From Bryobacterales bacterium (GTDB lineage Bacteria > Acidobacteriota > Terriglobia > Bryobacterales > Bryobacteraceae), in NCBI GenBank assembly GCA_947467185.1, contig CANIHR010000006.1:1-47118 (forward strand): DNA of 47,118 nucleotides. The letters run 5' to 3'. How positions within the stretch are numbered: the stretch's first letter is position 1; the number at the start of each line of letters is the position of its first letter. Shown here in pieces: positions 1-47,118 of this stretch. Under the pieces are notes generated by a model. That model had not been told where the DNA came from and did not search any database. It saw nothing but the letters and a program-made list of their open reading frames with translations. The translations under genes and the position numbers were made by a program.

Positions 1-24
1 CAGCAACGGAAAGGTTGCCGAGCT

Positions 25-1371
25 GTGAGGAAACTGCTGCTGACATCCACGTTGACGCTTTCGGCGTTTGCCGCTGCCGGTTCGCTGCGGCAGGCGGTGG
101 AGACCGGGGATCTGGTTTCTGCGAAGAGTCTGATTGCGTCGGGGGCCAGTGTAAAGGAGGCCGACCGCTATGGCGTGACGCCTTTGTATGTGGCGGCGCA
201 GAATGGCGATGCCGCGCTGGTGGAGTTGCTGCTGAAGGCCGGGGCGGATCCGAACACCTCGCAGGGCGAGGGCGAGACGGTGCTGATGGCGGCGTCGCGG
301 GCCGGACATCTGGGTGTGGTGAAGGCCCTGATTGCGGCTGGGGCGGACGTCAATAAGAAAGAAAGCTGGAAGGGCCAAACGGCTCTGATGTGGGCTGCGG
401 CGGAAGGGCATACCGCAGTCGTGGAGGCGCTGGTCGGCGCGAAGGCGGACCTGGGGGCTCGGTCGAATGCGGGTTTCTCCGCGCTGCTTTATGCCGTGCG
501 CGAAGGCCGCGCGGGCGTGGTGAAATCGCTGCTGGCAGCGGGCGTGAGTCCGAATGAAGCGGTGACTCCTTCGGTGCGGCGACTGGAGACTCCGGCTCTG
601 GTGCTGGCGGTGACGAATGCGCATTACGAACTGGCGGCGCAATTGCTGGATGCGGGCGCGAATCCGAATGGCGGTGCCAATGGATGGACGGCGCTTCATA
701 CCATTACGTGGGTTCGCAAGCCGGGCGCGGGCAGCAATGATCCGGCGCCGGATGGGTCCGGGAACATGGACAGTCTGGAGTTGGTGCGGCGTCTGGTGGC
801 GAAGGGCGCGAACCTGAATCTGCGGACGACGAAGAATCGCGGGGTCGGGTTAACCAGTCTGAATACGGAAGGCTCGACACCGTTTCTGCTGGCGGCACGG
901 ACATGCGACGTGGAACTGATGCAGTTGCTGGTGAAGCTGGGGGCGGATCCGCTGATTCCGACTAATGACGGATCTACGCCTTTGATGGTGGCGGCGGGCG
1001 TGGGCACACGCTCACCCGGCGAAGATGCCGGGACGGAAGAAGAGGCTCTCGCTGCCACGAAACTGGCGCTGGAACTGGGTGGCGACGTGAACGCGGTCGA
1101 TAAAAACGGCGAGACGGCGATGCACGGGGCGGCTTACAAGTGGATGCCGACGGTGGCGCAGTTTCTGGGCGACCATGGCGCGAAACCGCAAATCTGGAAC
1201 CAGAAGAACAGCCATGGATGGACGGCGCTGCGGATCGCGGACGGCGTACATCGGGGCATGAATCTGAGAAGGTCGCCGGAGGTAGCAGCGATTCTGCGGA
1301 AGTTCCTGACGGCGGCCGGGATGTCGACCGACGTAGAGCCGGAAACGGGTATAAGCGGCGCGACGAAGTAG
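25..1371 (+). CDS. Exported ankyrin-repeat protein
   Basis: 448 residues from a GTG start. The first ~19 residues (MRKLLLTSTLTLSAFAAAG) form a signal peptide, so the protein is exported. The rest is about nine ankyrin repeats with the usual pattern (G-TPL--AA--G---VV--LL-AGAD-N), for example near residues 49-80, 83-111, 117-145, 150-180, 190-220, 285-312 and 363-392. Repeats six and eight carry longer loops. Ankyrin repeats mediate protein-protein contacts; no catalytic domain is visible, so the partner and role are unknown. The gene converges on the next one with only 6 bases between the two stop codons, leaving no room for a separate terminator. Only 24 bases precede the start, so its promoter may lie outside the window. 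Confidence 0.88.
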   Translation: MRKLLLTSTLTLSAFAAAGSLRQAVETGDLVSAKSLIASGASVKEADRYGVTPLYVAAQNGDAALVELLLKAGADPNTSQGEGETVLMAASRAGHLGVVKALIAAGADVNKKESWKGQTALMWAAAEGHTAVVEALVGAKADLGARSNAGFSALLYAVREGRAGVVKSLLAAGVSPNEAVTPSVRRLETPALVLAVTNAHYELAAQLLDAGANPNGGANGWTALHTITWVRKPGAGSNDPAPDGSGNMDSLELVRRLVAKGANLNLRTTKNRGVGLTSLNTEGSTPFLLAARTCDVELMQLLVKLGADPLIPTNDGSTPLMVAAGVGTRSPGEDAGTEEEALAATKLALELGGDVNAVDKNGETAMHGAAYKWMPTVAQFLGDHGAKPQIWNQKNSHGWTALRIADGVHRGMNLRRSPEVAAILRKFLTAAGMSTDVEPETGISGATK

Positions 1372-1377
1372 TTTAAA

Positions 1378-3126
1378 TTAACGAACCCAAAGCCGGATCG
1401 AGTTGGTGGTTTTGCGGCTACCGACTGTGAGAACCAGCGGTGCAGAAGTGGTCCCGGCGGGTAAGGTGGCAGGGACGCGGACGTTGATCTGAATCACGCC
1501 AACAGTGCCTGGGGCTGCGCCTGCGAAGAGAATTTCGGCAGGCTCGCCGGACATGGTGAGCGAGACGGGCAGCGTTGGCTGCGCCAGCACTGTGGCGGCG
1601 CGGCCAGTTTCCGCAGCGGGTGTCAGCAGGCCCAGGCCCGACGCGTAGAGCGTAACGACCGAACCAGCGGGTGCGGCGGCAGTGCGGGCATTGAGAGTGC
1701 CGTCTTCATTGGCGGCGAGGGCTTCAATCAGGCTGCTGGTCGTGTTGAAGAGGCCGGGGAGGGCCGCTGCCACCGGCACGGTGATTTCATTCGACGGAAT
1801 GCCTCGATTGATGGCCTGTATTTTGACGGCGGTCTTGCCGGAGACTTCGTAAGGCACCTGCACTGTGATCTGGTAGTAATCGCCCACGTAGATGGGGGCG
1901 GGGATGCCGTCGAAGCGGACTTCGATTCCGGCGAGCGCCGTGGCCAGTTTTCCGTTTTCATCCACCTGACCGGGCGCGGCAACTTCGGGCCCCACGGCCT
2001 GGCCATAGATGACGAGAATTTCGCCAGGCGCGACGGCCTCGGAGGCTCCGCCCGCGATGTTGCCAAGCTGGTCAGCTGTGAGGGAACCGAAGCCGAACGG
2101 GTCGCCCGAGGTCCAGAGAATCAGCATGGCACCGAGGCCTTGCGTGGTCGGTTCGCCACAGGTCCAGGGTTTGGTCAGCGTGGCCGGCGTGTGGTTGTCG
2201 GGGCCGAAGGCGTCCGCACCGGTAACCGTCCAGGACATCGGCTTGAAAAGCATGTAGACCAGAAGCTGGGAGACGGCGTCGCCGGCTTTGGCTGGATCGG
2301 CCGGGATGGCCCGGCAACTGGCGGAATCTTCGGCGAGCGGCAGACCCCATTCACCCGCGTAAAGAGGGAACTTTGTGGCGAGGAAACCGAAGTTCGCGTC
2401 ACGCTGCGCGTCGGTCAGGGCGTGGTCGAAGTATGGGTGAACTTCGTAGAGGATGTTGGAATCGGTGAGGTAGTTTTCGGGACCGTAGCCCTGGAAATCG
2501 AGCGCGTCGTGGAAGGCAGGCGCGGCGATCAACTGCTTCGCGCCGGCTGCGCGGATGCGGTCCACCAGTTGCTGCATGCCGAGGAGAGTTCGGCCTGATG
2601 TGGAGACCCCGCCATTTCGCCAGAAAGCCCAGTTGCGGCCACCAGGGATGACGGCGGGTGAAGGGCGGGAGTAGAGATCGAAAATAACGAGACCGTTGTC
2701 TTTGAAAGACGCGGCCCAGGCGGCCCAGAAATCACCCAGATCGGTGGTCGGCAGGCCTGTTTCGTCTTCGGTGGCGACCAGCACAACGACCAGGCCTTCG
2801 GCGTTGGCCGTTTGGACAGTTTTCGCGGTCTGCGCGAGGTATTCCACACTGTTCTGCAGCCAGGCGACGGGGCTAATGGGGATGCGGACAGTGTTGAAGT
2901 TCCAGCGCTGCCGCATGACGCGGAAGGTGGTCTGCGTCATGGCTTTGGGGTCGGAGAGCAGTGCACCCTGGAGCAGGAATTCGCGCTTTTGAGCGTCAAA
3001 GAGTTTGTTGCCGCTGACCGAGATGGGAGCGATGGGGGTGAGGGACGGCGCGGAGTGCGCGAAGGCCAGCCATGGAGCGGCCAGCAGCAAGCAACAACTG
3101 GCAAGTCGCCCTACGCTAGTATTCAT
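1378..3126 (-). CDS. Exported GH5-like protein with TIGR03437-type C-terminal domain
   Basis: 582 residues from the ATG at 3126; a GTG at 3141 would add five residues before the signal peptide and is less likely. Signal peptide at ~1-24. Residues ~35-330 resemble a glycoside hydrolase family 5 (cellulase) barrel: an RIPISPVAW segment after strand 3, an EVHPYFD segment (the HxY of GH5) and a YAGEWG segment that supplies the nucleophile glutamate. The acid/base motif, normally NEP, reads DLYSRPSP at residues ~151-158, so the glutamate is an arginine (residue 154, codon CGC). It may be non-catalytic. Residues ~360-582 are the TIGR03437-type tail shared with the genes at 3131 and 34010. The start codon is 4 bases from that of the divergent neighbour. 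Confidence 0.85.
   Translation of the reverse strand: MNTSVGRLASCCLLLAAPWLAFAHSAPSLTPIAPISVSGNKLFDAQKREFLLQGALLSDPKAMTQTTFRVMRQRWNFNTVRIPISPVAWLQNSVEYLAQTAKTVQTANAEGLVVVLVATEDETGLPTTDLGDFWAAWAASFKDNGLVIFDLYSRPSPAVIPGGRNWAFWRNGGVSTSGRTLLGMQQLVDRIRAAGAKQLIAAPAFHDALDFQGYGPENYLTDSNILYEVHPYFDHALTDAQRDANFGFLATKFPLYAGEWGLPLAEDSASCRAIPADPAKAGDAVSQLLVYMLFKPMSWTVTGADAFGPDNHTPATLTKPWTCGEPTTQGLGAMLILWTSGDPFGFGSLTADQLGNIAGGASEAVAPGEILVIYGQAVGPEVAAPGQVDENGKLATALAGIEVRFDGIPAPIYVGDYYQITVQVPYEVSGKTAVKIQAINRGIPSNEITVPVAAALPGLFNTTSSLIEALAANEDGTLNARTAAAPAGSVVTLYASGLGLLTPAAETGRAATVLAQPTLPVSLTMSGEPAEILFAGAAPGTVGVIQINVRVPATLPAGTTSAPLVLTVGSRKTTNSIRLWVR
3117..3122 (+). promoter_or_regulatory. Candidate -10 box (TAGTAT) for leaderless NHL gene
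   Basis: TAGTAT ends 8 bases before the ATG at 3131, and no Shine-Dalgarno sequence lies between them. Transcription starting about 7 bases after the box would begin at or next to the ATG. The box lies inside the divergent GH5-like reading frame. It is one of about nine starts in the window with this arrangement. Confidence 0.4.
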
Positions 3127-3130
3127 TCGG

Positions 3131-4957
3131 ATGCGTCGCACGTTTCTGATTATTCACACATTTGCCGCGCTTGCTTGTTCGCAGACTCCGGTGGTCACAA
3201 CAATCGCGGGTGGAACTCCGTTTGGGGGGGCGCCGGTGCGCGGTTTTTCAGGCGATGGCAACCTTGCGGCGAAGGCGACGCTGGCTCTGGCGAATGTGCA
3301 GAATCCGTGCGATCCGGCACGTTTTGAGCAGACTTCTCATCTCGCTTTCGATGCCGCCGGAAACTTGTATATCGCGGATTCCAATAACCAGCGCATTCGT
3401 CGGATTGGCACAGACGGCGTGATTTCCACGGTGGCGGGGTCGGGCGACAAACCAGCCACGGACTCGCGTTGCGAGGCTACGGGCGGTATCGGCGATGGTG
3501 GCGATGCCCGGTCCGCGAAGCTCTATAACCCTGGGGGGATCGCGGTCCTGCCGAATGGCAGTCTGATTATTGCCGATGAGTTGAACAACCGGATTCGCCA
3601 GGTTTCTCCGTCGGGCGTGATTTCCACGCTTGTGGGCAACGGGACGCATAATCTCTACGCGCCAGGAATCCCGGGGACGTCCTCGCCGATGGACTGGCCC
3701 AGCGCGGTTGCGGTGGATGCGAACGGCCTGGTCTACTTCGCGGAGCTGCATGGCAATCGCGTAGGGCGGATCGGGGCCGATGGACGGCTGGCGACGGTTG
3801 CAGGCAATGGCTTTCCGGGGACCACTTCGGCGTCGCTGACACGTCCGGCCGGGTTGGGTTTCGACATCGCCGGCAATCTCTATATCGCCGACTCCGGGAA
3901 TCACCGTATCCAGAAAGTGACACCAGGCGGGCAGGTGACGACTGTAGCGGGGAATCTGCAGAGGGGATTTTCGGGCGATGGTGCGGCAGCCAATCAGGCC
4001 AAGCTGGACACGCCGATGGACGTCAAGGTAGACGCGAAAAGCAATATCTACATCGCCGACACGGGCAACAACCGGATCCGCCGGGTGGATTCGAACGGCG
4101 TCATTACAACGGTTGCCGGGACGGGCGATCCCGACCGGGGCCGCGACCTGACGGACGCCACGCAATCGGCCTTCAACCAGCCTCTGGCGCTGGCGGTGGA
4201 TAAGAACAATGACGTGTATGTGGTGGACTGGCAGAATTACCTGATCCGGCGGATTACGTTCGATGGCAAGCCAGTGCTGACGCCGAGCGGTGTGGTGAAC
4301 TCAGCCAGCTTTACCGAGCCGGTAGCTCCAGGGTCGCTGGTGGCGCTGTTCGGGGCAAACCTGGGCGGGGCACTGGCGGTGAGTTCCGCGTCACCATGGC
4401 CCAATTCGTTCTCCGATGTTTCGGTAGAGGTGAACGGCAAGGCGATCCCGATTTTTGTGGTCAGCCCGGGGCAACTGGGGGCGCAGATCCCGTATGGTCT
4501 GACCCCTGGGAAAGTGGATGTATTGGCGAAGGTGGGTGGCGTGACAAGCAATACCGTCAGTGTCCCGATTGGAGCGCAGACGCCTGGGATTTATGGCCTG
4601 CCGGGAGGTCGAGCTGCCGCCCAGAATCAGGATTTTTCGCTCAACACGGCAGCGAATCCGGAATTGCGCGGGAATGCGGTGGTGCTGTATCTGACGGGGC
4701 TGGGCGAGGTGAGTCCGGGAGTGATTGCAGGTCAGGCCGCACCGCTGGACCGTGTTTCCAGGCCCACGGGTGACTTCACCGCAACGATTGGCGGAGTGAC
4801 GGCTGAGGTTCTCTACATCGGATTAACGCCAGGTGCTATCGGGCTGGCACAGGCGAATCTGCGCATCCCGGCTGGGGCACCTGCTGGAGCGGCGGTGCCG
4901 GTAGTGATTCGTGGGGGAGGCGCGGCCAGCAATGCGGCAACTATTTCGATCCGCTAG
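3131..4957 (+). CDS. Exported NHL-repeat protein with TIGR03437-type C-terminal domain
   Basis: 608 residues. The ATG at 3131 is chosen because it opens a signal peptide (MRRTFLIIHTFAALACS); the frame is open further upstream, but that stretch overlaps the divergent gene and lacks export features. Residues ~20-375 hold about six NHL-type beta-propeller blades, each with a variant of N-YIAD--N--I-R---G-ITTVAG, e.g. near residues 78-90, 145-155, 250-262 and 310-322. Such propellers usually bind proteins or glycans. Residues ~385-608 are the same tail as in the GH5-like protein and the cytochrome at 34010, with the pattern PGSLV-LFG, A-IPY, LYLTGLGE and GLAQAN-RIP. No catalytic residues are visible; the role is probably extracellular binding. 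It overlaps the next gene by 26 bases. Confidence 0.88.
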   Translation: MRRTFLIIHTFAALACSQTPVVTTIAGGTPFGGAPVRGFSGDGNLAAKATLALANVQNPCDPARFEQTSHLAFDAAGNLYIADSNNQRIRRIGTDGVISTVAGSGDKPATDSRCEATGGIGDGGDARSAKLYNPGGIAVLPNGSLIIADELNNRIRQVSPSGVISTLVGNGTHNLYAPGIPGTSSPMDWPSAVAVDANGLVYFAELHGNRVGRIGADGRLATVAGNGFPGTTSASLTRPAGLGFDIAGNLYIADSGNHRIQKVTPGGQVTTVAGNLQRGFSGDGAAANQAKLDTPMDVKVDAKSNIYIADTGNNRIRRVDSNGVITTVAGTGDPDRGRDLTDATQSAFNQPLALAVDKNNDVYVVDWQNYLIRRITFDGKPVLTPSGVVNSASFTEPVAPGSLVALFGANLGGALAVSSASPWPNSFSDVSVEVNGKAIPIFVVSPGQLGAQIPYGLTPGKVDVLAKVGGVTSNTVSVPIGAQTPGIYGLPGGRAAAQNQDFSLNTAANPELRGNAVVLYLTGLGEVSPGVIAGQAAPLDRVSRPTGDFTATIGGVTAEVLYIGLTPGAIGLAQANLRIPAGAPAGAAVPVVIRGGGAASNAATISIR

Positions 4958-6287
4958 CCTGGCGCTGCTGACCTCAGCCAGTCTGCTCGCACAGCATTCC
5001 ATGAACATGGATGGCATGAGCCCCGGCGGCGGCCCCGAAGGCGGCTGGTACGCTTCCGGCACCAGCATTATGCCTCGCTCGGCACCCATGCAGATGACGC
5101 ACCACCAGTGGGGCGACTGGACCGTGATGTTCAGCGGAGTGGCGTTCGGCGTTTATTCGAACCAGACCGGACCCCGCGGACGCGACAAGATATTCTCACC
5201 CAACTGGACCATGCTGATGGCGTCAAAGCGCATCGGGCCGGGTACGCTGACGCTGCACTCGATGCTGAGCTTCGAGGAACTGACCATCACCAATCGCCGC
5301 TACCCGATTCTGTTCCAGACGGGGGAAACAGCGTATGGTGTCCCGATCATCAATGGGCAGCACCCGCACGATTTCTTCATGGAACTGGCCGCGTCGTACC
5401 AAATCAAACTGGGCGATACGACGGCGCTGAATTTCTACGGTGGCCCGCGCGGCGAACCGGCGCTGGGACCGGCCGCTTTCCCGCATCGCATTTCGTCCTC
5501 GGAGAACCCGATGGCCGTGCTGGCGCATCACGAACAGGATTCCACCCATATTTCCGGGGCAGTGTTCACGGCGGGCATCACGCACCGCTGGGTGACGCTG
5601 GAAGCGTCGGGTTTCCACGGCCGAGAGCCTGACGAAAAGCGCTGGGGCATTGAAGGGGGCGGAATCGACTCTTTTTCGACCCGGATCTCCATTAACCCCG
5701 CTACCAACTGGAGCGGGCAGGTTTCCATCGGACGTATTAACAACCGGGAAGTGCTGCATCCGCTGCAGGACACGCTGCGGACCACGGCTTCAGTAACTTA
5801 CGCCCGGCCTCTGGAGAGAGGACACTGGGCTTCCACCGTGGTGTGGGGCCGGAATAACGACCTGGAGTACACCGCCCAGCCAGGCCTGGTGACAGTACCT
5901 GGTGGCTTCCAGCCGCGCCATGTTGTGAGCGTGCCGACACGCATTCTGCGCCAGATCTACAACTCATATCTTGCGGAATCGACCATTCGGTGGAAGACCC
6001 GCAACTGGACCTGGGGGCGCATCGAACTGGTGGATAAACCCTCGACGCTGCTGTATGAAGAGTCGCCGCTTCTGCTGTTGGCCGACGAACGCCGCTTCGC
6101 CCGGATTCAGGCCTATACGGCTGGTTATGAACGCGAATTACCCACGCCCGCGAAGTGGCTGGCACCCGCGATTGGCGGCCAGTTCACCCTGTATCACGTG
6201 CCGCCGCAACTGTCTCCCGTCTACGGCACATCGCCGCTGGGAGTACAGCTCTTCCTCCGCTTCCGCGTCGGCCAGGGCCCGAAATAG
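4932..6287 (+). CDS. Exported His/Met-rich probable outer-membrane protein
   Basis: 451 residues. The ATG at 4932 opens a signal peptide (MRQLFRSASLALLTSASLLA). Directly after it comes a Met/His-rich patch (HSMNMDGMSP) followed by MQMTHHQW. The body has alternating polar and aromatic strands and ends in LFLRFRVGQGPK, which suggests an outer-membrane beta-barrel. A GQHPHDFFMELA segment at residues ~135-147 resembles, from memory, a conserved protein found in metal-resistance loci of several phyla; no metal gene is next to it here, so a metal role is only a suggestion. It begins inside the 3' end of the NHL gene (26-base overlap), implying translational coupling. Its TAG stop is followed at once by the start codon of the next gene in the same frame. 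Confidence 0.75.
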   Translation: MRQLFRSASLALLTSASLLAQHSMNMDGMSPGGGPEGGWYASGTSIMPRSAPMQMTHHQWGDWTVMFSGVAFGVYSNQTGPRGRDKIFSPNWTMLMASKRIGPGTLTLHSMLSFEELTITNRRYPILFQTGETAYGVPIINGQHPHDFFMELAASYQIKLGDTTALNFYGGPRGEPALGPAAFPHRISSSENPMAVLAHHEQDSTHISGAVFTAGITHRWVTLEASGFHGREPDEKRWGIEGGGIDSFSTRISINPATNWSGQVSIGRINNREVLHPLQDTLRTTASVTYARPLERGHWASTVVWGRNNDLEYTAQPGLVTVPGGFQPRHVVSVPTRILRQIYNSYLAESTIRWKTRNWTWGRIELVDKPSTLLYEESPLLLLADERRFARIQAYTAGYERELPTPAKWLAPAIGGQFTLYHVPPQLSPVYGTSPLGVQLFLRFRVGQGPK

Positions 6288-6752
6288 GTGAACCCGAAGC
6301 AAATCACATTGGGCGATGGAAGACGAATCACTCTACAGCGGGTGGAGACGCCTAATGACCTTCATGTCCCATTGGACGGTGAACCGTTCGTCGCGCTGAT
6401 ATGGGGGTGCGTCGAATGGTTTGACGCAAGTCACCGTCGTGAAGTTGCCAAGGCTCTCATTGAGGCTGGGTGTCGATATATAGTGTGTGGCGGAGTCGAC
6501 TGCGAGCGTTGGCACGACGACGCTGACATCGCTTGGGAGGAACTGCTTGTCGAGCGGGGTTCTGATCGCGAGATGCCAGCCGTAATGACCACGTGGCTCA
6601 CCGACGACCCCGAAGAAGAGGTCGTTTACTGGGCCTTCAACCTCACCAATTTCGACGAGCACAATTTCAGGAAGTACCTTGTGGTCATGATCGGACACGA
6701 TGATTCAAGCCAAAGGCGTCTCGAAGACTTGATCGCGGCTGTTTCACGGTAA
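6288..6752 (+). CDS. Small hypothetical protein
   Basis: 154 residues from a GTG that follows the previous gene's TAG stop with no gap and in the same frame. In-frame alternatives are TTG at 6309 and GTG at 6342. It has no signal peptide or membrane segment; it is acidic and rich in Trp and Asp (WGCVEWFDASHRREVAKA, then a GGVDCERWHDD segment and a VMTTWLTDDPEEEV segment). I do not recognise a characterised family; it may belong to a domain of unknown function seen in scattered bacteria. Codon use is less GC-biased than in its neighbours (ATA, CTA, AGA and TGT codons), which hints at a different history. A bidirectional terminator follows it. Confidence 0.7.
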   Translation: MNPKQITLGDGRRITLQRVETPNDLHVPLDGEPFVALIWGCVEWFDASHRREVAKALIEAGCRYIVCGGVDCERWHDDADIAWEELLVERGSDREMPAVMTTWLTDDPEEEVVYWAFNLTNFDEHNFRKYLVVMIGHDDSSQRRLEDLIAAVSR

Positions 6753-6784
6753 GCTCCACATGTACGGAATCGGGCTACCCAAAT

Positions 6785-6821
6785 AAAAAAGCCCCGGAAC
6801 GCTTGCGCGCCCGGGGCTTTT
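6785..6821. terminator. Bidirectional rho-independent terminator
   Basis: A perfect stem GCCCCGG (6791-6797) / CCGGGGC (6811-6817) with a 13-base loop. It is flanked by a run of A (6785-6790) on the left and TTTT (6818-6821) on the right, so each strand reads as stem plus U-tract. It sits between two convergent genes and can serve both. Confidence 0.9.
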
Positions 6822-6840
6822 GGTTGCACTACTGGTTGAT

Positions 6841-9800
6841 TTAGAACGCCAACTTCAGAGCGAACTGGATCTGCCGGGCCGGGGAGGACAGGCTGGTGAT
6901 TGCACCGAAGTTGCCTGCCAACACGTTGGCGGAAGGTGCGCCCAGGTTGGTTTTGTTGAACAGGTTGAAGAATTCCGCGCGGAACTCGACGCGCATCCCT
7001 TCCTTCGGAAGAGCGAATTCCTTGTGGGCGCCCAAATCGAAGTTGAAGATACCGGGCGTGACAGCGACGTTGCGGCCCAGGTTCCCGAAGGGGTTCGAGG
7101 GGTCGTTCGGCGTTGCCGTGCTGGGAGCGATGACCGCAGCCTTGTTGAAGTAATTCGTGGGGCTGCGTTCGGCGGAGTAGAGGCTGCCGCCGACATAATT
7201 CGGGCGGTAGGTGGGAGCGGTGGTCGTCTGGAAAGCAGTGGGAGGACCATAGCTCAGGTTGATCGGCTGCCCGGCGGTCGCAGTGTTGATGCCAGTCAGA
7301 CGCCAGCCGCCAACAACAGCGTTGGCAACCGAGTTGATCCCGGAGCCCCAGTGGCGACCCTTGCCGAACGGAACTTCCCAAACGGCGGTGGAGGTATTGT
7401 TCCAGGGCTGGTTGTAGCTGCCCAGACCCTTTTCACCGGCCAGGTTGCGGTAGTTCAGGCGGCTGTTGTCGTTGTTGAACGCTTCCAGGTGGCCGGCGGC
7501 GTTATCAATCGCCTTCGACCAGGTGAAGCTGTTCAGGAGGTAGAGACCACCGCTGTAGCGCTTTTCCAGCTTCCACTGCAGAGAGTGGTAATTGGAGTGA
7601 CCACCACCGAACGAGATCTGGATGAAGTCATAGCCAGTGATCGGGCGGCGGGAGATGAGCGAGGCGGTCTGGCCAGGCAGGTTCGGACGAGCCTGGTTGT
7701 AGTCGCCCAGCACCATCAGGCCGGTACCCTTGTTGCCGACGTACGCGACGTCGAGAACCAGGTTGTTAGCCAGTTCGCGCTGCACGGTGAAGTGCCAGGC
7801 CTGCACATACGACGTGCGGTAATCGGCCGGCGTGAAGTTGGTGCGAGTGGTGGCAGTGGAGAAGCTGGAGGGATCAGCCAGGCCTTTCGGGTAACCCTGC
7901 TGGGTCAGGCGGAAGCAACCGAGGTAGTTGTCGCCAGTGCAGAGGGTGGCGGGGTTGGACTGGTTGATGGTCAGGTTGACGATAGCGGGGCCGTTGTAGC
8001 CCAGCAGGTTTTCACCGCCCATGCGGTTGAAGTGGACGAAGCTGACGCCATAGCCAGTTCGGATGACCGTCTTCGGCATCACCTGCCACGCAATACCGAG
8101 GCGGGGCGCAAAGTTGTTGCGATCGGGGTGAACCAGCGAGCGGTCATACAGGCTGCCGGACTTCGCCTGAATCAGCTTGTTAGTAGCCGGGTCAAAGTTG
8201 GCGAGACGGTTCTTCTCTTCCCACTGCGGCGTGGCAAATTCGTAGCGAACGCCGACGTTGACAGTCAGCTTCTTATTGACCTTAAAGTCATCCTGCACGT
8301 AACCGAAGTGCATCCGCTGGCGATAGTTGAGAACCACTTCGTTGTTCAGGCTGTACGCAGAGCGCAGGCCCAGGAAAAAGTCGGCCAGGTTGTAGAGGTT
8401 GCTGGAACCCGACGTAGTGGGGCGAGTGAACTGACCGCCGTAGCTGTCGGCACCATACTGCGGGCTGAAGTCGAAGATGTCCGTGTTGATGGACTGGTAT
8501 TCGTAACCGGCCTTGATGGAGTGGCGGCCCAGAATCTTTGAATAGTTGCCCTTGGGGTTCAGGACGAACGGATTCTGGAACTGGGGGTTCGAACTCTGGC
8601 GACCCAGGTTGGTGAAACCGCTGATGCCCTGCGAGGTGAGGCCCCCGCCGATGACCGGCGAGGTCGGCAGACCAGGAATGCCATATTCCGTCAGCATGTT
8701 GCCGCGTTCGGAACCGAGCGCAAACTTGCCACCTTCCACCCAGCTGGCGGAGAAGCGGAAGTCGATGAGCGAGGTGGGCGAAACGTTGTAGTTGAGACCA
8801 CCGACAACCTGGCGGTTCAGAATGCGAACGTTGCCGTTGGCGTCACCACCGGAGTTGCCGGGGATCACATGGTTTTCGGTGCGGGTCAGCAGGCGGTCGC
8901 TGTAGCGGCCGAAGAAATTGAGATCGGACTTGGCGAAGTAATCGACGCGCAGATCGCCCTTGTCGTCCTGCCACGGGGTGGGCGTCAGGTAATCCCAGTT
9001 GTTGTTGGGAAGAGCACCGACCGCGGTGGGGCGGTTGGGAGTGGGCAGGTCGCCCAGAACTTTACGCGCGAACGCGGTCTGGGCGCTGACGGGAATGACA
9101 CCGTCGGTGTAGAGATCGCCATTGAGGGGGTTGCGAACGGGGACGCCGATGCGGCCGGCGCGCTGTTCCACGGAGGGCATGGTGGCGAACTGGAGAGTGC
9201 GTTCCACCTTGCGGAGACCTTCGTAATCAGCGAAGAAGAAGAGCTTGTCCTTCAGGATCGGGCCGCCGAAAGCAGCGCCGAACTGATTCTGCACGAGGAC
9301 GGGTTTCACACCAGTGGAAGGCTTAAAGAAACCAACCGCGTTGAGCTGCGTGTTGCGGAGGAATTCCCACACGGCGCCGTGGTACTGATTGGTGCCGCTG
9401 CGCACGGAAGCGTTGATGACTGCGCCACCGGCGCGGCCAAATTCGGCGGAGAAGTTATCGGTCTGAACGCGGAACTCTTCCACGGCGTCCGGATTGAGCT
9501 GGACAACCTGGTTGGAGAAGCCCTGGTTCGAGGTGCCGTAGGCATTGTTGTCCACGCCATCCACCATAAAGTTGTTGTGCGAACTGCGCAGGCCGTTCAC
9601 GTTGAATGAGGCGTCGCGATTCGAGATGTTCGACTTACGGACACCGGGCGAGAGTAGCGCGAGGTCAGCGTAAGCGCGACCATTCAGGGGGAGGTTGACG
9701 ATTTCAGCGCGGCGGATGACCTGGCCACGATCGCTGGTATCGGCTTCGAGGGCCGCGGCAGCAGCGGAAACCACAACACTGTCGGTAACGCCACCCACTT

Positions 9801-10113
9801 CGAGGTTCAGATTGACGCGCTGACGGGCACCGACGGTCAGATCAAATACGGAGGATGAGGCGGTTTTGAAGCCGGTCTTTTCCGCTGAGACCTTGTAGGC
9901 GCCGATGCGCAGGTTGAGGAATGAGTAGTCGCCCGAGCCATCGCTCAAAGCTTCCTGACGGATACCGGTACGGGTGTTTTCAATGGTGATTTTTGCACCG
10001 GGAACGGCGGATCCACTGGGATCGGCGATGCTGCCGAGGACTGAGGCGGAGTCGGACTGGGCGAACATTGCCCCGACTGCGCAGAAAAGCAGCGCTGTAA
10101 GTTTCTTCTTCAT
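6841..10113 (-). CDS. TonB-dependent receptor, Oar-like, with carboxypeptidase-regulatory-like domain
   Basis: 1090 residues. Outer-membrane receptor of the large acidobacterial Oar-like type, probably importing oligosaccharides or other bulky ligands with energy from TonB. A signal peptide covers ~1-18 (MKKKLTALLFCAVGAMFA). Residues ~22-105 are a carboxypeptidase-regulatory-like beta-sandwich (ADPSGSAVPGAKITIENT, then SFLNLRIGAYKVSAEKTGF). Residues ~125-240 form the plug domain (ending in the VVQLNPDAVEEFRV and GGAVINASVRSGTN segments). The remainder is a beta-barrel that ends in FALKLAF with the expected terminal aromatic. The ATG start has a good Shine-Dalgarno sequence (AGGAG, 10118-10122). 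No substrate-specific neighbour is present, so the ligand cannot be inferred. Confidence 0.95.
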   Translation of the reverse strand: MKKKLTALLFCAVGAMFAQSDSASVLGSIADPSGSAVPGAKITIENTRTGIRQEALSDGSGDYSFLNLRIGAYKVSAEKTGFKTASSSVFDLTVGARQRVNLNLEVGGVTDSVVVSAAAAALEADTSDRGQVIRRAEIVNLPLNGRAYADLALLSPGVRKSNISNRDASFNVNGLRSSHNNFMVDGVDNNAYGTSNQGFSNQVVQLNPDAVEEFRVQTDNFSAEFGRAGGAVINASVRSGTNQYHGAVWEFLRNTQLNAVGFFKPSTGVKPVLVQNQFGAAFGGPILKDKLFFFADYEGLRKVERTLQFATMPSVEQRAGRIGVPVRNPLNGDLYTDGVIPVSAQTAFARKVLGDLPTPNRPTAVGALPNNNWDYLTPTPWQDDKGDLRVDYFAKSDLNFFGRYSDRLLTRTENHVIPGNSGGDANGNVRILNRQVVGGLNYNVSPTSLIDFRFSASWVEGGKFALGSERGNMLTEYGIPGLPTSPVIGGGLTSQGISGFTNLGRQSSNPQFQNPFVLNPKGNYSKILGRHSIKAGYEYQSINTDIFDFSPQYGADSYGGQFTRPTTSGSSNLYNLADFFLGLRSAYSLNNEVVLNYRQRMHFGYVQDDFKVNKKLTVNVGVRYEFATPQWEEKNRLANFDPATNKLIQAKSGSLYDRSLVHPDRNNFAPRLGIAWQVMPKTVIRTGYGVSFVHFNRMGGENLLGYNGPAIVNLTINQSNPATLCTGDNYLGCFRLTQQGYPKGLADPSSFSTATTRTNFTPADYRTSYVQAWHFTVQRELANNLVLDVAYVGNKGTGLMVLGDYNQARPNLPGQTASLISRRPITGYDFIQISFGGGHSNYHSLQWKLEKRYSGGLYLLNSFTWSKAIDNAAGHLEAFNNDNSRLNYRNLAGEKGLGSYNQPWNNTSTAVWEVPFGKGRHWGSGINSVANAVVGGWRLTGINTATAGQPINLSYGPPTAFQTTTAPTYRPNYVGGSLYSAERSPTNYFNKAAVIAPSTATPNDPSNPFGNLGRNVAVTPGIFNFDLGAHKEFALPKEGMRVEFRAEFFNLFNKTNLGAPSANVLAGNFGAITSLSSPARQIQFALKLAF

Positions 10114-10117
10114 GTAA

Positions 10118-10145
10118 CTCCTGTAAAGCGATTCAGCCCATTTTA
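10118..10145 (-). promoter_or_regulatory. Promoter -10 box and ribosome binding site of the TonB-dependent receptor
   Basis: On the minus strand a TAAAAT box (10140-10145) is followed by AGGAG (10118-10122) and the ATG at 10113. A TTGACC lies upstream (10166-10171), but its 20-base spacing is too long for an ordinary -35, so the -35 is uncertain. The gene thus has a short leader with a classic ribosome binding site, unlike many other starts in the window. Confidence 0.55.
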
Positions 10146-10237
10146 CCAGGAAAACAACAAGCCAAGGTCAACAGGGGATTGCAGGAAGGTGACGGAACAG
10201 GCAGGAAGTAGTGTGGGTTTGATGGGAACTGAAGTGA

Positions 10238-10314
10238 TGGTGGCGGGAGGGAGACTCGAACTCCCGACCTACGGATTATGAGACCGTCGCTCTAGCCAGC
10301 TGAGCTACCCCGCC
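10238..10314 (-). tRNA. tRNA-Met (CAT anticodon), elongator type
   Basis: The minus strand folds as a full cloverleaf of 77 bases with CCA encoded at the end. The acceptor stem is GGCGGGG paired with TCCCGCC, the D-arm holds AGCTCAGCTGGCTAGAGC, the anticodon loop is CTCATAA, and the T-arm is GGGAG-TTCGAGT-CTCCC. Pair 1-72 is G-C, which argues against an initiator tRNA. CAT could in principle also be the lysidine-modified tRNA-Ile, but the body resembles elongator Met. Bases 31 and 39 form a T-T mismatch. It lies 15 bases after the peptidase gene on the same strand and may be co-transcribed with it. Confidence 0.95.
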
Positions 10315-10329
10315 CTGAAAATTATTTTA

Positions 10330-11808
10330 TCACTGTCCCTTCGCGAATTGGCTGCCGGGGGACCATTTGGGCTTTTCGGGGGCATTGGCGATGTCTTCCA
10401 CCAGGGTTCCGAAGAAGGTATTGAACTTGTCAGCGGCCTCGGGAAGCCAGGGCTGAGTCAGGTCGTCCAGGGGCGAATGATAGCGTTTGGCGTACCACTC
10501 CCGGTAGGCGGCTTCGTCAGGCGTGCCTTTCTCGTAGCCGAAGATGAAGCCCGTGGCGGGGACACCGATCTGCATGAAATTCCAGTGGTCGGAGCGCCGG
10601 AGGAGGTTGCGTTCGGGCTCGGGATCGGGCTGGATCCGGATGCCCATGGTGCCCGCGACACGGCGGGCAGTTTCGCCCAGGGTTGATTCGTTGAGAGCCA
10701 GCATGGTGAGGGTTTTCAGTGGAAAGATGGGTCGGAGCTGGTCGAGATTGATGTTCGCGACGATGTGGTCTTTCGGAACCGTCAGGTGGCGGGCGTAGTA
10801 GCTGGAGCCGAGCAGGCCTTTCTCTTCGGCTGTGACGACGACGAACAGGATCGAACGCTTCGTGGTGCGGTGCGCGGCCTTCAGTTTTTCGGCGAAGTCG
10901 ATCAGGGTGGCGACGTAGGCGGCATCGTCGAAGGCTCCGTTGTAGATGTTGTCCTTGCCCCAGGCCTCGCCCAGACCGTAGCCATCGAGGTGGGCGGAGA
11001 TGGCTACGTATTCATTGGCGAGGGCTGGATCGGAACCGGGCAGGATGGCGAGGATGTTGTCGGAGGTGACGTCCGAAGCTTTGGAGGCGAGGGTGACTTT
11101 GAGCTGCGCGGGCAAGGAGAACCAGGGTAGCGCTTTCCCGGCACGGGCGGCTTCCAGCAGTTCTTTATAAGTGTGGCCCGAGCCAGCTAAGAGGAGTTCG
11201 GCTTCCGCTGGATTGAAACGGAAAGTCATCGCAGATGCCGCAGCCGGTTTCGCCTCGGCGAGGCGCATCGAAACCAGATACTGGACGGGCCATCGAGGTG
11301 CTTCGGTGCCGTCAGGATTATCGACGCCCAGGGTTGCCACGGACCCGGCAGGGAGTGACTTCGCAGTGTGGCCCGTTAGTTGGACCACGATCTTTCCGGC
11401 GACACTGAAGTCCGCCGGAGCCTCGCCCGTCCCGGCAAAGACCAAACCGGCCTCCAGCTTTGCGGGCAGGTTCTCCTGCATCCGGAAAGCGATCTGATGG
11501 AGCCAGCGCAGTTTCGTCGAAGCGCCGTTGCGAACGAGTTCGACGGAGGACGCCGACGGGTCAAACCGAACCTGATGCAGCGGCACCGACTGGAAGTAGC
11601 CCTTCTCGCCTGCCGCCTTCAGACCCGCCTTTTCAAACTGCGTGGCGACATAGCGGGCGGCCTTCTGATACTCCTCCGTCCCCGCCTCGCGGCCCTTCAT
11701 GGAATCGCCCGAGAGCGCAACGATATGCGACCACCAGTTTCTCGTTGCCGCATCGGGTTCGACGGCGAAAAGCGTTCCGCAAAGGAAGAGCAGCGAGAGA
11801 TAGCGCAT
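10330..11808 (-). CDS. Exported M28-family zinc metallopeptidase
   Basis: 492 residues from the ATG at 11808, which opens a signal peptide (MRYLSLLFLCGTLFA). A GTG nine codons upstream would place extra residues before it. The M28 aminopeptidase fold is supported by the two-zinc ligand set: HLD (His273, Asp275), FDDA (Asp294 or 295), the TAEEKG motif (catalytic Glu328, ligand Glu329), NINLDQ (Asp356) and SDHWNF (His408). Residues ~120-235 between the N-terminal part and the catalytic core look like an inserted PA-type domain. Such enzymes remove N-terminal residues from peptides in the periplasm or outside the cell. A TAGCCT box ends 7 bases before the ATG and no Shine-Dalgarno is present. 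The tRNA-Met gene follows directly. Confidence 0.92.
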   Translation of the reverse strand: MRYLSLLFLCGTLFAVEPDAATRNWWSHIVALSGDSMKGREAGTEEYQKAARYVATQFEKAGLKAAGEKGYFQSVPLHQVRFDPSASSVELVRNGASTKLRWLHQIAFRMQENLPAKLEAGLVFAGTGEAPADFSVAGKIVVQLTGHTAKSLPAGSVATLGVDNPDGTEAPRWPVQYLVSMRLAEAKPAAASAMTFRFNPAEAELLLAGSGHTYKELLEAARAGKALPWFSLPAQLKVTLASKASDVTSDNILAILPGSDPALANEYVAISAHLDGYGLGEAWGKDNIYNGAFDDAAYVATLIDFAEKLKAAHRTTKRSILFVVVTAEEKGLLGSSYYARHLTVPKDHIVANINLDQLRPIFPLKTLTMLALNESTLGETARRVAGTMGIRIQPDPEPERNLLRRSDHWNFMQIGVPATGFIFGYEKGTPDEAAYREWYAKRYHSPLDDLTQPWLPEAADKFNTFFGTLVEDIANAPEKPKWSPGSQFAKGQ

Positions 11809-11815
11809 GGGAGAG

Positions 11816-11821
11816 AGGCTA
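11816..11821 (-). promoter_or_regulatory. Candidate -10 box (TAGCCT) for leaderless M28 gene
   Basis: On the minus strand TAGCCT is followed by 7 bases and then the ATG at 11808. There is no Shine-Dalgarno sequence in the gap. Only 34 bases separate this start from the rnpB 5' end, so the two divergent promoters must overlap. Confidence 0.4.
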
Positions 11822-11842
11822 CCACTGTGCAACACTGAAGTT

Positions 11843-12254
11843 GGCAGGCGCCGGACGGATAGCCGCTGGCCTGACCTTGTTTCGACAAGGTGGGGGCGAG
11901 AGGAAAGTCCGGTCTCCGCAGAGCAGCGTGCCGGCTAACGGCCGGGGGGGACCTCTCATAAGGGGTCTTTACGGAAAGTGCCACAGAAAATATACCGCCC
12001 CTGAACCCGCAAGGGTTTGGAGGTAAGGGTGAAATGGTGCGGTAAAAGCGCACCGCGGACGGAGTAATCCGGCTGGCAGGGCAAACCCCACGCGGAGCAA
12101 GACCAAATAGGGGAGGAGGAGCGGCTCGCTCCGTCATACTTCCGGGTAGGTCGCTGGAGCCACATAGTAATGTGTGGCCTGGATGAATGGCTATCGCTTT
12201 TGTTTCCGCGAGGAAGCAGGAGTACAGAAACCGGCTTATAGCCCGGCGTCTGCC
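11843..12254 (+). ncRNA. rnpB: RNase P RNA (bacterial class A)
   Basis: The catalytic RNA of ribonuclease P, which removes 5' leaders from precursor tRNAs. Conserved core segments appear in order: GAGGAAAGTCCGG (from 11899), ACAGAAAATATACCGCC (from ~11983), GGTAAGGGTGAAATGGTGCGG (from ~12021, the last bases being the start of a variable arm), GCAAACCCC, AGCAAGACCAAATAGG (~12096), GGTAGGTCGCTGGAGCC (~12146), GATGAATGGCTATC and ACAGAAACCGGCTTATA. Ends were set by helix P1, GGCAGGCGCCGG (11843-11854) pairing with CCGGCGTCTGCC (12243-12254) with one G-T pair; P2 is GATAGCC with GGCTATC. About 412 bases, normal for class A. No terminator is seen before the thiO-like start 15 bases on. Confidence 0.97.
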
Positions 12255-12255
12255 G

Positions 12256-12261
12256 TAATCT
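12256..12261 (+). promoter_or_regulatory. Candidate -10 box (TAATCT) for leaderless thiO-like gene
   Basis: TAATCT ends 8 bases before the GTG at 12270 and begins 1 base after the predicted 3' end of rnpB. There is no Shine-Dalgarno sequence. Any -35 element would lie inside the rnpB 3' domain. Confidence 0.4.
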
Positions 12262-12269
12262 TAAAGTTA

Positions 12270-13277
12270 GTGGAACGCATCAACGTAGTGGGCGCGGGCC
12301 TCATCGGTCTGGGTAGCGCGTGGCGTCTGGCTCAAAAGGGCGCCGAAGTGACCGTTTTCGATGCCCGCGACGCTGGCTGCGAGGCCAGTTGGACCGCCGC
12401 CGGCATGCTGGCTCCGGGTGGTGAATTCTTTGAACCCTCCGAACTTGCGACGCTGGGAATGCGCAGTCTGGCAATGTACCCCGACTTCGTCCGAGAGTTG
12501 GAAGAGGACTCGGGCGTCACCATCGACTATTCCCGTTCCGGCGCCATTGAAGTTGCCTATTCCGACGCGGAAGCAGCGGCGCTGGAAACCCGGGCGGCGG
12601 CACAAAAGCTCTGCGGTATCCCCTCGGAAGCGTGTAAACATGACAGCCGTCCGGCCCGATTTTTCCCCGAAGATGCCCACGTTGACCCTCGCGATCTGAC
12701 CCGCGCGCTACGGGTTGCCTGCCAGCGCCGCGGGGTGAACTTGCTGGAAAATGAGCCGATCACTAAAATTTCAGCAGATGGGCGCGTCTGGACGGCAAAC
12801 GGCGTGAATGCAGGCAGCGTCACACTTGTGGCCGCCGGAGCGTGGAGTTCCGCACTATTGACCGACCTTCCCGGACCCAGGCCGGAGGTGATTCCGGTGA
12901 GGGGCCATCTGATATCCTGGCCGTTGCGGGCTGGTCTGCTGGGTCCGATTCTGCGGCACGGATCCACCTACATGGTGCAGCGGCGATCGGGCGTTTTGCT
13001 GGCGGGGACCACCAGGGAGTACGTTGGCTTTGATCGGACGCTGGATGAGACTGCGCTTGCCGAAATTCAGGCTCGTGCCGAAGAACTGCTGCCGTTGCTG
13101 GCCGGACAGGCGCCCACTGAACGCTGGAATGGCTTCCGCCCGTTTGTGGAGGGCGAGCTTCCGTGGATTTCACAACTGGGCCGCAGCTGCGTTTGGGCCG
13201 CTTACGGGCATTACCGGAACGGCATCCTGCTGGCTCCGGAGACCATTCAGCGCGTGGCGGGATACCTGCTTGCGTAA
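12270..13277 (+). CDS. thiO: FAD-dependent glycine oxidase-like protein (ThiO family)
   Basis: 335 residues from the GTG at 12270 (MERINVVGAGLIGLGSAW). The frame is open upstream, but that part lies in rnpB. The N-terminus is a Rossmann dinucleotide-binding fold (GAGLIG at residues ~9-14, with an acidic VFDA end of strand 2). SWTAAGMLAPGGE at ~40-52 is typical of ThiO, and the C-terminal FAD-binding part reads GHYRNGILLAP. ThiO oxidises glycine to iminoacetate for the thiazole part of thiamine in aerobes. No other thiamine gene is near, so a related D-amino-acid oxidase activity is possible. The stop overlaps the start of the efflux outer-membrane gene by 8 bases. Confidence 0.85.
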   Translation: MERINVVGAGLIGLGSAWRLAQKGAEVTVFDARDAGCEASWTAAGMLAPGGEFFEPSELATLGMRSLAMYPDFVRELEEDSGVTIDYSRSGAIEVAYSDAEAAALETRAAAQKLCGIPSEACKHDSRPARFFPEDAHVDPRDLTRALRVACQRRGVNLLENEPITKISADGRVWTANGVNAGSVTLVAAGAWSSALLTDLPGPRPEVIPVRGHLISWPLRAGLLGPILRHGSTYMVQRRSGVLLAGTTREYVGFDRTLDETALAEIQARAEELLPLLAGQAPTERWNGFRPFVEGELPWISQLGRSCVWAAYGHYRNGILLAPETIQRVAGYLLA

Positions 13278-14634
13278 AGTTTCTGTAGCTCTTTTGGCCG
13301 TGGCTGGCTGCGCGTTGGGGCAGCAACCGCTGACGCTGGAAGATGCCGTGGGGCGGGCGCTGAAGAACTATCCGTCGATTCGGGTTTCACAAGAACAGAT
13401 CAACGCGGCGGGTGCGGGCATTCAGCTGGCGCGCACGGCGTATTTGCCGAAAGTCGACGCCATCGCGACCGTGGACCGGGCCACGCGCAACAACGTGTTC
13501 GGGATGTCGCTGCCGCAGAGTACCCTGCCCTCGATTTCGGGGCCGGTGATTGGTTCGAACAACTTTGGGAGCGTGTGGGGCAGCGGGATCGGCGTGCTGG
13601 TGTCGTGGGAGCCGTTCGATTTTGGTCTGCGTTCCGCGAATGTGGCGGTGGCCGATGCGGCGAAGGTGCAGTCGGAAGCAGCGCTGAAACGCGCACAGTT
13701 TGAAGTAGCCGTGAAGGCGGCTGACAGTTACCTGACGCTGGTGGCGGCAGACGAGGCCATCAAGGCGGCCCAGGCGGGTGTGGACCGGGCGGCGGCACTG
13801 CTGAAGATAATCACCGCGCAGGTTTCCGCGCAGTTGCGGCCTGGCGCGGATCAGTCGCGTGCCGAAGCGGAGCTGGCGGCGGCAAAAACGCAGGTAATTC
13901 AGGCACAGCAGGCGTCGGACATGGCTCGGGCCACGCTGGCGCAGTTTGCCGGGGGTGAGCCGGGGCAGTTGACGATGTCGCCCGGGCGTTTATTGCAGTT
14001 GCCGATGACCGGCGAAGTAGCGGCCGCCAATACGGCGACGAATCCGCTGGCACAGGAACAGGCGGCGGCAGTGGAACAGGCGCAGGCGCAGTTGCGGGTT
14101 CTGGAACGGTCGTATTTCCCGAAATTTTATCTGCAGGGCGCGGCGTATGCGCGGGGCACCGGCGCGGAAGTCAATGGTGCCCGACTGGGAGGCCTGAATG
14201 GTCTGGCTCCGACGACACAGAATTACGGGGTCGGGTTCACGATGACGTTCCCGGTGGCCGACCTGCCGGGTCTGCGAGCGAAGGAGGCCGCCCAGGGAGC
14301 GACGATTCGGGCGCAGAAGGCACGGTCGGAACAACTGGCGGTGGAACTGCGGGCGCAGTGGAATCGGGCGGTAGCGAATCTGAATGGCGCACGCCGGATC
14401 GCAGAGAATCTGCCGGTGCAGGTGTCAGCGGCCCGGACAGCGGTTTCGCAGGCAACGGCGCGGTACCAGGCGGGACTGGGAAATTTCAGCGAAGTGGCGG
14501 AAGCGGAACGGCTGCTCACGCAGGCGGAGATTGACGAATCACTGGCAAAGCTGAGCGTCTGGCGCGGACTGCTGGCGGTGGCGACAGCAGCGGGTGACAT
14601 TCAGCCCTTCGTGGCCGAAACGGTGACGAAATGA
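13270..14634 (+). CDS. TolC-family outer-membrane efflux protein
   Basis: 454 residues from a TTG at 13270, chosen because it opens a signal peptide (MRKVSVALLAVAGCALGQ). The mature part starts QPLTLEDAVGRALKNYPSI, the standard entry to an outer-membrane factor, and has two repeated halves of long alpha-helices rich in Ala, Gln and Glu (residues ~120-200 and ~330-440) separated by beta-strand segments. TolC-type trimers form the outer-membrane channel of tripartite pumps. The gene begins inside the thiO-like 3' end and its TGA overlaps the pump ATG (ATGA at 14631), so translation of the efflux genes is probably coupled. Confidence 0.92.
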   Translation: MRKVSVALLAVAGCALGQQPLTLEDAVGRALKNYPSIRVSQEQINAAGAGIQLARTAYLPKVDAIATVDRATRNNVFGMSLPQSTLPSISGPVIGSNNFGSVWGSGIGVLVSWEPFDFGLRSANVAVADAAKVQSEAALKRAQFEVAVKAADSYLTLVAADEAIKAAQAGVDRAAALLKIITAQVSAQLRPGADQSRAEAELAAAKTQVIQAQQASDMARATLAQFAGGEPGQLTMSPGRLLQLPMTGEVAAANTATNPLAQEQAAAVEQAQAQLRVLERSYFPKFYLQGAAYARGTGAEVNGARLGGLNGLAPTTQNYGVGFTMTFPVADLPGLRAKEAAQGATIRAQKARSEQLAVELRAQWNRAVANLNGARRIAENLPVQVSAARTAVSQATARYQAGLGNFSEVAEAERLLTQAEIDESLAKLSVWRGLLAVATAAGDIQPFVAETVTK

Positions 14635-17600
14635 GGCTGGTACTCGCGGCTCTCTCACGGCCGATTACGGTGCTGGTGGCACTGCTCAGCGTGGCTCTTT
14701 GCGCGATGCTCGCCGTGAAGCGCATGGCGGTGGATATCTTCCCGCAGGTGGGCGAACCGGCCATCTATGTGGCCCAGCCCTATTCCGGCATGGACCCGGC
14801 GCAGATGGAAGGCTACCTCACTTATTACTACGAGTATCACTTCCTGTACATCACCGGGATTGACCATGTCGAGAGCAAGAGCATTCAGGGCGCGGCTCTG
14901 ATGAAGCTGGTTTTCCATGAGGGCACGAACCTGAGCCAGGCGATGGCCGAGACCGTGGGCTACGTGAATCGTGCGCGGGCGTTTATGCCGCCGGGGGCGG
15001 TGCCTCCGTTCATTACGCGCTTCGATGGCGGCAGTGTGGCGGTGGGGCAACTGGTGTTTAATTCGGCCACCCGAACGCAGGGAGAACTGCAGGATTTCGC
15101 TCTGAATCGGGTGCGTCCGCTGTTCGCTACACTGCCCGGAGTTTCCGCGCCCCCTCCCCTGGGTGGCAACCAACGGACCATTGTGGTGACGCTGAATCCT
15201 GACAAGCTGCGGCAGTATCGTATCTCTCCGGATGAAGCAATTTCGGCGGTAAACAAGGCTTCGGTTGTGATGCCTTCGGGCAACATGTACACCGGTACCC
15301 TTTCCCGCATCGCCCGCACGAACTCTGCGCTGGGCGGCAATCTGCCCGACCTGCTGAGTACGCCGATCCGGCCCGGTTCCGGGACCAATGTGTACCTGCG
15401 CGACATCGGCACCATCGAGAGCGGCACGGACATCGTGACGGCTTACGCGCACGTGAATGGCAAGCGTACGGTCTATATCCCGGTGACCAAACGCGCGGAC
15501 TCCTCCACCGTGGATGTCATTAACGCCGTCAAAGCCGCGATCCCGGAGTTTAAGAAAGTTCTGCCGCCGGATGTGGATGTCCGGCTGGAGTTTGACCAGT
15601 CGCCCGTTGTTACCAGCGCCATCCGGGGTCTGGTGAATGAAGGCCTGATCGGCGCGTGTTTGACGGGCCTGATGGTGCTGCTGTTTCTGCGCGACTGGCG
15701 CGCGGCGTTCATCGTGGTCCTGAACATTCCGTTCGCCCTGCTGGCCGCCGTCACGGCGCTGTGGGCAACCGGGCAAACGATCAACATCATGACGCTGGGC
15801 GGCCTCGCGCTCGCGGTTGGCGTGCTGGTGGATGAGGCGACCGTTGAAATCGAGAACATCCATACACGGATGCTGACTGGAGTTTCCCGCGCCGCCGCGG
15901 TTATGGAAGCGTGCAAGAGAACAGCCACCGCGCGCCTTTTATCCATGTTCTGTGTGCTGGCGGTGTTTGTACCCTCGTTCTTCATGGTGGGAGTGGGGCG
16001 GCAACTGTTCGTGCCGCTGTCGCTGGCGGTCGCGTTCTCCATGATGGCTTCGTATTTGCTTTCCAGCACGCTGGTGCCGGTGTTTTCCACATGGCTGATG
16101 CGTGGCGGGCACAAAGAGGCCGCGAAGGGCTGGCTGCGGCGTGCGTATGAGAGCTATCTGGGCATGATTTTGAAGATCCGCTGGCTGCTGGTGCCGGTTT
16201 ATCTCGTGGTCGCGATTGGCTGCGTGATGATCCTGCTGCCGAAGCTCGGGACTGAGATATTTCCGGATTCCAATGCCCCGCTGGTCCGGCTCCGTCTGCG
16301 GGCACCGACCGGCACCCGTATCGAAGAAACCGAACGGCTGGTGCTGAAGGCTCTCGACGTGATCCGTCAGGAAGCTGGCCCGAACAACGTGGAACTGACC
16401 AGCGATTTCGTCGGCGTGGTCGCTTCCAGTTATCCCGTCAACCTGATCCATCTGTTCACCAGCGGCCCGCAGGAGGCCGTGATCCAGATCGTCATGAAGG
16501 CAGGTTCGGAGCATGGGGAAGCACTGCGCGAAAAGCTCCGCAAGCAGTTGGGCACTGCCCTGCCCGGCGTTAAAATTTCGTTCGAAGCGGCCGATATTGT
16601 GACCCAGGTGATGAGCTTCGGTTCGCCGACTCCGATTGAAGTCGCGGTCCAGGGCGTCAGCCTCACCGACGATTACGCCTTCGCGAAAAAAGTGCAGGCC
16701 GAGATAGCGAAGCTCAGTTTCCTACGCGACTTACAGGTCGCGCAGGCGGGAGACTTCCCCACGCTCGATATCACGATCGACCGCGAACGCGCCGGGCAAT
16801 TCGGCCTCACCATGGCGGACGTGACGCGTTCCATAGTCCCCGCGACGTCGTCGTCCCGCTTCACGCAGCCGAACTACTGGCGCGACCCGGCCTCGGGCAA
16901 CGCCTTCCAGATTCAGGTGCAACTGCCCCAAAACCGGATGCAGAGCGTGGAAGCGGTGGGCGACCTGCCGGTGATGGAGAACGGTGCGGCACAACCGCGA
17001 CTTACCGATATCGCGACCTTCAAACCTGGAACGATGCCCGGGCTGATTGAACGCTACAACGGTCAGCACATCGTCAGCATGACGGCCAATCTCCACGGCA
17101 TCACGCTGGGTGAGGCCGCCGCACAACTGCAGGCCGCCATCAAAGCCGCGGGAACACCGCCCACCGGCCTCAGCGTTAAGCTGCGCGGAGAGATTCCGCC
17201 GCTCACCCAAACTCTGGATGGTCTCCGTACTGGCCTCGCGCTGGCGGTGCTGGTGATCTTCCTGTTGCTGGCCGCCAACTTCCAGTCACTGCGCCTGGCG
17301 CTCTCGATTGTTCTCACCATTCCCGCCGTTATCTGCGGTGTTCTCGGAATGCTGCTGCTCACCGGCACCACGCTGAACGTCCAGTCCTTCATGGGCGCGA
17401 TTATGGCGATCGGGATCGCGGTCGCGAACTCCATCCTGCTGGTCACGTTCGCCGAACAGGCTCGGCGGGAAGGCGCGACTGCCCTCGATTCCGCATTTGT
17501 GGGCGCTTCGGGCCGACTCCGAGCCGTGCTGATGACCGCCGCTGCGATGATCTGCGGCATGATTCCGATGGCGCTCGGCACGGCCGAAGCGGGCGCCGCG

Positions 17601-17759
17601 CCCCTGGGACGGGCCGTAATTGGCGGCCTGATCATATCCACCTTCACGACCCTGACTGTGCTGCCCGCTCTCTACGCGGTGCTACAGTCACGCGCGGCCA
17701 CAACTTCTTCTTCGCTGAACCCTGGAGATCCGGAAAGCAAATACTATGAAACAGCTTAG
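14631..17759 (+). CDS. RND-family efflux pump, inner-membrane subunit
   Basis: 1042 residues, the usual size of AcrB/CusA-type pumps. The first membrane helix (~8-30) is followed by a large periplasmic loop with FPQV at 37-40. Helices lie at ~335-540, with a second periplasmic loop at ~560-860 and the last helices at ~870-1015. In helix 4 the motif is GVLVDEATVEIEN (Asp401-Glu402), where AcrB has two aspartates. In helix 10, GIAVANSILLV has Ala932 where AcrB has the proton-relay lysine. Proton coupling may therefore differ, as in a known RND subgroup lacking that lysine. The substrate is not predictable. The gene lies between the TolC-like and adaptor genes and overlaps both (4 and 14 bases). 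Confidence 0.95.
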   Translation: MRLVLAALSRPITVLVALLSVALCAMLAVKRMAVDIFPQVGEPAIYVAQPYSGMDPAQMEGYLTYYYEYHFLYITGIDHVESKSIQGAALMKLVFHEGTNLSQAMAETVGYVNRARAFMPPGAVPPFITRFDGGSVAVGQLVFNSATRTQGELQDFALNRVRPLFATLPGVSAPPPLGGNQRTIVVTLNPDKLRQYRISPDEAISAVNKASVVMPSGNMYTGTLSRIARTNSALGGNLPDLLSTPIRPGSGTNVYLRDIGTIESGTDIVTAYAHVNGKRTVYIPVTKRADSSTVDVINAVKAAIPEFKKVLPPDVDVRLEFDQSPVVTSAIRGLVNEGLIGACLTGLMVLLFLRDWRAAFIVVLNIPFALLAAVTALWATGQTINIMTLGGLALAVGVLVDEATVEIENIHTRMLTGVSRAAAVMEACKRTATARLLSMFCVLAVFVPSFFMVGVGRQLFVPLSLAVAFSMMASYLLSSTLVPVFSTWLMRGGHKEAAKGWLRRAYESYLGMILKIRWLLVPVYLVVAIGCVMILLPKLGTEIFPDSNAPLVRLRLRAPTGTRIEETERLVLKALDVIRQEAGPNNVELTSDFVGVVASSYPVNLIHLFTSGPQEAVIQIVMKAGSEHGEALREKLRKQLGTALPGVKISFEAADIVTQVMSFGSPTPIEVAVQGVSLTDDYAFAKKVQAEIAKLSFLRDLQVAQAGDFPTLDITIDRERAGQFGLTMADVTRSIVPATSSSRFTQPNYWRDPASGNAFQIQVQLPQNRMQSVEAVGDLPVMENGAAQPRLTDIATFKPGTMPGLIERYNGQHIVSMTANLHGITLGEAAAQLQAAIKAAGTPPTGLSVKLRGEIPPLTQTLDGLRTGLALAVLVIFLLLAANFQSLRLALSIVLTIPAVICGVLGMLLLTGTTLNVQSFMGAIMAIGIAVANSILLVTFAEQARREGATALDSAFVGASGRLRAVLMTAAAMICGMIPMALGTAEAGAAPLGRAVIGGLIISTFTTLTVLPALYAVLQSRAATTSSSLNPGDPESKYYETA

Positions 17760-18822
17760 GCCTTTGTTTGCAGCCTTTCTCCTGGTCGGAGCCGCCTGGG
17801 CGCAGGCTCCCGAGATGGTCGCCGTGGTTTCGAAGCTCTCCGCGCGCACCATTGAGCTGCCCGGTGAATTCCAGCCCATGCAGTCCGTCCAGGTGCACGC
17901 CCGGGTTCGGGGCTACGTCGAGAAAGTCCTCGTGGACCGCGGCAGCGTGGTGAAACAGGGGCAGTTGCTGGCCGAGCTCTCGGCCCCGGAGATGAACGCC
18001 CAGCTAGCCGAAGCGGAAGCCAGGGTGCAGGCGGCGGAAAGTGAGCGCCTGGAAGTGGAAGCCCAACTCGCGGGCGCCCAGAGCCTGGCGGACCGTCTGG
18101 CCAAAGCTTCCGAGACACCCGGCGCGATTGCGGGCAATGAACTGGTGCAGGCACAGAAACATGTCGCCGCACTGCAGGCTCTAATTCAGGCCAAACGCCA
18201 GGCTGGGCTGGTTGCCGAAGCCGCCGTGAAGGCGCGGAAAGAGCTCCAGAGCTATCTCCGCATCACCGCCCCGTTTGACGGCGTCATTACCGACCGCCTG
18301 GTGCATCCCGGAGCGCTGGTGGGCGCCGGTTCCGACCCGGCCCTGCTCACGCTGCAGCAGATTTCTCAGCTTCGCCTCATCGTAGCAGTCCCGGAAAGCG
18401 ATGTCGCCGGGATCGCAGTGGGCGCGAAAGTGGAATTCAAAGTTCCGGCGTATCCCGAACGCACCTTTGCCGGAACCGTCGCCCGAAACGCACACTCGCT
18501 CGACCCGAAAACCCGCACGATGCCCGTGGAACTCGATGTCCGCAATTCCGACGCCGTACTTTCACCCGGCATGTACCCGGCGGTGAAGTGGCCGGTGAAG
18601 CGTCCCCGTCCGGTATTATTCGTGCCGAAGACGGCGGTGGTCACCACTTCCGAGCGAACCTTCGTCGTCCGGAACAGGGACGGCAAGGCTGAGTGGGTCA
18701 GTGTGTCAAAGGGTGTGTCACAGGGGGACTTACTGGAAGTTTCGGGTGATTTGCATGGCGGAGACCTGGTGGTTCGGCGTGCGACGGACGAACTGCGCGA
18801 CGGGACATCGCTCTCAAAATAA
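17746..18822 (+). CDS. RND efflux periplasmic adaptor (membrane fusion protein)
   Basis: 358 residues with a signal peptide at ~1-20 (MKQLRPLFAAFLLVGAAWAQ). The first lipoyl half-domain reads VHARVRGYVEKVLVDRG (~48-64), then comes an alpha-helical hairpin at ~80-165 rich in Ala, Glu and Gln, the second lipoyl half (LRITAPFDGVITDRLVHPG, ~168-186), and beta-barrel and membrane-proximal domains to the end. It bridges pump and channel. It is last in the operon, whereas many bacteria put the adaptor first. The start ATG lies 14 bases inside the pump gene, after a GGAAAG that could act as a weak ribosome binding site. Confidence 0.93.
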   Translation: MKQLRPLFAAFLLVGAAWAQAPEMVAVVSKLSARTIELPGEFQPMQSVQVHARVRGYVEKVLVDRGSVVKQGQLLAELSAPEMNAQLAEAEARVQAAESERLEVEAQLAGAQSLADRLAKASETPGAIAGNELVQAQKHVAALQALIQAKRQAGLVAEAAVKARKELQSYLRITAPFDGVITDRLVHPGALVGAGSDPALLTLQQISQLRLIVAVPESDVAGIAVGAKVEFKVPAYPERTFAGTVARNAHSLDPKTRTMPVELDVRNSDAVLSPGMYPAVKWPVKRPRPVLFVPKTAVVTTSERTFVVRNRDGKAEWVSVSKGVSQGDLLEVSGDLHGGDLVVRRATDELRDGTSLSK

Positions 18823-19196
18823 AAAACCCCTCGTACTGCAACACCATCAGGTGGGGAATAGCGACGCTTTACTACGACTATACGCTCCCGAAAGCCTATA
18901 ATCACGTTCACTATCCCTGACACCAGCGTGTTGCAGCCGAGGGCAGGTTTCAAGTACTACAAACGATTCGCCTTCTACAGTAGCAAACGACCAGCCAACC
19001 TTACCAGGCTGCAAACCTCTGATTTTAAAGGCCGGAAATCAGATAGAAACATTCGAAACGTAGCGTGTTTGCCCGTGCCTGTGTCGCGATGACACAGTTT
19101 GGTCACGTGTCACACTCCCGTATGTCCCAAACCGCCCCCACGGACAACACCCGGTATCCCTGCCACGCAATGCCCCACGCGACAATGGTTGAGAAG
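18823..19196. other. Intergenic region with consensus -10 box and inverted repeats
   Basis: 374 bases with no convincing gene. On the plus strand there is a perfect TATAAT at 18897-18902, but no good -35 at the normal distance. An inverted repeat TCTGATTT / AAATCAGA (19018-19025 and 19036-19043, 10-base loop) and a cluster of overlapping repeats at 19080-19112 follow. A transcript from ~18909 would run about 290 bases before the next gene. The region could be a long leader or a small RNA gene. No clear terminator with a U-tract was found after the efflux operon. A frame open upstream of 19197 has no ribosome binding site and unusual composition, so I do not call it coding. Confidence 0.5.
19080..19112 (+). 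repeat. Overlapping, mutually exclusive inverted repeats
   Basis: Segment A is TGTGTC (19080-19085). Segment B covers TGACACA (19090-19096). Segment C is GTGTCA (19107-19112). A pairs with GACACA of B (loop GCGAT), and C pairs with TGACAC of B, so B can pair with only one partner at a time. This is the geometry of an attenuator or of paired operator half-sites. It lies 85 bases before the start of the gene at 19197. Confidence 0.45.
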
Positions 19197-19658
19197 ATGA
19201 GTTTCCTGGACAATTTGGAGAATAGCTTAAAAGCCCTGGAGGGCACCGAAGGTTCGGGCTTTGAAGACACGAACCAGAGGAATGCGCGCCGGAACGATGA
19301 GCGCGCCGCCGCGCCGTGGGCTGCAAAGCTGAAGACCAGCGACTGGACGGCGAAACTGATGCGGGAAGCGACCGTCGCGGGCCACAAACGCCGCGTTCGG
19401 ATCGGCTTCTTCTGGCTGGGCGCCACGCTGCGCCTCGAGGCCGTGGGGCAGAGGCTTGATTTGAAACCCAGCGCAACCGGTATCGACGCGCAGTTCCTGG
19501 TGGGCAACGAAGTGAAGAAGTCCATTCGTATCGACCTCGATGGCGACCCCACCAAGGTGCTGGGGCAGTGGCTGCAGGTTGTGGATGCGGAAAAAAGCCA
19601 GAACGACGCGGAAGCCGCGCGTCTGCTGGAAGAACTCAAAGACGAAATCGCCGAATAG
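19197..19658 (+). CDS. Hypothetical protein
   Basis: 153 residues from the ATG at 19197 (MSFLDNLENSLKALEGTE); an in-frame ATG at 19185 would add four residues, and GAGAAG just upstream of 19197 could serve as a weak ribosome binding site. I recognise no family. The protein is soluble and has no signal peptide. It starts with an amphipathic helix, continues with a charged region (NARRNDERAA), then a beta-rich middle (VRIGFFWLGATLRLEAVG, FLVGNEVKKSIRIDLDG) and ends in a charged helix (DAEAARLLEELKDEIAE). It converges on the sugar kinase gene with only 3 bases between the stop codons and no terminator. Confidence 0.7.
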   Translation: MSFLDNLENSLKALEGTEGSGFEDTNQRNARRNDERAAAPWAAKLKTSDWTAKLMREATVAGHKRRVRIGFFWLGATLRLEAVGQRLDLKPSATGIDAQFLVGNEVKKSIRIDLDGDPTKVLGQWLQVVDAEKSQNDAEAARLLEELKDEIAE

Positions 19659-19661
19659 GCG

Positions 19662-20621
19662 CTACAGCTTAATCGGGCGCGCGTCGACTTCTTCGTAGAC
19701 TTCGCGCGTCTGTTCCAGCGAAGCAAAGCTCATGCCGGGCAGTTTGGCTGAGGCCGTCCCGGCCGCAACACCCCACCGCACCGCGTCCGCAAAATCCCCC
19801 GTTTTATCCAGCGACCAGAGAATGGCAGCCGCCAGCGCATCGCCTGCGCCGATGGGAGAAATCGCATCGATGCGGGGTGGAATCGCTTCCCACATGGCAA
19901 TGGAGTCCGCTTCGGCACCGGGCAGGCCGCTGGTGAGCGCGATCGCGCCGCGGCTGCCAAGGGAAAGCACCACGGAAGCAGCACCCAGGGAGTGAATCCG
20001 CTTCGCAGCGGCGATGGCCTGCGTACGGGTCAGCAGCACGGTATTCAGTAAACGTTCGGCTTCCTGCTGGTTGGGAGTCACGATGGTGGGGCCGGCTTCA
20101 ATGCCGCGGGCCAGCGCTTCGCCGTCGGTATCGAGCAGGGTCTTCACGCCGCGGGCGTGGCAGCGTTCAATGAGCTGGGCGTAGAAATCGGAAGGCACGC
20201 CGGGTGGCAGACTGCCGCAGAGCGCCAGCCAGGACGCTTTTTCCAGGTATTTATCGACTGTGGCGACAACGCCTTCAATTTCACGGGCCGCCATGCGAGG
20301 GCCAATCTCGTTCAGCTTGATGGTGAGGCCGTGGCGATCCGTGATGGTCAGGTTCAGGCGGACATCGTTGCGGATGGGCACTGTCGCGACCTGGAAGCCG
20401 CAGCCAGTCAGCGACTGCTCAAAGCGTTCGCCATGGTCGCCGCCCGCCGGGATGATGGCGAGGGTCTCGCCGCCGAACGCGTGTACGACACAGGCCGCGT
20501 TAATACCCCGGCCTCCGGGGGATTCGTTGCTGGAAAGAATGTAGGCGCGATCGTCGAACGCGAGCCGATCGACTCCGATGGTCCGGTCGATCGCCGGATT
20601 CATGGTCAGGGTGACTATCAA
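19662..20621 (-). CDS. PfkB-family sugar kinase (1-phosphofructokinase-like)
   Basis: 319 residues from a TTG at 20621 (MIVTLTMNPAIDRTIGVD), chosen because TLTLNPAID-type starts are constant in this family; longer versions would overlap the upstream gene. The substrate-binding signature is GGRGINAAC (~38-46), where the usual form is GGKGIN. The ATP and catalytic-base signature is PIGAGDALAAA (Asp of GAGD, ~residue 257). The family phosphorylates fructose-1-phosphate, tagatose-6-phosphate or fructose-6-phosphate. No PTS genes are nearby, so the substrate is uncertain. It follows the membrane-spermidine-synthase gene by 32 bases. A TATCCT box ends 6 bases before the TTG, so it may have its own leaderless transcript. 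Confidence 0.88.
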   Translation of the reverse strand: MIVTLTMNPAIDRTIGVDRLAFDDRAYILSSNESPGGRGINAACVVHAFGGETLAIIPAGGDHGERFEQSLTGCGFQVATVPIRNDVRLNLTITDRHGLTIKLNEIGPRMAAREIEGVVATVDKYLEKASWLALCGSLPPGVPSDFYAQLIERCHARGVKTLLDTDGEALARGIEAGPTIVTPNQQEAERLLNTVLLTRTQAIAAAKRIHSLGAASVVLSLGSRGAIALTSGLPGAEADSIAMWEAIPPRIDAISPIGAGDALAAAILWSLDKTGDFADAVRWGVAAGTASAKLPGMSFASLEQTREVYEEVDARPIKL

Positions 20622-20627
20622 GCTCTT

Positions 20628-20633
20628 AGGATA
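20628..20633 (-). promoter_or_regulatory. Candidate -10 box (TATCCT) for leaderless sugar kinase gene
   Basis: On the minus strand TATCCT is followed by 6 bases and the TTG start at 20621. It lies in the 32-base gap after the preceding gene. The only purine-rich stretch in the gap (AAGAG) is too close to the start to be a normal Shine-Dalgarno. Confidence 0.35.
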
Positions 20634-20653
20634 ACGGCTGCTGCCGGAGTTCG

Positions 20654-22738
20654 CTATTGCAGGATGCTCAGCATGTTGGAAAAATCGTCCGTCCACATCC
20701 GAAACTTTGTGAATGGGGCAAGCACGCGGCCTGTCTTGAGGGAGTCGGCCGAAGCCAGCAGGTCTTTATCTACCAGCAGCGCCCAGGAGGACGAGTTGCA
20801 GAGCATGTCTTCGTCTTTGGCGGTGTAGTCGAGGATAACGGCTTTGCGGCCAAACGCCGTGGCGGCGCGCTCCATCACGGGCTGCAAGTCGAGATAGCGG
20901 TTGCTGATGTTGACCGCGAGGATCCCGCCCGGCTTCACGTGGCGGAAGTATGTGGCAAACGCCTCCCTGGTGATCAGGTGGACCGGAACGGAATCGCCCG
21001 AAAAGGCATCCATCACAAGAAGGTCGAACTGCTGGGAGGGTTCGCGTTCCAGCACCAGGCGGCCGTCGCCGAGCGAGACTTCCACCTTCGCCGGGGTGTC
21101 TTTCAGGTAGGTGAACCAGGTCCGGGCCATATCGAGGACCAGGGGGTTGATCTCGTAGATGCGGAAGGTGTCTCCGGCGCGGCCATAGGGGGCAAGAGCG
21201 CCCGCGCCGAGGCCGAGGATACCAACCTTCCAGTTGGTGTTTGGCAGCCGCGTCTGCATGGCGTGGCCGATACCGCTGGCTTCACAGAAATAGGCGACGG
21301 GGGTCCGCTGCAGCTTCGGATCGAGCATCTGGATACCGTGATTGATGCGGCCGTGGAGCAGTTTGCGGTCGGCGTCGATATCAGTATCGACATTGCCTTC
21401 ATCCTCGACGCGCAGTTGCCCGTAGAAGTTCCGCGCGATGGCCCGATAGCCACTGATGTTGTATTTCGTGATGGAGGCCACCCAACCGGCATAGCCCAGA
21501 ACCAGCACCGTCAGACCCCAACCGAGGGGTTTACGGTACGGCGCCGCACCAAAAGAATTCCAGTCGCGGAAGAGCAGGAAAGCGGCGAGGCCCGCGCAAA
21601 CCACGAGCGCGATGGGAAATTCATGGTACGCATTGAAGACGTTGGGTGCCACCAAGCCGACAAACAAGCCACCAATCGCGCCGCCGATGGACACCATCAC
21701 GTAGTATCCGGTCAGGCGGCTGGGGTGGGGTTTCAGGCGCGCCAGTTCGCCGTGGCAGACCATGCAGCAGACAAACAGTGCCGCGGCAAGGAGGGCGATG
21801 GTGATACCCATGTTCATCCGCAGAGACCGGGGCTGCAGATACCAGGCGAAGCAGACCAGCGCCCCGATCAGCAGGGGGAAAAAGACGGTGCGGTTGTAGA
21901 AGCGTTGCGATTCGAAACAGAGGATAAAAGTGATGAGGTAGACGGCCAGCGGCAGAACCCAGAGGAACGGGATGGCGGCTACGTCGGAGGTGAGAAAGGT
22001 GGTGACGGCGAGAAGCAGGGTGGAGGCGCAGGCCGCAAGGGCGATCCATATGGTGCGGAGGCCGACTGTCGGGGCGTCACCCTGCTTTTCAGTGAGTTTG
22101 GGTTCGTTTTTTCCAGCGGCCGGCGCGGAGCGGGCGGCAATCCAGGCGGCCGTCGCGCAACTGATGGCGAACACCGCGTAGCCGGTGGACCAGGCCCAGC
22201 TCTGCGTACGCACCGTGAAATTCGGTTCAATCAGGACGGGGTAGCTCAGCAGCGCCAGCATGGACGCGAAATTGGAGAGCGCAAAAAGGCGGTAGGGGAC
22301 GGAACCGGCGCGGCGGGCGTACCACGATTGCAGCAGGGGGCTGGTGGTGGAAAGGGCGAGGTACGGCAGGCCGATGGTGACGCTGAGCAGGCCCAGAATC
22401 AGCAGGGAGGGATCGCTGGCATCGGTCGGCTTCCACTTTGCACCGGGAAGGACGGGGAGGACGGCCAGACTCAGGACCAGCAGGATGGAATGGACAATCG
22501 CCTGACGGCGGGGCGGCAGCGCGTGGAGCCAGTGCGCGTAGACGTAGCCGAGCAGCAAAGCCATCTGAAAGAACAACATACAGGTGCTCCAGACGGCCGA
22601 GGTCCCGCCAAACCACGGCAGGATCATCTTCGCGATCATGGGCTGAACCTGGAAAAGCAGGAACGCGGAGACGAAGATGGTGAGCGCGTAGAGCCACGCG
22701 TCCCAGCCGTTGCGAGTTGTATTGGAGGAGGATGGCAT
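20654..22738 (-). CDS. Fused MFS-like membrane / spermidine synthase-like protein
   Basis: 694 residues. The N-terminal ~430 residues hold about twelve hydrophobic helices (first: LYALTIFVSAFLLFQVQPMI, ~16-35). From ~455 to 660 a spermidine-synthase-like Rossmann domain follows: GILGLGAGALAPYG (nucleotide-binding glycine motif), RIYEINP, SLGDGRL, and LVMDAFSGDSVPVHL with the catalytic aspartate region. Fused MFS/spermidine synthase proteins are a recognised family, but their substrate is unclear, and no decarboxylase for polyamine synthesis is next to it, so true spermidine synthesis is not assured. A TAATTC box ends 8 bases before the ATG. The gap to the upstream mutarotase-fold gene is 38 bases. 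Confidence 0.9.
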   Translation of the reverse strand: MPSSSNTTRNGWDAWLYALTIFVSAFLLFQVQPMIAKMILPWFGGTSAVWSTCMLFFQMALLLGYVYAHWLHALPPRRQAIVHSILLVLSLAVLPVLPGAKWKPTDASDPSLLILGLLSVTIGLPYLALSTTSPLLQSWYARRAGSVPYRLFALSNFASMLALLSYPVLIEPNFTVRTQSWAWSTGYAVFAISCATAAWIAARSAPAAGKNEPKLTEKQGDAPTVGLRTIWIALAACASTLLLAVTTFLTSDVAAIPFLWVLPLAVYLITFILCFESQRFYNRTVFFPLLIGALVCFAWYLQPRSLRMNMGITIALLAAALFVCCMVCHGELARLKPHPSRLTGYYVMVSIGGAIGGLFVGLVAPNVFNAYHEFPIALVVCAGLAAFLLFRDWNSFGAAPYRKPLGWGLTVLVLGYAGWVASITKYNISGYRAIARNFYGQLRVEDEGNVDTDIDADRKLLHGRINHGIQMLDPKLQRTPVAYFCEASGIGHAMQTRLPNTNWKVGILGLGAGALAPYGRAGDTFRIYEINPLVLDMARTWFTYLKDTPAKVEVSLGDGRLVLEREPSQQFDLLVMDAFSGDSVPVHLITREAFATYFRHVKPGGILAVNISNRYLDLQPVMERAATAFGRKAVILDYTAKDEDMLCNSSSWALLVDKDLLASADSLKTGRVLAPFTKFRMWTDDFSNMLSILQ

Positions 22739-22746
22739 GAGCTACC

Positions 22747-22752
22747 GAATTA
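22747..22752 (-). promoter_or_regulatory. Candidate -10 box (TAATTC) before the membrane-spermidine synthase gene
   Basis: On the minus strand TAATTC is followed by 8 bases and the ATG at 22738. No Shine-Dalgarno is seen. The last position departs from the TAnnnT pattern, so this is the weakest of the leaderless candidates. Confidence 0.25.
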
Positions 22753-22776
22753 GATCATGGTAGCCGATGGCCGACC

Positions 22777-23802
22777 TTACAGCAGGGCTTCGAAAGCGTC
22801 GAGCGTTTCCGGCGCGGCGTCGGCCGGAGCAATAGCGGCATAATATTCCGCGCTGAGCGAACCCATGGCCGGGAGCCAGCGATAGCCCGCTTCGCCATAC
22901 ATAGACCCACGTTCGATCATCTGACGGCGGGTTTCGGGGAACGGCGAGACGCCGAATTCCATGCCCCAGGTCTGCGTGCGGCCGAGCCAGGGCGCGTGGG
23001 TGCGGTTGCGGTTCTCTTCCCAGATGCCCACCCAGGGAAAATCGGCGCGCTGCCAGACGTAGCCGACGGCAACCTTCGATTCCGGCGACCAGGCGGTGAA
23101 GAACGAGCGTTCCCGGGCGGGGTCCATCAGTTGGGTGGTGAAACTGGAGGACGAGTGAGCGGCGGGGTAAACGCGGGGGTCGCGTATAGTGCCATCCGCC
23201 ATCGGGCGGACGGGCCATTCAAAATCGGTGGTCTCACCGATCCCGCGCGACTTCGTGGCGGGCATATTCACAATCGTCTTCCCGTTGGAAACAAAGGGCG
23301 GCCCGAGGGTAACGTGCTGCGTCCAGGCGATAGGACGATCCAGCGCGCAAAGGTTTTCGACGGTTTCCTGAATCCGAATGCGGCGGCCTTCGAGGCGCAG
23401 TGTTCGGGTGCAGGCGATCTGCGATGCCGGCAGGACACAGCGACCGGTCATGCCGTCAGCCGTTGCCGTGTAATCCCACTTCACGACACCCGCTTCGGCA
23501 TGCGCCACCATACCGGCGGCGGCTTCTTCGTCGGTCGGCGGCCCGAACATGTCCACGCAGAGGTTGTGGCCCAGAATCCCGGCCAGCAGCTTGCTTTCCG
23601 AATCGTTCCCGTACTCCGGGCAGCCCTCAACGGACCAGTTGCTGATCTCAATCGACGGCCAGGGCGGCAGCCACATCGGGTTCACCCCGGTGGCTTTGTC
23701 GAGAATCTCGGCGACATGGCCACCTTCCACGGTGACGCTGACACGGATCTGGTCATTTTCCAACTGGACGACGCGGCGATTTTGAAAGAGAGCTTCGTTC
23801 AT
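22777..23802 (-). CDS. Galactose mutarotase-fold (aldose epimerase-like) protein
   Basis: 341 residues, no signal peptide, so cytoplasmic. Pattern and length fit the galactose-mutarotase-like beta-sandwich: an early VEGGHVAEILDKATG (~25-39), a central TQHVTLGPPFV (~164-174) supplying a candidate histidine, and a late GIWEENRNRTHAPW and GMEFGVSPFPE. Proteins with this fold bind or epimerise sugars; the exact sugar is not clear, and some members only bind carbohydrate. It is preceded by the terminator of the TPR gene at 23815-23857 and reads toward the membrane-spermidine synthase gene. Neither a Shine-Dalgarno nor a TAnnnT box is clear before the ATG. Confidence 0.75.
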   Translation of the reverse strand: MNEALFQNRRVVQLENDQIRVSVTVEGGHVAEILDKATGVNPMWLPPWPSIEISNWSVEGCPEYGNDSESKLLAGILGHNLCVDMFGPPTDEEAAAGMVAHAEAGVVKWDYTATADGMTGRCVLPASQIACTRTLRLEGRRIRIQETVENLCALDRPIAWTQHVTLGPPFVSNGKTIVNMPATKSRGIGETTDFEWPVRPMADGTIRDPRVYPAAHSSSSFTTQLMDPARERSFFTAWSPESKVAVGYVWQRADFPWVGIWEENRNRTHAPWLGRTQTWGMEFGVSPFPETRRQMIERGSMYGEAGYRWLPAMGSLSAEYYAAIAPADAAPETLDAFEALL

Positions 23803-23814
23803 GGCGAGGGGGCT

Positions 23815-23857
23815 AAAAAGAAAACGCCGCCGGAAGCGGGAGGAGCGTCCGGCGGCG
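23815..23857 (-). terminator. Rho-independent terminator of the TPR gene
   Basis: A perfect 10-base-pair stem, CGCCGCCGGA (23825-23834) with TCCGGCGGCG (23848-23857). The plus-strand run AAAAAGAAAA (23815-23824) reads as a U-tract on the minus strand. It lies 33 bases after the stop of the TPR gene and 13 bases before the start of the mutarotase-fold gene, so it separates their expression. Confidence 0.92.
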
Positions 23858-23889
23858 GGTCAATCATTTACGAGTTGGTTGCGGACGAA

Positions 23890-25134
23890 CTACTTCTTGG
23901 CCGGAGCCTTCGGAGCAGCCTTCGGACCGACAGCGGCCTTCTTCGGAGCAGCCTTCTTGGGGCCAGTCTGAGCGGCGAACGCGTTGTCAGGCAGGCCCTT
24001 CACGTTGTCCTTCGGCTCGTCGATCGTCATGGTCATCATGTAGGGTTCCTTCGCGAAGGATTCCACCACAGCCTTGAATTCGATCGCATCACCGACGTTG
24101 ATTACCGTCTTGTTGATGGCCTTTTCGAACTTCAGGGTGGCATCACCGGCGGCGGCGTCGATGTTGACCACAATGTCCTTATCGTTCACCGCGACGATCT
24201 TGGCTTTGAACATGCCAATCGCGTCGGGCGGGATCTGGGTTTCCTTCACGTTGGCGAAGTAAGCATCGCCGCCTTCCGCCTTGAGAGCGGTGCGGATCTG
24301 ACGCCAAATGGCAACGTCGGGGTGCGCCTTGTTGAACTCGTCTTCGTTGGCAAACTTCTCTTTTTCGATCTCTTCGATGCTCTTGATGTGGAAATCAGCG
24401 GCGGGCAGTGGACCGGCAGCAACAGCGGCCTTCAGCTTGTCGAGATCGGACTCGTCACCGTGATAACCGGCATAGGCCTTTTTGAGGTACGCTTCGGCAG
24501 CGGTAGCGGCGGCCGGAGCCAGCGCCGTGGCACCAGTCACCGAGATGGAGCGGGCGATCGAGTACAGCGCTTCCGAATAACGCTCCACCTTGTTCTGGCG
24601 GATGATCGAGCTACCGAGCCAGTAGGAGACCTGCGCCTGATTGGCGTCGAGCGCCAGCACAGCCTTGAATTCCTTCTCAGCTTCCACGTTCTTCTTCTGC
24701 GTGTAGTAGATCCAGCCGAGCGAAGAGTGCACACCGAGCCCGAACTGCGAGCGGGCACCCGTCCACTGGGCATCGGTCACCGCGGCGGGCTTATTGCCAG
24801 CCGAGAAAAACGTATCGAGATTGTCAGCCAGCTGACGACCGGACTTTTCGGCTCCATCCAGGAGCTCAGCGGGACCGGTCTTGCCGTAGGCTGTGGTGGT
24901 GAGACCAAGCAGAGCCTGCGCGACCATGAGGGTCCGCTGGCCTTTCAACTGGCTGTCCGGGTACTTCTGTTCCCATTCCTTCAGCTTGTCAATCTTCTTT
25001 TGAAGATCCGCTTCTTTGCCGGCCGCCTGAGCGATGTCGCTCTCAGCCTGGTCCTTGTACTGCGCCAAAACGGTGGAAGGTAATGCGGCAAGAACCGCGA
25101 CCACCAAAGATGTTCTTAGTAAACGAAAATACAC
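23890..25134 (-). CDS. Exported TPR-containing protein with Lys/Ala/Pro-rich tail
   Basis: 414 residues from the GTG at 25134 (MYFRLLRTSLVVAVLAALP), which opens a signal peptide and has a GGGAGG ribosome binding site 9 bases upstream; longer in-frame starts cross the promoter. The mature part begins with a charged coiled segment (AGKEADLQKKIDKLKEWEQKYPDS with one break), then TPR-like helices (GWIYYTQKKNVEAEKEFKAV, ~149-168). Residues ~310-375 look like a small beta-barrel (KAKIVAVNDKDIVVNID). The tail is a low-complexity run of Lys, Ala and Pro. Such proteins are scaffolds in the periplasm; the specific role is unknown. It has its own promoter (25204-25231) and terminator (23815-23857). Confidence 0.82.
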   Translation of the reverse strand: MYFRLLRTSLVVAVLAALPSTVLAQYKDQAESDIAQAAGKEADLQKKIDKLKEWEQKYPDSQLKGQRTLMVAQALLGLTTTAYGKTGPAELLDGAEKSGRQLADNLDTFFSAGNKPAAVTDAQWTGARSQFGLGVHSSLGWIYYTQKKNVEAEKEFKAVLALDANQAQVSYWLGSSIIRQNKVERYSEALYSIARSISVTGATALAPAAATAAEAYLKKAYAGYHGDESDLDKLKAAVAAGPLPAADFHIKSIEEIEKEKFANEDEFNKAHPDVAIWRQIRTALKAEGGDAYFANVKETQIPPDAIGMFKAKIVAVNDKDIVVNIDAAAGDATLKFEKAINKTVINVGDAIEFKAVVESFAKEPYMMTMTIDEPKDNVKGLPDNAFAAQTGPKKAAPKKAAVGPKAAPKAPAKK

Positions 25135-25143
25135 GTTCCAATG

Positions 25144-25231
25144 CCTCCCGCTGCTATAGCCGTCCCGGTGAAACGGTGTCTTGAAATTTTCACCAGTCTT
25201 AAAAGAATACATCACGACGAGAAAAGAGCAA
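25144..25231 (-). promoter_or_regulatory. Promoter, leader hairpin and ribosome binding site of the TPR gene
   Basis: Reading the minus strand: -35 TTGCTC (25226-25231), 16-base spacer, -10 TATTCT (25204-25209), expected transcript start near 25197. The leader opens with a 7-base-pair inverted repeat GGTGAAA / TTTCACC (25188-25194 and 25167-25173). The ribosome binding site GGGAGG is at 25144-25149. The leader is about 63 bases. Confidence 0.6.
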
Positions 25232-25361
25232 TCACACAACAAAAGCGGAGTATATCGAACCCGCCTCACTTCGGGCAATGCATCGGACTACTCGACAGGG
25301 ACAATTCTCACTACGCCCGGTTGGACGGCTTCCGCCGCAGTTAAGTTCCCGCGCATATTGC

Positions 25362-25367
25362 TACAAT
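25362..25367 (+). promoter_or_regulatory. Candidate -10 box (TACAAT) of the SSS symporter gene
   Basis: TACAAT ends 11 bases before the GTG at 25379, giving a leader of only about 5 bases. No Shine-Dalgarno is present. The -35 is not clear. Confidence 0.4.
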
Positions 25368-25378
25368 CGCCGAAGCCC

Positions 25379-26806
25379 GTGCGACTCATCGATCTTGCCA
25401 TTATTGCCGCCTATCTGCTGGGTGTGACGTGGTTTGGCGCCCGTTTCAAGGAATCGCAGAAGACCCTGAAGGACTACTTTCTGGGAGGCCAGAACGCCCC
25501 CTGGTGGGCCATCGCCCTCTCCATTGTGTCGGCTGAGACCAGCACGCTCACCATTATTGGGACTCCGCCGCTCGCTTTCGGGGGTAGCTACGTTTTCCTC
25601 CAGGTGGTGTTTGGCTACCTGCTGGCCCGGGTGGTGATCTCCACCATCTTCCTGCCACAGTACTTCTCCGGGCAGTTTTTCACCGCCTACGAGCTGATGC
25701 AGCGGCGTTTCGGCCCCAATGTCCGGAAGGTGACAGCCGGTATCTTCCTCATTACACGCTCGTTAGCGGAAGGTGTCCGGGTCTTTGCCATCTCCATCGT
25801 GATCGGGATCATTCTGCACACGGGCGGCCTAACCTCGATAGTTGTCATCGTTTGCCTGACATTGTTTTACACATTCGAGGGCGGCATGACGGCGGTTATC
25901 TGGACAGACGTCCTCCAAATGGGCATGTACGTCCTGGGTGCGATGGTGAGTTTAGTCGTTCTGGGCGACAAACTACCCGGCGGCATTGGCCCGGCGCTCG
26001 CGAAGGTCTCGGAAGCCGGCAAGTTCCAGGTTTTCGACTTCCACTGGTCCTGGACGGCACCTTATACGTTCTGGGCGGGGCTGGTGGGCGGCTGCTTCCT
26101 CACCACGGCCAGCCACGGGACCGACCAGTTGGTGGTCCAGCGCCTGCTGAGCGCGAAGAATCAGAAGGAGAGCCGCCTCGCGCTGCTTTCCAGCTGGGGC
26201 GTCATCTTCGTCCAGTTCTGCCTCTTCCTTACGATTGGCGTCCTGCTCTGGGTTCTGAAAGACGGCGTGAAGCCCGAAGGTCCGATGGATCGCCTCTACC
26301 CGACCTTTATCTGGGAAGCCCTGCCGGTCGGAGTTGCCGGTCTGGCGATGGCGGCCATTATCGCCGCCGCTATGGCGAATCTCTCGGCAGCGCTGAACTC
26401 CCTGGCGTCGGCCAGCGTGTTCGATTTCTACCAGCCGATGACGAAGGACCGCCACACTCCCGCCCACTACCTGAAAGTGTCAAAACTCGCCACCGTCGCC
26501 TGGGGCGCGGTTCTGGTCGCAATCGCGATCGTCGCCAGCCAGTGGGGGTCGGTACTCGAATCGGGGCTCTCCATTGCGTCGGTGACGCTGGGCATCCTGC
26601 TGGGCGTCTTTCTGCTGGGCGTACTGACGAAGCGGCCCAACGAAAAGGCGGCCATCGCGGGTGTTATCGTCGGGGCCATCATGATGCTGTTCGTGAAACT
26701 AGGCACCAAAATTCCGTTCACATGGTGGGTCATGATCGGCAGCACCACCACTTTTAGCGCCGGATACCTGGCGAGCATGATCTTTGGCTGGAGGAAACGG
26801 GCATGA
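25379..26806 (+). CDS. Sodium:solute symporter (SSS/SLC5 family)
   Basis: 475 residues from the GTG at 25379 (MRLIDLAIIAAYLLGVTWFG); the frame is open further upstream but runs through the divergent promoter of the TPR gene. About 13 hydrophobic helices fit the SSS family. Diagnostic stretches are KTLKDYFLGGQNAPWWAIA (~32-50) followed by SIVSAETSTLTIIG (~51-64), which contains sodium-site serines and threonines, and later MANLSAALNSLASASVFDFY. Members import sugars, amino acids or organic acids with sodium; the substrate here is not evident. The TGA overlaps the ATG of an amino-acid permease (ATGA), so the two transporters are probably co-translated. Confidence 0.92.
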   Translation: MRLIDLAIIAAYLLGVTWFGARFKESQKTLKDYFLGGQNAPWWAIALSIVSAETSTLTIIGTPPLAFGGSYVFLQVVFGYLLARVVISTIFLPQYFSGQFFTAYELMQRRFGPNVRKVTAGIFLITRSLAEGVRVFAISIVIGIILHTGGLTSIVVIVCLTLFYTFEGGMTAVIWTDVLQMGMYVLGAMVSLVVLGDKLPGGIGPALAKVSEAGKFQVFDFHWSWTAPYTFWAGLVGGCFLTTASHGTDQLVVQRLLSAKNQKESRLALLSSWGVIFVQFCLFLTIGVLLWVLKDGVKPEGPMDRLYPTFIWEALPVGVAGLAMAAIIAAAMANLSAALNSLASASVFDFYQPMTKDRHTPAHYLKVSKLATVAWGAVLVAIAIVASQWGSVLESGLSIASVTLGILLGVFLLGVLTKRPNEKAAIAGVIVGAIMMLFVKLGTKIPFTWWVMIGSTTTFSAGYLASMIFGWRKRA

Positions 26807-28137
26807 CGGAACTGCGCAGAGCACTGGGACTGGCAGCCGCGCTGTCCATCGTGGTGGGAACGGTCATTGGGAGCGGCATTTTCCGCGTTCCACAGACCAT
26901 GATCCAGAACGTTGGCTCCGTTGAGATGGTCTTCCTCGTTTGGGTGGTGGGCGGACTGCTGACCCTGGCGGGCGCCCTCACCTATGCCGAACTGGCGGCC
27001 GCGCTCCCCGGCGCGGGGGGAGAATACGTCTACCTGACTGAGGCTTACGGCCCCGTCTGGGGTTATTTATATAGCTGGACCCAGCTTTCAGTGGCCAAAA
27101 GCGGCTCGATCGCGACCCTCGCCACGGCCTTTTTCGAATACACCGCGCATTTTATCCCCGAGTTCGAGAAGGTCTGGTTCTCCGTTGGACCCCTGCCCAT
27201 TAAGTACGGCCAGATCTTTGCGCTGTGCCTGATCCTGGCTTTGGGCGCGGTAAATTACGTGGGTGTTCGCATCGGCGGCGGCGTGCAAGTGGCCGTAACT
27301 GTAGTCAAAGTCGCACTGATTGCGTTTGTGATTGCCGTCGGGTTGCTCTATGCGCACCCGTCAGTCAGTGTGCCGCTGACCAACATTCCACCGGTGAAGA
27401 CCGGGTTCATTGCCGCGCTGGTGGCGGCGCTATGGGCCTACGATGGCTGGAACAACGTCGGAATGGTGGCGTCGGAGATCAAGAATCCGAAACGGAACCT
27501 CCCGCTGGCCTTAATTGGTGGCACCCTGCTGGTAATCGCCATCTACATGCTGGCCAACTGGGCCTATTTCCGGGTGCTGACCCCGGCGGAAGTGGCCTCA
27601 CACAAACTGGTGGCCGCGGAAATGATGATGCGCGTTCAGGGTCCGGCAGGAGCCGCGGCAGTTTCAGTTGCCGCGATGATTTCCATCTTTGCCGCGCTGA
27701 ACGGCTCCATCCTTTCCGGGGCCCGGGTTCCTTATGCCGCCGCCCGCGATGGCCTGTTCTTCCAGTCAGCCGCCAGGGTTCACCCGACGTTCCAGACCCC
27801 CGGCGTCTCCATCATTATGCTGACGGGATGGTCCTCGTTGCTGATCCTCTCCGGAAAATACGATGACCTTTACAACTTTGTGATCTTCGGCAGCTGGATC
27901 CTTTACGCCATGGCGACAGCGTCGGTTTTTGTTCTGCGGAGGAAACGGCCCGACATGGAACGGCCCTACCGCACCCTCGGGTACCCGATTGTCCCCGGTC
28001 TTTTTTTGGCCGGTGCCACCCTCCTGGAAGTGCAGACCCTGTTAGATAAACCCATACAGGCGCTGCTCGGCATCGCCCTCATTTTGCTGGGCTTACCGTT
28101 CTATTTCTACTGGCGGAAGCGCCTTCCAGCGGCCTGA
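26803..28137 (+). CDS. APC-family amino-acid permease
   Basis: 444 residues with 12 predicted membrane helices. The first helix carries the APC signature VIGSGIFRVP (residues ~21-30), with the unwound GSGIF motif that binds the carboxylate and amino groups of substrates. Helix 6 region reads ALWAYDGWNNVGMVASEIKN (one break after ALWAYDGWNN), typical of LAT/APC exchangers. It probably moves amino acids across the inner membrane. It overlaps the SSS symporter gene by 4 bases. Its substrate may relate to that of the symporter, but nothing in the sequence proves it. Several palindromes follow it, before the AT-hook gene. Confidence 0.93.
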   Translation: MTELRRALGLAAALSIVVGTVIGSGIFRVPQTMIQNVGSVEMVFLVWVVGGLLTLAGALTYAELAAALPGAGGEYVYLTEAYGPVWGYLYSWTQLSVAKSGSIATLATAFFEYTAHFIPEFEKVWFSVGPLPIKYGQIFALCLILALGAVNYVGVRIGGGVQVAVTVVKVALIAFVIAVGLLYAHPSVSVPLTNIPPVKTGFIAALVAALWAYDGWNNVGMVASEIKNPKRNLPLALIGGTLLVIAIYMLANWAYFRVLTPAEVASHKLVAAEMMMRVQGPAGAAAVSVAAMISIFAALNGSILSGARVPYAAARDGLFFQSAARVHPTFQTPGVSIIMLTGWSSLLILSGKYDDLYNFVIFGSWILYAMATASVFVLRRKRPDMERPYRTLGYPIVPGLFLAGATLLEVQTLLDKPIQALLGIALILLGLPFYFYWRKRLPAA

Positions 28138-28149
28138 AACCCCAAAACC

Positions 28150-28255
28150 AGTACTATTATTGAGTACTACCTTCTGGTACGAATTTGACAGTTTAAGTTT
28201 CGTTCACGAAACAAAAGCGCTTGCACCCTGCGTTTTTTTGGGATAAAACTTTATC
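28150..28255. repeat. Cluster of three perfect palindromes upstream of the AT-hook gene
   Basis: Three separate symmetrical sites lie in the 217-base gap: AGTACT repeated at 28150-28155 and 28163-28168 (13 bases apart); GTTTCGT / ACGAAAC (28197-28203 and 28206-28212, 2-base centre); and GATAAA / TTTATC (28242-28247 and 28250-28255, 2-base centre). A run of seven T follows at ~28232-28238. The gap is visibly more AT-rich than its surroundings. These look like protein-binding sites; a self-regulating loop with the AT-hook protein is possible. Confidence 0.55.
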
Positions 28256-28354
28256 TAGGCGTTGTTTGGAATTCCCTGTTTTCGTTCCGGATCTGGAACC
28301 ACGGATTTCGGAGCCCAAACCCGTCAATTGAGATACCCCAATCAGGAGTCACCC

Positions 28355-28567
28355 ATGGACGTAACCAAAATCCTGAACGAATTGCGTCAGGAACGGGAGC
28401 AGTTGGAGGAGGCGATCATCAGCCTGGAACGCCTCTTGAGCGGACGCGGCAAGCGCCGCGGAAGACCGCCAGCCTGGATGTCAGAAGCGAAGAAGCGTGG
28501 CCGCCCGGTTGGCAGCAAAAACAAGACAGCACCGGAAAAGCCGGCAGCGGTCGATGTTGCAGCGTAA
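28355..28567 (+). CDS. Small AT-hook DNA-binding protein
   Basis: 70 residues from the ATG at 28355, with an AGGAG ribosome binding site at 28344-28348. Residues 1-30 form a short coiled-coil (ILNELRQEREQLEEAIISLE), likely a dimer or oligomer surface. The rest is very basic with two AT-hook cores, RGRPP (~36-40) and RGRPVG (~49-54), which bind the minor groove of AT-rich DNA. This is the layout of a small nucleoid-associated or regulatory protein. A perfect 12-bp hairpin follows the stop. The frame is open for 31 codons further upstream, but those run through the palindrome region's end and have no ribosome binding site. Confidence 0.85.
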   Translation: MDVTKILNELRQEREQLEEAIISLERLLSGRGKRRGRPPAWMSEAKKRGRPVGSKNKTAPEKPAAVDVAA

Positions 28568-28588
28568 CAATTCCGTACTTCGTTGATC

Positions 28589-28617
28589 GAGTTAGTTGCC
28601 GGGAGGGCAACTAACTC
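28589..28617. terminator. Perfect 12-bp hairpin between convergent genes
   Basis: GAGTTAGTTGCC (28589-28600) pairs fully with GGCAACTAACTC (28606-28617) around the loop GGGAG. It lies between the convergent AT-hook gene and the serine hydrolase-NamZ gene. Neither strand has a U-tract after it, so it is not a classical intrinsic terminator; it may still end or stabilise both transcripts. Confidence 0.6.
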
Positions 28618-28619
28618 AG

Positions 28620-30893
28620 TCAGCGATAGAGCAAGTACTTCTCACGCAATTTCAGGAAGTCGTCCATGCCTTTTCGGCCGGCTTCCTGTGCGTCAGAACC
28701 CTTCCCCAAAGCTTCAATCACCGCAGCATTCCCGATCAGTTTCCAGTTCACGCTGAAGTCGAGTTTTTTGGGATAGAGTTGCGCCAGCGCATTTGCGACC
28801 TCCAGGCCAAACCGACCAGCGTTAAACGCGTCGCGATTTGTAAGAGTAAAACCTACACCCTCAATCAGCTTTCCGGACAAATGCGACGACGTTGGCTTCA
28901 GCGTTAGGGAGTAAAACTTCACCCCGGGAATGTCACGGGCATTCAGATTCGCAGCGAGTTCCGCGCCCCTGATCCATTCCGCCCCCACCACTTCAAACGG
29001 CGTATCGGTACCGCGACCGACCGAATAGTTGGTGGAATACTCGAGCAGGGCCACGCCGGGGTAAAGAATTGCCGCCGTCAGGCTACGGATATTAGGCGAG
29101 GGATTGACCCACGGCAGGCCCGTTTCATCAAACCACTGCGACCGCTTCCAACCGGAACACTCCACCACATGGAGGTCCGCACCGAGGTGCTTCTGGTCAT
29201 TTTCCAGCTTCGCCAGCTCACCTAGCGTCATACCGTGGCGCAGCGGGATGGGGTGCGCGCCCACAAAAGAGGTCTTCTCGGGGTCCAGCATGGGGCCTTC
29301 CGGGTGCAACCCGGTAAGTGGATTCGGGCGATCCAGCACATAATAGGGAATTTTGGCCTTCGCAGCCTCCTCCATCGCATACAGCATGGTGGAAGGGTAG
29401 GTGTAGAAGCGCGCACCGATATCCTGGATGTCGAAAACGAGAATATCGATACCCTTCAGCATTTCGGGTGTTGGGCGAAGGGTGGTGCCGTAAAGGCTCC
29501 AGACCTTGATGCCGGTAGCCGCGTCGGTCGTATTGCCAAGACCCTCTTTATCTTCCACACCAGCGAAGCCGTGTTCGGGCGAAAACAAAGCCGCGATTTG
29601 AATTCCGGCCTTGCGCATAAGATCTATGTTGCGATTTTTTAGACGATCAATCCCCGAATGGTTGGTAATGAGGCCGATCTTCTTGCCCTGAAAGGGAGCG
29701 AAGTTGTTGGCGGCCAGAACATCCAGGCCATTCAAAACAGGCGCGACCGGGGGCAAAGCACTCGCCGTCGGCTGCGTATACCCGAATGCGCGCGCCACGA
29801 CCGTGGCCACCTGACGACGGATCGGCGTGATCGGCTTGCGCTGGTGGGGATGAACGGAATTCGTCAGGAAGATAACGTAGCTCTTCGAACCGGGATCGAC
29901 CCAGATGGAGGTTCCAGTGAAGCCGGTGTGACCGAACGACTTTCCGGCCGGGAACAGATCGCCCCGGTTCCCGGAGTAGGGAGAGTCGATATCCCAGCCG
30001 AGTCCGCGCTGAATCTTCTGGTCGGTGGGCGTATGGGAGGTGGTGAACTGCTGAATGACTTCCGGCTTGAAGAGGCCTTTGCCGCCATCAAGCAGCATCT
30101 GGCAGAACTTCGAGAGGTCGTCGGCTGTGGAAAACAGGCCGGCATGACCGGCAACTCCGCCCATGTACTGCGTCGTCGGGTCGTGGACGATGCCGCGGAG
30201 AATCGAGCCGTCTTTCTGCATTTCGGTGGGTGCGATACGGGATTTCAGGCTAGGGGGCGGCAGGAAACCGGAGTCTTTCATGCCGAGGGGGTCAAGCAGG
30301 ACCTTCTTTACATACTCGTTTTCCGGCGAACCGCCCACGCGGCGGACAATTTCGCCGATCAGGATGAAATTAATGTCGCTGTAGACGAATTTGGTGAGGC
30401 GGGGATTGGCCGGTTTGTCATTGAGGGCCAGCTTGATGCCGGTTTGGTAGCCGCTCCAGACCGGTTTCAGGTCCAGATCGGGGCGGAAGCCGGAGAAGTG
30501 GGTCATCAGGTCGCGGACCGTGATGGCGCTGTTGCCGCTCTGGAATTCGGGAAGATACTTCGTGACCGGGGCGTCGATTTCGACCTTGCCCTGCTCCACC
30601 AGCTTCATCATGCAGGTTGTGGTGGCGACAACTTTGGTGAGTGACGCGACGTCGAAAATGGTGTCGACCGTCATCGGCTCGCGGGTGGGGGAGAGCGAAC
30701 GGTTCCCGTAGGCCTTGCGGTAGACGACCTTGCCTTCGTGCCCGATCAGGAGCACGGCGCCGGGAAAACGGTCCTCCCGGATGGCGTCATTGATCACGGT
30801 ATCGACCTCCGCGGCGGCCGGAAAGGTCTGTGCGGAGAGCAGCGGGGCGGAAATCGCGGCGCAGGTGAGCGCCACTACCAGTTTCAGCTTCAT
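28620..30893 (-). CDS. Exported fusion of a beta-lactamase-like serine hydrolase and a NamZ-type (DUF1343) muramidase
   Basis: 757 residues from the ATG at 30893 (MKLKLVVALTCAAISAPLL), a signal peptide; an ATG three codons earlier is also possible. Residues ~25-370 are a class-C-like serine hydrolase: SLTK at 84-87 holds the nucleophile Ser and Lys, YSD near 171 is the second motif (usual YxN), and GHTGFTG gives the third (HTG for KTG). Residues ~390-757 match DUF1343/NamZ, exo-beta-N-acetylmuramidase: KKIGLITNHSG, FSPEHGFAG, DIQDIGARFYTYPSTM, DRPNPL and EYSTNYSVGRGTDTPFE. Together the domains suggest periplasmic trimming and recycling of peptidoglycan fragments. A TACCAT box ends 7 bases before the start. 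Divergent from the GH28 gene. Confidence 0.92.
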   Translation of the reverse strand: MKLKLVVALTCAAISAPLLSAQTFPAAAEVDTVINDAIREDRFPGAVLLIGHEGKVVYRKAYGNRSLSPTREPMTVDTIFDVASLTKVVATTTCMMKLVEQGKVEIDAPVTKYLPEFQSGNSAITVRDLMTHFSGFRPDLDLKPVWSGYQTGIKLALNDKPANPRLTKFVYSDINFILIGEIVRRVGGSPENEYVKKVLLDPLGMKDSGFLPPPSLKSRIAPTEMQKDGSILRGIVHDPTTQYMGGVAGHAGLFSTADDLSKFCQMLLDGGKGLFKPEVIQQFTTSHTPTDQKIQRGLGWDIDSPYSGNRGDLFPAGKSFGHTGFTGTSIWVDPGSKSYVIFLTNSVHPHQRKPITPIRRQVATVVARAFGYTQPTASALPPVAPVLNGLDVLAANNFAPFQGKKIGLITNHSGIDRLKNRNIDLMRKAGIQIAALFSPEHGFAGVEDKEGLGNTTDAATGIKVWSLYGTTLRPTPEMLKGIDILVFDIQDIGARFYTYPSTMLYAMEEAAKAKIPYYVLDRPNPLTGLHPEGPMLDPEKTSFVGAHPIPLRHGMTLGELAKLENDQKHLGADLHVVECSGWKRSQWFDETGLPWVNPSPNIRSLTAAILYPGVALLEYSTNYSVGRGTDTPFEVVGAEWIRGAELAANLNARDIPGVKFYSLTLKPTSSHLSGKLIEGVGFTLTNRDAFNAGRFGLEVANALAQLYPKKLDFSVNWKLIGNAAVIEALGKGSDAQEAGRKGMDDFLKLREKYLLYR

Positions 30894-30900
30894 TATTCGC

Positions 30901-30906
30901 ATGGTA
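30901..30906 (-). promoter_or_regulatory. Candidate -10 box (TACCAT) for the serine hydrolase-NamZ gene
   Basis: On the minus strand TACCAT is followed by 7 bases and the ATG at 30893. No Shine-Dalgarno is seen. If transcription starts at that ATG, the in-frame ATG at 30902, which lies within the box, cannot be used. Confidence 0.35.
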
Positions 30907-30955
30907 TCCCAACCATGAAGCGGCCAGTTCGGCGGACTGTGGCAGCATATTCAAT

Positions 30956-32332
30956 ATGAATCGTCGTCAGTTCCTCGCCGCCACGTCCGCGCTGGCCCTC
31001 GCGCCCACCGTAAGTGGCGCCGACCCGGCCAGTCCGGAAGCGCGCCAGGCGGCGATCCTGAAGCGGATCAAGGCTCCGGTTTTCCCGAAGCGCGATTTCG
31101 ACATCACGAAATACGGCGCGATCGCCGGGGTGACGAATGACTCGACCCCAGCCATCGCGAACGCAATTGCGGCGTGCGCGGCGGCGGGTGGCGGGAGAGT
31201 GGTGGTCCCTGCGGGAGAATTCCTGACAGGGGCAATTCACCTGGAGAACAACGTCAACCTCTATATAAGCCAGGGTGCGACGCTGAAATTCAGCCAGAAG
31301 TACGAGAGCTATCTACCCGTGGTTTACACGCGATGGGAGGGGACGGAGTGTATGAATTACTCCCCTTTTATCTATGCCTACGGGAAGACGAACGTGGGCG
31401 TGAGCGGGCCGGGGACGCTGGATGGCCAGGCCAGCAGCACGGTCTGGTGGCCCTGGAAGGGCGGAAAAAATGCGCCCGAGCCGAATCAACTAAAGGACAA
31501 CAAGATCCTTTTAAAGATGGGTGATGACGGCGTTCCGGTGCCGGAACGGGTCTTTGGCGGGGGGCATTACCTGCGGCCGAACTTCATCCAGCCTTATAAA
31601 TGCACCAATGTCCTGATTGAGGGCGTTACGATTCTGAATTCGCCGATGTGGGAAGTGAACCCGGTACTCTGCAAAAACGTGACGGTGAGGGGTGTAAAGA
31701 TCGACACGCACGGGGCGAATAACGACGGCTGCGACCCGGAATCGTGCACCGACGTCCTGATTGAGGACTGTGTTTTCAATACGGGCGACGATTGCATTGC
31801 TATCAAGAGCGGCCGGAACGCGGATGGCCGCCGGGTGGGCGTCGCCTGCAGCGGCCTGATCATTCGGAACTGCACCATGCAGGACGGGCATGGCGGAGTG
31901 TCGATCGGGAGCGAGGTTTCGGGCGGCATCCGCGACGTTTTCGTGGAAAACTGCAAAATGAGCAGCCCCCATCTGCAGCGAGCCCTGCGGATCAAGACGA
32001 ATTCGTACCGGGGGGGCACCATTGAGAACATCTGGTTCCGCAATGTCACGGTGGGCGAGGTATCGGCGGCCGTCATCGACGTGGACTTCTACTACGAAGA
32101 TGGCGAGGGTGGTCCGTTCAAGCCTGCCGTCAACAACGTTGTAGTGGAGAACGTGACGGCGCAGAAATCGAAGCATGCGCTGTATCTGCGGGGCTACAGG
32201 GACGCGCCGATTCGGGGCCTGACGGTAACGAACTGCAACTTCGGCACAGCGACGAGCGGTAATTTCCTTGAAAATGTACAGTCGGTGAAGCTGGACCGCG
32301 TGACAATGAACGGCCAGGCTGTGCGCCTTTGA
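30956..32332 (+). CDS. Exported GH28 polygalacturonase-type glycoside hydrolase
   Basis: 458 residues. The N-terminus MNRRQFLAATSALALAP has an RRQFL motif, so export by the Tat system is likely. The fold is a right-handed parallel beta-helix. The GH28 catalytic set is complete: NND (Asp257), GDD (Asp278 and Asp279), GHG (His312) and RIK (Arg345, Lys347). These residues hydrolyse alpha-1,4 galacturonan or related pectic chains by inversion. The usual first motif NTD reads NND here, which is common. It lies 16 bases before the glucose-6-phosphate isomerase gene on the same strand and starts 62 bases from the divergent NamZ fusion. No Shine-Dalgarno is visible before the ATG; the gap is AT-rich (CATATTCAAT). 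Confidence 0.95.
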   Translation: MNRRQFLAATSALALAPTVSGADPASPEARQAAILKRIKAPVFPKRDFDITKYGAIAGVTNDSTPAIANAIAACAAAGGGRVVVPAGEFLTGAIHLENNVNLYISQGATLKFSQKYESYLPVVYTRWEGTECMNYSPFIYAYGKTNVGVSGPGTLDGQASSTVWWPWKGGKNAPEPNQLKDNKILLKMGDDGVPVPERVFGGGHYLRPNFIQPYKCTNVLIEGVTILNSPMWEVNPVLCKNVTVRGVKIDTHGANNDGCDPESCTDVLIEDCVFNTGDDCIAIKSGRNADGRRVGVACSGLIIRNCTMQDGHGGVSIGSEVSGGIRDVFVENCKMSSPHLQRALRIKTNSYRGGTIENIWFRNVTVGEVSAAVIDVDFYYEDGEGGPFKPAVNNVVVENVTAQKSKHALYLRGYRDAPIRGLTVTNCNFGTATSGNFLENVQSVKLDRVTMNGQAVRL

Positions 32333-32334
32333 GG

Positions 32335-32340
32335 TAGCTT
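32335..32340 (+). promoter_or_regulatory. Candidate -10 box (TAGCTT) for leaderless pgi
   Basis: TAGCTT ends 8 bases before the ATG at 32349, in the 16-base gap after the GH28 gene. The short purine run AGGTAAAG is close to the start and could be a weak ribosome binding site, so this case is less clear than others. Confidence 0.3.
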
Positions 32341-32348
32341 AGGTAAAG

Positions 32349-33968
32349 ATGGAGCCTCTTACTTCCCTTCCCGCCTGGCAGGCACTTGAAAGCCATGCCG
32401 CTCAGGTAAAACCGTTGCATTTGCGGGACTTATTCGCCGCTGACCCTGGGCGCGCTGACCGTTTCTCGCTGGAAGCCGAAGGTTTATTCCTCGATTATTC
32501 GAAGAACCGTATCACCGAAGAAACGCTGCCCCTGATGCTGCAGTTGGCCGAAGAGAGCGAGCTACGCGGCAAGATTGACGCCATGTTCCGGGGTGACCGG
32601 ATCAATATTACAGAGAATCGCTCTGTCCTCCACACCGCGCTGCGTGCCCCTCGCGACCGGAAGATCGTGGTGGATGGCATGGATGTGGTGCCGCCAGTGC
32701 ACCAAGTTCTGGACCGGATGAGCGAGTTTGCAAACCGCGTCCGCTCCGGCGAATGGCTGGGCTTCACAGGCAAGAAGATCCGCAATGTGGTGAATATCGG
32801 GATCGGCGGGTCGGATCTGGGGCCGGTGATGGCATTTGAAGCGCTGCGACACTATTCGCAGCGCGACCTGAATATCCGCTTTGTTTCCAACGTAGACGGC
32901 ACGGATTTCGCCGAGGCCACGCACGATCTGCAGGCCGACGAAACACTGTTCATCGTTTCCTCGAAGACATTCACGACGCTGGAGACCATGACGAACGCCA
33001 AATCGGCGCGTGCGTGGGTACTGGCGCAACTGGGCGACGAAAGGGCCGTTGCCAGCCACTTCGTCGCTGTCTCGACCAATGCCGAAAAAGTGACTGCGTT
33101 CGGGATCGACACCGCCAACATGTTCGGTTTCTGGGACTGGGTTGGTGGCAGGTATTCGATGGATTCCGCGATTGGACTGTCGTCGATGATCGCGATTGGC
33201 CCGGACAACTTCCGGGCACTACTTGCGGGCTTCCACGCGATGGACGAGCACTTCCGGACCGCGCCATTCGCCGAAAACCTGCCGGTGCTGATGGCCCTGC
33301 TCACCGTTTGGTACAACAATTTCTTCGGCGCGCAGTCCATCGCCGTCCTCCCATATGACCAGTATTTGAAGCGCTTCCCTGCCTACCTGCAGCAGCTCAC
33401 CATGGAGAGCAACGGCAAGTACATCACGATGGCTGGCGAGCGGGTGAGCTGGGAAACCAGTCCGATTTACTGGGGCGAACCGGGCACGAACGGTCAGCAT
33501 TCCTTCTATCAGTTGATCCACCAGGGCACGAAGCTGATCCTCTGCGACTTTATTGGGTTCGTTAATTCACTCAATCCGCACGGCCCGCACCACGACATTC
33601 TGACCGCCAACCTCTTCGCTCAGGCCGAAGCTCTGGCGTTTGGAAAAACGGCGGATGAGGTCCGGGCCGACAACAACCCCGAGTGGCTGGTGCCGCACAA
33701 GGTATTTGAAGGTAACCGGCCTTCGAACATGCTGCTGGCCGACCGCCTGACGCCGGAAATTCTGGGCAAGCTGATCGCGCTCTACGAGCACAACGTCTTC
33801 GTTCAGGGCATTATCTGGCAGGTGGATTCCTTCGACCAGTGGGGTGTGGAGTTGGGTAAAGTGCTCGCGGTTCGTATTCAGCCGGAACTGACGACCGACG
33901 CCGAACTGAAGCACGACAGTTCGACCAACGCGCTGATTCGCCGTTACCGGCAGCGCCGTAACCTGTAG
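32349..33968 (+). CDS. pgi: Glucose-6-phosphate isomerase
   Basis: 539 residues, close to the ~545 of the long bacterial and eukaryotic type. It interconverts glucose-6-phosphate and fructose-6-phosphate in glycolysis and gluconeogenesis. Diagnostic stretches are [15 protein letters not shown] (~149-163), which binds the phosphate with SSKTFTT (~203-209); [12 protein letters not shown] (~259-270); [20 protein letters not shown] (~376-395), which contains catalytic Glu and His; and a C-terminal segment [10 protein letters not shown] (~496-505), with the catalytic lysine. All expected residues are present. It sits 16 bases after the polygalacturonase gene and is followed after 41 bases by the cytochrome gene. 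Confidence 0.97.
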
Positions 33969-33995
33969 GACGAAACCCGAAGCCCCTGGTGGGCG

Positions 33996-34001
33996 TAGGA
34001 T
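33996..34001 (+). promoter_or_regulatory. Candidate -10 box (TAGGAT) for leaderless cytochrome gene
   Basis: TAGGAT ends 8 bases before the GTG at 34010, with no Shine-Dalgarno in between. This supports 34010 rather than the in-frame GTG at 33989 as the start. Confidence 0.4.
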
Positions 34002-34009
34002 TCAGTACA

Positions 34010-36595
34010 GTGCGCAAACCCCTGATTTCCCCGTGCATTTTGACGGGACTCCTGCTCGCGGCCGCGAGCAGCCTGCCCGCCGCGACCTGGACTGTCCTCG
34101 CATGGAGTGAGCGAGGTATGAATCCGGTGGAGCGTGACTATTCCGTCTTCGGGATCTGGCCCGCCGGTGCCCACATTAACGCCCAGGTTCTGGATAGTGG
34201 CGGCAAACTGGTCACCAGCACCAGTGCTGGCAATATCCGGGTCACCTGGGAGGCACTGGCCGATTCGACGGGCAGCGTGAACACCACCTCAGCCGGGAAG
34301 ACGAATTTCTGGCCCTTCGCCAAGGCTCTGTTCGGTGGTTCCGACAAGACCGGAGTGGGCATCACCGGCAACCTGATGCCTGAATCAGGGCCACAGGCGC
34401 TTTCCTTTGACGCCACGCTAAACCGGTTCCGCGCCGACTGGATCCCGATTACCGCCTACGATGACCAGTGGAATGTCAACTATTCGCCTCAGGTTCGCAT
34501 GATTGTGCGGGACGCGAACGGCGTGATTCTGGCCACCGCCCGCACCACTGTCCCGGTTTCGAATGAAGTCGAGTGCCGAAGTTGCCATGCGTCAGGGGTG
34601 AATACCGACGCCCGGCCGCTGACGGGCTACGTGAACGATCCCGACCCGAATCGCGACTTTAAGCTGAACATCCTGGCGCTGCATGACGGGAAGAATCGGA
34701 GAAATCCGACGTACACGGCTGCGGCGGCGAAAGTCGGCTATGGGGTTAGCCTTCTGGATACCTCGACAACCGGAACACCGATCCTATGTACGAACTGCCA
34801 TGGTTCGAATCTGCGTTCGACGCCCGGTATTTCCGGGATCAGCCAGTTCACGACGGCGATGCACGGGCATCACGCTTCTGTGGTCGACCCAGCAACAAAG
34901 GACTCGCTCGACAACTCGACGAACCGCGCAGCCTGTTACAACTGCCACCCAGGCAAGACAACGCAATCTCTGCGGGGCGCAATGGGGCATTCGATTGACG
35001 CGAGCGGCAATCAGCAGATCCAGTGCCAGAACTGCCATGGCAATCTGACGAAACTGGCCGACGCGACCCGCGTCAGCTACACGACGCAGCCGCAATGCCA
35101 GAGCTGCCATACGACGGCTTCGCCATATCAGGCAACTTCAGTTTTTGACGCTTCGGGGAATGTGAAAACCACATCCGACACGACTTTCGCCACAAGCACG
35201 GCCCTCTTCAGGAACTCGACAGGCCACGGTGGTTTGCAGTGTTCGGCCTGTCACGGCCCGGCGCACGCGGAGTATCCGTCGAATAAAGCTGCCGACAACC
35301 TGCAGTCGCAGGATGCGCAGAACGCCGCCGGCGTGATCGGCGATTGCGCCGCCTGCCATAAGAGTGGCGTCAGCACCACAACCGGCGGGCCACATGGGCT
35401 GCATCAGGCTGGCTCTACGTGGATCTCCGCGCACCAGAATGTCGCCTCGCGCAACCGAACCCAGTGCACCACGTGCCACGGCGGCGGTTACCAGGGCACG
35501 GTACTCTCGCGAGTCCTTGCGCCGCGAACCCTTTCCAGTTCCCTTACAAATATCACGGCGTTCAAGGGTTACCAGGTGAGTTGCTACACCTGCCACAACG
35601 GGCCGGGCGGCAGCGGGACCGCGCCTGCCGGCGCGACGATGCCCAATACGACCGGGTCGGTGACGGTGGGCCAGTCGGTCACGATCCCTGTTACCGTCCC
35701 CACCGGCGCAACCCTGAAGATCGTCTCGCAGCCGGCCCGCGGCATCGCGAATGTCTCCGGCAACAGCATTGTTTACCGGCCCACGGTTTCGTTCGAAGGC
35801 ACCGACCCGGTGACTTACTCGGCCATCAGTTCCGCCGGCAAGGATTCCAGTCTGGGTACCGCGCAGGTTACCGTACGTCCGGCCAGCCGTCCGGCAATTA
35901 CATCGGTCGGCAATGCCGCAAGCTACGTGACGGGCACGATCGCGCCGGGCATGATCGCTTTCTTCGCCGGCACAAACATGGGGCCGACCAATCTGGCAAC
36001 CTTCGGTCTGAGTTCCGGCGGCTTCATGGAGAAGTCGGTCCAGGCGACGCGGGTCCTTTTCGATGGAGTTGCATCGCCCGTCATCTACACATCTGCCACC
36101 GCCGTCGCGGCCATCGTGCCGTACAGCGTGCAGGGCAAGGGAACGACAACGATCAACCTGGAATACGACGGGATACTCTCCCCACCCATCTCCGCCACAG
36201 TAGCGGACGCGGGACCCGGCATCTTCACTTCCGACGCCACCGGCACAGGACCAGCCGCTTCCATCTCGGGCGGAGGCCTCAATTCGGCCAGCAATCCGGT
36301 CGCGCGTGGTGACGCCATAGCCCTCTACCTGACCGGCGACGGTCTCGAAACACCCTTGCCTAAAGACGGCGTACTGGTGAATGGACCTTACCCCGCCACA
36401 GTTGCGTTGGTCTCGGTCATCATCGGCGGGAAACCTGCCAGAGTCGTTTACTCCGGAGCTGCACCGTCATCTGTGGCCGGCCTCATGCAGCTGAATGCTG
36501 TGGTCGCGGCGGATGCGGATACCGGCAAAGTACCGGTTACGGTCACCATAGGCGGCGTCACCTCGCAACCGAACGTGTTTGTTTTCGTCCGTTAA
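34010..36595 (+). CDS. Exported nine-haem c-type cytochrome with Ig-like and TIGR03437-type domains
   Basis: 861 residues from the GTG at 34010 (MRKPLISPCILTGLLLAAAS), a signal peptide. Residues ~25-185 are a beta-rich domain (YSVFGIWPAGAHINAQV) that I recall in other cytochromes of this kind. Nine CxxCH haem motifs follow: CRSCH ~189, CTNCH ~260, CYNCH ~309, CQNCH ~339, CQSCH ~363, CSACH ~411, CAACH ~446, CTTCH ~486 and CYTCH ~525. Extra histidines (HGHH, GHGG, HGLH) may be distal ligands. Residues ~540-620 resemble an Ig-like/cadherin-like domain, and ~630-861 the TIGR03437-type tail. It is probably exported for electron transfer at the cell surface or periplasm; no quinol oxidase or porin partner lies nearby. 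Confidence 0.9.
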   Translation: MRKPLISPCILTGLLLAAASSLPAATWTVLAWSERGMNPVERDYSVFGIWPAGAHINAQVLDSGGKLVTSTSAGNIRVTWEALADSTGSVNTTSAGKTNFWPFAKALFGGSDKTGVGITGNLMPESGPQALSFDATLNRFRADWIPITAYDDQWNVNYSPQVRMIVRDANGVILATARTTVPVSNEVECRSCHASGVNTDARPLTGYVNDPDPNRDFKLNILALHDGKNRRNPTYTAAAAKVGYGVSLLDTSTTGTPILCTNCHGSNLRSTPGISGISQFTTAMHGHHASVVDPATKDSLDNSTNRAACYNCHPGKTTQSLRGAMGHSIDASGNQQIQCQNCHGNLTKLADATRVSYTTQPQCQSCHTTASPYQATSVFDASGNVKTTSDTTFATSTALFRNSTGHGGLQCSACHGPAHAEYPSNKAADNLQSQDAQNAAGVIGDCAACHKSGVSTTTGGPHGLHQAGSTWISAHQNVASRNRTQCTTCHGGGYQGTVLSRVLAPRTLSSSLTNITAFKGYQVSCYTCHNGPGGSGTAPAGATMPNTTGSVTVGQSVTIPVTVPTGATLKIVSQPARGIANVSGNSIVYRPTVSFEGTDPVTYSAISSAGKDSSLGTAQVTVRPASRPAITSVGNAASYVTGTIAPGMIAFFAGTNMGPTNLATFGLSSGGFMEKSVQATRVLFDGVASPVIYTSATAVAAIVPYSVQGKGTTTINLEYDGILSPPISATVADAGPGIFTSDATGTGPAASISGGGLNSASNPVARGDAIALYLTGDGLETPLPKDGVLVNGPYPATVALVSVIIGGKPARVVYSGAAPSSVAGLMQLNAVVAADADTGKVPVTVTIGGVTSQPNVFVFVR

Positions 36596-36602
36596 CCGGG
36601 CT

Positions 36603-36640
36603 AAAACCCTCCGGGTGGATAATTGCCAGTGGAGGGTTTT
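36603..36640 (+). promoter_or_regulatory. Perfect hairpin containing the ribosome binding site of the Gfo/Idh/MocA gene
   Basis: AAAACCCTCC (36603-36612) and GGAGGGTTTT (36631-36640) pair perfectly over 10 bp around an 18-base loop. The right arm contains the Shine-Dalgarno GGAGG and abuts the ATG at 36641. The same element reads as stem plus TTTT, so it could also end the cytochrome transcript. GATAAT (36618-36623) in the loop is a possible -10 box; RNA starting near 36630 would lack the left arm and leave the ribosome site free. Confidence 0.65.
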
Positions 36641-37987
36641 ATGCCTGACAACAAGTTGATTAGTGATCGGCGGGACGTGCTCAAACTGGGCGCCGCCGCG
36701 TTCACTACTGCCATCTTTACCGGAAATGTAAAGGGGGCGAACGATCGGGTTCGCGTGTCGTTTATCGGCACCGGCCGCCAGGGCCTGGGCAATATGGGCT
36801 CCGCCATGGCGCACCCGGAAGTGGAAGTCGTGTCGGTTTGCGACATCTACCAGCCGAACCTGGAGAAAGCGATCGCGCGGAGTGCGCGTGGCCCGAACGG
36901 CGAACCAGCCGCACGCCCAGCGGCCAAAGGAATCAAGGACTTCCGCGAGGTGCTCGCCGACAAGTCCGTCGATGCCGTCTGTATCGCCAGCCCCGACCAC
37001 TGGCACGCTTACATGTCAGTGGAAGCCTGTAAGGCCGGCAAGGACGTCTATGTGGAAAAGCCCATCGCGGTGGCGGTGGACGAAGGCCGGAAGATGGTGC
37101 AGGCTGCCCGCAAGTACAACCGCGTTGTGCAGGTTGGCACGCAGCAGCGGTCGGGTGTCCACTTCCAGAAAGCGACCCAACTGGTGAAAGAAGGCGCGAT
37201 CGGCAAGGTCACGTTCATCCGCACCTTCAATTACGGCAATGGTTCACCGGAAGGTATCGGCACCCCGGCCGATTCCGCTCCGCCCTCCGATCTCGACTGG
37301 CAGATGTGGCTCGGACCAGCTCCGGAACGCGCGTTCAACAAGAACCGTTTCGGCGTGGACCCCAACGCTTTCTCGCACTTCCGCTGGTTCTGGGATTACG
37401 CGGGCGGCATGATGACCGACTGGGGCGTCCACGTTCTGGATATCGCGCAGATGGCGTTTGACGAGGTGGCCCCGAAGGCCATTACTGCCATCGGCGGCAA
37501 GTACATGATCAAGGACAACCGCGAGACTCCGGACACGATGCAGGTGACGTTCGAGTATCCGAACGGCATGATCGCGACGTACGAGAACCGGATGTTCAAC
37601 GGCAACGCGATGTATGGCGGCCTTCTGGCGGGCCGGAACTACGGCACTGTGTTCCATGGCGACAAGGGTACGCTGTTTGTGGATCGCGCCAGTTATGTTC
37701 TGCTGCCGGAAAAGGGCAGTGCGCTGACCGAAACCGAGGTCAAGAGCTCCAACAACCATGGCCGCGACCACTGGCGCAATTTCCTCGACTGCATGAAGAG
37801 CCGACAGAAGCCGAACAGTGATATCGAGAATGGCCACCGCTCGACGACGACCGCCCTGCTGGGCAATATTTCGCTCCGCACCGGCCTGCGTATCGACTGG
37901 AACGCCGAGAAGGAAACGGCGGCACAGCCCCAGGCGAAGCAGTATCTGGAGCGTAAGTATCGCAAACCGTGGGAGTTAAAAGTCTGA
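36641..37987 (+). CDS. Tat-exported Gfo/Idh/MocA-family oxidoreductase
   Basis: 448 residues from the ATG at 36641, preceded by GGAGG; an upstream in-frame start would place it inside the hairpin. Residues 1-35 contain SDRRDVLKLGAAAFTTAIF, a twin-arginine signal, so the enzyme is probably exported already folded with its NAD(P) cofactor. The Rossmann motif is VSFIGTGRQGLGNMG (~38-52). EKPIA (~139-143) carries the conserved lysine, and GGMMTDWGVHVLDIAQM (~257-273) the conserved Asp and His. This subfamily is abundant in Acidobacteria and Planctomycetes and acts on sugars or inositols; the substrate is not known. Its stop overlaps the metallophosphoesterase start by one base (TGATG). Confidence 0.92.
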   Translation: MPDNKLISDRRDVLKLGAAAFTTAIFTGNVKGANDRVRVSFIGTGRQGLGNMGSAMAHPEVEVVSVCDIYQPNLEKAIARSARGPNGEPAARPAAKGIKDFREVLADKSVDAVCIASPDHWHAYMSVEACKAGKDVYVEKPIAVAVDEGRKMVQAARKYNRVVQVGTQQRSGVHFQKATQLVKEGAIGKVTFIRTFNYGNGSPEGIGTPADSAPPSDLDWQMWLGPAPERAFNKNRFGVDPNAFSHFRWFWDYAGGMMTDWGVHVLDIAQMAFDEVAPKAITAIGGKYMIKDNRETPDTMQVTFEYPNGMIATYENRMFNGNAMYGGLLAGRNYGTVFHGDKGTLFVDRASYVLLPEKGSALTETEVKSSNNHGRDHWRNFLDCMKSRQKPNSDIENGHRSTTTALLGNISLRTGLRIDWNAEKETAAQPQAKQYLERKYRKPWELKV

Positions 37988-38826
37988 TGCGCAAATTGGC
38001 TTTGTTTTTTCTGGCGGGAATCCCGCTCTTGGCGCAGGCGCCATTGTTCTGGGTACATGCCTCGGACCCGCAGTTCGGCATGTACACGGACAACAAGGAT
38101 TTCCGCCAGGAAACGGCCAACTGGGAGTTCGTGGTCGCAAACGTGAACCGTTTGCGACCCGCCTTCCTGATCGTCACGGGCGACCTGAGTAATCAGGAGG
38201 GTAATCCGGCCCAGATCGCCGAGTATCAACGGATTAATAAGAAGTTGGATCCGGCGATTAAGCTCCACAGTGTCGCCGGAAACCATGACGTCGCGAATGA
38301 CCCGACGCCGGAGACCCTGGCGGCTTACCGCAAGGCGCATGGCGCGGATTATTATTCGTTCCGTGAAGGCACGCTCTACGGCATCGTGCTGAACTCCAGC
38401 CTGTTCAAGGCCCCGGCGAAAGTGGCCGCCGAAGCGGCGAAGCAGGAAGCGTGGCTGGAAGCAGAACTGAAAAAAGCCCAGGCGGCAGGGGTTGTACCGG
38501 TTGTTTTCCAGCACATCCCGTTCTTTCTGGAGAAGGGCGACGAGCCCGATCAGTACTTTAATATCCCGATGGAGACTCGGCTGCGGGTGGTCGGGATGTT
38601 AAAGAAATATGGCGTCCACTATGTCTTCGCCGGTCATTATCACCGGAACGCGTATGGCAAAGATGGCGACCTGGAGATGGTGACGAGTGGTCCGGCGGGC
38701 AAGGGTTTTGGTCCTGAGGGCTCCGGAATTCGCATCGCCGAACTGAAAGGTACGACCGTAGCCCACAAGTGGTACGGGCTGGGTGAGATTCCAAATCAGT
38801 ACCCGATTCCCGCCCCAAAACCGTAG
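37987..38826 (+). CDS. Exported calcineurin-like metallophosphoesterase (CPPED1-like)
   Basis: 279 residues from the ATG at 37987 (MRKLALFFLAGIPLLAQAP), a signal peptide. Metal-binding motifs appear in order: SDPQFGM (~23-29; Asp with Gln instead of the usual DxH), TGDLSNQ (~61-67), GNHDV (~99-103), FQHIPFF (~175-181) and GHYHRN (~215-220). The DPQFG form is typical of the CPPED1/CSTP1 branch, known in eukaryotes and some bacteria, which dephosphorylates phosphoproteins; the bacterial substrate is unknown. It overlaps the Gfo/Idh/MocA gene by one base, so both are probably coexpressed in the periplasm. Confidence 0.9.
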   Translation: MRKLALFFLAGIPLLAQAPLFWVHASDPQFGMYTDNKDFRQETANWEFVVANVNRLRPAFLIVTGDLSNQEGNPAQIAEYQRINKKLDPAIKLHSVAGNHDVANDPTPETLAAYRKAHGADYYSFREGTLYGIVLNSSLFKAPAKVAAEAAKQEAWLEAELKKAQAAGVVPVVFQHIPFFLEKGDEPDQYFNIPMETRLRVVGMLKKYGVHYVFAGHYHRNAYGKDGDLEMVTSGPAGKGFGPEGSGIRIAELKGTTVAHKWYGLGEIPNQYPIPAPKP

Positions 38827-38847
38827 GCCGAATCGTCCCACCCGCAT

Positions 38848-38903
38848 GATTCTACCAATTCCCATAAAATACCTGCCGAACGGCTGTTGCCTTTGGTAGA
38901 ATC
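38848..38903. repeat. 11-bp inverted repeat enclosing a small hairpin
   Basis: GATTCTACCAA (38848-38858) and TTGGTAGAATC (38893-38903) are perfect reverse complements separated by 34 bases; within the spacer GCCG-AA-CGGC can also pair. The right arm contains TAGAAT (38897-38902), a good -10 box for the PIN-TRAM gene starting at 38931. The element could be an operator or a leader or terminator structure. Confidence 0.55.
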
Positions 38904-38930
38904 TCTGGCAGTCCCAAAAAGGCGGCCTAA

Positions 38931-39998
38931 GTGATTGATTTTCTGTTAGTAAGGGCACTCTTCATTGCCACTCTCGCCGCGTCGGCGGCTGTTTTCCGTC
39001 CCGCACAGACCCCATTGTGGGCTGCGGCGGGCTCTGGCACCCTTGTTGCGTGCCTCGCGATTCTCGCCGAACTCCGGTTGCGCCGGATCAGCCTGAAGCG
39101 GATGCTCGGTAGCGGCGTGGGCCTACTGGCCGGACTCTGTTGCGCCGCCCTCACCTCGATAGTTTTGGGGCGACTCGGCCTCGATGACTCCCCTGCCCTG
39201 CGGCTGGCTGAAGTCTTTACCCTGGTTTTGTGCGCGTGGTTCGGCACTGTCCTCGGCGCTGCCAAGGGCGATCTGCTGAATCTGGCAGCGCTGGGCGATG
39301 TCTTCAACGCGGAAAGCGATCTCCGCAGCACCTACAAGATCCTCGACACCTCCGTCATCATTGATGGTCGCGTCGCCGACATCGCCGACACTGGTTTTCT
39401 GGACGGCATTCTGATCGTCCCCCAGTTCGTTTTGCAGGAACTGCAGACAGTGGCCGATTCCGCCGACAGCATGAAGCGGACCCGCGGCCGGCGTGGTCTG
39501 GACGTTTTGCAGCGTTTGCAGAAGATGACGAATCTGAAAGTGGAAGTGGTGCAGCAGGACTTTCCCCACGTAAAAGAAGTGGACATGAAACTGATCGAAC
39601 TGGCCACGCTTTATGGGTGCGGGATTGTGACGAACGATTTCAATCTGAACAAGGTAGCGCACGTCCGAGGCGTCAAGGTTCTGAACATCAATGAACTGAC
39701 AAATTCGGTGCGGCCGGTCGTACTCCCGGGCGAACTGATGCGCGTCTTTATTTTGAAAGAAGGCAAGGAATACAACCAGGGCGTCGCCTATCTGGATGAC
39801 GGTACGATGGTGGTGGTGGACAACGCGCGGCGTATGATCTCGAAAACAATTGATGTTTCGGTGACCAGCGTCCTGCAGACCACTGCGGGCAAGATGATCT
39901 TCGGCAAGTACGATGAACGAGGTCATGCCGCGCACCCGGTACCTGTTGCGGAGCGCCAGGAACGCGCCCCGATAAGAATTCAAGCTGTCGGAGAATAA
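38931..39998 (+). CDS. PIN-TRAM domain membrane protein (YacL family)
   Basis: 355 residues from a GTG at 38931 with an AGGCGG just upstream. Residues ~5-115 hold about four membrane helices. Residues ~135-255 are a PIN ribonuclease domain with its acidic residues: ILDTSVIIDGR (Asp139), VLQELQ, VDMKLIELA and VTNDFNLNKVA. Residues ~280-335 are a TRAM RNA-binding domain (GVAYLDDGTMVVVDNARRM). YacL-like proteins are thought to be membrane-bound RNases. Order yacL-ispD-ispF is shared with Firmicutes such as Bacillus subtilis, which supports the assignment. The next gene starts one base after its stop codon. Confidence 0.92.
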   Translation: MIDFLLVRALFIATLAASAAVFRPAQTPLWAAAGSGTLVACLAILAELRLRRISLKRMLGSGVGLLAGLCCAALTSIVLGRLGLDDSPALRLAEVFTLVLCAWFGTVLGAAKGDLLNLAALGDVFNAESDLRSTYKILDTSVIIDGRVADIADTGFLDGILIVPQFVLQELQTVADSADSMKRTRGRRGLDVLQRLQKMTNLKVEVVQQDFPHVKEVDMKLIELATLYGCGIVTNDFNLNKVAHVRGVKVLNINELTNSVRPVVLPGELMRVFILKEGKEYNQGVAYLDDGTMVVVDNARRMISKTIDVSVTSVLQTTAGKMIFGKYDERGHAAHPVPVAERQERAPIRIQAVGE

Positions 39999-39999
39999 G

Positions 40000-40743
40000 T
40001 TGAAACTAGCGGTTATCCTGCCCGCAGCCGGTTTGGGAACCCGGATGCTCAAAGGGAGTGTCCCTGCCACGGCCGAATCGAGTGGCGTCAGCCGGAAACA
40101 GTTCATGCTTCTGGAGGGTGCGCCGATTCTTGTGCACACTGTGCGGAAGTTCGTTGCCTCGCCCCTGGTGCACGACATTGTTGTGGCTGTTCGCGAAGAA
40201 GATATCGAGTGGGTTCGCGAAGTGCTGACGCCTGAGACGAAGTCGCTGCTCGGTGAACTGAAGATCGTGGTCGGGGGCCAGTCGCGCCAGCAGTCCGTGG
40301 AACATGCGCTGGCGGCTTTGGATGACGATACGGATCTGGTGGCGGTACACGACGCGGTCCGGCCTTTCATTGAGCTCGACACGATTCGCCGGGTGGTGGA
40401 AGAAGCACAGGCGACCGGCGCGGCCATCGTCGGCATTGTTCCGGTGGATACGGTGAAGCAGGTGAGCGGCGCACAGGCTGGCGGCGCGAAAGTTCGGTCT
40501 ACGATCTCACGGGAACGTCTGGTGCTGGCGCAGACCCCGCAGGTTTTCCGCGTGGATCTACTGCGCCGGGCATATGAAATGGCGGCGGCCGATAACTTTA
40601 TCGGAACCGACGAATCGAGCCTGGTGGAACGCCTGGATCAGGTGGAAGTCAGCGTGGTGATGGGCAGCGAGCGGAACATCAAGATCACCAAGCCGGGCGA
40701 CATGGACCTAGCGCGCTTGTTCTTTGAACAGGAGCAGCATTGA
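40000..40743 (+). CDS. ispD: 2-C-methyl-D-erythritol 4-phosphate cytidylyltransferase
   Basis: 247 residues from a TTG at 40000, with a GGAG ribosome binding site about 6 bases upstream. IspD joins CTP to methylerythritol phosphate, the third step of the MEP isoprenoid pathway. The N-terminus LPAAGLGTRM holds the CTP-binding loop; RQQSVEHAL (~91-99), VAVHDAVRPFI (~110-120) and AQTPQVFR (~176-183) are all family signatures. A short insert follows the loop (LKGSVPATAESSGVSRKQF), before the conserved KQF lysine. Its TGA overlaps the ispF start (TTGA). Confidence 0.96.
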   Translation: MKLAVILPAAGLGTRMLKGSVPATAESSGVSRKQFMLLEGAPILVHTVRKFVASPLVHDIVVAVREEDIEWVREVLTPETKSLLGELKIVVGGQSRQQSVEHALAALDDDTDLVAVHDAVRPFIELDTIRRVVEEAQATGAAIVGIVPVDTVKQVSGAQAGGAKVRSTISRERLVLAQTPQVFRVDLLRRAYEMAAADNFIGTDESSLVERLDQVEVSVVMGSERNIKITKPGDMDLARLFFEQEQH

Positions 40744-41219
40744 GTTTTCGGATTGGGCAAGGCTGGGATAATCACCGGATCGTCACCGGCCGGCCTCTGA
40801 TTCTGGGCGGCATCACGATTCCTTCAGACTTCGGTCTGGATGGACATTCCGATGCCGACGTTGCCTCGCACGCCATCACTGACGCCATTATTGGCGCGAT
40901 TGCGGCGGGCGATATCGGGATGCACTTCCCCGACACCGACCCTCGCTGGAAGGGTGCGGGTAGCCTGCAGTTTCTGAAGCACGCCGTGCAACTGGCGGCG
41001 GAGGCGGGCTACACGATTGGCAACGTGGATTCGACCATCATCCTGGAGAGGCCGAAGCTGAAGGATTTCCGACTGGCGATTCGCGAGTCGCTGGCCGCGA
41101 CTATGGATATTGCCGTGGAGCAAGTCTCGGTTAAGTTTAAGACGGCGGAGAAGGTTGGCCCGGTGGGTGAAGGCCGGTCAGCGGAATCCCAGGCTGTGGT
41201 CTTACTTGTGAAGGCGTGA
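40740..41219 (+). CDS. ispF: 2-C-methyl-D-erythritol 2,4-cyclodiphosphate synthase
   Basis: 159 residues from a TTG at 40740 that overlaps the ispD stop by 4 bases. IspF makes the cyclic diphosphate of the MEP pathway. The metal ligands are in WDNH (Asp and His, ~9-11) and DGHSDADV (His, ~41). GDIGMHFPDTD (~59-69) and the C-terminal KFKTAEKVGPVGEGRS are recognisable; the loop GPVGEG replaces the usual GFTGRGE but the family remains clear. The ispD-ispF order is the common one. Its TGA overlaps the next start by one base. Confidence 0.95.
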   Translation: MSFRIGQGWDNHRIVTGRPLILGGITIPSDFGLDGHSDADVASHAITDAIIGAIAAGDIGMHFPDTDPRWKGAGSLQFLKHAVQLAAEAGYTIGNVDSTIILERPKLKDFRLAIRESLAATMDIAVEQVSVKFKTAEKVGPVGEGRSAESQAVVLLVKA

Positions 41220-42085
41220 TGCTTCGCTCGTGCCTCATCGTCGCGCTGCTGGCCTCCACGGCTTTTGGACAGCAGGATCGCGTACGAGATCTGGCCGCGA
41301 AGTTCGACGGCAAGGTTGCCGTCTACGCGAAAAACCTGAAGACGGGGACGATCTACACGCTCGCCGGCGACGCCCGCGTCAATACCGCCAGCACCATCAA
41401 GCTGCCGATTCTGATTGGCGTCTACACCGCCGTGGCGGAAGGCCGTGCGAAGTGGACCGACACCTCCGAACTGGGCAAGGACAACAAGGTCGGCGGGTCG
41501 GGCGTGCTGAATGAAATGTCGGACGGCACGAAACTGCCGCTGCGCGACCTGGTCCGCTACATGATGCTGCTGAGCGATAACTCTGCTACCAACATGGTGC
41601 TGGATCATGTGCCGGGGAACGATGTCAATAAGACCCTGGAGAAACTGGGCGTCAAAGACACCCGTTCTCTGCGGAAGATTCTGCGCGGGAACACGCCGGA
41701 AGGCGTGAGCGATGCGGGCCGTGACCCGGCCAATAAAGGTTTCGGGATCGGCGTGGCTACCCCGCATGAAATGGTCACACTTCTGGAGCGCCTCTACAAG
41801 GGCGAACTGGTCAGCAAAGAAGCTTCGGCGGAAATCCTCGACATCATGAAGAAGCAGCAGTGGCGCGAAGGCCTGGCGCGACGTTTTGATGTGGATGTGG
41901 CTGACAAACCCGGCGCACTGGACCACCTGCGCAGCGATGTTGGCATCGTCTATTCGAAACAGGGTCCCATCGCCATCGCCATCACCTGTTACGACATCCC
42001 GAAGATTGACTGGTCTGCCGATAACTCCGGCTATCTGTTCATCGCCGATGCCGCCCGCTTTTTGGTGGAAGACCTCACGCACTAA
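41219..42085 (+). CDS. Exported class A beta-lactamase-like serine hydrolase
   Basis: 288 residues from the ATG at 41219 (a GTG one codon earlier is possible). Signal peptide ~1-18 (MLRSCLIVALLASTAFGQ). Class A penicillin-binding fold: STIK at ~59-62 with the nucleophile serine, SDNSAT at ~117-122, and DKPG at ~231-234 in the place of KTG. No ExxLN-like segment is visible where the omega-loop deacylating glutamate (Glu166 in class A enzymes) should lie; that stretch reads LRKILRGNTPEGVSDAGRD. It therefore may act slowly on beta-lactams or have another role in the cell wall. It overlaps ispF by one base and ends the PIN-TRAM/isp operon. Confidence 0.85.
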   Translation: MLRSCLIVALLASTAFGQQDRVRDLAAKFDGKVAVYAKNLKTGTIYTLAGDARVNTASTIKLPILIGVYTAVAEGRAKWTDTSELGKDNKVGGSGVLNEMSDGTKLPLRDLVRYMMLLSDNSATNMVLDHVPGNDVNKTLEKLGVKDTRSLRKILRGNTPEGVSDAGRDPANKGFGIGVATPHEMVTLLERLYKGELVSKEASAEILDIMKKQQWREGLARRFDVDVADKPGALDHLRSDVGIVYSKQGPIAIAITCYDIPKIDWSADNSGYLFIADAARFLVEDLTH

Positions 42086-42104
42086 GTACCCAAACATGCG
42101 CATC

Positions 42105-42128
42105 GGATAAGTGATATTCTCTTTATCC
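42105..42128 (+). promoter_or_regulatory. Inverted repeat flanking a -10 box before the cupin gene
   Basis: GGATAA (42105-42110) and TTATCC (42123-42128) form a perfect 6-bp inverted repeat. TATTCT (42115-42120), a plausible -10 box, lies between the arms and ends 12 bases before the ATG at 42133. The layout is that of an operator covering a promoter. Confidence 0.4.
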
Positions 42129-42132
42129 AGCG

Positions 42133-43059
42133 ATGCAACGTCTTTTGAAACGATCCCTTTCCGCCGCCCTGTTAGCCGGTATAGGGCTGACCGCCTTGTG
42201 GTCCCAGAACATGGGAACGAAGGACAGCCAGCTAGTATGGGCCCCCAAGCCTGTGGCCCTGACGCCATGGATCGCCCCGAATAAGCCGCACTGGAGACTC
42301 TCAGAGGTTCTGTCGGCACACAAGGGCCAGAAAGCATGGAAGGAAGTCATTGTCGATGACGAGTTCCTGCATGCCGAGTACATTCAGGCCGCACCGGGGG
42401 ACAAGACACCGCGCCGGGCGCATCCCGACACCCGCGAATGGTGGGTGATTCAGGATGGCGAAATCCGTTTCACCATGGATGGCGTGCAACCTTTCGTCGC
42501 GAAAAAAGGCTTCCTGGTCCAGGTCCCGTATCGCACTTTCTACACAATGGAAACACTCGGCGACAAACCTTCGCTGCGCTTTGAAGTGAATATTGCGAAG
42601 GCCCGCACCATGTACCCGATGGAGGTGACGCCGCCCGCGCTGGATGGCTTCACCTTTGTGAAAACGACTGTTGCAAGCAAGGGCGTTTGGGATCAGGGCA
42701 ACAAGCCGTACATCGACTTCAATCAGATTGCAGCGGGTAAAGAAAAACCGGGCCGCTTCATCGCCGACGACCGCGCGGTCTCCAATATCATCTATGGCGA
42801 CCCGAAGACGCTGCCACCGGCCGGTCCCAAAGAAAAGGGACACTTCCACGCCGAATGCGCCGAGTTCTGGATCATTCTTCTGGGCAAGGTCAGCTACCGG
42901 ATGGAAGGCGTGCCGGACATCCTGGCGGAACAGGGTGACATCGTGTATGCACCGCGCGGACGCTTCCACTTGCCGCGCTACGCGGGCACGGAAATGGCGT
43001 GCCGGCTGGCGATGAATGGCTTCCAGGACATCGCCCACTTCTTTGAACCGAAAGATTAG
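42133..43059 (+). CDS. Exported double-cupin protein
   Basis: 308 residues. Signal peptide ~1-24 (MQRLLKRSLSAALLAGIGL). Two cupin domains: the first around ~95-155 (AHPDTREWWVIQDGEIRFTM), the second around ~235-295 (FHAECAEFWIILLGKVSYRM, then GDIVYAPRGRFHLPR). In each, a His/Glu pair (HPDTREW, HFHAECAEF) can bind a metal, but the classical HxH motif is complete only in the second. Cupins include sugar isomerases, dioxygenases and storage proteins; the reaction here is unknown. It appears to be a single-gene unit between the isp operon and the TPR/YvcK/GlmU genes. Confidence 0.82.
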   Translation: MQRLLKRSLSAALLAGIGLTALWSQNMGTKDSQLVWAPKPVALTPWIAPNKPHWRLSEVLSAHKGQKAWKEVIVDDEFLHAEYIQAAPGDKTPRRAHPDTREWWVIQDGEIRFTMDGVQPFVAKKGFLVQVPYRTFYTMETLGDKPSLRFEVNIAKARTMYPMEVTPPALDGFTFVKTTVASKGVWDQGNKPYIDFNQIAAGKEKPGRFIADDRAVSNIIYGDPKTLPPAGPKEKGHFHAECAEFWIILLGKVSYRMEGVPDILAEQGDIVYAPRGRFHLPRYAGTEMACRLAMNGFQDIAHFFEPKD

Positions 43060-43074
43060 GCGAAAGCACTGCGC

Positions 43075-43150
43075 TTGCAGTACGTCCTCAGTTTTTGTTA
43101 TAACTCCAGGCTACGAAATTGACTTCAGCCCCCCCGGGGGAGGGCTCGCC
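43075..43150 (+). promoter_or_regulatory. Promoter and structured ribosome binding site of the TPR/YvcK/GlmU unit
   Basis: A -35 TTGCAG (43075-43080), 18-base spacer and -10 TATAAC (43099-43104) give a transcript start near 43111. The leader then holds AGCCC (43127-43131) pairing with GGGCT (43142-43146), with C-run and G-run between, so the Shine-Dalgarno GGGGGAGGG before the ATG at 43153 can be buried in a GC hairpin. Confidence 0.5.
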
Positions 43151-43152
43151 TT

Positions 43153-43707
43153 ATGGCCACCGCAAAGAGCAAACCGACATCCGCCAAGAAATCAGCGCCC
43201 ATTGCGGCGAAGACGCAACAGACCGTTGCCAGCCCGTCGGAACTGCAATTGAAGGCGTTTGAAGGCGCCGTGAAACTTTTTTCAGCTCAGCGTTTTGCCG
43301 AGGCGCGCGCGATATTTACCGAAGTGGCGAAAGGGCCCGCCTTCGACGTGGCGCAGCGCGGCCGCCAGTATATTCAGGTGTGTGACCGCCGATTGTCCAC
43401 ACAGGCGCCCGAACTCCACACTGCCGATGACCACTACAACTATGCGGTAGAGCGCCTGAATTCCCGCGATCTGGAAAAAGCGCGGCAACATCTTGCTGCC
43501 GCCCTGAAACTGGAACCGGGTGGTGAGCACATTCTTTATACGCTGGGCATTTGTTGCGGACTGCTGGGTGACGGAAATGCGGCGTATGAGAACCTGAAAC
43601 GTGCGATCGAGATGGAGCCGCGCAATCGTGTGCATGCGAGACAGGATTCGGATTTTGCCGGGGCGGTGGAGCGTTTCCCGAATCTGCGAACCCTGCTGGA
43701 GCATTAG
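43153..43707 (+). CDS. Cytoplasmic TPR protein
   Basis: 184 residues. The N-terminal ~25 residues are rich in Lys, Ala, Ser and Thr and look disordered. From ~38 on there are at least three TPR-like helix pairs: AVKLFSAQRFAEARAIFTEV, HYNYAVERLNSRDLEKARQH and YTLGICCGLLGDGNAAYENL. TPR proteins act as scaffolds; the partner is unknown. It lies 35 bases before yvcK on the same strand and probably shares its promoter. The last ~25 residues (RVHARQDSDFAGAVERFPNL) fall outside the TPR pattern. Confidence 0.82.
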   Translation: MATAKSKPTSAKKSAPIAAKTQQTVASPSELQLKAFEGAVKLFSAQRFAEARAIFTEVAKGPAFDVAQRGRQYIQVCDRRLSTQAPELHTADDHYNYAVERLNSRDLEKARQHLAAALKLEPGGEHILYTLGICCGLLGDGNAAYENLKRAIEMEPRNRVHARQDSDFAGAVERFPNLRTLLEH

Positions 43708-43742
43708 TTCCGGACTTAAGACCCGCCGGGAGATAAGTACCC

Positions 43743-44780
43743 ATGGCTAACCCACTCCGCGTGGTCTCCATCGGGGGCGGCACTGGACTTTCGTCTCTTT
43801 TGGCCGGTCTTAAAAAATACACCAGCCCTTCCCCGGACCACGCGCCGGAACACCCGCTGATCGACATTACAGCCGTGGTCACCGTGACCGACGATGGTGG
43901 TAGTTCCGGCAGACTCCGCCGCGATTTCGATGTGCTTCCTCCGGGCGATATCCGCAGCTGCATGGTCGCGCTGTCAGAGGACGAAGCGCTCCTCTCCCAG
44001 TTGTTCCGCTATCGCTTCGCCAGCGGACGCGGCCTGAAGGGACACAGCTTCGGCAACCTCTTCCTCGCCGCTCTCACGGACATTACGGGCGACTTCCCCG
44101 ATGCCGTGAAAATGTCCTGTGAAGTTCTGAACATCGCAGGCCGCATCTTCCCGTCCACTGCCGCGAATGTTTCGCTCGAAGCGGTGCTGGAAGGTGGCCG
44201 GGTTGTTTGCGGCGAGACGAAGATCAGCAAGAGCAAGAGGCCGATTCGCGAAATTCGGCTGGTCCCCGCAGTGGCCCGGCCTCTGAAAGAAACGCTGGAA
44301 GCCATTGAGAAGGCAGACCTCATCACCCTGGGGCCTGGCTCGCTCTTCACCAGTGTGGTTCCGAATCTGCTGGTGACCGGCATCGCAAAGGCGATTCGGC
44401 AGTCGCCAGCCATGAAGGCCTATTTCGTGAACCTGATGTCACAGCCAGGCGAGACCGTGAACTTCCGCGCGTCCGACCATGTGAAGGCGATTCACGACCA
44501 CGCGGGCGGGCCACTGCTCGATTGCGCCATCGTCAGCACCACGAAGATCACGCCTGCCATGCGCCAGCGCTATGCCGAACAGAAGGCGTCGCCCGTCGAA
44601 AACGACCTGGAGAATCTGCGGGCCATGGGCCTCGAAATCTTCGAGGCCGACCTGCTGCAACGGTCTGAGAAGGTCCGGCACAAGCCAGCAGCACTGGGAA
44701 CGCTGGCGTATCGTTTGGCACTTCTGGGTCACCGGCACCGTGTCGCCAAGCTGCACCGCCTTGCGACACTAAAGAAGTAA
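43743..44780 (+). CDS. yvcK: YvcK-type gluconeogenesis factor (CofD-like fold)
   Basis: 345 residues from an ATG with GGGAG upstream. Signatures are VVSIGGGTGLSSLL (residues ~7-20), VTVTDDGGSSGRLR (~46-59), PPGDIRSCMVAL (~66-77), GHSFGNLFLAAL (~99-110), DLITLGPGSLFTSVVPNLL (~194-212) and a late QPGETVNF. In Bacillus subtilis and mycobacteria YvcK/CuvA affects carbon use, cell shape and wall synthesis and binds UDP-sugars. Its gene overlaps glmU by one base (TAATG), and GlmU makes UDP-GlcNAc, a YvcK ligand; the pairing makes functional coupling likely. Confidence 0.94.
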   Translation: MANPLRVVSIGGGTGLSSLLAGLKKYTSPSPDHAPEHPLIDITAVVTVTDDGGSSGRLRRDFDVLPPGDIRSCMVALSEDEALLSQLFRYRFASGRGLKGHSFGNLFLAALTDITGDFPDAVKMSCEVLNIAGRIFPSTAANVSLEAVLEGGRVVCGETKISKSKRPIREIRLVPAVARPLKETLEAIEKADLITLGPGSLFTSVVPNLLVTGIAKAIRQSPAMKAYFVNLMSQPGETVNFRASDHVKAIHDHAGGPLLDCAIVSTTKITPAMRQRYAEQKASPVENDLENLRAMGLEIFEADLLQRSEKVRHKPAALGTLAYRLALLGHRHRVAKLHRLATLKK

Positions 44781-46153
44781 TGGTCAACGACGCAACGGTT
44801 GTGATTCTGGCGGCGGGGCAAGGCACCCGCATGAAGTCGAAACTGGCGAAGGTACTGCACCGCGCCGGGGGCAAAGCCCTTGTGGAACACGCGATTTCCA
44901 CCGCTCGCCACATCGCGCCACCGGAACGCATCTTCGTTGTCGTGGGGCATCAGGCCGAAGCGGTGGGCGCCGTTGCGAACGCCGCGGGCGTGCGGTCTTT
45001 CGAACAGCGCCAGCAACTGGGCACGGGCCACGCCGTGATGTGCGGCGAAAGTGAACTGGCGGGCCTGGGCGGTCTGCTGGTGGTGGTGACGGGCGATTGT
45101 CCGATGGTGCGCCCCGCGACACTTCAGTCGCTGGTGGATCTGTACCAGAAGACCGGTGCGAAGGCAGCGCTCGTCTCCGCTGATGTGGACGACCCCACAG
45201 GTCTGGGCCGTATTGTTCGCGGTGACAATGGCGATGTTCTCGCCATCGTGGAACACAAAGCCGCGACTCCCGAACAGCTCACCATTCCGGAAATCAATGC
45301 GGGCTTCTATTGCTTCGAAGCCGAGGCTTTCTGGAAGCACGTTCACGAGATTCGTACCGACAACCCGGCGGGCGAGTATTACCTGACCGACATGGTCGCG
45401 ATTCTGCTAAAGGCCGGGCATCGTGTAGTCGCCCTGAAAGCGGCCGACCCGAGCGAACTGCTGGGCATCAACGACAAGGTGCAACTGGCCAATGCGGACC
45501 GGATTCTGCGCGAGCGGAAGGTCCACGAACTAATGCTGTCCGGCGTGACGATCATTCGCCCCGAGACTGTGAACATTGATGCCGACGTGGTTGTCGGCCA
45601 GGATACCGTGATCGAGCCATACGTTCAGATCAAAGGTGCCACCGTGATTGGCGAGAACTGCCACATCGCGTCGTCCTCAATCATTGATCATTCCCACATT
45701 GGCGACAATGCCCAGATTCATCCCTTCTCGGTGATTTCGAACTGCACGCTGGATGCGCATGTCCATGTGGGGCCATTCGCCCGGCTGCGGATGAATTCGC
45801 ACCTGCACGAGGGAACCCACGTAGGCAACTTCGTGGAACTGAAGAATACGGAGTTCGGCGCGGGTTCCAAGTCGATGCATCTGGCGTACCTGGGCGATTC
45901 CACGATTGGCTCCAAAGTGAATGTGGGCGCCGGCACCATCACCTGCAATTACGACGGCAAAAAGAAGCACAGGACGAATATTGGCGACCGTGCGTTTGTC
46001 GGCAGCAACTCCACCCTGGTGGCGCCTCTGAACATTGGCAACGAAGCGTATATCGCGGCGGGCAGCACCATCACGCAGAACGTGCCGGAGAACTCTTTGG
46101 CGCTGGGACGGTCGCGCCAGGTTGTGAAAGAAGGCTGGACGCCCAAAAGATAG
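44780..46153 (+). CDS. glmU: Bifunctional UDP-N-acetylglucosamine pyrophosphorylase / glucosamine-1-phosphate N-acetyltransferase
   Basis: 457 residues, the normal GlmU length. The N-terminal uridylyltransferase has ILAAGQGTRMKSKLAKVLH (~8-26), QQLGTGHAV and a GDCPMV motif. From ~250 the left-handed beta-helix acetyltransferase carries hexapeptide repeats, with NFVELKNTEFGAGSKSMHL, GDSTIGSKVNVGAGTITCN and GRSRQVVKEGW. GlmU acetylates glucosamine-1-phosphate and then joins it to UTP to make UDP-GlcNAc for peptidoglycan and lipid A. Start is coupled to the yvcK stop by a one-base overlap. It ends 13 bases before the sugar isomerase gene, which has its own -10 box. Confidence 0.97.
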   Translation: MVNDATVVILAAGQGTRMKSKLAKVLHRAGGKALVEHAISTARHIAPPERIFVVVGHQAEAVGAVANAAGVRSFEQRQQLGTGHAVMCGESELAGLGGLLVVVTGDCPMVRPATLQSLVDLYQKTGAKAALVSADVDDPTGLGRIVRGDNGDVLAIVEHKAATPEQLTIPEINAGFYCFEAEAFWKHVHEIRTDNPAGEYYLTDMVAILLKAGHRVVALKAADPSELLGINDKVQLANADRILRERKVHELMLSGVTIIRPETVNIDADVVVGQDTVIEPYVQIKGATVIGENCHIASSSIIDHSHIGDNAQIHPFSVISNCTLDAHVHVGPFARLRMNSHLHEGTHVGNFVELKNTEFGAGSKSMHLAYLGDSTIGSKVNVGAGTITCNYDGKKKHRTNIGDRAFVGSNSTLVAPLNIGNEAYIAAGSTITQNVPENSLALGRSRQVVKEGWTPKR

Positions 46154-46154
46154 T

Positions 46155-46160
46155 TAGAAT
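46155..46160 (+). promoter_or_regulatory. Candidate -10 box (TAGAAT) for leaderless sugar isomerase gene
   Basis: TAGAAT ends 6 bases before the GTG at 46167 and starts 1 base after the glmU stop codon. No Shine-Dalgarno is present. It is one of the clearest examples of the leaderless arrangement in the window. Confidence 0.45.
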
Positions 46161-46166
46161 GTATCC

Positions 46167-46925
46167 GTGCATCTCGGCTGCGTAACTTACAACGTCCTGA
46201 AGGACCTCGACCTCGAAAGCATCATCAAACTGCTGGAGGCAACCGGCTTTGAAGCGGTGGAACTTCGCACCGAGCACAAGCACGGTATTGAACCCTCAAT
46301 TTCTGCCGAAGAGCGGGCGAAAGTGAAGGCTCGTTTCGAACGAAGCAAGGTCCGCCTGCTCAGCTACGGCACTACCTGCGAGTTTCAGTCGCCCGACCCC
46401 GCCATTCGTCGGAAGAACATTGACCTGGCAAAAAAATGGATCGAACTGGCGCATGACACGGGTGCCTGGGGCGTGAAGGTACGGCCGAATGGTCTGCCGG
46501 CCGGAGTCCCCGTAGAGACCACGCTGCGGACCATCGGAGAAGCCCTGCGCGAAATCGGTGAATACGGGGAGGGGTATGGCGTTGAGATCTGGATGGAAGT
46601 CCATGGTCGGGATACACAGAACCCGCCGAACGCCGCCACCATTCTAAAGGCCGCGAACCACCGGAATGTCGGTGCTTGCTGGAATTCGAACCCGACCGAC
46701 GTAGTAAATGGCTCGGTAAAGCAGAGCTTTGAACTGCTGAAGCCGTACCTCCGCAGCGCCCACATCAACGAACTGGCCAACCCGGACTACCCCTGGCGCG
46801 AACTTTTCACGCTGATCAAGCAGGCGAATTACGAGCGCTACACGCTTTGCGAATGCGCGGAGACGAAGGACCCCGAGCGCTTCCTCCGTTACTACAAAGC
46901 CCTCTGGCGCGAACTCGGCGGTTAG
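46167..46925 (+). CDS. Sugar phosphate isomerase/epimerase-type TIM-barrel protein
   Basis: 252 residues, no signal peptide. The fold matches the xylose-isomerase-like TIM barrel (AP_endonuc_2 family): GFEAVELRTEHKHG (~27-40) near strand 2, WGVKVRPNG, VEIWMEVHGRDT (~147-158), ACWNSNPTD, SAHINELANPDYPW (~194-207) and LCECAETKD (~225-233). Glu, His and Asp in these motifs would bind a divalent metal. Such proteins interconvert sugars or sugar derivatives; the substrate is unknown. The gene follows glmU by 13 bases, but with its own TAGAAT box, and precedes tmRNA. Confidence 0.88.
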   Translation: MHLGCVTYNVLKDLDLESIIKLLEATGFEAVELRTEHKHGIEPSISAEERAKVKARFERSKVRLLSYGTTCEFQSPDPAIRRKNIDLAKKWIELAHDTGAWGVKVRPNGLPAGVPVETTLRTIGEALREIGEYGEGYGVEIWMEVHGRDTQNPPNAATILKAANHRNVGACWNSNPTDVVNGSVKQSFELLKPYLRSAHINELANPDYPWRELFTLIKQANYERYTLCECAETKDPERFLRYYKALWRELGG

Positions 46926-46955
46926 CTCCCCCAAAAACTGCTAAACTGAATTCAG

Positions 46956-46974
46956 ACGCGCTGGTTGAGCGCGT
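46956..46974. repeat. 7-bp hairpin between the sugar isomerase gene and ssrA
   Basis: ACGCGCT (46956-46962) and AGCGCGT (46968-46974) pair perfectly around GGTTG. No U-tract follows on the plus strand. It may terminate the isomerase transcript weakly or be a regulatory site just upstream of ssrA. Confidence 0.45.
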
Positions 46975-46990
46975 TCACCTTCATGGATGT

Positions 46991-47118
46991 GGGGGCGCAC
47001 TGGATTCGACGGGATTGAATCGCGATGCGGAGGCGTGCCGGGTTCCGAGCTCCCGTAAAACGATCGGAAAAACAAAACTGCCAACAACACGCAGTTTGCA
47101 TACGCAGCTTAATTAAAA
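46991..47118 (+). ncRNA. ssrA: tmRNA, partial (cut by the window end)
   Basis: The 5' end GGGGGCGCACTGGATTCGACGGG is characteristic of transfer-messenger RNA, which rescues stalled ribosomes and tags the unfinished protein. The tag reading frame runs GCC AAC AAC ACG CAG TTT, then GCA TAC GCA GCT TAA, giving ANNTQFAYAA and a stop. The AYAA ending fits tags that direct proteins to ClpXP-type proteases. Only the first ~128 bases are present; the 3' tRNA-like half lies beyond the window. Confidence 0.95.

Follow-up and report, generated by a model that had tools for sequence, protein, structure and literature searches.

The TAnnnT hexamers that recur a few bases before start codons in this Bryobacterales genome are best read as sigma-70-type −10 elements that give leaderless or near-leaderless genes, a reading to which we assign a probability of about 85% on the strength of sequence comparisons. 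Each box would be the −10 of a housekeeping (sigma-70-type) promoter, with the consensus GnTAnnnT and without a detectable −35, lying so near its gene that the RNA begins either on the start codon or just a few bases ahead of it. Ribosomes would then load at the 5′ end of the RNA without a Shine-Dalgarno (SD) site, and the genome would employ such starts for roughly one gene in seven, beside its ordinary SD genes. The preliminary description of this DNA had taken the boxes to imply RNAs that begin at the start codon, and in this it was probably right; both the start of transcription at the codon and the leaderless translation are what we infer from the positioned motif. If the RNA starts 7 bases past the box, gaps of 8–10 (the gap being the number of bases separating the end of the box from the start codon) give leaders of about 2–4 bases, so “leaderless” here stands for zero to a few bases. 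New in this analysis is the rare start codon TTG, kept directly behind a −10-like element across relatives in pfkB, thyX, and dut.

The window, that is, the whole stretch of DNA analysed, is contig C6 (47,118 nt) of an assembly of 5.78 Mb in 496 contigs. A 16S search gave no match in the 496-contig assembly; the closest named relative of the phosphoglucose isomerase (32349) is that of Bryobacterales bacterium isolate RYN_16 (80%). Over the 40 bases that precede this gene, RYN_16 is identical to G016, which belongs to the same genus as our genome according to its listing. Outer-membrane receptor and cytochrome families are present among the proteins found. Starts were picked in a motif-blind manner, by coding potential and start-codon type with upstream signals ignored, over 1.197 Mb of the own genome (875 genes, 852 of them with 90 bases upstream). 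The weights of a second, motif-aware pass were set by hand after the profile had been viewed.

All ten hexamers listed in the preliminary description lie where it placed them, and the eight strong ones end 6–8 bases before a start. On the plus strand, TAGTAT (3117–3122, gap 8; 3117–3133 with the codon) precedes the ATG at 3131, a start that was also picked motif-blind, while TAATCT (12256–12261, gap 8; 12256–12272) stands before the GTG at 12270 of an FAD-dependent oxidoreductase. The same strand carries TAGCTT (32335–32340, gap 8; 32335–32351) before the ATG at 32349 of phosphoglucose isomerase, TAGGAT (33996–34001, gap 8; 33996–34012) before the GTG at 34010 of a multihaem cytochrome, and TAGAAT (46155–46160, gap 6; 46155–46169) before the GTG at 46167 of a xylose-isomerase-like protein. 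On the minus strand we find TAGCCT (11821–11816, gap 7; 11806–11821) before the ATG at 11808 of an M28 peptidase, TATCCT (20633–20628, gap 6; 20619–20633) before the TTG at 20621 of a PfkB-family kinase, and TACCAT (30906–30901, gap 7; 30891–30906) before the ATG at 30893 of a beta-lactamase/NamZ fusion. As for the weaker cases, the hexamer offered for 22738, TAATTC, does lie 8 bases before the start, but it does not fit TAnnnT. The four genes named as having normal SD sites indeed have them: CAGGAG before 10113 and 28355, TGGAGG before 36641, and GGGAGG before 25134.

The boxes in the window exceed chance, as had been claimed: TAnnnT at gap 6–8 occurs in 8 of 31 motif-blind genes, with 0.8 expected (binomial P about 1e-6). 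One of these eight, at 25068, is probably spurious: the start seems to have been misplaced into a signal peptide, and its SD-led alternative is 25134. The gene starting at 20621 is missing from the motif-blind eight, the blind start there being 20603. The motif-aware pass returned, for the window, exactly the eight genes of the preliminary description.

The boxes are largely kept in the close congeners, for which we compared the syntenic contigs G007 C446 and G015 C130 with the window. Counting motif-blind starts with an alignment from residue 1 and at least 60% identity, TAnnnT at gap 5–9 is kept at 11 of 12 positions in orthologs of box genes vs. 0 of 31 in those of non-box genes, where two of the 11 belong to the doubtful start 25068 (9 of 10 when it is excluded). 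At 30893, box and spacing are the same in the window, G007, and G015, whereas the DNA farther upstream diverges. At 12270 the box reads TAATCT in G007 and TACTTT in G015, both at gap 8, so that the hexamer is altered while TA..T and the spacing are retained; in many more distant congeners it is missing or displaced. Upstream of 32349, TAnnnT stands at gap 8 in G007 and G015 and at gap 6 in G016, and is often absent or shifted in more distant congeners. The box of 11808 is retained in G007, and other congener orthologs have one with different letters. That of 46167 recurs as TAnnnT at gap 6–7 in G007, G015, and two other congeners (before a GTG or ATG start) and is absent from the three orthologs of about 60% identity. 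The weakest of the eight is 34010, whose box is kept neither in G015 nor in four further orthologs compared. For 3131, no ortholog was found on the two syntenic congener contigs. Two further elements lie farther from their genes. TACAAT, at gap 11 before the GTG at 25379 (25362–25381, plus strand), is kept in G007 and G015, there 12 bases before a TTG, and is probably a −10 that gives a leader of about 5 bases rather than a leaderless RNA. The TAGAAT some 28 bases upstream of the GTG start at 38931, kept in two congeners (as TAAAAT in G015), looks like a promoter with a short leader.

The positional enrichment proposed for the genome as a whole is borne out in the 1.2 Mb of it that we scanned. 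Over gap 5–10, 118 boxes stand before the 852 genes vs. 41.6 expected, with a peak at gaps 6–9 (29, 22, 21, and 22, on a background of about 7 per gap); a box at gap 6–8 precedes 72 of the 821 genes that lie outside the window, where 21.4 are expected. The same pipeline gives no peak in E. coli (5 vs. 12.8 expected, 146 genes) and does give one in D. radiodurans MP1 (11 vs. 2.9 expected, 103 genes). For the order-level relative G022 it counts 26 vs. 9.4 expected (251 genes), and for the congener G005 it finds a weak peak (18 vs. 10.8 expected, 203 genes). The box excess is greatest where the upstream neighbor is divergent (15.9% of 240 genes), the co-directional classes having 3.9–8.7%. The preliminary description had also held that two modes of initiation coexist, and in agreement with this an SD core precedes 4 of 118 box genes vs. 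197 of 739 others, though part of this exclusion is a mechanical effect, as the two signals would have to occupy the same bases.

Could the peak simply reflect A/T-rich DNA, or stop codons that end just before a start? In-frame TAA and TAG did add to the unmasked counts at gaps 6 and 9, and yet the signal outlasts the masking of in-frame stops and of upstream-gene stops (95 boxes vs. 35.9 expected), so that we rejected a stop-codon artefact. Within the masked set, T is specifically favored at the sixth base after TA (0.44 vs. 0.26 at background TA sites; Fisher p 2e-7). General A/T richness is ruled out by the pattern controls: among 640 three-letter patterns at gap 5–10, TA...T takes rank 2 (ranks 1, 3, and 4 are SD trimers), and A/T patterns that share its fixed positions have enrichment ratios of 0.64–1.54 vs. 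2.83 for TA...T itself. Together with the retention of boxes in the congeners, these controls make such an artefact extremely improbable. Nor do we give much more credit to the idea that the box is a translation signal in a leadered RNA, such as an A/U-rich site for ribosomal protein S1. Signals of that type have been proposed for SD-less genes of other phyla, according to the accessible text of PMC5397173. Against it, hexamer, spacing, and the G two bases upstream all match a −10. That G is present in 55% of 103 aligned boxes, and in 69 of 128 boxes vs. 132 of 355 in the background (p 8e-4); because it matches the G position of the extended −10, it supports the −10 reading. The fifth base of the aligned boxes is A or C in 79%. 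Extended −10 forms moreover replace the box in pfkB, and thyX and dut share one symmetric element across both strands (see below), all of which makes a translation signal very improbable.

A more serious rival, though still an unlikely one, accepts real −10 boxes but has them give RNAs with short leaders (about 2–10 bases), so that translation would be SD-less yet leadered. The excess does reach gaps 8–11 (21, 22, 15, and 15), and the box of 25379 stands at 11–12 bases in three genomes. The maximum at gap 6–7, however, lies where a start 7 bases past the box hits the codon, and for GTG starts the boxes peak at gap 6. Several observations also speak against the −10 boxes of leaderless genes that we prefer: besides the weak peak in G005, no −35 element was found when one was sought (best TTGACA match 2.74 vs. 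2.81 in control boxes), and the extended form TGn[ACG]AnnnT is not enriched as a general class in the own genome (17 vs. 13.6). In addition, one of the eight window boxes is not kept in a close congener, and several are lost in distant ones.

How many genes would be leaderless can be estimated from the motif-aware classes, which divide 872 genes into 174 with a box, 254 with an SD, and 444 with neither. Ten shuffles gave a mean of 52.9 box genes, which leaves a net share of about 14%; this fraction is only approximate because the gene finder used here misplaces starts, above all ahead of signal peptides. The comparisons with earlier work that follow draw on the accessible parts of the papers cited. 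Our share fits the in silico work of Zheng et al. 2011 (PMC3160421), who reported leaderless genes in three of three Acidobacteria genomes with a mean of 13.3% (9.7–19.4). The preliminary description knew of no systematic description in this group; an in silico one thus exists, and the leaderless layout had already been predicted for Acidobacteria, with that three-genome prediction as the prior basis as far as we searched the literature. Our box genes are like the TA-led genes of Zheng et al., in which the first T of TANNNT lies some 12 bases ahead of the start (gap 6) in a high-GC genome. Nothing essential in that account differs from ours, which covers a further genus and contributes conservation and masking controls. 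A literature search from which subscription papers were mostly absent turned up no mapping of transcription start sites in Acidobacteria. In Deinococcus-Thermus (PMC12340547), TANNNT likewise stands a few bases before ORFs, needs no −35, and yields leaderless mRNA; there it concerns about 30% of ORFs and its function has been tested, whereas here it concerns about 14% of genes and is predicted from the sequence. A bacteria-wide motif scan is mentioned in the same paper, in the accessible part of which Acidobacteria are not named. Mycobacterial leaderless transcripts (PMC4633059) are similar in that SD-less genes occur beside SD-led ones, and in our genome it is ATG and GTG that hold the excess.

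Split by start codon, the box counts are 94 vs. 31.1 expected for ATG, 26 vs. 8.9 for GTG, and 8 vs. 4.4 for the 59 TTG genes. The last of these is not convincing, so we do not regard TTG as a general leaderless codon. Since TTG genes as a class lack a clear box excess, the claim for TTG rests on pfkB, thyX, and dut, which look like retained special cases. Our tentative proposal, held at slightly less than even odds, is that UUG is a selected, working start on (near-)leaderless mRNAs of pfkB in this acidobacterial family, and that thyX and dut are both transcribed as such messages from a single symmetric −10.

For pfkB we examined 43 loci from 11 genera (the window gene at 20621–19662 on the minus strand, L258–L275, and L384–L407), 42 of which are readable and one is interrupted by a contig end. 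The start is TTG in 39 of the 42 orthologs, GTG in two, and ATG in one; inside the genus it is TTG in 17 of 18, and across ten other genera of the family in 22 of 24. These counts are not independent, as several loci come from close relatives, e.g., five from genus g17 with GATAAAATGA. A −10-like element lies 5–7 bases before the TTG in 35 of the 39, and exactly 6 bases before it in 33. Of these elements, 24 are TAnnnT and 11 are TGn[ACG]AnnnT, the latter at the same gap of 6; the replacement of one form by the other at this gap fits a −10 and not a ribosome signal. An SD core precedes pfkB in 1 of the 42 orthologs. By the patterns used, four TTG orthologs are without an element, one of them (L387) having an SD core; among the non-TTG genes, the ATG ortholog (G005) has no element, and in the two with GTG a TAnnnT stands at gap 9. 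Upstream of the TTG, 24 of the 39 orthologs have an in-frame stop with no intervening ATG, GTG, or TTG; the codons that follow the TTG differ at their third positions, yet the start of the protein is preserved. An ATG at codon 7 was rejected as the true start, as it occurs in only 16 of 42. The nearest upstream gene is divergent at 21 of the 42 loci, co-directional at 12, and was not found at 9. In the window it is co-directional and 32 bases away; the stretch directly upstream (20654–22738, minus strand) encodes a 694-residue protein with no Pfam match.

The thyX (PF02511) and dut (PF00692) genes form a divergent pair in the own genome, at L133 15749 (minus strand) and 15766 (plus strand), where 16 bases separate the two TTG start codons, which are 17 bp apart. 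When the relatives (L415–L432) are included, all 17 readable thyX rows, the own genome among them, have TTG at gap 6, a further row being incomplete; of the 18 dut rows, 14 start with TTG (gap 5, 6, or 8) and four with ATG. A shared symmetric TATSATA between the two codons was matched by script in 15 of 19 loci, in which 16–20 bases separate the codons. The arrangement resembles bidirectional promoters with a symmetric −10 (PMC12825309, PMC10268837, as far as their accessible text goes), TATSATA being readable on both strands. Start sites in such promoters are usually 18 bp apart, so those of thyX and dut would fall on the start codons or right beside them; unlike in the known bidirectional promoters, they would coincide with the codons and give two leaderless mRNAs. 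That TTG stands on either side might also stem from a palindromic operator, although in several loci the outer arms of the palindrome are imperfect. The ATG at codon 11 may likewise be the real thyX start, against which stands the observation that the codons preceding it vary mainly at third positions. Two other divergent pairs on own contigs (L017 25263 and L126 17118) have boxes on both strands, with 11 and 34 bases between the predicted starts.

In the accessible text of PMC4633059, TTG works poorly as a leaderless start codon in mycobacteria, whereas pfkB and thyX here retain it; in P. acnes, UUG makes up 3% of leaderless starts (PMC3848588, accessible part). The conserved TTG thus poses the question of whether such ribosomes can use a 5′-terminal UUG, and why the family would keep it. 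If our proposal holds, leaderless UUG would break the mycobacterial rule of ATG and GTG only and would suggest dosage control by a weak codon, or else regulation of a start site that lies on U. More generally, gene finders tuned to SD sites misplace starts in such genomes, and for Acidobacteriota the present analysis adds a positional and conservation-based case with concrete test genes.

As a minor observation, residues of about 620–860 of the multihaem cytochrome at 34010–36595 (the last 240 or so) have 27 matches in the own genome and 28 in G007; judging by these matches, this part is a widely shared C-terminal module.
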